Assembly (NCBI RefSeq): GCF_026151205.1
Contig: NC_087078.1
Coordinates: forward strand, 5,473,675-5,537,674
Direction of reading: 5' to 3'
Origin: Bolinopsis microptera
Taxonomy: Eukaryota > Ctenophora > Tentaculata > Lobata > Bolinopsidae
Length of the DNA stretch: 64,000 nucleotides
Made by a program: the position numbers and the translations under genes. Shown one piece after another: positions 1 through 64,000 of this stretch (positions are counted from its first letter, which is position 1; each line of letters opens with the position of its first letter). The notes under the pieces were generated by a model that was not told the DNA's origin, did not search any database, and was given only the letters and a program-made list of their open reading frames with translations.

Positions 1-498
1 CATCTGCACAGTTTTCCTTGTACTTAGCAGTAGGGTTAGAGTTCCAAGAAGTATAGAATGGTTACACTAGTCTCACACACTGAGAACAATCAGCTCTGGT
101 TGAAGCGACAGACATATGCAATCTTAATACAGAGGATTTGTTGAATTTAAATGCTATTGCCATCAAAATCGTATCTAGAAAAGTTAAATGGCTTGGTGGC
201 TCCTTACATTGGTTGCTTACAGGGCTTGTTATTGGAATATGGGACTTTAGCCAATTCTGAGATCCTCTGATCTGAAAAGGCTACCCCTGAATCTTATTTC
301 TGAGTCAAAATAAGAATGTGAGCTGTTGACAACCCTACAAATTTCCTATTTAGCTACCTGATGCTGACCACCCATCAAACTTTATTTGGATCCATGCCCA
401 TTCCAACTGCCCTATTTTTCTTTGCTCGTATCAATTTTTTTATAAGACTTTCACTTAGAAATTGTAACGTATCTACTAACGACTTTTTCATAGGAAAG
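1..498. other. region upstream of PSMB7, no gene recognised
   Basis: AT-rich sequence before the first coding exon of the proteasome gene. I see no conserved coding stretch, RNA gene or clear core promoter motif. It presumably contains the PSMB7 promoter and 5' UTR, but nothing in the sequence fixes a transcription start. Confidence 0.5.
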
Positions 499-3400
499 AT
501 GGTTTCTGTTGCAGTGGACCAGATGTTGATGGGGAAGAATGAACCCAAAGGATTTTCATTTGAAAATTGTCGAAGGTAAGCCATTGCATCATTCTGTCAA
601 TTTTTTTTATTGAAATCTTTCAAATCAGTCAATTACATACAAGTTTACACAATGAATTAGTTAAATATAATATTGTCCTCTAAGCATGGATTGTCAAAGT
701 TGAAATTGTCTCGGACAAAATGTATGTAACCAAAGGACCTGAGGGTCACCAAAACACAGATATTGAGTGCAAATGCAGCTCCTGCACAAGCATGGGCCCT
801 TAGAGTTCAGAAATATTTTATCTTTCAATATTGAGTTATAATATAGTGGATAAAAGTTCAAAATTCAGTCCAAATTAGCATACTTGTTTCATTTTAAAAT
901 CATATTGATTTTGAAAGACATGTGGTGAACCATCTTTTATATTTTTGAAATTTCAGAAATGCCTTCATGGCTAAACAAGGTGTGACCCTCCCAAAAGCTC
1001 GTAGTACTGGAACAACAATTGTTGGCGTGATATTCAATGTAAGTTTTACTTTGTAATTCCCACCGTGAATAAGAATATATAATACTGGTGAATTCTTTGA
1101 TGCTTGTAATTTTGAAATCTCACAACACATTAATTATGGCACTGTTTAGAATTTATAGTCACTTTCAAAATTCTATCTTTTCGGTTCAGTAGCTCATAGT
1201 TCAACCTTGATAGTTAATCTACAATGCTGCTATCAATTAGATCACAAAGGTTTTACAGACCCTGTCAGCAAATAACCCAAGTTATTATCAGGAAGGTGTT
1301 GTGTTGGGAGCAGATACTCGTGCCACTGGCGGCAGTATTGTATGTGATCTGAACTGCGAAAAGATCCATTATATCGCAGATAATGTCTACTGTTGTGGAG
1401 CTGGAACTGCAGCTGATACTGAGTTCACTACCAGGTTTAGTATTGTACTATTTGAGTAGTTTCAGTAGTATTTGAGTAGTTTGAGTATTTAAGATTGTTT
1501 GAGTCTCCTTTTGCTTAATGGTTAACCGATAGCAGTTGTGAACTTGCTGGATATTTATAATAGAACACTACATTAAAACATTATTACCGTTGACTGTATT
1601 ACGTTGTAATAATGATTGATGGTTATCTACCATGTGCATGCACATGGTTTGATATTTTTCTCTCCAATCTGTCCACTGGAAGTTAATTAATGCAACTATT
1701 TCAGGATGGTGTCATCTAAAATGGAGTTGCTAAAATTGAGAACAGGAAGAGAGGGCAGGGTTATCAGCGCCCTAAGGATGCTCAAACAGTATCTCTTCAG
1801 GTTTGTTACAGCCTTTACATCAATAACGACAGTTCATAAAACGTACTTAACCCTGTAAAACTTTAATCTTTTTAATTTGTTTTGCAACAAAGCATTTACC
1901 ACTTTATATTTGTAGAAATAATCCATTGACAACATCTTCACCAAATTTTGCCAGTTATCAACCATGAACCTTGCAGATATCAAGGTCAAGTAAGTGCTGC
2001 TCTAGTCCTAGGAGGTGTGGATGTAACAGGTCCTGCCCTCTACACAGTGTATCCACATGGTTCTACTGACAAGCTTCCTTACGTAACTATGGGCTCTGGA
2101 TCCCTTGCTGCTATGAGTGTGTTCGAGGACGGATACAAACTTGGCATGAATGTTAGCGTAAACCAATTTGTTTACCCATTTTGATTATTTAGTAACTTTT
2201 TGTGTGTTATTTTTAGTTTATTATTTATTTTACCTCGTGTGTTTAACAGATCTTAATTTAAATATTATGGCGAGATGAGTTATTTAATCGTTGTAATATT
2301 ACGTTCAATTATTTACTTATCTTCCTGATATTGGCAGTGAAACTGGTTTTGTTAACACATTATGTACACCATTACATGTAACTTTCTTATGTATGTGCAT
2401 TGTGCATTTGGGTAAAATGTACCAAAATGTTTAATCACATTTTGTCTCTAGTATCTTAAACTCTGTAATAACCGATATTTATCTTCATACTTTTTTAATT
2501 ACTTTGATATTGGTCATAAAAAGAAGTTTAAACCCATTGCAGGAAGAGGACGCCAAGAAGCTGGTTCGTGACGCTATACGAGCGGGTATTGTAAACGATC
2601 TGGGGTCTGGAAGTAACGTTGATATCACTGTTATCAAGAAAGGGAGTGTTCAGCAGTTCAGACCTTACGAAGTTATCTGCAAAAAATCTGAAAGGTAACT
2701 TAATTGTTTAGACTACTTCTTCAAAAACCTTCTAAAAACTTTCAGATTCGTCAGTGATAGTCGGCCAAAGTATACAACTAATTTAAGTATCTATATCCGG
2801 GTGTGGCTTATTATTATAAGATGAATGCCGTTATACTAAGAATGCCAGGCAATCTGCCAGCCAAACGGAGCCGTTCTACAATATATTTTTCTATATCAAG
2901 TTACTGCGTTATCATCAGCTCATTTCGTTGTTATTGAATTTCTGACCGAGTTTATTTTCTTCGATTGTGTGCTTAACACGAATGTTTAGATAACTTTTGT
3001 TTTTGCGTACAATGAAGTGACAATTTTTCTAAATATTCTCAAATAATTATCATTTTTGTACAAATATTGTAGATATTATATAATTAACCCTAACTTAGAA
3101 CAGTGTCATCATCATTAATTAATCTCGGCTAGATCTTTAAAAGACAGATTCATAACATCAGAATTGTTAAACTCCCTGCCAGTCAGCCCTCTCAGTATCT
3201 CTATCAACTCTACAGTCATCAGAGAGTCAAGACCAAACTCGATAAGTTTTCTGTTCTGGTCCGTTACCATGTTAACTCCCAAAAGTTTCTTTGTTTGTTT
3301 GATAAGGACACTTTCTTCTGCCATCCCATTCTCAGTCACATGTCTGCTGACTTGCTGTATTTTAGGAGATCCCCTCCAGATGGCTACTATCTCGTAATCA

Positions 3401-6400
3401 CTATTTGAGATAACATTCCAATCGGATGGAGGTCCGGTAGGCTGAATGTTGAAGAACAGAGACATTTCAGTGATATTATCGTTTGTCTCGATGACTATAA
3501 TCTGCTGCAAACAGGCCTGGTAGTTATTTGTATTAAGTGATGAGGAGCACTCCTTCACTGCAGTAGTCCTAACCAAGGACCCAGACAACATCAGAAAACC
3601 ATTGTAGATTACTTCTATTTTGTTTTGCAGAATGAAAACATCTACAAAGTTGTTTGAAGATCGCTTAGGGCTGGATTTCAGCTTCTCTCCGCTGAGAATG
3701 AAAGCTTTATCATCATCAATTTGAGCTAACTTGCTCATTACATCGAGCATCATTTCGCTCCCACTTATAATCTCGTTTAGATCAAATCTGGAAACATCCA
3801 AAGAGAAATGACTCAAAGTGTGAGGTTGTTCTTGTAGCGTTGGTGTGCCCAGAACAGGAAAATGTTCCTGCTCTGGCACATACCAGCTCTGCGAAGTATC
3901 CCAACTCAGTAGACTCCCCGTATTCAGCTCCTCCTCCTCCTCCTCTCCCAGGATACTGAGATCTAGACTACTGTTAATCAGGTGGATCTGTTTCAGTGCT
4001 TTTACCAGTTGGTGCTGCTGTTCTCTCAAACAGAGTGGTATACAGGTCACACCAGGGATGTCGTGTTCTAATCCTCTACAGAACATAGGATGTGGAGAGA
4101 GCTCTAGAACCACTGCATCTGTGGGGATTCTGCTGATGTAGGTGTCATAAAACCTGACTTGCTCTGTCATGTTGGTCACGAAATAGTCTGCGTCAATCTG
4201 GAACATTCCCTGCTGAGAGGTGCTGTAGAAGTTTGACGGTGGAGATAAGGAAGTTGGAAATATGTTATCTAGACTCTCCTTGTAGAATGCTGAAACAGGC
4301 AGCATGTGCCTGGAATGGAATGCTTTGTTATGTGTCTTCAACAAAGTGCATCTCACGTCCCCTTTTTCTAACTTTAACCTTGCTTTCTCCACCTCTTGCT
4401 GATCTCCTGAGATAACAAAAGATTTAGAGCTGTTCAAACAAGCCAGATCCACATGAAAACTACTAAGTTTTCTTCCAATCCAGCCTCTGATATCTGGCAT
4501 CTTAGCTGGGAGTGTGACTGCTAACATTGCACCCTCAGCGCTTTTATCAACAGATGAAGCCCTGTGTACAGCGCAGTTCACTGCTTGTTCCCGGGTTATG
4601 GTTCCTGCTGCGTACAGGGCACCTATCTCCCCGAAACTATGCCCTATAATTCCTTCTAACTTTACTCCCAGCTCCTTCAACAGATCTATGTGTGCGATTT
4701 GAAACGTCAGCAACGACACCAGCATATCATAAACACTGCCACTGATTTGCGCGTCGCTGCAACTATTCAATATCTTCTTAGTTGCGGTGACTGAAGAACT
4801 GTAGCCTGGTATTTTCATGAGACTTTGCCCCATCCTCTCCCAATTAGCCCCCACCCCTCCGACTACTAACCAAAGTGGTCTACTTTGTGTGGTACCTGTT
4901 TCCGTCGTGTCAGACAGATAATCATAAACTCCCCTCGCAGAACCAGACCTAAATCTCATATTTAGGTTATCGTATAAACGAGCCTTGTGAGAAGAGTTGC
5001 GGTAGTAGTGCATGATGTTCTGTACTGTGACACTGTTGTGAGCTGCAACTGCTAGATATCTGGGTACCCCGCTAGGAACGTGCTCTGAAACAGCTCCTTC
5101 ATACTTGATGATGCAGTAAGAACCCGTCAGTCCACAAGCTGTGATGAATGTAGCTGGGATTGTGGCAGCTTTTTGGAACACAGCAAGAAGTAGTGTCGTG
5201 AAGCCAGCTACTGGACCAAGATCACCAAACCTTGCAATCGTGCCATGCAGCTGGTATTCAAATGGACTCTTATGAGTCATACCCTCCAGCAATGTTTCCT
5301 CCATGTGACCAATGTTTCTGTTCCAACTATTATCACCGAGCACCTGAACCGGATCTAATCCCTCTCCATTCTGATTACTATCAGCTACTGTCCTCCAAAT
5401 AGATTCCATCCCTCTCGCTACCTCACCATCATTACTTGACCCAACAAACATTAACCAGGTATTCTCGATAGTTCCATACACTTTAGTCGCCTGCCCTCGT
5501 TTAGCGATGACAATAATTCCCCCACCCTCACACCTCTCAATCTCCGGATCCATTATCTTCACCACTCTGGTGTAGCTAGCCTTGATGTTGAGCTCTATAG
5601 CACCTACAATCACCACATCACATCTCCCATCACGTATCAGAGATACTGCGTTGTGGACAGCTACCAGGCTGTTCCCGCTTGCTACTGTGTAACTAGGTCC
5701 TGTTAGGTTACACTCAAATGATATCCTGTTAGCTATCATGGCCCTGCAGCCCCCTAGAACACCGTAGCCAGAGAGAGCAGGAATGTCGTAACCTACTGAT
5801 TCCCCGAAGTCACTGACCTCACATGAGACCACGCACCCGATGACAGGCTTGTTCCCCTGCGCAGTGTTGAGAGTTGGCGTAAGGTTTATTCCAGCATCAC
5901 ACAGTGCCTCTCGTGCGCAATGTAGCAGGATCCTAATCTGGGGGTCACAGTTCTCAGCCTGGTGTGCGTGTACGCAGAACTGTGATGTGTCTAGTTCATC
6001 TTTTGCTATAACCCTTGGATAGATCAACTTACCATCGGGCACTTTGGCAAACTCTGCAAACCGCTGAGCGTTATCAAGTCCAGGGAATCGACAGGCAACT
6101 CCTGCTATAACAATCTCTGAATCCATGGACTTGCCTAACGGATAACTTACAGAAAACAAAACACTGCACTGTTAACTGTCGGCTTTTTGAAGGATTTCCT
6201 TTGGTGTCCTATAAGTATGTTGTTAGAGATGAGGTGAGGTCTGCGCTAAGTCACCTATCACGTGACACCTCCAGCTCTCTAACCTAGCCTTCTCATCTCC
6301 AACACTTGGAACAATAGTATCAGTGATATGACACAAGATAGCTCCTAATCGTCAAATTTGTCTAGCACTTTTTCTCTGGATACGGAACAACAGCTACCCG

Positions 6401-6906
6401 TGTAATAACCAAATATCCCGGCGCGGCTCCCTTGTGTCTTGCAACTCTTATATATAATTAGCTAAACCAGGGGTTTATGAGAGGGGGATGTTAAGATGAG
6501 GGATTTAAACACAGAATTAGGGTTATGATACTTTTAAGCGGGGGTCTGTGTCTCAGTTGGAGGTAGCACTAACTCTCAGGGTAATACAACTCACTCGCCC
6601 TCCCTTACAACTGAGTACAATGACGTCATAATCACTGTCATGATCAGTAATTAATGGGACCCGTTTTTAATTAAGCATTAAGTTTAGCTTTGGTAGATTG
6701 TATGAGCAAAGGACGTATGAAATAGCAACGAATCACAACTTAATCCATAATTTAATTTATTTTAACAGTTAAAATTAATCAATATAATTTGCAGACAAGG
6801 AGACTACACTTTCCCCATTGGAACCACTGTGGTAACAAGCTCTCATGAAATGGTCCCGTTCTCAGCCCTCAAGGTCACTGATGAAGAGGTCATGGAGATC
6901 TCTTAA
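499..6906 (+). CDS. PSMB7: 20S proteasome subunit beta type-7 (beta-2), seven exons
   Basis: Exons 499-575, 957-1038, 1292-1434, 1705-1800, 1977-2151, 2543-2694 and 6795-6906, all with GT-AG borders and matching phases, give 278 aa (human PSMB7 is 277 aa). This is the trypsin-like catalytic subunit of the 20S core. Residues 1-44 are the propeptide, with the family motif [11 protein letters not shown]. Cleavage before Thr45 would give a mature N-terminus TTIVGV. In mature numbering the catalytic set Thr1, Asp17 (GADTRATGG) and Lys33 ([10 protein letters not shown]) is complete. The body [16 protein letters not shown] and the C-terminal extension with FPIGTTVV are typical of beta-2. The last intron (2695-6794, 4.1 kb) is far longer than the others because it holds a complete antisense gene. 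The start was chosen as the Met that opens the propeptide exon. Identification is secure. Confidence 0.97.
3115..6159 (-). CDS. intronless fatty-acid-synthase-like protein, dead KS + MAT + ACP
   Basis: Single 1014-aa reading frame, antisense within PSMB7 intron 6. Order: ketosynthase-like region (about 12-365), malonyl/acetyltransferase (about 428-720), linker resembling the start of the FAS dehydratase, and a C-terminal acyl carrier protein (about 945-1014). It aligns by eye with animal type [24 protein letters not shown] in the KS, GHSFGEI around Ser508, AFHSRHM with His615, Arg533 where FAS binds the malonyl carboxylate, and [11 protein letters not shown] with Ser979 as the phosphopantetheine site. 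The KS is catalytically empty: the nucleophile region reads [11 protein letters not shown] (Ser161 in place of Cys), the EAHGTGT histidine region is replaced, and the final K/GH region reads [12 protein letters not shown]. No ketoreductase, enoylreductase or thioesterase is present. Met12 is an equally good start because the KS fold begins there. The protein could load malonyl or acyl groups on its own ACP, or be regulatory. The lack of introns suggests a retrocopy; this is inferred. Confidence 0.9.
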   Translation of the reverse strand: MFSVSYPLGKSMDSEIVIAGVACRFPGLDNAQRFAEFAKVPDGKLIYPRVIAKDELDTSQFCVHAHQAENCDPQIRILLHCAREALCDAGINLTPTLNTAQGNKPVIGCVVSCEVSDFGESVGYDIPALSGYGVLGGCRAMIANRISFECNLTGPSYTVASGNSLVAVHNAVSLIRDGRCDVVIVGAIELNIKASYTRVVKIMDPEIERCEGGGIIVIAKRGQATKVYGTIENTWLMFVGSSNDGEVARGMESIWRTVADSNQNGEGLDPVQVLGDNSWNRNIGHMEETLLEGMTHKSPFEYQLHGTIARFGDLGPVAGFTTLLLAVFQKAATIPATFITACGLTGSYCIIKYEGAVSEHVPSGVPRYLAVAAHNSVTVQNIMHYYRNSSHKARLYDNLNMRFRSGSARGVYDYLSDTTETGTTQSRPLWLVVGGVGANWERMGQSLMKIPGYSSSVTATKKILNSCSDAQISGSVYDMLVSLLTFQIAHIDLLKELGVKLEGIIGHSFGEIGALYAAGTITREQAVNCAVHRASSVDKSAEGAMLAVTLPAKMPDIRGWIGRKLSSFHVDLACLNSSKSFVISGDQQEVEKARLKLEKGDVRCTLLKTHNKAFHSRHMLPVSAFYKESLDNIFPTSLSPPSNFYSTSQQGMFQIDADYFVTNMTEQVRFYDTYISRIPTDAVVLELSPHPMFCRGLEHDIPGVTCIPLCLREQQHQLVKALKQIHLINSSLDLSILGEEEEEELNTGSLLSWDTSQSWYVPEQEHFPVLGTPTLQEQPHTLSHFSLDVSRFDLNEIISGSEMMLDVMSKLAQIDDDKAFILSGEKLKSSPKRSSNNFVDVFILQNKIEVIYNGFLMLSGSLVRTTAVKECSSSLNTNNYQACLQQIIVIETNDNITEMSLFFNIQPTGPPSDWNVISNSDYEIVAIWRGSPKIQQVSRHVTENGMAEESVLIKQTKKLLGVNMVTDQNRKLIEFGLDSLMTVELIEILRGLTGREFNNSDVMNLSFKDLAEIN
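6160..6794. other. 3' part of PSMB7 intron 6, upstream of the FAS-like gene
   Basis: About 630 bp between the start codon of the antisense FAS-like gene and PSMB7 exon 7. It must contain the FAS-like promoter if that gene has its own. I see no exon and no clear core promoter element. Confidence 0.4.
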
Positions 6907-7352
6907 TTTATCACATATTTAAACCCAGCTCTGACGTACATTGGATCGCACAGTGACATTTAACTCTTGGTTTTCATATTATAGGGTTTCATGGTTTTTG
7001 TTTGGAAATGATGTTGGAAACTTTGGCTGAAGTTGTTAGAGGTATATTTGTTATATGAGGGTTGATTTGTAATAGCCCGAGCTGTAGGAGTTTAGATTAT
7101 AGATAAGACAATGTAAACAAGGGCTGGATCTCTTGTCGAGTTGCTATTAAAATGGAATGTAAAAGTATTTCTATTGAAATCTATTATGGTATGTGCTTTT
7201 GTACAATCTATATAATATAATCTTGAACGTGATATTTGTGATATCCAGGTTTAGACCATCATTTCTTGATGATACATCGTCATCATCACCCTTTACTCGA
7301 TCAAAATTCGATTTTTAAATCGTAAAATTGAAGGTAAAATTTGACAACAGTC

Positions 7353-7473
7353 CTAGTAGGCCTCATGTAGCCGGTGGGCCCGACATGATACGACATATCT
7401 CGACACGTCGGCGCGGGGTTTGTCAGGGTTTGTCGGGATTTGTCGAGCCTGGAGGCTACATGGGGCCTCCTAG
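7353..7473. repeat. 121-bp inverted-repeat element (MITE-like)
   Basis: The left end CTAGTAGGCCTCATGTAGCC and the reverse complement of the right end, CTAGGAGGCCCCATGTAGCC, match at 18 of 20 positions. The centre is GC-rich and repeats GGGTTTGTC-like units. No coding capacity. It lies between PSMB7 and the next gene; the rest of 6907-7601 shows nothing else. I could not see a clear target-site duplication. Confidence 0.6.
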
Positions 7474-7601
7474 TCAGTAATTAACTTATAAGTCAAGCTA
7501 TGTTTATCAAAACTTCTGATAATAATTATCTGCTATAAAATATTAGTAACATAACTAACTAATCCAGATATTAACAATATGTAATGAACTGAAAAGTAAG
7601 G

Positions 7602-8796
7602 ATGCCTAAGAAACTAAAGCTTGGCGTCTCTGCAGCATGGTCTTCAGACTCCTCGGGTTGGGGAGTGCCTTCTTCAACCGTTCCCACCGGTTCGTAAACG
7701 ACTTTAAGATTTACTGTTACATGGCGTATTAACTGTCCAAAATATCTTGATTATAAAATTTGCTTGTGTAGCCCCCCGCCCCCCCCCCCCCCCCCCCCCC
7801 CCCCCAATCCTCACTATTTATGCACTTGTTTTGTTATAGTGTAACATTTCAGATAACTGGGGTGGATGGGCTGACACGTGGGGTAACTCGTCAGGAGATA
7901 TCTGGGACAGTGTAGCTTCAGAGCCTGCTGCTGCTGACCCGCCCCCTGATTGGGGTTATGACGACGGCTGGTCTGGCCCTGCGCCAGATTTCCAGGCTAT
8001 GGATCTTTTTCCGTCTTTAGCCGCGAACAAGCAGGGTCCAAAACGTGGGAAAGGATTCGGCAGTCAGCCCCAAAGGCCGAAACCTGCAGACTTTTCAGCT
8101 GTGCTTGGAACTAAAGTTAGTAAGGATCGTAGTGGTGACAAAGGGATGAGCGGCAGACAGAGAAACAGAACTGACAGTCAGGACGGGAAGAGCTGGATCC
8201 AAAACAGCGTTGACATAAATAAAAACCGGTCTTCTCTAGAAAAGCCTATCAGTTCAAATAATTCTATCAGTCAACCCCAATCTATCTCTTATCTAAAGCA
8301 GGCTACAAAGCAGCCTACCCAATCTTTAGAAGATATTCTTTATACTCCCAAGCAGGAACCTGCCCCTTGGGGACCCCCTCCTAAAGTAGTCAATAAACCT
8401 AAACCTCAGTCGGTCAAAGATGTATCGAATAATCCTCAAAATACCGGTAAACCTTTGTCAGTGAACACTGATGTGGATTCAGGGAAACATGATACAAATT
8501 CAAATGTAATGCGTCCAATGAAACCTTGGTTTTTGGAGGAGCCTCCAATTTCAACTGACAGTATTTTCAACAGTTCATCAAATGTGAAATCGGATGTATC
8601 AAAATCACCAGTGCAAGAACAGGTTGTTCAAAAATCGAACACGGTCGTAAAACCTCAAGCTGAAGCGACCCCAGTTGCAGCTAAAAAACCAATTTACAAT
8701 CAGTTGCGAGAACAGTTGCAAAAGGTTAGCAGCTTAGGAAAGCCTCTGGTTTACATTATTCAGAATGGTAATATTACTGTGGAATTTGCTGATTGA
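7602..8796 (+). CDS. two-exon low-complexity protein of unknown function
   Basis: Exons 7602-7689 and 7853-8796 with phase-1 GT-AG borders give 343 aa. I do not recognise the family. The N-terminus is rich in Trp-Gly and acidic/Ser residues (for example DNWGGWADTWGNSSGDIWDS), followed by DLFPSLAANKQGPKRGKGFG and a long Ser/Lys/Pro/Gln-rich, probably disordered middle. The last 35 residues (NQLREQLQKVSSLGKPLVYI and on) look like a short ordered helix-strand tail. There is no signal peptide or membrane segment. The WG-rich head followed by a basic patch resembles adaptor or RNA-associated proteins, but that is only a resemblance. The start ATG follows an in-frame stop closely and opens the only compatible upstream exon. 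The intron contains a 34-nt C run with one G. Confidence 0.75.
7772..7805. repeat. poly-C tract
   Basis: A run of C interrupted by one G, in the single intron of the preceding gene, about 48 nt before the splice acceptor. Length may be unreliable in assembly. Confidence 0.9.
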
Positions 8797-9341
8797 TAAA
8801 ACAGAGAGTTGTTTTGACAATTATTCTGTGATCATTGCTATTTTCTTCTGCAACTTGCCAGCTGTGTAAAGTTTTCATTGATATTTTGCAGAGCTTTTAA
8901 ATTGCGCCAAACCATACGATTTTATGTAATAACCCCAAAATACCCATTTTACCTCAAATTCCCATTTTGGGGTTGGACACCCCCCAATAATACATTTTGT
9001 TTTCTTTCCGTGACCGGATTTTAAAACTTCATAATACAATGACGTGAGATAAAAAATTGCGAAACGATTGTCATTGGGTTTTAAAAAAATTGTAAAGTGA
9101 ATTCTCATTTTGGGAGCCATAGTTTCTGTTTGTTTAATAATTTATTTTTTAATTGTTTTTCTATGAACAGTAGTGTCGTTTGAACTACCTCGTATGAATT
9201 GACTGTATATAATTATCATTACAAAGAACCCATTCTGCTTCCAGTGACTGCTAAAGTTTATGTGGACAAGTTTTTGATGTTCAGTCCTTTATTATGAAAT
9301 CTTAAATTTCAAATGAATGAGTTTGAATTATTTATACAGAA
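8797..9341. other. intergenic region with a possible degraded G-run element end
   Basis: No gene seen. On the minus strand around 8975-8997 the sequence reads GGGGGGTGTCCAACCCC, which begins like the G-run + TGTC termini of the two large elements described elsewhere in this window. No partner end or duplication is visible, so it is at most a remnant. The unit CCCATTTT recurs around 8940-8970. Confidence 0.3.
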
Positions 9342-10996
9342 ATGTCGAGTGATTGGCAAACACAGGACACAGTCCTTTCCAGAAAATCAACTGCAAAAGA
9401 CAGAAAATCTACTTCAGTGAGTGCTATTTTCTTATTTTTTCATATGCTTTTTTTGAGAAAAATCCTAACCGTGAAATTCATTTCTTTTCATTTCCTGAAT
9501 AATAGCTTTTATAGATCTCATTAATCTTGAGTTGAACGCATTTGATTAATTTGTATTATCATAACACCATTAATGATAACCTTATTCTCAGGCCGTAAAC
9601 AAAGCTGCAAGGTCTGGCAATGTCGCTGTTGATAAAAAATGTTAGTTAAATCAAATGGGCGAGGGTCTAATTCTAAATCAGTGGACGTTATTTCAATTTT
9701 TAAATCAGCACATCTTAAATATAAACTTTGTGTGTTCCTTCAGACGGGGGTGGTGGTAACCAGCAGAGGACAGTACAGAAAAACACAGCAAACTTGGACC
9801 GAGAAACCGAAGAGCTAAAACGTGGGTTTGTGTTTCAACGAATTTCCTTCCAAAAATGTCTTAAGACTTAATACCTGAAAATTGTTCACTGACTCCAGAG
9901 GTCATACGCTATTACCGCTGTAAAAGATAAATGATGTTCTCAACCCGCTCTTGATTTATTATCACTGATCACCCCTGAATTACCTTTTTGGGACACCAGC
10001 ACCTCGTACTTTTAATTTTCTTAATTTCACAATTTCACATTATATGAACGGTAAACTTTAACAGATGAAGGAGTGACCAAAGATTTCAGTAAACATCTGA
10101 GAGAAGCGAGAACTGCTAAGGGATGGACTCAGAAAGATATGGCCCAGGTTTGCTGCTATATTTGGGGTAATTTCTGTGCGTTGTGTCCGAACAGTGATCT
10201 TTTAAAGGGGCACTGAAGGTCGGTCACGCAATACACTGACTGCTGACAATATTCGACCCACGATAGCAAAGTGGCGCAGCCCCCACTGCTTTTGAAAAAT
10301 TTTAACTACTAAGCTTATTAACAGTACTGTGATTGGCAAACTTTAGCACAGTAAATTTATAAGTGTGGCCAATAATGTTTTGGAAAATTGCTGAAAAGCC
10401 CTACCGAGTTCGTCGGCGGCACCCGGGCACCGACATTTTCATAGAGCAAGGATTCGCTTCAAACATTTGTGTATGTTTTCGCGCGCGCCTGTCACGTACC
10501 ACCATATTAAAAGGTCTTTGTTTTTAACGAATGACTGTCATGAATGGATATTTATTATGAAGGATGTGTTTGTTTGTTTATAGAACCCGTCCCCAATCTC
10601 GTATTGGAAAATGACTAAACTCAATTCTGAGTGTGAATACGGGTGGTACTATTTATATTAAGCGTTGTTTTTTTTCAGAGAATTAACGAGAAGCCTCAAA
10701 TAATTCAAGAGTACGAAACTGGTAAGGGTCTACCCAACAACCAAGTCCAAAGCAAGATGGAGCGATGTCTTGGTAAGCTTAATAATTTTCAATTATCATC
10801 CTTATTTATGCTACTTTGTAAAGATTTACCGATCATCCCCATCCATATTTCTATCATCCATATTTTTTTACTTCAAACCGTTCAAAATTAAACCTTTTGT
10901 GTCGAGTCTTGATAGCTATTTTGTACAGGAGTCCACCTGAGAGGTAAGGATGCCGGTCAACCACTACAACCAAGAGGAAAGAAGAACAAAACTTAA
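9342..10996 (+). CDS. EDF1: EDF1 / multiprotein bridging factor 1 (MBF1), six exons
   Basis: Exons 9342-9416, 9592-9640, 9744-9821, 10065-10147, 10679-10772 and 10929-10996 join in phase to 148 aa, the same length as human EDF1. MBF1 is a conserved coactivator that bridges TBP to regulators and also binds stalled or collided ribosomes. The N-terminal MBF1 domain starts MSSDWQTQDTVLSRK and continues AVNKAARSGNVAVDKKYGGG. The Cro/C1-type helix-turn-helix spans about residues 77-132: LREARTAKGWTQKDMAQRIN and EYETGKGLPNNQVQSKMERC. The C-terminus is basic (QPRGKKNKT). All residues I would expect are present and there are no breaks. It sits between the unknown WG-rich gene and the hnRNP U-like gene, all on the same strand. 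Confidence 0.97.
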
Positions 10997-11401
10997 AACA
11001 CGGCTCTCGCTCAGTGATCCAGTTTTCTCTTGGTTACTCGGTTGTGGTTAATTTCTTGTTTTTTGGCTCGTTTGATAAAAAGACCTTCAAATTTATAGCA
11101 TTGGGGCCCAGTGATAGGGCTGAAAGTACAAACTTGTTTTCCATTTTATGTAACCTTATTTATTCGAGCCTTTAGAGTTTAGACATCTTGATTGTAAACA
11201 GCTTTCTTACTTTGAGTTTTACTTCACAGGGCTATAACTTTTAATTCTTCTGAAATTTAAATTTAAAAACGCCTGAACTGCCGTTGTTATCATCGCTTTA
11301 CATCTTCTGCAGGAAGTCTTGAAAATATATCATATTATTAGAATCTAGACCGTAGAAGCAAATTACCATTTGAATTAATCCCTTAACTTATCAAGTAGTC
11401 C
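10997..11401. other. EDF1 to hnRNP U-like intergenic region
   Basis: About 400 bp, AT-rich, with no recognisable exon. It contains the EDF1 3' end and the promoter of the following gene. There is no SAP-domain coding sequence here, so the hnRNP U-like protein appears to lack that domain unless an exon lies further upstream. Confidence 0.5.
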
Positions 11402-14400
11402 ATGTCGAGATTCAGAGGAAATCCCCGGTTTGGGGGTCCTGGTCCGGGAGGGCCCCCTCGCCACCTCATGAGAGGAGGCGGTCCACCTAGAGGAGGACGA
11501 GGAGGATTCCAGCAACACCGGGACCGACAGCCCATGAACTTGATGGGTGGACCCGGGCCTAGAGGACCTCCTAGAGATAACGGACCGGGGCCTAGAGGCC
11601 CTCCTAGAGATCGAGGCCACGATGGCCCCAGAGGCCCCTCTAGAGATAGAGGTCAGTGAATAATTTTGTACAGAACCTTATAAGTTCTTTTCTTAAACAT
11701 TCAATTTCGCTTTATTCGTGTCCTAGAAACCTCTTAGAGCCACCAATAAGCATATTTTCTTGACCCCTCGAGTAAACTCTTAATTCAGGAGGTTTCCAGA
11801 ACAACAATTTCCGCGGGCGAGTAAATTTCCGCGGTGGGAACAACCGTGGCCCTATGAACTCATCACCAAGCAGCTCCAACATCAGAACTGAAAGTAAAGA
11901 TAAAAGCGAAGTAAGTTCAATATACAACTTTTCTCGTCCTGTGAGGAAACATTTCAATAAGTGCGAATTGTTATTGTGCAGAAAATTTTACCTGCACAAT
12001 TTTTGATTGGTTTGACTTATTATTGCCACCAGGTTCAAGAATTTCCAGTCCCAGCTGTAAAACCAGCTGTTAAAGATGAACCCAAAGCCGTAGAAGAGCA
12101 GCCTAAAAAAGCGGTTGAGCCAAAGAAAGACGAGCTAATGGATACAGCTGAATCCAGCAAGCCTGCTCCAGCTCCCGAAGCCCCTGCAGAAGTAGTACCT
12201 GCTCCAGAACCGGAGGTTACAAAACCTGATCCAGTGGCCGAAGAGAGCGTTCCACATCTCACGGAGGTTTGTCAAACAAGGAATAGAATTTAACTGTAGG
12301 AAAAACAAACGACAGATAATGAAATTAAACAAAAATTTGTTATTTAACGGGGGGGGGGTGTCACGTCCGTCTATGTCCGCTTGTCTCATAGAATCCAAAA
12401 AGGACAGGACATAGGCGGACATAGGCGGACATAGGCGGACATAGACGGACATAGGCGGACATAGGCGGACATAGGCGGACATAGACGGACATAGGCGGAC
12501 ATAGGCGGACATAGGCGGACATTAATGGACACCTAAATTGCTAAATAAAATGTTCAATTTTTGCTGTTATAGGGGATCATGTTTTTTGTCCGTTCGGTAC
12601 CCTATATTTTCAAAACGGACAAAAAATAGAGCGGACAAAAACGGACAAAAACGGACAAAAATGGAAATAACATTTAGATGCTTCCTCCTCCTACTCTTCC
12701 TCCTCCTCCCCCTGGGTCTTCCTGATCTTCCTCAGTCCTCTTCCTCCTCCCCTCCTCAGTCCTCCTCCTACTCCTCCTCCTCGTCCTCAGTCCTCCTCAT
12801 CAGTCCTCAACAGTCCTCCTCCTCCCCAGTCCTCCTCCTCCTCTTCATCCTCCTCCTCTTCCTCCTCAGTCCTCAGTCCTCCTCAGTCCTCCTCCTCATC
12901 CTTCTTCTCAGTCCTCAGTCCTCCCCCAGTCCCCCTCCTCCTCCTCCTATTCAGTCCTCCTCCTCCTCCTCCTTCTCAGTCCTCCTCAGTCCACCTCCTC
13001 CTCCTCCTCCTCCTCCTCTTCCCTCTCAGTAATCCTCCTCAGCCATCCTCCTTAGTCCTCCTCAGTCCTCCTCCTCAGTCCTCCTCCTCCTGGGTCCTCC
13101 TCCTCCTCTTCATCCTCCTCCTCTTCCTCCTCGGTCCTCAGTCCTCCTCCTCCTGGGTCCTCCTCCTCATCCTTCTCATCAGTCCTCCTCCTCCCCAGTC
13201 CTCTCCCAGTCCCCCTCCTTCTCCTCCTCCTATTCAGTCCTCCTCCTCCTCCTCCAGTTCTCCTCAGTCCTCCTTCTCATTTCTCCTAAGTCCTCCTCCT
13301 GAGTCCTCCTCCTGAGTCCTCCTACTCTTCCTTCTGAGTCCTCCTCCTGAGTCCTCCTCCTCTTCCCTCTCAGTTATCCTCCTCAGTCATCCTCCTCAGC
13401 CATCCTCCCCAGCCATCCTCCTCAGCCATCCTCCTCAGTACTCCTCAGTCCTCCTCCTTCTCAGTCATCGTCAGTCCTCCTCCTCAGTCCTCCTCAGTCC
13501 TCCTCCTCCTCCTGGGTCCTCCTCCTCCTCCTCCTCCTCCTGGGTCCTCCTGGGTCTTCCTGATCCTCCCCAGTCCTCTTCCTCCTCCCCTCCTCAGTCC
13601 TCCTCCTACTCTTCCTCCTCGTCCTCAGTCCTCCTCATCAGTCCTCAACAGTCCTCCTCCTCCCCAGTCCTCCTCCTCCTCTTCATCCTCCTCCTCTTCC
13701 TCCTCAGTCCTCAGTCCTCCTCAGTCCTCCTCCTCATCCTTCTTCTCAGTCCTCCATCCTCCTCCTCAGTCCTCCCCCAGTCCCCCTCCTCCTCCTCCTA
13801 TTCAGTCCTCCTCCTCCTCCTCCTTCTCAGTCCTCCTCAGTCCACCTCCTCCTCCTCCTCCTCCTCCTCTTCCCTCTCAGTAATCCTCCTCAGCCATCCT
13901 CCTTAGTCCTCCTCAGTCCTCCTCCTCAGTCCTCCTCCTCCTGGGTCCTCCTCCTCCTCTTCATCCTCCTCCTCTTCCTCCTCGGTCCTCAGTCCTCCTC
14001 CTCCTGGGTCCTCCTCCTCATCCTTCTCATCAGTCCTCCTCCTCCCCAGTCCTCTCCCAGTCCCCCTCCTTCTCCTCCTCCTATTCAGTCCTCCTCCTCC
14101 TCCTCCAGTTCTCCTCAGTCCTCCTTCTCATTTCTCCTAAGTCCTCCTCCTGAGTCCTCCTCCTGAGTCCTCCTCCTCTTCCTTCTGAGTCCTCCTCCTG
14201 AGTCCTCCTCCTCTTCCCTCTCAGTTATCCTCCTCAGTCATCCTCCTCAGCCATCCTCCCCAGCCATCCTCCTCAGCCATCCTCCTCAGTACTCCTCAGT
14301 CCTCCTCCTTCTCAGTCATCGTCAGTCCTCCTCCTCAGTCCTCCTCAGTCCTCCTCCTCCTCCTGGGTCCTCCTCCTGGGTCCTCCTGGGTCTTCCTGAT

Positions 14401-17400
14401 CCTCCCCAGTCCTCTTCCTCCTCCCCTCTTCAGTCCTCCTCATACTCTTCCTCCTCGTCTTCAGTCCTCATCAGTCCTCAACAGTTCTCCTCCTCCCCAG
14501 TCCTCCTCCTCCTCCTCCTCCTCAGTTCTCCTCAGTCCTCCTTCTCATTTCTCCTAAGTCCTCCTCCTGAGTCCTGCTCCTGAGTCCTCCTCCTCTTCCT
14601 TCTGAGTCCTCCTCCTGAGTCCTCCTCCTCCTCCCTCTCAGTCATCCTCCTCAGTCATCCTCCTCAGCCATCCTCCCCAGCCATCCTCCTCAGCCATCCT
14701 CCTCAGTACTCCTCAGTCCTCCTCCTTCTCAGTCATCGTCAGTCCTCCTCCTCAGTCCTCCTCAGTCCTCCTCAGTCCTCCTCCTCCTCCTGGGTCCTCC
14801 TCCTCCTCCTCCTCCTCCTGGGTCCTCCTGGGTCTTCCTGATCCTCCCCAGTCCTCTTCCTCCTCCCCTCCTCAGTCCTCCTCCTACTCTTCCTCCTCGT
14901 CCTCAGTCCTCCTCATCAGTCCTCAACAGTTCTCCTCCTCCCCAGTCCTCCTCCCCCTTCTGGGGCCTTTTCCTGGGTCCTCCTCCTGGGTCCTCCTCCT
15001 CCTGGGTCCTCCTCCTCCTGGGTCCTCCTTCTCCTCCTCAGTCCTTCTCCTCCTCCTCCTCAGTCCTCTTCCTCCTCTTCCTCCTCCTCCTCCCTCTCAG
15101 TCATCCTCCTCAGCCATCCTCTTCAGCCATCCTCCTCAGTCCTCCTCCTTCTCAGTCCTCCTCAGTCCTCCTCCTGAGTCCTCCTCCTCCTGAGTCATCC
15201 TTCTGGGTCCTCCTCCTCCTCCTCCTCCTGGGTCTTCCTGATCCTTCTCCTCCCTCTCAGTCATCCTCCTCAGTCATCCTCCTCAGCCATCCTCCTCAGC
15301 CATCCTTCTCAGCCATCCTCCTCAGTACTCTTCAGTATTCTTCAGTCCTAAAAATGTTTGTCCGCTAATGTCCACCAATGTCCGCTAATGTCCACCAATG
15401 TCCATCCAAGTCCGCCAATGTCCGTCCGGGTCCGCCAATGTCCGTCCGAGTCCGCCAATGTCCGTCCGAGTCCGCCAATGTCCGTCCGAGTCCGCCAATG
15501 TCCGTCCGTGTCCGCCGTTGTCCCAAAAAACACGTCCGTTGTCTCATAGAATCCAAAAAGGACAGGACATAGGCGGACATAGACGGACATGACACCCCCC
15601 CCCCCCCCTTTAACCTCTAAAATGTATAATCCCACTTGAATGCTGAAAAAAAATGCCGAGGCTCTCTCGATATTTGTTAAGTTAGCTTAGAATGTCACTT
15701 GAAACCCCGCTGAATTCCTGACTCCCCATCAGGTGTACATTAGTGAGTACCTGTGTGACCTCTACCTTGACGTTGATAAAGACGGTGTGACGGGTATCCC
15801 GAAGAGTACAGCTGGGTTTGACTGCTTGTGGGCCTCGCTTCGCGCTACTCACGGTGTTTCTGGGGGCAAGGTATGCTTGAAAATTTCATTAATGATGGAT
15901 TAGTTTGTTGTTCTTGCTGTTGGTTATTGTGTTTTGTCCGTTCGTTTGTTCGTTTGTTTTACGTCTGTTTGTTTAACTCTTCGTTTTCAGGAAGGGATCT
16001 CATCTTTAACTCTTACTTTCAGATGGAAATTGTATTTGTTTGATAGAAACTTGACCAATATTTAAGAACATTATTCTTATTTAGGGTAGCCATGCTTTGC
16101 TCCTGTGTCGGCGGTTATTCATCTAGTGACACCAACAAGACGATCTGCTTATTTGACAGGTTTGTTCTTTTCGATAGTTTTCTTCGGATTTTCACATTCC
16201 TTCTATTATTGATTTGCTTTAGTTAGTTCTTTAATGTTATTGAGTTTGCTACTGGGTATATAGTTATTACGTAATATAATGCATTGTTGCGAAGATTTTA
16301 GTATTTATCTACGAATCTACTATAAAATAAAATCACCAATAATCAAAACTTATTTAATGCATGATCCGCAAAGTTTCCCCGACAGCTATTATAGCCATGT
16401 TTGCGCAATTCTCCTTGTACACCGTCAGTGACGATAATTATATCTGTTTCCGATAAAAATGCGATAATAGTCACGTGGGTTTATAGAGACATAAAGAAGG
16501 TTTCTAGTTTTGAGTTAGGTATTTCAATATTAAATACGGGTCGAAGAAAGCAACTTATTTCAGCAACACCCATCTAGATCTCACTACACTCTGATCCCGT
16601 AAATTATGTCTTCTGCTAACCACGATTGATGAAGATCTCGTCATATCATATGGGGTTTTTTAGATAGCTAGAAGAAGAAATAGGATATGGGAGGATATTC
16701 ACTATATTTCTGTTCGATTCGGTTCGAAATATTTTGAAAGTTGTTTACATCCCCCGCGTTACGCATCGCCTTGCAGTTTTCTGCGTAATTTTTCAGAGAA
16801 CAGTACCTTTGATAAAAAAGACATGGTCATAGCGATAATATATTGGTTGGGTAATGGGTATTAATTGGATCCTTTTCTGGAACTTTTAATAGAGGTGAAG
16901 TTTTAAGATGTTTACATGAGCCCATATTATAAAGTGCCCCATTTACGTATAGTGTTCAGCGTTAGCAAAGCTGAATTAACATATTTCATAACTCAGTCAA
17001 CAGTAAATTAACAGTATTACTATTAGGAGGCAAAAAGCTGGAATGGAAGTGATCACTATATATAAGCACTACTTATTTACTTGAATCATCGTTTTGTACC
17101 AAAATTGCTCTCCATGAGGCACCGATACGTACCGGGGGAAAAAAAACAAACAAGTGGAGTATTATTCAAAGTTGTTTTATTTATTATAGGTTTTTAAACC
17201 TCGATCTCACGAAACGGACCACGCTCTTAAACACATAGCTGGCGAGCGACTGCTTCACGTAATAAATCACGTACGTCTTTTAAGTGGTTCCCGCACTGTA
17301 TTGCGACAACGCTTTTAATTATTATAAACAAAATTTAACTTAATTAAAATTAATCAGTGAAAAGGAAATTTTCGTTCCTCGAGTACGGCTCACCTTAATT

Positions 17401-20400
17401 CCTCCTTGTGATTGAGGAGAACCAGGATATCCTTGTCGCAATATAATGTTGTCGCAATATAGTGGTCTAGCAATGTAGTGCGGTTACCCTTGCGGGCGTA
17501 TACTTGGTCTTTTGCTTGCAAGTTGTATACTTAGTGATAGTACTCAGCGATAACTCCGAGATGGCCTTCATCAGCGTAGATGAATAAAAAACCAAGATTA
17601 TGCTCCTAACCTGTAAATCTACTCGAATCTTGAAGAGTCCACTCATATCAATTATAAGCATAAATGTAAATGTCCAAAAGATGGCCCCTGTTCAAATTGT
17701 TCTCATAGCTTTGACCGTTGCAGATATGCTGGTCTTATGCGCTTGGTTCGGATCTCGTCACTAAGCCAACTTAGCTATTATTTCATGCTAGGCCTTCGTT
17801 CACCGCGGATACTGCGGCCCCAGGACAGCTTGTTTAGGATCCAGATGAGTTTACGAGACGTCATTCCTCACGAACCTGTATCTCCGTAAATTATTAATAT
17901 TTATCTCTTAATAGTGAGACTAATAACAGTCCAATTTAGATGCTAAATAAAAGTACAACTCTCAACCTCCAAGAGACAATTGTTTCGACCAAAGGATACA
18001 TAGTAGATAAAAATTAAAACTGGATCCAGTACCAGATTTGTTCAATTGCTATTCATTTGCAGCTTTCATTAATGTTGGTGGGTTTGTCGTCGCATCTCGC
18101 CATTTATGATTATTGTAAATTTTCGCCATTCATGATGAGAATGGGAAAATTTATTTTTGCCATCAATGGCAGACATTTTTCCGACTTCTTTTCTCCATAT
18201 ATTGATATCAAAATTCACAAAAGTTAATGGCGGAAAATGTGATCACGCACCCACCAATGTTCAATTTTCTCTCGAGTTGAATTATAGTTCCTTTAGCATA
18301 AGTATATCATCAAATTATAACTTATTTTATAACCATTTTCTTTTTAGAGATTTACAGCTGACCTGAGGAAGAGGAGAACCTTTGGAAGCGAAGATGTCTT
18401 AAATCTTGAAAGCGTGGAAAGACCAGTCATGGTGTAATCTAAATCAACAGATACGAGTTCCAAGAATCGTACAAGGGGTCGTTCACCTGTTACGTTAGCC
18501 AGCTTAGGGGCCAGGGGGGGGGTTCGGAAAAGCTTACTGTAATTACTACACAAGTGTTATGTGTTAAATGGCTTACGGAGGAGGGAAGGGGTCTAAAATA
18601 GCAAAAATCTGGTTAACGTAATACGTGAACAATCCCAAATCTGAATCAAAAGATATGAGTTCCAGGAATCGTCCAAGTAGCTCTCAGATCAATAGCACTC
18701 CATTTATAGAAAAAAGGCACCATTATATTATAGTCTATCTTTTGGAGTGATCATCAAGTTCGGATGTCATTGTTGCCAAGGCGTCGTTTTGTAACTTATT
18801 AAAGCAACAAAGAAGTAAAATGGTAACTGGCGAGGGTTTAAGTTAGTGCTTCAATCTTAATCACGACGAAATTTATAAGTCCTTGAATCTCAACAGTTTT
18901 AGAAAGGCATTTATAATTATGATGAGTCACCATATTTCCTGGTTAAAAGTGTTAAGTGCGGTTGGGGAACCCAAAAAACCAGTCGCCATAAGATATTCCA
19001 GATTTATTTCTATATATCTGCGAAAATAAAGTGAATTTTGGCTCGATATATCATATAACCGTAGGTGGTTTTTCGAGGTTACTCTATGGGCTGAAGTAAG
19101 AATCCTACAGTGTTGCATAAAAATGATTTTTGTTCCAAGACAGAAAATTCTACTAAAAAACAAACGCCGAAGCGTTTCTTTCAATCTTGGTATTGGTTTT
19201 TTGGTTGTCAAAATTAGAATAAAATTTACACAGCAAATTATTCTGACTCCTATGAAAATTGAACATGCTGCTTTTTTACTTAGTTGTTCATACTTGGTCG
19301 GTTCATTTTGGAATACAAATTTTTTAACCATTTTTTGAAAAAACCGATAAAAAACGTTCTTGGTTTTGTAATTGTAAGTTTATTCATATCAATCTCACAA
19401 CAAGTTATGAAGGGGCTAAATGAATAAATTAAGGGCTAATTAAATATTATACTGCTTTAACCAGGCGCACGGGGACGATGTTTTGGGGCAAAACGTTTTT
19501 AACGTCCATAACAACTAAGTTTTTTAAATTTTGACGCCACTGGAAGCCTTTTCATGACTCAGTTTTAGTCTGTAATAATGATTCTGAAATATGAGGAAAG
19601 TTGAGTAGCTCAGCATTTGCTTTAATTAAGTCATAGGAAAGGATCATTTTTCGGTTTAGACTTTGTGTTTCGGTTTTTCTATTTCAGCTACAGAAATCCC
19701 ACCGTTGACCAACCGATCGCGGAATACTTCGATACGACAAACACACTATTATATCTCAGATCAGAATATTATTCAGTGTTTACTCACCTGGCCATCGACA
19801 ATATAGCCGTAAAAATTCATTTGGAGTGCTAGAAGATTTGCTGAGTGGTACGGTTTCTCCCGTCCAAAACTCAAATACATTATTCAATAGACTTGAATAT
19901 TTTAGTAGGATAGCTGTCCAACTTGGACATGGATTTTGAAATGTGAGAGCTCTGTGTAGTGTGTAGCGACCACTTTGGGTAGTATATATGATTGAAAAGA
20001 TGAAGATTATTCATAAGTATGGGAAATAATGGGGAGGTGGTTTTGGCAGTGATTTGATCCCATCAGCTTGCAGCATCGACCAATCAAATACCACCTCCTA
20101 ATCATTACCCACATTTTTATCGCGTTCAAAATCAAATTTGCTCGTTCACTTAACATATATTACGTAAGCCACCACTAGTGGGTAGGTGGTTTTGGAAGAA
20201 TTGCTCCAGTGTTATTTCTACACTGAAACGTGTAGAAGAATGTTTAAAGTGGCTGACGAAGTGGCTTACGTAATATATGAACGAACCCTAAGTAAATTCG
20301 AGGTTGAGAACTGGGTAACCTGGCCTCAAAGTTAAACGGCGTCATAACGAGTACAATTCTGACACGATATGACAAAAACACAAAACCTTGCATCTCGAAT

Positions 20401-23400
20401 CTCGATATCATCAAACAAACAAAACATTTGTATTTCAATAGGCAATACATATTTCGAGGTCAACTAGCACAAAGTAGGAGTCCACAAATTCCGATGATCA
20501 GTCGAATGTTTTGTCTCCATTTTTTATTGTAGTGTTTTAAACGTGTCAAAAAATACTCGAATTTTATGCTTGTCGGCTTCATGAACGTGAATTTTCAAAA
20601 TTCATTCCAGAAGCTTCCAAATATCTAATTCGCCGCGCCGGTTACCCAGCCTTTCCTCAAACTTACCAAATCAGCACTCACGGACTACTCGATTTTCCAG
20701 TGAAAAGATGATCTTAACTATTTCCCAATGCAGCTCACTTTCTCAGAGACAACTCTGGGCTCACTGCCCTCAACAAACTGACCAGTTACCCCAGCAACCA
20801 GTTACCCCAGCAATCAGTTACCCCCGCAACTGATAGAGGGAGATGGTTCCAGCAGAGTTCCTTGTTTTTGTCCCAGTTTGTTTGTCAAGTTGGTTCGTTG
20901 TGATCTGTTAAAATTACTCGTTGTTTCTTTAAATACGTGTGGACTGTATAAATAGAACCTGCAATTGCAGATGTTCTCAGTTAAGTTAACTCACGACTTC
21001 GTGCCTCAAAACGTCGTGGACCCTTTACTTAACCCTAACCCTAACCCTAATCTTATCCCCAACACTACCTCTAATCCATACCCTCACCTTGACCATAACT
21101 CTTACCCTGCTTCACTGGAGCACGATTCTCTGGGGCACGAAGTCAGAAGTACTACTACAACGATTTGTAGTACACCTGACAATCAGACCTGTCGGGAGTA
21201 AATACTGCTGACCACACAGTACCATCTGTTATCCTAATCAGATAACCCTACCTGGTAGAAACAGTTGAACTTTAAGAATGATTTATAATTGCAATTAGTA
21301 GGATTGTTCCGGGGACATTAGGTATAGGTGAAGGTCAGTAATTTACGTGACGCAGTTATTGGATTCGCTGAGTGGTTTTTGAGAGATTATTTATGCAGAA
21401 CATGAGATTTGTAAAATGATTTGGCTCATGAGTTTTATCGCACGCTTGTCTGAATTCAAACGCTTGTGCACGTACACTTACGTCTTACAGCCGTACATGC
21501 GAAATTGAAATGAGAGTTCATTCCACACTGACTGAAGTAAACCAGTGACAACCAAGTATAGCGGAAGAGATACAGGATTGAGGCTTGAAATTATCTAAAT
21601 ATTCCAAAATATTTGATTCACCACATCATATTTGTATCCCTCTTTCCTCGGACGCTATGCCCTCGAAGATCGCACGGACTCTGATGAATCAAATATTTTG
21701 GTATATGTATGATATATTTTTTGACGATGAAATGATCTGGTCGTTCTTTAAATGTTTTATGTGCTATGGAAATATGTAATATAAGGGTGATCAGATCTCA
21801 GCGCACTGATCTGGAACACAAAATTTGTATCGGGTGATGTACAACTACAGTTAAATTGTCACAAATAAAAATTCAAAACCAATCTTCCTCCATCATGTCT
21901 TCCGTCAAACAGTCAGCCATATCTCCGACCACTATCAGGTACTGGCGCAACAACACTGACTTCCCTTTTGGGTTCATTGGAACTTCCTGAGTTTTAAACA
22001 TGCTGGAAACTGAGTAGAGTAAAGTCCTGACACTATACTGTCGTTTTAGCCGAGTGGAGTGTGACTGGTTGGCTTTTGCATCTCTGTAGGGACACTCTCG
22101 ACATACATTGAACTTACCAGTAAAATTGTAAATATCTAACACTGCTGCCCGGTTTGTAAAGTGCTGGAACAAGTTACATAAAGAACCTTCGTCTGTACCG
22201 CCAACACAGAACCAATTGTGGAACCTCCGAAACATGTCTTGCATTACGGGGTAAAGTTTCTTACAGCAGAACAACCTTGTGATCGCTGTAACCATGCCAT
22301 CCTGATAACACTTATCTGGACTCCCCTGCTCGAACATTACCATAAGGGCATCGTAAACCTCCCTGAATTCAAAACGCTGCTCACAAAAAATGCCCACCAG
22401 GAAAAGACTGAGCAACTTCATACTAGGTTTCGTTAGCTTTCTCGGCCAACTCTGGTCCCCTGTGCAAAGATAACTCCGAAAGAAATTGGAAAGTTCGTCC
22501 CATTCTACTGTTTTTCTTCGCTGGAGGGCGCTGAAGTTTTGTGGAGTTGAGTGGTTTTGGGTATCAAAAATTGGGAGAAGTTTAAAACAGGTTATAAAAG
22601 GTATTAAATATGGAATTTTGACCATATGATTTGATCAGGTTGCAGGGCCTGTAATAGGTTAGACTGAGTTTGAAGTAGAGAGAGAGAGAGAGAAAGATGG
22701 AACTGTTAGTTACATGTTCGTTCTTTATTGTTGGAAATCGGTCAAATCTGTTCATTACATTAAATTACCTCGCATTAATTCGTGGTAGTAGCTCTAACTG
22801 AAAGGTCAGAAGAAGTAACCAGAGAAAAGATATCCGCCCCATAAATTTCTATAAAATTCAACATTAAGAGCTCAACTTAAGTCATTACAAAATCCTGAGA
22901 GTTAGGCAACTCGCTATTGCCTCGTAATAAATCTGAGATAAGGGATCGTTCACAATTCACATATTACGATAGCCAACTTCAGCGGCCAGGTAGCGCAGTT
23001 GGTTAGAACGCCTGTCTTACAATCGTTAGGTTGCGAGTTCGAAACCCACTGACTGCCTGGTCGTGGGGTGAGCGTCGTCGACGTTCAGCTAAGGATCATG
23101 AGTGGTCTATGCAGCCCCCCGGTCTACTCAGCCGAATACTCGAGAAATCGGGTGTGAGGGTTAAATGAGGAGCTGCACATTGCAGCAAAGTCTCGGACGA
23201 AGAAAGTATGGTACACACTACCTTAACCGTCACTGGCCAAAAAGATCCTTCGGCTTCCTGTAATTGGCTGGTTGCACTTGTGTAACATTGTGGCTGTTGG
23301 AATACACCGAAGTAAAATAAGTGTCTAGATAAAAAAAACATAGGGGGCAATAGCTCACGCTAGTGTAATTTCTACCCAATAGCCACGTGTTGGGTAGCTG

Positions 23401-26400
23401 AGGGTGGAGGTGTTTAAAATGGCGAAAATCTGGCTTACGTAATTTATGAACGGTCCCTGATGCAATCGTACCGATATTATAGGAAGTTCAAATATTTATG
23501 AAATAACGATTTCCAAAGTCGTTTTAAAAATCCTGAGTCCAAATCACACTGCTTCTAGAAAAATTACGTCACAAGCCGAGTTACTACGGTACTAAATACC
23601 AATATTCGCGAAGTTCTAAATTTCGTGATTTTATATTCTGACACCTGGTTCCATGATAATTTGTATTTTAAAGTTAACCCCTACTGCTCCGGCCGTGCAC
23701 CTGGTTTAATGTTAACTTAGTAACAGAGGTCACGAGCGTCGTGTTATTTACGGTTCCACTGGAAATAGGCAAAACAACCTGAGCTCTGACTGTTGAGGAA
23801 AGCTCGTCATAAAATTTGAAACCATCTACAAAAGCCACATCATAATAGGAGATGCTGGCGTGTTACGTACCGTCTAGCTAGGGTCTAAGTCTCAGGATCT
23901 TATTGTAATGCAGTATCAAAATAGATATCAGGATAATATAATAACTGTGCTGTTTGTGATAAGCCAGTATATAAGGGGAGACTGCGGGGTGTCTACAGAT
24001 TGAGATATCTATTCCACTGAAACTTCAAACACCGAGACGGTTTAACTCCAAACAAATCAAAATACTACCAGCTTATCCGAACTCGTGTTGTCACAAGGTA
24101 TTGAAATACGGATTTTAAGCTGGCCCAGCTCTACTTTGGATTACCTGGTCCGAGGTTCGGTTTTTAACTGAAAATCACCAAAAGTCGTGTTAAGAACATG
24201 TGACATGTGTATCATAGAACTACAGTCTCATCACGTGGTAATAAGGAACGTTGAGGTGGTTAAAGTGAGTCAGGTGTGCCAGCAATTAACAGTGTTAATT
24301 TGTGTAACCACTAACCAGTGGTTACCAGTAGTTACCAGTGGTTACCAGTGGTTACCAGTGGTTACCAGTAGTTACCAGTGGTTACAGTAATCACAGTTAT
24401 TTAATTTTGACTTTATTTTGCAGTTGACACCTCTCATTCTTCAGATAGCGTTTGAAGTGTTGGCACTAGAGAACACCACTAGTAGTACGGAACAGAATGC
24501 TTGTGTACTCAGAGTCGGCTGGTCGCATGATGAGATCGATATATCCGTGAGTTCTTTATTTATTGTTATTTTTTTGTATTTCCTACTTGAATATCTTTGA
24601 TGATCATATCTAAGTTATTCATTATAACAGAGTTATTCATTATCACATCATAACACTGAGTTATTCATTATTAATATTAATTATTACTCAGCTGTTGTTA
24701 TTTCTGCCTTCATTCAGTTTCATAATGAATTATGTATGATACTGATTGTTGCAGTTCAGTCGTTATTTGTATTTATTTTTTAATTATGTCCAAAAATCGT
24801 TCTTATGAGTTATCAAAATTGATGTCATCTAAAATACAAAATAATACACATATTATACACTACTTCACTATAAGTTTTAAACATTTGATTCAAACTTTTT
24901 CAAACAATAAAATTCCGAAATTACCGCACGTTATAAGTTATTTGATTTAAAAGGCGAACCCTGTAGCTGAACATCATACAACAAGATGTTTAAAGTGTAT
25001 AAGTTGCAACTTCCCTCCGAATTTAGGGGGTTGGGATTTGGCAACCCTCTTCGGATCATTGATATGTCCGTAATTTATAGAATAATCAATTGAAAACCGT
25101 AGTTAACGTTACGATACAATTAATATAGACGTCAAGAAATCTTTTGTATTAAAATGTTTCACTTCCTAAATTGCCAAAAGTTCATCTTCAGTTGAGCATA
25201 CAGAACATGAAAACGCCCAAGTCATAGTAAAGATCCTGCCTCATAGCGCTCTTTACCATCTTCCTCCAGGATTCCCAATGTTCCTCGCTGTCAATGCTTG
25301 TTGTCATAACTCCAGATCCATCAATGAGCTGCTCTGCAACATCTCTCAGCAGCTGTTAAGATAGTGGTATTACTATTAAGGGACATGTAATGTAGTCCGA
25401 GGAGTCCTAATCCTCGGACTAATTTAATCCTCCTCGCGTTCTAAAATGCCAGATGGCTTTTCTCTTCTAACATTTTATTATATGTAAGCAAATTTTCGCT
25501 GTAGAATAGTTTCCGAATGTTTTGAGCAAGGTTTGTATTGATTTTTATTGAGTCCGAACACCGAACACGTAACAAACAATAACCCCCCCCCACAGTATCC
25601 CCCAACAGTATCCCCTATATGTTGAGTCTTACCTCCACGTCACTACCACTAAAATCAAACTCCGCCAGACGAGGCCAAACAGGTTTTAAGAATTTTATGG
25701 TGATACCAAGCTCGTAGCCAAGGCTGCTTGGGCTGCTTCTCTTCTTTCTGGGACTTAGATCTGAAATAATTCCCTACTATAAAAAGATGCAGCTACATGT
25801 TTAAAATTTAAAATTCGTGGTTAGAAAATCGAGATCTGATTATAAAGATGACCATAGCCTGGAAAACTACTAACAAGGAGCAGTGAGTGTAGAATTTCCA
25901 GAGGTAATCCCTGGGTATCTGATCTTGAAGGCCAGCAGATTCATGTACTGCATGATACCGTTATTCTCAATATCCTTCATACATCCACACACTTCGGATT
26001 CTGGGTCCAGCAGTTTAGCCGCCAGGTCATACTGTTTAGCAGCTTGGTTCCATAGCTCGGCCATGTGGAAAACGTGTGTTGCCATCTCAAGAGGGCTGTA
26101 ACCTTTCACCTGCCAGTCGGCTCTGTCCATGTTTCTCATCACCTGGGCGATGTTTGTTGGAAATGGGGGGGGGGGGGGGGGGGGGGGAGAAATAGAGATA
26201 AAGTATGGTTTTTTGTTTTGTGTTTAGAAACATTTCTGACGGATTACAGCCTACAAAGTGTTTAATGTTACCTTACCATATCAAACTGTCTCATAGCTGG
26301 AGTGGAGAAGTCGTCATCATAACCAGCCAGGGGGGCATGAGGGAGCACTCTCTCCTCACTATCCATATCCGGGTTCACTGAAAATACAAGCTATTATCAC

Positions 26401-29400
26401 TAGTAGTAGAATATAGCGCATACTATGCTAGTTATACAAGTAAATCTAAAATGTAAATATTCCTAAGCCTGCTTATAATCTTTATGTCAAACCTGTTGGA
26501 ATATTGTTCTCCTCTTGCGCATCACTTTTGAAGTAGAATCTGATGTCCTCCAAGGTAAGAGAGTGGATGCTGTGGGTAACAAACGGGACAAAGTTGTCCG
26601 GATCAATTCCAGCTCTTGTCAGAACACTTGGACAGGTGTCCGGTGAGGGGGCTGAAATAAAAGAGAGAGTTAGACATTCTCTGCATTCCTGTAGCTCTAG
26701 AGAAACATTCCATATTATCAAGTCATCAGAACGCCTGGTCATGGATACGAAACCAAAGATCTATTCGGTATTTTAATTGTCTAGAAAAACCTGTCTGTCC
26801 TGTAGCTGCCAACAATCCAGTAACTATCAGCAATAGCATGATTTTGTCTTAAGACCTTCATAATTGATAATTAATTGTACTTTGCAACCAGCGATACGCA
26901 GATATTAATTCGTAAAAATATAATAGGCAACAGACTAAAGACGAGTGATATGACCATTTTAAAAATTAACCTCCTTTGAAAAATGAACGATTTAAAACAT
27001 AATGCAGGGTTTCTTAAACGAATAAACATCGACAAATTCTCCTGTCAGCACTGGCTTGAAGTTGAAATCTCGTTATCAGATCCCCAGTTCGAGTTTAAAT
27101 AATAATTCGTCTAATTACAATTCTTATCAATAAAAACGTACCGTATCTTCTGTTGGCTTAATTCCATGATTTGCATCAAATCAATAAATATCCGGGACAT
27201 TTGTTGCAACCTTTTGCAGTTTGCACAATTTCAGAAACCTTCCTAATCAAATCTTCCAAAGAAATTAGATTGACCCGGAGGACGCCAGTGGTTCTAATAA
27301 TCGATTTACAAAAACGATAAATATCATAATAATACAACGTAAAAACCGTACAATTACCCTTATCTGTCTTGACCATCTCGCACCGTACAGCTGATTACAA
27401 ATTTTAAAACCACCCATTTTATTACCGCCCATTATCTCAGCTCGGTGAGAATGGAAGTTCATGGGGTTACGGAGGAACAGCCAAGAAGTCACATGACAAC
27501 AAATACCTGAACTATGGAGACAAGTTTGGAGCTGGAGATTCCATCACATGTTACGTCGACCTCGAGTCAGACGTGAGTTACTGTGAAACTGTATTTTCTA
27601 TTTTTAGGCATTTAGTTGACTGGTGCAGTGAGCCTGGCTTAGTGCTCACTGCATCGTCAGTTATATCTCGATCTTACTCATTTTTAAGTTTTACATAATA
27701 TCTTTTGTTCATCGTGAACAATGAACAATAAATTCAAAAATCGAAATTCGCAGGAGAAGACAATTTCCTTTGCAAAAAATGGTAAACATCAGGGTGCAGC
27801 CTTCACTTTGACCCCAGATAATTTGAAGAAACCCCTCTTCCCCTCCGTTTCATCGAAGAACGTCAAATTCTTGGTATGTTATTTTCTGCTGGTTCATTCC
27901 TCTGGACCTGATTTGCTTTAGAAAAATACAAATTCTGCCAAGTACCAGTAATAAAATGCTTGGTACAAATATAAATCCGGAATTTAGCCAGTCAGTTTTT
28001 CAGAGTTTAGTGTATCTTAGTGCAACAATTTAAGTGTATCTTAGCGCAACAAGTTAAGTGTATCTTAGTGCAACAAGTTAAACTTTTATCTTAGTGCAAC
28101 AAGAAAATGGATATTGATTCCTTCATGAGCGACCAGTAACCAGTTAACTAAAAACTTCATTTCAGCTAAATTTTGGACAGCAGCCAACAAAGCACCCCCT
28201 GGCGGATGGTTACAAAATGATTGCATTCACCGCTGCCGACCACGTGCACCCATGTGTAGCAGGCCCTGCCACCCTCGCTGACGCTGAGTTTATCATGATG
28301 GTGGGTCTCCCTGCTGCTGGTAAGAGCACATGGTGTGAGAGCCACGCTGCTGCTCATCCAGATAAGAGATACAACATCCTCGGTACTAATCTGATCATGG
28401 AGAAGATGAAAGTTACTGGTCTCCATAGAAAGAGGAACTACCATGGCCGCTGGGAGGAGCTCATTCAGAAAGCTACCGGTATTCTGAACACTCTGTTCAA
28501 GATCGTGGAACAAAAACTTGAAAGGTTTCCCCGGAACATTATCCTTGATCAAACCAACGTTTACGAAAGTGCAAGACGTAGAAAGCTCCGGAACTTCTCC
28601 AAGTTCGGCCGGAAAGTAGCTGTAATTATCGTGAATGCCGGCGAGGAGTTGACCAAGAGGAACGCTATAAGAGAAAAGGAGGAGGGTAAGTTTGTTCCAG
28701 AAAGTGCTGTTATGGAAATGAAAGCAAACTTCCGTATCCCAGCTCTAACTGAAGGACTCACTGAAGTGCAGTTCATTGAAATGGACGAGTCTGCCACAAA
28801 GAAACAAATAGATGAATTTCAGGCAGAAGGAAAGAAATATAAGGAGCGAGGAAGTCGGTCCGAAAGTGAGAAAGCTAAACCAGGGGAAAAGAGGATGTCT
28901 GAAAAACCTCCCTTTGAGGACAAGCTCAACAAACGTTCAAAACCAGACAATGAGCCCTCAAGATCGGACGGCGGTCGACACCCAAGTAGCTCTCGCGACA
29001 GATCCAACGATGGTGACCGCTCCAGACAAGATCGGCCTAATCGTTCTTTTGAAGATAGGAGAAGAGATAGCGACAGGAGGGACCGAGACGACAAAGATCG
29101 TAGAGTTGAGAGAGGAGGCAGCTCGAGAGGAGGGTTCTCTGTAACTGTGGATAGAAGAGAAGATAACAGGAGGAGGAGTGCGGAGAAAGCTAGATCTACT
29201 TCTGGAGACCGGGGTGGTGACCGGGGTAGCCGGGATCAAGGAGGGAGAATGGGCAGGAACAATGATAGGGACAGTAGAGGGGACAGTGGCAGGGGCAGAG
29301 ATGATCGCAGAGGAGGTGGTGGGCGGTTTGGCAGTAGAGATGCTGATAACAAAGATGAGGGTGGTTTCAACAGAGACAGAGGTGGCTTCAGAGGTGGAAA

Positions 29401-32048
29401 TGACAGAGGTGGGAATGACAGAGGTTCGTCAATTTTGGCATGGAAGTCTTTTGATCAGATTCTACATTCTTGACTGTCCATTTAATTTTTTACATTTTCC
29501 TATCTCTCAAAACAAAACTCTTTCCAATTTCCAAACTAATGATCCCTTTTTTCAGGACGAGATTTTGGACGTGGTGATACCCGTGGTGGTCGTGATGATA
29601 GATCAGGTTTTGGAGGTAACCAAAGTAACAACAGACCATCCCGCTTTAGTGACCGTAATCCTCCTGCTCCAACACCAAGTCAGGATACCAAACCTGGAGG
29701 TTGGAACCAACGTGGTCCTGAACACCAACCCAACCAATATGGCGCTGGTGCTCCTCAGCCAAATAACCAGTTCGGTGGTTCTCGTGATCGTGGGGGGTCT
29801 AGCTTTGGAGGAAACCAAAATGATTCATTCAATAAGCCTCCAGTCAAGACCGAACCTATGGATATAGGTCGCCCAGCTGGTAATCAATACCCTCCCAACA
29901 ACACCAATAGAAACTATCCTCCTGTTAAATCAGAGTCACGTGACCATGATAACACTTCCCAGCATAGCAACAAATCATTCGGTTCCACTATGATTGATTA
30001 CAACACTCCGGAGACAAAACAGTATGGAGTACCCCAAGATAACAGCAATAATATCTCTAACAGAGACCAGTATGGTCAGCAGTCTGCGGGCGGTAATAGC
30101 TCCTTCAACCAACAAAGACCTAGATTTGGAGAGCAAGGTCCAGGAAGTGGTACTCAGCAATATGGTGGCTTCAACAATAACAAAAGCCAACCGTCAGGCG
30201 GGTTCGGGCAATCCGGTGGACCTGGTAACCAGCAGTCAACCGGCTCTAGCCAGCAGTCAAGAGATAGCGGTAAATTTAACCAGGGCGGAAGTAGCTACAA
30301 TCAATCCGGACGCGGTGGTGGTGGTGGTAGTGGTGATGGTGGTCCTAGCAGCTCTCAACCTGGATCTTATGATCTCAGCCAAATTGGCAAATTGTTCAAT
30401 CCGCCCGCACAAGCTCCAGCACCACCTCCAGGGCCCGTTGGAGCTCCGGCTGGATTTGATAGAGTTGGAAATAGTGGCGCTGCCAACAAGCCCCCAGGTA
30501 GGTCTGCTGACTTAGGAGCTCCAAATCAGTACAACCAGCAACAGACTTCTAACTACGGATCTGGTCAGTACAACAGTCAGCCCCCCTTCGTTCAAGATCA
30601 GAAACCAAGCTATGGTGCTGGCAATCAGAGACAAAGTTACGGGGAGAGGCAGAGCTACAGCGACCCGCTAGCAAGGGATTTGGTGAGAGTCACATCGCCA
30701 GCTATGGAGGAAATCAGAGACAAGGCTATGAAGACATACAGAAACAAAAATACGGCGATGTTTCAAAATCATCCGGCTATGGAGAAGCTCCGCGACAGGG
30801 TTCCATCGATAACCAGAGACAGAGCCATGGTGATGACCACAAACAGGGTTATGGAGGCAATCCAAGTCAAAGTCACGGTGAAAGTGCTAGACCAAGCTAT
30901 GGTGAGCCTCCAAAACCAGCCTATGGAGACATTCCGAAACCTAATTACGGAGGTCCGTCAACCCAAAATTATGGAGACACATCAACCCAAAACTACGGAG
31001 AAACATCGAGGCAAAACTATGGAAATTCACAGAGACAAAGCTATGGAGACAGCCAAAGATCTGGATACGGAGACAACCAACCACGATCTGGATACAGTGA
31101 AACGCCAAGACAACCCCAAGGAGACAACTACGGACAAAGTTACGGAGACAGCTACAGTAGTGGATCACAAGTTAAAAAGGAGGACCCGCGGTCTGGATCC
31201 TATGGTGAGCAACCTGCTCATCAGTCCTACAACTCCGGGAACAATTCTGCGCCCCAATATGGTGGGGTTCCAGGTACCTTATCTGTTTGTACTTCGTTGG
31301 CTGTCGACTGCAAATCACATGAATGTTTTTGAATCGAAAAATTTACTTTGAAAATGAAATGTTGCACTATCATGATAGGTTCACAAAACCTTTTTCTTCG
31401 TTTTCTCCATTGAATCAGACCAATTCTAATGAACGCTTTGGACAGCCATGCATGAACCGTTTGAATACTTGTTTAATGCAGTTTTACTTCTCAGCTAACC
31501 CTACGGATCTCAAAGAAAGTGTTTCCCAAATATTCCAGAACTATGGCAGTAAGTGTACATTCCACAATCTATATCTGTTTGAATTTCCATCGTCTTGAAT
31601 TGATTCAGTGACTGCTATGCTATTTTTATTGAACTGTTTTCTAGGCCAGTTGAATGCTGTGGGAGCGAGAGCCTCTAGTCAGGAGGCAGATCAAGGTATA
31701 CAGAGGTACACAAGCCAACAGTCGTACGGAACACAACAGTACACCGCAGTTCAGCAGTACACTGCTGCTCCTCCGGATAATAGCCAGGTAGGAGGATTAG
31801 GGAAGGGGGAGGGGGTATTCGACTCTAGACATGACTATCTGTTACTTCTTCCAAGGGAAGCTTAGGGTAGGGTAACCGTTTTTATGACACCTTTATGTCA
31901 GTCAGTTCTAATTGCGTCGGCATCCTGATAAAAGGTTTAACCGGATAAATATTCGCAGGGACAGCAGCGAGGAGGTCCGCCGGATCAAACAGGCTATCAA
32001 CAATACCCATCTCAGATACCTTATCAGAGCTACCCTGGATACCAATAG
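11402..32048 (+). CDS. hnRNP U-like protein, SPRY + P-loop + SYG-rich tail, twelve exons
   Basis: Exons 11402-11651, 11789-11910, 12033-12266, 15733-15870, 24445-24546, 27441-27572, 27754-27873, 28166-29423, 29556-31273, 31495-31548, 31644-31787 and 31959-32048; about 1454 aa. The N-terminus is RGG/PRG-rich, then a Lys/Pro/Glu-rich linker. SPRY runs over exons 4-7: FDCLWASLRATHGVSGGK joins IAFEVLALEN, then VLRVGWS and YGDKFGAGDSITCYVD, as in hnRNP U. The P-loop domain has MMVGLPAAGKSTW (about residues 411-421) and ILDQTNVY. After it come Arg/Asp/Gly-rich and SYG/NYG/QY-rich low-complexity regions. The family binds RNA in the nucleus. No SAP domain is visible. A 1-nt frameshift occurs near 30660 in exon 9: the repeat register and the phases of exons 10-12 fit only after this shift, so it is an assembly error, an allele, or a real truncation. 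Introns 4 and 5 host antisense genes. Confidence 0.92.
12407..12531. repeat. 10-bp minisatellite, left arm of element copy 1
   Basis: About twelve tandem copies of the unit GGACATAGGC with single-base variants (GGACATAGAC). A matching array is present at 35010-35100 in copy 2. The unit is the complement of the TGTCC-rich repeats in the right arm. Confidence 0.9.
12680..15350. repeat. CT-rich satellite with higher-order repeats, core of copy 1
   Basis: Almost pure C/T with scattered AG from the unit CTCCTCCTCAGTC and the variants CTCCTCCTGGGTC and CAGCCATCC. A marker GGGTCTTCCTGATC recurs at about 12714, 13552 and 14388, giving two higher-order blocks of 838 and 836 bp, followed by shorter blocks. 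One reading frame yields Ser/Pro/Leu low-complexity peptide; this is a by-product of the repeat, not a gene. The strand asymmetry makes triplex-type structure possible. Confidence 0.9.
15361..15530. repeat. 20-bp TGTCCG minisatellite, right arm of copy 1
   Basis: Tandem units close to TGTCCGTCCGAGTCCGCCAA, about six regular copies preceded by TGTCCACCAATGTCCGCTAA variants. The same arm occurs at 37548-37710 in copy 2. Overlapping reading frames in it are repeat artefacts. Confidence 0.9.
17288..17486. repeat. inverted-repeat element, about 200 bp (MITE-like)
   Basis: The left end CCCGCACTGTATTGCGACAA and the reverse complement of the right end, ACCGCACTACATTGC followed by ACCACTATATTGCGACAAC, share the core CCGCACT..ATTGC. 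The motif TTGTCGCAATATA repeats twice near the right end. No coding capacity. Confidence 0.4.
18476..18636. mobile_element. GTTCA..TTACGT family MITE, copy A
   Basis: The left end GGGTCGTTCACCTGTTACGT and the inverse of the right end, GGGATTGTTCACGTATTACG, form imperfect terminal inverted repeats that continue into TTAGCCA/TTAACCA. It is about 160 bp and non-coding. It is flanked by a diverged 35-bp direct repeat (AGATACGAGTTCCAAGAATC on the left, AGATATGAGTTCCAGGAATC on the right), far longer than a usual target duplication. Confidence 0.7.
20032..20097. repeat. short inverted repeat
   Basis: GGAGGTGGTTTTGGCAGTGA near the left end pairs imperfectly with TCAAATACCACCTCC at the right, giving a possible hairpin of about 65 bp. 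It lies just before copy B of the GTTCA..TTACGT element and shares AGGTGGTTTTGG with it. Confidence 0.4.
20141..20288. mobile_element. GTTCA..TTACGT family MITE, copy B
   Basis: The left end CTCGTTCACTTAACATATAT continues to TACGTAAGCCA, and the right end TGGCTTACGTAATATATGAA continues to CGAACCC; together they are an inverted repeat. It is 148 bp and non-coding. The family is defined by two other copies in the same intron. Confidence 0.7.
21873..22625 (-). CDS. antisense orphan ORF in hnRNP U-like intron 4
   Basis: A 250-aa open frame on the strand opposite to its host. I do not recognise a family. The region from about residue 35 onward has natural amino-acid composition with many Cys and aromatic residues (for example CFCC-type pairs in RLFCCKKLYPVMQDMFRRFH, and CRECPYRD), so it is probably coding and cytosolic or nuclear. 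The first about 32 residues may be intron: a good splice acceptor (AACTTCAG) precedes position 22530 on the minus strand, so this could be the last exon of a longer gene, reading ALQRRKTVEWDELSNFFRSY onward. I could not find a partner exon. The C-terminus is acidic (EDMMEEDWF). Confidence 0.6.
   Translation of the reverse strand: MVKIPYLIPFITCFKLLPIFDTQNHSTPQNFSALQRRKTVEWDELSNFFRSYLCTGDQSWPRKLTKPSMKLLSLFLVGIFCEQRFEFREVYDALMVMFEQGSPDKCYQDGMVTAITRLFCCKKLYPVMQDMFRRFHNWFCVGGTDEGSLCNLFQHFTNRAAVLDIYNFTGKFNVCRECPYRDAKANQSHSTRLKRQYSVRTLLYSVSSMFKTQEVPMNPKGKSVLLRQYLIVVGDMADCLTEDMMEEDWF
22942..23457. mobile_element. GTTCA..TTACGT family MITE, copy C, split by a SINE
   Basis: The left end GGGATCGTTCACAATTCACA continues to TATTACGATAGCCA; the right end TGGCTTACGTAATTTATGAA continues to CGGTCCC. 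They match the family termini. The interior is interrupted by a tRNA-derived SINE, which accounts for most of the length. Confidence 0.75.
22984..23338 (+). mobile_element. tRNA-derived SINE
   Basis: The head is tRNA-like: GGCCAGG and CCTGGTC can form an acceptor stem, TAGCGCAGTTGGTTAGA fits the internal A box, and GGTTGCGAGTTCGAAACCC fits the B box of a pol III promoter. The anticodon arm is distorted, so I do not call a functional tRNA. A body of about 270 bp follows, ending in an A-rich tail (8 A at 23331-23338). It sits inside a MITE, so it inserted later than that element. Confidence 0.8.
24311..24386. repeat. 10-bp tandem repeat GTTACCAGTG
   Basis: About seven and a half copies with G/A variation at the last position, ending 58 bp before the splice acceptor of hnRNP U-like exon 5. 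The period is exactly 10 bp. Confidence 0.9.
25188..26839 (-). CDS. secreted protein of unknown family, six exons, nested antisense
   Basis: Exons, in transcript order: 26839-26791, 26651-26493, 26377-26277, 26142-25875, 25760-25633 and 25352-25188; phases agree throughout and give 289 aa. The gene lies entirely in intron 5 of the hnRNP U-like gene, on the other strand. The N-terminus MLLLIVTGLLAATGQT is a clear signal peptide, so the product should enter the secretory pathway. The mature part is helical in character (EMATHVFHMAELWNQAAKQY, LLRDVAEQLIDGS) with few cysteines (DTCPS, CGCMKD, FMFCMLN) and a basic PRKKRSSPSS stretch that could be a processing site. There is no membrane anchor. I do not recognise the family. 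A 24-nt G run interrupts intron 3. Unusual splice choice: the exon-4 donor is GTTAGT, where read-through would give an immediate stop. Confidence 0.8.
26165..26188. repeat. poly-G tract (24 nt)
   Basis: Uninterrupted G run on the plus strand inside the third intron of the secreted orphan gene (C run on the coding strand). No element end is recognisable next to it. Confidence 0.9.
28017..28106. repeat. tandem repeat of about 28 bp
   Basis: Four copies of a unit containing GTGTATCTTAGTGCAACAAG, slightly diverged, in intron 7 of the hnRNP U-like gene. Confidence 0.8.
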
Positions 32049-32840
32049 CCTGCCTTCTTTTCCAGGAACTTTTATCTCTGAAATATTTTATCTACAGACG
32101 TCTAATTTTTTTACAGATGAATTAGAATTTGACTGTTTTGGTTCACGTTGTAGTTTTAAATGCCCCTCTTAACCTCGATTAAACTATCGTCGTTGTTATA
32201 TTCTTTTTGTTTTATTAGGCGGACTGAGAAATGAGAAAGCGAATGAGTGAAGTTGAAACAAGACGATTATATTATAGACCTCACAAAACTCCACGTATAT
32301 TGATATTTCTTATTCGACACTGTGAATGTGGGATTGATTGGATTTTATAATTCCAATTTCAATCGATCTCACTTAGCTAATTCTTTTATCATCCAAGATC
32401 GAGAGAAACCTTTCTCAGCTCCAAGCTTTGAGAAGACTCTTTCGGTGTTGGTTTGTAAAGATCAATGAATGTATCGTGTAGTGAAATTGAATGAAAAATT
32501 ATTTATTGATATTATGTTCTATATTTGTTATTCAAGAAAAAGTCTGTCTTCGTTGTACATTTAGTGTTAACTAGTGATGCTCGCAAAATATTTATTCAAA
32601 ACTCGGCGCATGTCTTGGTAGATTATAAACCTACAAATACATTACCTGGGGACCTCAGGCTATTTAATTATATTTATGTTCATAATCATAGAGTTCGGCG
32701 GAATGACAGGCTGAATCCACAGTCAGAGAACGAATTTTCCAGGTTGCGCGCGCGCGATCTATATTTTATTTTAATTTTCCCTTGCGATACAATATAGTAA
32801 ACGTTGCATACATTTTTCTTGTCATATGTTGTATGACCCG

Positions 32841-32858
32841 CCGCGCACGAGTGCGCGG
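32841..32858. repeat. perfect GC palindrome
   Basis: CCGCGCAC and GTGCGCGG are separated by GA, a perfect 8-bp hairpin stem in otherwise AT-rich sequence. Confidence 0.8.
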
Positions 32859-33834
32859 CTCCCCTGTATCGTAGAAACTCTATAGTGAAACGACAATGGG
32901 GGTCACGATGTGCTAAACATTTTTTCTGTGCATGTTAAGAGACAAGCAACGTGAGTCGTAGTCATAATGTAACACCAATCTAAGGCCGCCCGGGTCGTTT
33001 GCATAATTATTACATAATCAGCCGAAAGCAGAGGATGGGATTCAATCTTGACGGATGTTACTCGTCTAAATTTCTTCGAAGTAGCGCGCGCCGCAATTTC
33101 TTCTCGACGGCACGAGCTACGAAGTAGCGCGCGCCGGGCCAGATCATTAACAATGGTCAAAATTCAATCATGTCAATGAAACAATAAATTTAATTTAAGC
33201 ACTCGCAGTTTAATGTGAGTTTGTGCTAACAATACTTTTGCTTCCTTGCGGGAAATATTTGCAAATTATTTACCTGCGGGGACCTCAGGTTGACGAATGT
33301 TACTCGTCAAAATTTCTTCGAAGTAGCGCGGCGCTTTCTTTTTGAAATGTTACGTGCTACGTTGCTTTAACCAACGCCCCCGTCACGCAGTACGCATATA
33401 CACATGTGGCTATGTGAACGTGTTACGAAGTAGCGCGCGCCGGGCCAGACCATTAACAATGGTCAAGACATCAGGCTATCATGTTCATCAACATAAAATA
33501 GAGATTCGGCGGAATGACAGGCTGAGCGCGGCCCAGTAACAAATTATCAGCTCTCAGTGTCCACGAGTTTTAGTGCATATAATTCCCGGAAAATATTATA
33601 AACAAGAAATGCAGCCGCTTTTCCTTTGCGGATAATCGCTCAATTTCCCGCTTTGACCATTATTAATGGTTATTGGCCCGGCGCGCGCTAATTCGAGGAA
33701 ATTTAGACGAGTAACATCCGTCAATTTCCCGCTCCGTGATGGCGTATTTTATTATATTCCATAAACCCTGGGGAACCCAGGCTTTACGTGGTTTATATAC
33801 ATTATGCATCCAGAATCCAGATATGGCGGATCCG

Positions 33835-33860
33835 CACTGTCACTCCAAGGAGTGACAGTG
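33835..33860. repeat. perfect hairpin with 12-bp arms
   Basis: CACTGTCACTCC, AA, then GGAGTGACAGTG. A perfect stem with a 2-nt loop at the edge of the GC-rich repeat cluster. It could be a rho-like or transposon hairpin end; the function is unknown. Confidence 0.85.
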
Positions 33861-34939
33861 TCCAGTTAATTCCATATGGAATTTGAAAATAGTGTATATT
33901 TCTATGTATGTAGTAACCATACGTTTAAATTGTTTATGCAACCTGATATGACACAAATCTATGCAATATAGTATTACTAACTTGCGAAGTATCAATTAGT
34001 GCTTAGTGGATACGTACATGTCAAAATTAACAATTTACTTGATCAGTTCAGCGCCGCATGCCAATAATAATTTAATTCGGAATATTTTGCAAACTAACTA
34101 ATTTTTGGATTTAGATTAATTCGATGTAATGGGTCCAAGTTACTGCGGACATAGTTCACTATGTGTTTACCGTGTTTGGGTGCCCATCATATTTTACAGA
34201 TGGGGGCGATATTTTGAACGATTCTATTTTATATTCATCTATTGCTGTACTCTGTAAAATTTGAAAAGTATTTAATAAAAAAAAACTTTGCGCAGTTGTA
34301 TGTTGTAAATTAGTAGGAATGTGGGTGACATTTGTCATTTGTGCTCACGGGCCACGTATGTACGCTCGCAGGCACGCATGCACCTCGTTTGCTTGACTCT
34401 TTTCTGCCTTCGGCACAGGAGTCATGGATCGATAAAAAATCTAAAACATTAATCAAAATTCTAGGAATGCTGTTTCCTATTCCTGTCCTTTTTCTACAAT
34501 CTTGCTAAAAATCGTAAGGTCCAACTCCATTTGCAAGCTGAAATTTACCACAAAGAAGGGTCGTTTTTGGTCAATTTGCAATGTTTTTTTTTTTTTTCAT
34601 GTCCCTGTTGCCGGGGGGGATTTTGTTTAGTTTTTAATATAATATAGATTAATCTCTATCTTAGTTTGAACCATGAAATGTCAAGCAAATCTAAAAAAGA
34701 AAATGCAGTAAAAATGAATTAATTAAGTTGTAATTTTACATATCTCATATTTACTTGAAATTGAAATGTAAAAATTAAATTGACTGTAAGAATACTTAGA
34801 TTTTCTCCGAACGATGAATTAAATTTCAATCAAAACACTACTCAGTTAAACAACAAATTTCAGTTAGAAACAAAAATTTTAATTTTATGCCATTTATTAC
34901 AGAATAAACAAGTTTACAATAAATCAATTTTGATATATA

Positions 34940-37793
34940 GGGGGGGGGGGGGGGGGGTGTCACGTCCGTCTATGTCCGCTTGTCTCATAGAATCCAAAAA
35001 GGACAGGACATAGGCGGACATAGACGGACATAGACGGACATAGGCGGACATAGACGGACATAGGCGGACATTGGCGGACATAGACGGACATATACGGACA
35101 TTAATGGACACCTAAATTGCTAAATAAAATGTTTAATTTTTGCTGTTATATCATGTTTTTTGTCCGTTCGGTACCCTATATTTTCAAAACGGACAAAAAT
35201 GGACAAAAACGGACTAAAATGGAAATAACATTTAGATGCTTCCTCCTCCTACTCTTCCTCCTCCTCCTCCTAGGTCTTCCTGATCTTCCTCAGTCCTCTT
35301 CCTCCTCCCCTCCTCAGTCCTCCTCCTACTCCTACTCCTCCTCCTCGTCCTCAGTCCTCCTCATCAGTCCTCAACAGTCCTCCTCCTCCCCAGTCCTCCT
35401 CCTCCTCCTCCTGAGTCCTCCTCCTGGGTCCTCCTCCTGGGTCCTCCTCCTCCTCTTCATTCTCCTCCTCTTCCTCCTCAGTCCTCCTCAGTCCTCCTCC
35501 TCATCCTTCTCCTCAGTCCTCCATCCTCCTCCTCAGTCCCCCTCCTACTCCTCCTATTCAGTTCTCCTCCTTCTCCTCCTCAGTCCTCCTCCTTCTCAGT
35601 CCTCCTGAGTCCTCCTCCTCCTCTTCTCCTCCTAGGTCTTCCTGATCTTCCTCAGTCCTCTTCCTCCTCCCCTCCTCAGTCCTCCTCCTACTCCTACTCC
35701 TCCTCCTCGTCCTCAGTCCTCCTCATCAGTCCTCAACAGTCCTCCTCCTCCCCAGTCCTCCTCCTCCTCCTCCTGAGTCCTCCTCCTGGGTCCTCCTCCT
35801 GGGTCCTCCTCCTCCTCTTCATTCTCCTCCTCTTCCTCCTCAGTCCTCCTCAGTCCTCCTCCTCATCCTTCTCCTCAGTCCTCCATCCTCCTCCTCAGTC
35901 CCCCTCCTACTCCTCCTATTCAGTTCTCCTCCTTCTCCTCCTCAGTCCTCCTCCTTCTCAGTCCTCCTGAGTCCTCCTCCTCCTCTTCTTCCCTCTCAGT
36001 CATCCTCCTCAGCCATCCTCCTGGGTCCTCCTCCTCAGTCCTCCTCCTCCTGGGTCCTCCTCCTCTTCTTCATCCTCCTCATCTTCCTCCTCGGTCCCCA
36101 GTCCTCCTCCTCAGTCCTCCTCATCATCCTTCTCATCAGTTCTCCTTCTCCTCAGTCCTCTCCCAGTCCCCCTCCTTCTCCTCTTCCTATTCAGTCCTCC
36201 TCCCCCTCCTCCTCCTCAGTTCTCCTCAGTCCTCCTTCTCATTTCTCCTAAGTCCTCCTCCTGAGTCCTCCTTCTGAGTCCTCCTCTTCCTCCTGAGTCC
36301 TCCTCCTGAGTCCTCCCCCTCCTCCCTCTCAGTCATCCTCCTCATTCATCCCCCTCAGCCATCCTCCTCAGCCATCCTCCTCAGTACTCCTCAGTCCTCC
36401 TCCTTCTCAGTCATCGTCAGTCCTCCTCCTCAGTCCTCCTCAGTCCTCCTTCTCCTCCTGGGTCCTCCTCCTCCTCCTCCTCCTGGGTCCTCCTCCTGGG
36501 TCTTCCTGATCCTCCCCAGTCCTCTTCCTCCTCCCCTCCTCAGTCCTCCTCCTACTCCTCCTCCTCGTCCTCAGTTCTCCTCATCAGTCCTCAACAGTCC
36601 TCCTCCTCCCCAGTCCTCCTCCTCCTCCTGGGGCCTTTTCCTGGGTCCTCCTCCTGGGTCCTCCTCCTCCTGGGTCCTCCTCCTCCTGGGTCCTCCTTCT
36701 CCTCCTCAGTCCTTCTCCTCCTCCTCCTCAGTTCTCTTCCTCCTCTTCCTCCTCCTCCTCCCTCTCAGTCATCCTCCTCAGCCATCCTCCTCAGCCATCC
36801 TCCTCAGCCATCCTCCTCAGTCCTCCTCCTTCTCAGTCCTCCTCCTGAGTCCTCCTCCTCCTGAGTCATCCTCCTCAGTTCTCCTCCTCCTCCTCCTAGG
36901 TCCTCCTTCTGGGTTTTCCTCCTCCTCCTTCTCCTGGGTCTTCCTGATCCTCCTCCTCCCTCTCAGTCATCCTCCTCAGTCATCCTCCTCAGTCATCCTC
37001 CTCAGCCATACTCCTCAGCCATCCTCCTCAGTACTCTTCAGTACTCAACAGTCCTCCACCTTCTCAGTCCTCCTCAGTCCTCCTCCTGAGTCCTCCTCCT
37101 CCTGAGTCATCCTCCTCAGTCCTCCTCCTCCTCCTGGGTCCTCCTCCTGGGTCCTCCTCCTGGGTCTTCCTGAGTCCTCTTCAGTCCTCTTCCTCCTCCC
37201 CTCCTCAGTTCTCCTCCTACTCCTCCTCCTCGTCCTCAGTCCTCCTCATCAGTCCTCAACAGTCCTCCTCCTCTCCAGTCCTCCTCCTCCTCCTCCTCCT
37301 CCTGGGGCCTTTGATAAAATTTGATAAAATAAGTTAAAGCTATTAATAGCTTTAGTGCGATTAATAAGTTATATTCCCTATATATATTTCGTTAAATAGG
37401 TACTGTGCCTACTGTGTACCCTGTGTAACTGTTTCAAAGATATGTTGACGACACAAATAGATCTGGATTTAGCGACCGGATTTGGTGACTGGATTTAATT
37501 AAATATTGGGAATATTTGTGAGATCTTTATTCTTTAGACCTCTTATATGTCCGCTGATGTCCACCAATGTCCGTCCGAGTCCGCCAATGTCCGTCCGGGT
37601 CCGCAAATGTCCGTCCGAGTCCGCCAATGTCCGTCCGAGTCCGCCAATGTCCGTCCGAGTCCGCCAATGTCCGTCCGTGTCCGCCAATGTCCGTCTGTGT
37701 CCGCCAATGTCCCAAAAAACACGTCCGTTGTCTCATAGAATCCAAAAATGACAGGACATAGGCGGACATAGACGGACGTGACACCCCCCCCCC
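34940..37793. mobile_element. G-run-terminated non-autonomous element, copy 2 (2854 bp)
   Basis: Same plan as copy 1: 18 G then TGTCACGTCCGTCTATGTCC at the left, the inverse and 10 C at the right, and TATATA duplicated directly at both borders (34934-34939 and 37794-37799). It shares with copy 1 the left 10-bp array, the segment CACCTAAATTGCTAAATAAA and onward with GGACAAAAAC units, the CT satellite core and the right 20-bp array. The right border is 66 bp before the start codon of the next gene. No transposase is encoded. Confidence 0.87.
35237..37312. repeat. CT-rich satellite core of copy 2
   Basis: Same unit family as copy 1 (CTCCTCCTCAGTC). Here the first block is duplicated exactly with a period of 362 bp (AGGTCTTCCTGATCTTCC at 35272 and 35634), a duplication not present in copy 1. 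The core is thus remodelled independently in each copy. Confidence 0.9.
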
Positions 37794-37858
37794 TATATAC
37801 TGAAACATCTGAGGTATATTCCTGAACTTCTTTGTTGCTATATACTACTCCTTAAAGA

Positions 37859-38942
37859 ATGTCTTGGCACTTCAAACTCATACCTGGCCCTGCTATCATT
37901 GTCATCATAAAAGCAGGTACAGTTTTACATTTTAACTTACTCTAAATTTAAAGGCATTATTTTATTATCTGTTATTATTCATTACTTCATTACTTCTTCT
38001 TTATTCAATGATGATCTAATTGTCTCAACTTGTTTGAAAATGTTCTAATCGTTGTAAATTTTGAGTGTATCCTAGCTGTAATGACTTTTTTGTTCTTTAA
38101 AATCTGAAAATATGCCTACTCCAGTTTCTGTGGTTTGTAATCATCACAGCTGGAGAGAAGATAAAAAGGGCATCAGACCAGATCCTTCTGGGGATAGTTT
38201 GTCAGTTGGCTGTGAGTATAATTAATTTTATTGTTAAGTAATGCTAAAAAGTTGTATACATAAAAGTAAATTATATATTATACCAATGCAATTCCCTATC
38301 AGATTTACAGTTCATCACATTGGCAATCAATTATTCAAATAAAACAATTTAGATTTAAAAATCCCTTCATTGAAAAAATACCTTTGAGAATTCTTACTCC
38401 ATTACATCGCTGTAATGGGAACATTATCTTTCAGTTATAATCCTAATTGCTGCAATCTGCACGGGTTTCTCAGTGGGAATTGTTTATGCTATTTCGCAAT
38501 ATTTTGGTGCCGCATGCTGTTACAGAGAACCACAACCACAAGCACCTGGTAAGCTGATCTAACAATTAGCCACACCAACTGTAGTTTATAATAACAACAC
38601 TGCATAATTGTTTATTAGATTACAGTGAAATCAGATGTTTATTTCTTTCTGTTGCTAGTGAGATAATTTACCATTCCTTAATTCAAAGTAATGACCATTT
38701 CGTGTTCGGATGAAATAAAATAACATAAAAACGAGGTGTGCAATTTCCCATATTTGCACATTGCTTAGTGTTACAGCAATGTATGTACATGTTATCAAAA
38801 ATAGTATTTCAACAATCTCTTCGTTTCAGGATATCATGAACTTGGCATTCCAAGTTACAGAGATGCCCTAAAATATGACATTCCACCAAATTATGAAGAA
38901 ACTGATCCTCAAGCAAAAACTATTGTTTCCCAGAACATTTGA
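37859..38942 (+). CDS. small single-pass membrane protein with PPxY motif, four exons
   Basis: Exons 37859-37916, 38125-38211, 38435-38548 and 38830-38942, all phase 1, give 123 aa. Exon 3 encodes a hydrophobic span (IILIAAICTGFSVGIVYAIS) followed by FGAACCYRE, a di-cysteine that could be palmitoylated. The cytoplasmic tail contains PPNYEE, a PPxY motif of the kind bound by WW domains of Nedd4-type ubiquitin ligases, and YRDALKYD. The short N-terminal part has a second hydrophobic stretch (IPGPAIIVIIKA) and could be a weak signal sequence. I cannot name the family; it resembles the layout of small PPxY adaptors or shisa-like tails only in general. Its start lies 66 bp from the end of transposon-like copy 2. 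The first exon is the least certain. Confidence 0.65.
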
Positions 38943-39801
38943 AGTATCCACATAATTGCATACTTTGCCAGCTTTAACTTCCAAGTTTCACCTGTGCAGA
39001 ATACTTTCTGTTTCATGGAAACAAATATAGTAAACTATTGTCATGGTGGCCAAGTTTCATAAAAAAAAACATTACCAAGGTAGTAAAAATGTAAGCTTGG
39101 TGAAAAATGACCACGCTGAGTAAACTATGTGGTGACCCTCGAGTTTTTTGCTCTTATGCTACACATAAGGACCCTACAGAAAATGTATTGGATTAAGTCA
39201 AGGGATCGGATTGACAAGTATTGTTACTACCTTATATGGTTTTGCTGGCTACATTATTGTGGCACCCTTATAATCTTATTGATAAGTGTGACCCATATCA
39301 GCTTGATTAAGTTAGAAAGCTTTGATCATTTATAAATCAGTAATATTTTAGTCTTTTAAATTATACACTTAAATCAGTTTAAACTTTTGTCAAGTTTGCA
39401 GATGCATGATGTATTTATTATATTACAATTTTTAGATGTTATACTATACTACAGAATGGAGTTAGAATTGAGTTAGATGATATCGAATTTTAGAATATTT
39501 TTACATTTTTATTTTGTATGAGATATTCATATTTTTAAAGCAGTGACCATCAAACAATTTTATTAAATTTCACATTATATTTCAATATTGATTTTGTCCG
39601 ATGACGGACTCAGCTTATCAGCTTCGTTTCATTTTATTGAAAAATTTGATCTCTACTTTTTATATATAAAATCTGTCAGAAAAACGTTGGAACTAAAACA
39701 AATTAGGAGAGTGTGTTCATTAAACAGTTGTTGCAGCAAAGGAATGTTTTGTAAGGTTAACATTCTTTGCCCCTTGATGGTTCTGACTCAGGTATAAGAA
39801 A
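38943..39801. other. intergenic, nothing recognised
   Basis: AT-rich 3' UTR and intergenic sequence between the PPxY gene and the first VHL-like gene. No exon, repeat or RNA seen. Confidence 0.5.
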
Positions 39802-40454
39802 ATGTCAGAAAGGTTAACGATATTCAGTACTATAGAAGACCTGAGAGGTTGCAGTGATAACGCCTTAGTAGCAGATATAGATGCAGTGGGTAGGGAAGTG
39901 ATTCTTAAGTATATTCTTGAATTGAGGGAAGCAGCCAGGATAGCCGAACTAGGTTTGTAAACTGAAAATTTCAATAAATTACCTTATTTTGACGTTTACT
40001 CTGATGTTGATCCTAGTTTACAACCCAAGAAGACTGCCACTCACCATCTCTCCCAGGTCCCCCAATAGTGTGCCCAGGACCTCCAGAGTTACCTGTACTT
40101 TACTTAAACTCGGAGGATGAAGAAGGAGAACAACAAGCTCGTCGCGCCAAATCATCTCGAGCACAGATCAAGTTTACTGCTCGCTTCAAAAACGAAACAG
40201 CTGGTAATATAGACCTAATTTGGAAGGATTATGATGGGAAAGAAGTGGTAGTTAGGCAGGATATCAAGCCTGGAGACCCTCACGGAGAATGTACTTACTT
40301 AACTCACCCTTTTATTGCTAGAGACAGTGCAACAGGGAAACTGAGATCTTTCAACTATCAGTCTACAACATCACTTGTTTTTGAGGGGCTCAATTTCGGT
40401 GTCCCTCATAATGCTGACGTTAATGTGACCATTTGTGAGGAAATTTCGATGTAA
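39802..40454 (+). CDS. VHL beta-domain protein, tandem copy A
   Basis: Exons 39802-39952 and 40057-40454 (phase 1) give 182 aa. Residues 1-50 form a probably helical head (SIEDLRGC-type: FSTIEDLRGCSDNALVADID). A Pro-rich and acidic linker (SEDEEGEQQARR) follows, then a VHL beta domain from about residue 85 to the end: IKFTARFKNETAGNIDLIWK, DYDGKEVV, DIKPGD, TYLTHPFIARDSATGKLRSF. In human VHL this sandwich binds hydroxyproline of HIF-alpha through Tyr98, Ser111, His115 and Trp117; here His is kept in THPF while the Trp position is Phe. The VHL alpha domain with the elongin C box is absent, so assembly into a CRL2 ligase is not supported. A paralogue with the same exon plan follows. Function unknown. 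Confidence 0.88.
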
Positions 40455-41328
40455 ATGAAAAGTTGATAAGCTGGAGGAGTTTTTCATAATCTATCGTGGA
40501 AAAGTTGACCTTCAGAAAACGAGTAATTTTGAGTTTTGGATGTTAAGGGGTTTTTATTTAATTTGGTAGCTTAGAAAGTAAGAAAATCAAAGAAAATACG
40601 GCTGCAAACAGCACAACGGCAGCTTTCAGAGCAAACGGCATCGAATAATAAATAATTCAAGTTTAGACACAATCTACCTGACATTTTCCTTCAAAAGATG
40701 TTGCAAGACTTTCAATGAAGGAAATTTTGATTTGAAATTATAAGTTATATGAGTTATGACTTGATCATCTTAGATTCTTTATATTTATAACAGCATGTAA
40801 GACTGCGCCATATTGATTTTAAATCATTATTAATTTGTAAGATTTATTAGCCTATTACGAAAGTTATGTTACGATGTATTTGAGATTATTTTCTAGAGAT
40901 TGTAATTGTTGCAGTATTTTTAGTTGTGATCTTCATGTAAATTTAAATTTCAGTATAAACTGAACTAAAATGATGATGAAGATTTTTATACCAGCTAGAT
41001 TTATTGAATGTGATATTTGGTAATTGGTATGTATGAATTATATAGAATGTAACTGATCAACATTTAATTGATTATAGATTTAATTGCTGATCGTGAGGCA
41101 TGCAGTCAGTATTATACAGACAACCTGCAATACTGTGGGAATACATCAATAATATAAGATGCGGTAAAATACAAATAAAATACCTGGAACAAAACTTAAC
41201 AAACTAATCCGACAGAAATCGTATTAAACAGAGTAGAAATTTCAAAGTTCAAACTTTATTCGCACATTGTTATAATCCGCATATTATACTTATAATAATT
41301 ATAATAGTTATAATTCAGGGATAGGAAA
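40455..41328. other. intergenic between VHL-like paralogues
   Basis: About 870 bp, AT-rich. I see no gene or repeat beyond short AT runs. Confidence 0.5.
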
Positions 41329-42061
41329 ATGTCAGAAAGTCTGAGTATTTTCAGTACAATAGAAGATCTGAGAAGTTGCAGTGATTTTACTTTACTTGAG
41401 AATATTGGTTCAGTTCGGAGGGATGTGGTGCATGCATATATCCTAGAATTGAGGGACAACTCTAAGCAACTTGGGGCACTTGAAGTAGGTTTGTGAGCTA
41501 CGAATAATTCTGATTCATATTCTGTTTTTATTTTCATATGAGTTTTGTCGGACTCATCTTTCAATAAACCAGAAGATGGCCGTTCGAACGCGTGCATGCA
41601 ATGCTATAAGACATTTGTTTAATTATTCCTTATATGTGACATACGGTGGGGTCATACCTTTTCAGTTTCAGGAAATAAAAGTAATATCTGAGATGTGAGT
41701 TGAATATATTTACTTTTCAGAAGAGGAAGACGGTGAACGTCCCGCTCATCCTGCTCGTCCTACACAATCTAAATCATCTCGAGCAGAAATAAAGTTTACA
41801 GCAATCTTCACAAACGATACAGCTACTAATATCGACTTAATCTGGATAGACTATGATGGAAATGATGTAGTGGTAGGACAGAATATCAAGCCTGGTGGTT
41901 CTCGCGTGAAGTATACTTATTTTACTCACCCTTTTTTCACAAGGGACAGCTTGACAGGTGACTTGAGATCTTTTAATTATGAGTCTACAACATCAGTTGT
42001 TTTTGAGGGACAAAACTTTGGTGTGGGCTCCGGGGATACTGTTAAAGTTAGCATCTTTTAG
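41329..42061 (+). CDS. VHL beta-domain protein, tandem copy B
   Basis: Exons 41329-41488 and 41721-42061 (phase 1) give 166 aa. The N-terminal head (MSESLSIFSTIEDLRSCSDF) is close to copy A. The VHL beta domain contains IKFTAIFTNDTATNIDLIWI, DYDGNDVV, NIKPGGSRVK and TYFTHPFFTRDSLTGDLRSF. The linker is shorter and more acidic than in copy A, which accounts for the length difference. The conserved intron position and phase show that the two genes arose by tandem duplication. As in copy A there is no alpha domain for elongin C, and Phe stands where human VHL has Trp117. Confidence 0.88.
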
Positions 42062-42837
42062 AAAGTTTTGGTAGCATTGTGAAATGATATTTAATCCGAG
42101 GCTTTACTTTACCATTACTATTGCAACGACTGATTTTGTATTAAATGTTATACAAGCTTTAATAACAGTCTTATCAGAGGATTTGTTGTTATTCCAATTT
42201 TAAGTTTTAAATTTGTATCAATTAATAATTCTTTTGTAAATTATTTTCATTAATTATGGTTACCGCTACATTAATTAACATATTCCAAAAATGTATGTTA
42301 TCGTGTATTTTAAACTAACAATTCAGTGATCATTTATTTTTGTGTAAGTAAATACATGTTAATTCATATTTAAGTATTTAGACTTTTAGAAATATTAATT
42401 TAATTGTTTTATACTGTTTAGCCAAAGCGGTACCATGGGTTTGAACGTTTTTAAGTTTTTTTATGTGTTTAATGATGATGTGTTTATAATTCGGTATTAT
42501 GCTATTACTTGATTTTTATATCAAGCATTTAATTTATTAATTGATAAATTGAATTTTTATTTTGCTGTCGTCCATGTCTACTTTCGTTTGATAATTACTA
42601 GACTTCATCCTCTTTAAACTCTACCTTGATTTTATTCGCAGTTTTCACTGATCACTGATCCTCAAATCTTTCATCACTTCCAGATCCAGCTTCCTCAATA
42701 TTCCATTAAATATTTGTAACTGTTTGTATATAAACTCTTAATGAATATTGAATATATAAACTTATATTTTTGTTATTTGTTTATATTATTAGTTTATGAT
42801 CAGTTTATTATATTAGTTTATATTATTATTATATAGA
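42062..42837. other. intergenic, nothing recognised
   Basis: AT-rich sequence between VHL copy B and MIER. It should contain the MIER promoter; no motif stands out. Confidence 0.5.
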
Positions 42838-57854
<15,017 letters not shown>

Positions 57855-60800
57855 CTAAACTCCATCACACACGAATCTCTTTGGCAAAGTCTCTTCAGAT
57901 CCTAATAAAGTCCCGTGAACGACCTACTGTGATTTTAACTGTTATTTATACCGTTTGCGCACAGGAGTATACATATTACAATATTATGTAACATTAAACT
58001 ATATAAACTAATAATTGTTAAACGGGTTTGTGTGAGAATAAAGGCATCGGTTTTGTTAGAAAGCTTTTCGGCCACGATTTATATAATTTAAATTTGATTA
58101 ATTTGTTACCGTACCTATTCAGTATATTTATATCCACGTTTCCTTAATAAGTAGAGGTGAAGTTGGGATTTAATATGGGTTTGAGTTTAAAAGTACATGT
58201 CCTTTAGTGACCACTCGACACCTCAGCTAAATACAGCTTGAAGGGTCCCACATACAGAAAGTTTTTAATTTCCTCGCAGATCAATGTTTCCTCCCTAAAA
58301 TGTTTGTTATTCCTTTAAAATAAAAAGGTCAGGTCCTCTAAAAATGTCTTTTTTGGCACCAAATTTCCTCAAACATTGCCTCGCAGATTATCAGGCCGCC
58401 TTTCTGGATGTGGGAGAAGGGTTCGTTTAAATCTTATCCTGAAAGAATTTTATAAACCCGCTTTTTCTTCGACGTGGTCATGATTTTCCAAAACTGTCCG
58501 AAATTAGTAAACTACACTGCCAACATAAGCGACTGCTGTACTGCTGAAATAATGCATGTTCATAACTTATTACTATTTGATTGCAGTGGAGCTTTGCAAG
58601 GTTGAGCGTTTGTTAATAGTAGTGTTATAGTATCCAATTATTGCGGACTGCGGAGTTATAGAATTAAAGTAAAAATGCTGCGGATAATGATGTATATAGC
58701 TTGAAGTATTTGACGATCTTATGATAAAGTATGTTCATAAAATTATAATAGAGATGTCATCATCTGGATATTTTTAGAGTGATCAAGTGTTAAGACATTA
58801 TCGACGTTACCATTTTTACTTGGTATTGATGTCGAAAATTGCAGTCCATCTTTCCATAAAAGCGCAGATAGTGGATTGATATTTTGTATCAGGCACAATA
58901 CAACTATAATATTGAGAGTGCACCTGTTTATAAAGTGGTACCGTATAAATTTATGATAATATTTTGTTGTACAAACTATACAACCAAATTAAATTCTTAT
59001 CTTTAAAATGAAGTTGTCCATTGTTCAATCATGAAATGATATGATGAATTGAGTATTAGAGTTTGGATACCTGAATGTAAATATCCAACATTTGTCACGA
59101 ACAAATTATTGTAGATTTATAATATATTATGATAATCAGATAAATAATATTAAGTATTATTAATATATAATATATATATATTAATAATATATTATTGATA
59201 TCACAATAAATTCAATTTCAAAACGAGGTCTCTTCCAATACTACTCAGTATAGTGATACTGATGAAAATCGATATTATCATATATCATATCGCATTATAT
59301 GCAAATATGATTCAATCATAGATGGCAGTGTATCAGAACAGGATCACTAATGAAGATTATCACAAAAAATGTAAGGATAGGTTAACATTTACTTTCAATT
59401 TTCAGTTTTGTATATCACGTCATGCGCTACTTCGAGAACATTAGCTCAAAGAGCGAATATTTTCATGATACCATCATTGATATCGTCATGATGCTACAAA
59501 TCAGGCAGTATTACTGCAAAACCCGGTTAGATCTAAGTTCTTATGACGTCATTAAAAGTGGGTGGAAAGCTATTTGAAGACGTCATAGTGTCATACTGAT
59601 ACGTTCTCGGAATTCTTGAAAAGGCCAAGCCCATATTAAAGACGCGGCTAGGCTTCTAAAAGGTGCTAAGTAGGCTAGAATAGTGTTGTATTTTCTGTAG
59701 CTTTGAATCTTTATTGTACTAGTACAGTTGGCTCCCGATATTTTATGTACTCCTTTCTTTTATCTTTGAGTTTGAGTTCTATTTGCGCGATTTTGTTTGA
59801 ATAATGTAAGTTTAGTTTTATAATTATATCAATGAGCGTGTAACGTATACTCATATTATAATGTCACTGATACTCCGATGGCAATTCATGAGCATCAATT
59901 CAACTACCACATAGACTTCTATCATCACACATCAGAGCTTCCTATACAAATTGGTTTTCTGAAACTTCAAGTATTATACTCCTACTATTGCAACTGTATC
60001 TCTATTATAATTCAAAGAATTCCCTTTGTATGTATTTACGACCGCCCACGTGCAAATCAGACGAGAAATAGGTAGTTGCGTAGTAACCATAGTAACGAGG
60101 ATTGTTACACGGACGTGCACGTGCAATGATTGTTTTAACGTCATTTTAATCGGTTTTGTTGATATTACGGCTACGCTGTGTTTAGTACGAGCGCAGCAAC
60201 ATTTTATTTGGCTGTATCTTCGGTGGGGATGAAATATGAATACTTTTTGACACGATTAAAACTGACTTCCAAAGAATACTATTAGGTTCCTCCCTGTGAC
60301 CACGGGCTTTCTAGTATTATATAATACTAACTTTTACTACATTATATCAGTTTTACACGATCCTCACTTTTTCAAGATTTATTCATCCCGAATAATCAGG
60401 GATCATGTAAAATTAAACCGGATTCAGCAGGATTACTTTACAGTTTACGTCTAGTTCTACCAGTGGTCAGTGACAGTGCATTCCAAATACATTTACTGAG
60501 AATAAGATTACGAATCAGGATACAGATAAGGGAAGTAATATCACCATTAAATTAAGAACCTCTCCGAAAATAAGGATACAGATAGGGAACCTCCCCGAAG
60601 GTTTTACGTAAATCACAGCTGTTCATGTCATGGCGGGAGTAAGATGACGCATTTTGTGTGACAGTGTTAAACCTTAGCAAAGAAGTTTGTACTTGGTGGG
60701 GCCAGATGACGTGTGGTTTATCAGATGCTAGAATGTTTGATATATAAATACTCGCTGATAATTGCAATTGTGTCATTATTATAGGATTATGTTTAGTATT

Positions 60801-62147
60801 TTCGTCACTGAATACGTTGTTGAAAACATGTACCAGGAACCATGGTAAAAATAAAAGGATATAATGTGGTTTTATCGTTATATAATCAGATTTCGTAGGA
60901 CTAGGAGTTTTTATTGTCTGCTTTTATTCTCACTTGCAGATTTATGGGCTTGCCCTTGGCAACCTGCCCTGCCCCACACTTTGCTTTGAATTACTATTTA
61001 CTAGGCCGAACCATAATCAGATTAGACTCTTCCTTGTCTACATGATAAAGTTTGGTAACGAGGCTGTATCTTTAGGACACCGTAGTTAACGTTTTACAGG
61101 AAACACAGACTTTTGCTGTTAGCTCGCTTCCGGCTCCAACTATAATATTACCATGACGTGCACAATTCAACAGCTCATTTAAATAGCTTTGTCAATTTCT
61201 CAGTCTTAAACCGCCATTAATTCTCTTGTAACCGCTTGACGTGATAAAATAATAGGAAATTCTTAACTCTAACGAAATCAAGCAGAGTTTAACTAAATTT
61301 CCCAAATTAAGACATCGCCAATACTCTGCTGCATCTAAAGAAGCATCAGACCAGTTGATAACTTCGGTGTGAAGGAATGCTGCTTTTTGAACACTTTGCA
61401 TTGCATGTCAGAATTTGTATTATTTCGTCCAAAGTTTAAATTCCACCACCCTCTTATTTGTCACCACGAAGCTGAATGCTTGTCGAACTCTGACCACCAT
61501 TAATTTGCAATCCTTAATCCAATCTCTAGAATTCCTCACTTCATCCCAGATCATTAATCACTAGTCTCCCTGAAGGATTAGTTGGGGGCTGGTCCGCTTT
61601 GTCCCGTTATATGGCCACATTTCCTTGACGTATTAATACTTGAGATTCTAACGATTAGATCGCCTTACAATAACTAGTCATGACATGTGTTTGTATGTAA
61701 TAAAATCCAATCAAATGAAATATTATACCTCCTTCGTTTTAGAAAGCTTCAGTAGCAATTTGATTTGATTTGACTTTGCTCATGCGGATTCGTTTTGATT
61801 TTTGGCAATAGCCCCACCAGTACTACAACTAAGAATAGAACATTTTGTTTGTACGCTCCTTCCACTTTCTAATATTACGGTTAAATATAATTTTGATAAT
61901 TTTCATGTTGCAATTAGTCTAATCAAACACGAAAGATAAGCCGTTGATTTTAATTAATTATACCTCAAATCTCCGTTGGTCGGGATTTTTAACTTATAAG
62001 CTATAATTCTTATTTTTATGCTCAATGTTTCGTAGACCACGTTTGAAAGTTTCAAAACGATCTCGGACTGAATATGTTACTTGGATTGTAAAATTTACTG
62101 CAACTGTTCTTGTGAAGTTGGTCTTGATTTTATCTAGAATCTTTTTT
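57855..62147. other. intergenic region, no gene recognised
   Basis: About 4.3 kb of AT-rich sequence after MIER. Open frames here are short and compositionally random. AT-only runs occur around 59140-59210 (TATATATA). I find no conserved exon, tRNA or clear element. Confidence 0.55.
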
Positions 62148-62856
62148 GGGGGGGGGGGGGGGGGGGGGGGGGCCAACCATATTAAAGTATATTAAAATGT
62201 AGGATTTTTCCCGATTTTGACCCGGGGATATACTTTAATATACTTTAATATACCTACAATATACTTTAATATCCCTATCTCCTTGGAGGCCTACTTCAAA
62301 AATTGTTGCCCAAAATAAGCTTGAAATGCAATTCTTAATCTATTCCAAAAAGTTCTTGAAAAAATATTGAAAACTGATGGAGTTATTTCAATTTTAATGA
62401 AGTCATTTTGGCTAGTATTCCGAACCGAGATATTATGTGCAATTTTCCCAATTTTGTTCATGGAGGTCTTTTTACTTAGTATCCACTATATTCAACAAAC
62501 ACTGAGTTATATCTTTCACATAGAGTTAGTCTCATTAAAAAATATTGAAATTTTATCGAATTTGGTCAAAAGCGAATTTGGGCAAAAGCGTATGCCCAAA
62601 TATGGGCATACTTTTTAAAGCTCATAGCTCAGCCAATTTTTGACCAATCTGGATGGAAATTCATGTACTAGTCCTAAAACAGGCTTATCTTGCGAATCTG
62701 AGTGAAAAATATAGTTCATCATGTAAATCTTAACGAAGAATATAAATCTTCTAATTGTAGGTATATTAAAGTATATTAAAATGTAGGATTTTTTCCGATT
62801 TTGACCCGGGGATATACTTTAATATACTTTAATATGGTTGGCCCCCCCCCCCCCCC
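62148..62856. mobile_element. 709-bp G-run-terminated element
   Basis: Left end: 25 G then CCAACCATATTAAAGTATAT. Right end: the exact inverse followed by 15 C. TTTTTT is duplicated at the borders (62142-62147 and 62857-62862). Inside each end an arm of about 80 bp (ATGTAGGATTTTT, CCGATTTTGACCCGGGGATA, TACTTTAATATAC) is present in the same orientation on both sides and is itself flanked by inverse TATTAAAG/CTTTAATA units. The interior is AT-rich and non-coding. The G-run, 6-bp A/T duplication and mixed direct/inverse arms match the two larger elements, although the sequences differ. Confidence 0.85.
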
Positions 62857-62895
62857 TTTTTTGTACTGAAAAATAACCTCCTACCCAATACAGAA

Positions 62896-63727
62896 ATGAG
62901 TTCGTTACTTTTGCTGCTACTAGCGTGTTTGGTGGGCGTGGCACATTCCTGCTCCTGTGCCCGAAGGAGGTACAATGCTGAGGTTTGTGACGACAGAGTA
63001 AAGTACATCATCAAGGTGAAGATAGAACAGGATCTTGATGATAAGGAATCATTTAATGATGATGACCAGGTACGTAATTTCAAGTCCATTTCAATTGGAA
63101 TTTCCGGCAGCTTCGATAACAATCCTCGGCCTCTTTTATGTATTTCTTTTCTTTCGTAACACAAAGTTAGTAAGTAAAAATTCACATTAAGTCAGCTTCC
63201 CATATCCAGAATCTTTCAATAATTGTATTATCCAGGGCGACGTGGACTCCTATGTTTGGCCGCCTCTCACTACCGACATGCCGACCACAACCACCACGGA
63301 CTGGTACAGGATCCGCCGAGTACGAGCCAAGATCCTCCACTTCTACAAAGGAAAAGGAGAACTGGGCACGGATATAATCCTGGAGAGTGGCATGATGGAC
63401 TCCATGTGCGGTATTGGTGCCTGGCTGACCCCCGGAGAGAAGTTCGCTCTTTCAACCAACAGTCTGGAGGTAGCCAAGATGGGCCTCTGTTCCTTCAACT
63501 TTGTGGTTGGAGGCTGGGAATGGGACCAAGTGGAACCAGTGCTGAAGAACCATGACTGTGACTGCAAGTTACAGGCGTGTCGGATGAGGGTAAACAGAAA
63601 AGTACTCCGAGGAATGTGCAAGGATACCGCTGCTTACTGCGCTCAAGATGACAAAGGGAAGTGTAGGTGGTACAATGCTGAGTCTATAGAATCTTGTAGA
63701 CTTCCCCCGTACATGAGAAGGAACTGA
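62896..63727 (+). CDS. TIMP-like metalloproteinase inhibitor, two exons
   Basis: Exons 62896-63069 and 63236-63727 (phase 0) give 221 aa. Signal peptide MSSLLLLLLACLVGVAHS, then a mature protein starting CSCARRRYN: the Cys-x-Cys N-terminus by which TIMPs chelate the zinc of matrix metalloproteinases. The mature chain has exactly twelve cysteines, the TIMP number: CSC, VCDD, MCGIG, LCSF, CDCKLQAC, MCKD, YCAQ, KCRW, SCRL. N-domain features include IIKVKIEQ (beta strand B) and the late CGIGAWLTPGEKF block. The AB-type loop carries an acidic and Thr-rich insertion (DDKESFNDDDQ and TDMPTTTTTDW). The C-terminal subdomain is present and ends PPYMRRN. It acts in the extracellular matrix. The start codon is 40 bp from a transposon-like element. 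Confidence 0.93.
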
Positions 63728-64000
63728 ACACTCGGACCCTGCCAAGAGCAATTACTTACAAGAACAAATTTATTCCAAAGAACTGTGAAGAAAGGACGCC
63801 CATGTTTTCCTTAACGAATGATACCCGTACAATATTTATTTGAAATATTTACAATTTACGAAGAGGTATAGCAAATATTTATCGTTCTGAACCACCACGA
63901 GAACTCGATCCACTCCATGCATGGTTGGTAATATATCACGAACACTTATTACGTGGTTGATATTGCGTACACTTAAAACGAGCTGATGATATGATGTGTT
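63728..64000. other. downstream of TIMP-like gene
   Basis: 3' UTR or intergenic sequence to the end of the window; nothing else recognised. Confidence 0.5.

Follow-up and report, generated by a model that had tools for sequence, protein, structure and literature searches.

A 64,000-nucleotide stretch of the genome of the ctenophore Bolinopsis microptera (NC_087078.1, positions 5,473,675 to 5,537,674; hereafter the window) contains three non-autonomous elements that begin with a run of G and end with a run of C on the plus strand: E1 (12349-15608, 3260 bp, G10 ... C14), E2 (34940-37793, 2854 bp, G18 ... C10) and E3 (62148-62856, 709 bp, G25 ... C15). An earlier, sequence-only reading had reported three such elements with perfect 6-bp flanking repeats, and all three lie where it placed them, with TTTAAC on either side of E1 (12343-12348 and 15609-15614), TATATA on either side of E2 (34934-34939 and 37794-37799) and TTTTTT on either side of E3 (62142-62147 and 62857-62862). 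The outermost tips are inverted, and the segment just inside them, given as 40-80 bp in that reading, recurs in direct orientation at both ends; self-comparison defines arms of 56-73 nt that are 96-99% alike, namely 12375-12432 and 15534-15590 in E1 (element positions 27-84 and 3186-3242, 58 nt, 96.6% identical), 34974-35029 and 37723-37777 in E2 (positions 35-90 and 2784-2838, 56 nt, 96%) and 62179-62251 and 62763-62835 in E3 (positions 32-104 and 616-688, 73 nt, 98.6%), each pair on the same strand. The arms contain 10-bp iterons, GGACATAGGC in E1 and E2 and TATACTTTAA in E3. Cross-comparison agrees with the sequence-only reading that E1 and E2 have both arms and interior sequence in common and that E3 has only the architecture in common with them, being a member of a second, separate family. 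E1 also reads TG..CA immediately inside its G and C runs.

Minisatellite-like repeats occupy the interiors of E1 (12683-15349, TCCTCC-rich, self-matching at element positions 335-3001) and E2 (35239-37310). A TCCTCC-rich minisatellite whose leader is similar in each (by eye, translating as KNGQKRTK..FRCFLL) is found in the E1 and E2 interiors and in two copies of a related family described below (F3-type, L115 and L122), and looks as if it had been passed between families. Elsewhere in the window, a lone G-run end (55943-55986, plus strand; G11AG11 followed by CCAATGGCATAAAATGGAGAC) resembles the tip of another such family, F2, which makes 8-bp duplications; no partner end was seen within the window, and the end is broken, beside a LINE-like frame (by eye). 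An isolated C27 (7779-7805) and an isolated G23 (26165-26187), for which no partner was recognised by eye, are perhaps lone ends of further families. The window also encodes a single-frame, 1018-aa ketoacyl-synthase/acyl-transferase protein resembling polyketide synthases (3115-6171, minus strand).

The G-run termini described in the sequence-only reading recur genome-wide. Pattern searches of the 264.65-Mb assembly found 570 E1-type ends (250 G10+TGTCACGTCC and 320 G6+TGTCATGTCCGTC) and 246 E3-type ends (G6+CCAACCATATTAAAG), and reversed-pattern controls for each of the three tip patterns found none. Tip sequences of the group include G5+TGTCACGTCC, CCAACCATATT, TAATGCAACG and TACCAATGG. Among the matches listed, 56 E1-type elements of 1.1-12.1 kb could be paired within 16 kb, of which 53 have a CAC end opposite a CAT end. 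Target duplications were read in 48 E1-type copies (46 of these 56 pairs, plus E1 and E2) and in 32 E3-type copies chosen among the matches listed (including E3, one solo arm, one three-arm copy and one copy from a tandem duplication), all found through G-runs no shorter than 6 or 10, so that the counts apply to copies with runs of that length. An exact 6-bp duplication flanks 30 of the 48 E1-type copies; in ten others 5 bp match and the sixth base may be a G or C merged into the run, and eight have fewer than 4 bp. Thus 40 of 48 are compatible with a 6-bp duplication, ten of them by way of the merged base, a lenient way of counting since a chance 5-bp match often allows it. The E3-type copies comprise 21 with exactly 6 bp, three with 7 bp, one with 8 bp, five with 5 bp (three with an absorbable base, two without) and two with none. 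When the right flanks were shuffled 2000 times, exact 6-bp matches averaged 0.9 in the E1-type sample (maximum 7) and 1.0 in the E3-type sample (maximum 5). Most copies read in both families thus carry the duplication noted in the sequence-only reading. Duplications vary from copy to copy at A/T-rich target sites (A/T fraction 0.89 for E1-type and 0.85 for E3-type), and the 30 exact E1-type duplications tend to be centred on TA, with T as the third base in 24 and A as the fourth in 25 of them.

The possibility that the G-run is the target site was rejected: the run is inverted between the tips, one reading G and the other C, and so belongs to the element. Run lengths range from 6, a lower bound set by the search, to 36 in 37 E1-type elements, with no positive correlation between left and right runs (r = -0.23), and are unequal (26/38, 17/21 and 33) even in E3-type copies within one tandem duplication (L013). 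The duplicated unit of L013, of approximately 2.4 kb, also carries a hAT-like frame (by eye). In the related F1 family, the 14 tips of seven two-ended copies have 4-6 G, and the eighth copy (the insert in L009) has 7 G and an interrupted run. The very long runs may thus be later expansions, by slippage, of a short functional terminal G tract that would grow once long enough.

The combination of direct arms and inverted tips gives every element two ends that differ in kind. In E1-type elements the arm core usually lies 25 nt inside one tip, and usually 40 nt inside and reversed at the other. The two ends are unlike in this sense in all 36 scorable cases among 37 of the 48 E1-type elements and in all 29 scorable cases among the 32 E3-type elements, one of which is a solo arm and trivially so. 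Flip-flop ends of the rolling-hairpin kind were considered and rejected, since core orientation is invariant in the copies scored, each of which has two unlike ends. The fixed orientation could reflect plain descent instead of a pairing rule.

The sequence-only reading had suggested looking for a coding copy between the same ends, and one was found for each window family, in both cases with broken or spliced frames. The longest E1-type pair (C3:11553861-11565981, flanked by AACGTT) contains minus-strand frames of 415, 281, 237 and 233 aa adjoining its right arm, and a second element (C11:763321-770229, L118) has E3-type left and right ends, both flanked by AAAGTT. Proteins of the two elements are homologous (BLASTP 3e-53). 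With transposase-like frames between E1-type ends and between E3-type ends, a coding counterpart thus exists for each window family, bounded by that family's own ends. Part of E2 (element positions 2375-2430) is 89% alike to a stretch of the E1 coding element lying immediately interior to its arm, and part of E3 (positions 575-709) is 90.5% alike to the E3 coding element's right end, to approximately 40 nt beyond the arm, as expected of deletion derivatives.

A search starting from the 415-aa frame reached the longest open frame of the group, one of 766 aa on C11. The 7-kb element that contains it, L107, has direct arms, 10-bp iterons and G-rich tips (CCAACGCCCTAAAAGG), and no duplication was seen at its ends. 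The 766-aa frame has 63 matches at E<=1, itself included, and in the surroundings of the part of these that were examined, seven families were distinguished: E1, E3, F1, F2, F3, L107 and L119. All seven have G-rich tips, short iterons (by eye, 10 bp in E1, E3, F1, F3 and L107, approximately 9 bp in F2 and less regular in L119) and direct arms (68-114 nt and 90-97% alike in F1, F2, L107 and L119; by eye in F3). A short relative of the E1 frame (L108, C5:5.39 Mb) lies where no tips were recognised. One candidate member, F4 in L109 (4369-5730), was rejected since its architecture differs; it is a G-run-tipped, 1.36-kb fold-back with 674-nt inverted arms (98% alike) and TTAA flanks, situated inside a copy of an L107-type transposase gene.

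The 6-bp duplication, reported for the window elements by the sequence-only reading, is a trait of E1 and E3, and also of F3 (three of three copies; a fourth, L114, has no right end) and of L119 (from the single copy read), but it does not extend to their relatives F1 and F2, which duplicate 8 bp. F1 (521-aa frame, tips GGGGGTAATGCAACG) has the 8-bp duplication in eight of eight copies with both ends read, exactly in L110, L121, the insert in L009, L127/128, L129/130 and L131/132, and with an absorbed base in L111 and L117; F2 (344-aa frame) has it in three of three two-ended copies (L113 and L124; L139/140 with an absorbed base). Counts exclude copies for which one end was not found in F1 (L116, L133/134, L135/136) or F2 (L112, L123, L137/138, L141/142, L143/144), as well as L001-L003 (single ends), L087 (ends already present in L080/L081), two of the three L013 copies and L114; the unfavourable L107, L097, L098/99 and L100/101, in which the duplication is absent, were retained. 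The F1-type element inside L009, an E3-type copy, provides a filled site (8-bp duplication AATATACC), for which uninterrupted relatives at four other loci (L017, L020, L152 and L160) represent the empty site.

In BLASTP, proteins of the seven families match one another in all 21 pairs, with E-values of at most 3e-10 and as low as 3e-83, against 0.08 at best for shuffled sequences; three of the queries were open frames joined end to end. Their alignment contains, with single-member exceptions, the motifs [SA][IV]D[AS]T, GDGD, QDxxHxxKKxRN and SDxNEQxFAxxRxGxxAGRRTN. The first two acidic residues are 139 residues apart in L107, 128 in L118 and 153 in L084, and the second precedes DxxH by 46, 44 and 45 residues, respectively (the L084 values depend on frame joining); the L118 (E3) frame does not allow the third acidic residue to be read, and the part carrying one or both of the first two is missing from the frames of F1, F2, F3 and L119. 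No credible profile match was obtained: the E1 coding-element frames had only weak, unrelated matches in Pfam and PDB (E 0.016 or worse), and no relatives were found in collections of viral and genome contigs. Catalysis is therefore read from motifs. L107 (2775-3566) and L118 (298-984) have a second protein in common (25% identity over 107 aa, 4e-7), with no Pfam match for that of L107; relatedness of a second protein of L084 was not detectable by BLASTP. In a tree of the seven members, the 8-bp families F1 and F2 are separated by 6-bp families (support 0.93-0.99, only 0.76 for F2-F3), which suggests that the stagger switched at least twice within the group. Such a difference among relatives is unusual inside one superfamily.

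Taken together, E1, E2 and E3 are very probably non-autonomous members, formed by internal deletion, of two cut-and-paste families moved by homologous DDE-type transposases, and the best reading of the group is as cut-and-paste DNA transposons that form either a deeply diverging P-like lineage or a new superfamily. Inverted tips, a near-constant duplication and a protein between the same ends that is DDE-like in its motifs are features of class II (TIR) elements; these elements are ordinary in kind and unusual in their combination of features. Against this stand the eight E1-type and two E3-type copies without a duplication, and L107 likewise. The insertion mechanism other than transposition that the sequence-only reading had allowed for is most likely not involved, since coding copies between the same ends point to a transposase-driven DNA transposon. 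Its other suggestion, an undescribed class of non-autonomous transposons, is supported only in part: the window elements are non-autonomous and the group's protein has no credible Pfam or PDB match, but the motif order resembles that of P, Dada and hAT. A literature search, with Repbase and Dfam outside its scope, found no account of such elements.

A plausible mode of movement would have each family carrying its own short arm iterons and one transposase group serving both. The transposase would bind the iteron arms at both ends and cut at the terminal G tract, and insertion would follow with staggered cuts of 6 bp in E1, E3, F3 and L119 or 8 bp in F1 and F2. With the core nearer the tip at one end, and further in and reversed at the other, synapsis may require two unlike ends, as it does for P elements and under the 12/23 rule of RAG.

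The most serious alternative, which we consider a real possibility though not the probable one, is that the group falls within an established superfamily already in Repbase and is too diverged for HMMER; the likeliest candidate would be P, which duplicates 7-8 bp. The D-D-DxxH-E order, KK.RN after DxxH and a terminal E..F..[IV]R all resemble P and THAP9, and F1 and F2 have the 8-bp duplication. The DxxH-E distance is 177 residues in L107 and 174 in L084 (joined frames), against 192 and 199 in P-type proteins (PMC8230255). However, the seven trimmed members had only two weak, unrelated matches in Pfam at E<=10 (0.065 and 0.21), a PDB profile search had none at E<=10, and the 766-aa L107 protein had no THAP or P-type family match in Pfam at E<=5 (PF21787 matched nothing anywhere, controls included, and is thus uninformative). 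Moreover, the D1-D2 distance is 128-153 residues versus approximately 70, and the window families duplicate 6 bp.

It is less likely that the elements arose as composites, two small palindromic elements, directly repeated, having begun to move together, with the direct arms then being history and not mechanism. Such an origin would fit two E3-type solo arms tipped with G and C and flanked by a duplication (L012, AAATAA; L148, AGTTACA) and an E3-type copy of the form arm-body-arm-body-arm (L010), but the same arrangement occurs in seven families with dissimilar arms, and solo arms are rare (two E3-type at up to 3 mismatches; the sole E1-type match is an ordinary left end) and also explicable by recombination between arms. 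Such recombination, familiar from LTRs, would have two outcomes, which the solo arms and L010 appear to represent.

Chance nesting, in which an unrelated transposon inserted into E1-type and E3-type copies and the real mover is another, is improbable. Nesting does occur here, as in L009 and in L005, where a LINE-like frame was judged by eye to be an insertion, and the 12-kb E1 coding copy contains approximately 6 kb of DNA lacking assignment. Yet the proteins between both end types are homologous, coding and non-coding copies have subterminal sequence in common, the tested zones flanking the coding parts contain no exact inverted repeat of 12-14 nt, and five further families have homologous proteins and the same architecture with their own ends (F3 by eye).

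An LTR-like or virus-like insertion, by a retroviral integrase or as a Polinton, would account for direct terminal repeats, 6-bp duplications, solo and tandem forms and the TG..CA of E1, but is very improbable: no reverse transcriptase, integrase or polymerase was matched among the coding-element frames scanned, including between the direct repeats, where LTR retrotransposon genes would lie. Long homopolymers are error-prone in sequencing and the run lengths do vary, but it is scarcely conceivable that the G-runs are an assembly artefact, given hundreds of ends, matching duplications in most copies read and no ends in the reversed-pattern controls.

If these are indeed cut-and-paste families with homologous DDE-type transposases, a likely mover can be named for hundreds of hitherto unexplained repeats. 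The group apparently contains transposases that no Pfam model scores among the searches run, and therefore copies in this and related genomes may be unannotated or mistaken for host genes. Related transposases with differing cut stagger (6 versus 8 bp) and a pairing of unlike ends seemingly built into the element DNA are both cases that can be tested in vitro.

Several known systems have features in common with the group. Polintons/Mavericks duplicate 6 bp, but their polymerase B, integrase and capsid were unmatched among the frames scanned, and the elements here are of only 0.7-12 kb. P elements duplicate 8 bp and have short subterminal binding repeats and non-equivalent ends, and transposases of their superfamily contain a GTP-binding insertion domain. 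The 8-bp duplication, in F1 and F2 only, is as in P, and the DDE triad, the DxxH after the second D and the long stretch before E resemble it, although the spacing differs in part; the mostly 6-bp duplication of E1, E3, F3 and L119 falls outside the 7-8 bp of that superfamily, and the group differs further in the G-run tips, the direct arms, the lack of HMM and THAP matches in the searches above and a D1-D2 distance about twice as long (139 in L107 and 153 in L084). The catalytic residues of P are given as D230, D303, D339 and E531 (PMC8230255), the duplication of Galileo as 7 bp (PMC3573991), and the order D, D, DxxH, E is described for P, hAT, Kolobok, MuDR and Dada (PMC3706591; PMC8230255). 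Dada, as characterised in PMC3706591, resembles the group in its 6-7 bp duplication, which includes that of the window families, its DxxH and its multi-exon transposase, but its D1-D2 distance is 68, and it inserts into snRNA and tRNA genes, whereas varied A/T-rich sites (0.85-0.89) are used here. Its transposase is further characterised by CCCC and CCHC fingers. IS3EU/GingerRoot has a 6-bp duplication and termini described as TA..TA, in some cases TG..CA (PMC10045372); here, in the copies read, themselves selected by their runs, the G-run sits between such bases and the duplication, the TG..CA of E1 lying inside the run only, and no integrase-like (rve) transposase was matched among the frames scanned. 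The sequence-only reading was right to set the elements apart from IS3EU and Dada, each of which differs in a tested feature. CMITE of Acropora corals, as portrayed in PMC2872659, are likewise small elements (of cnidarians) with inverted tips, tandem arrays and larger units, but have a TTAA duplication, CCC tips and a link to piggyBac. Since P, Dada and IS3EU each differ from the group in features tested, it is filed under none of them, and in its manner of working it may be like P.
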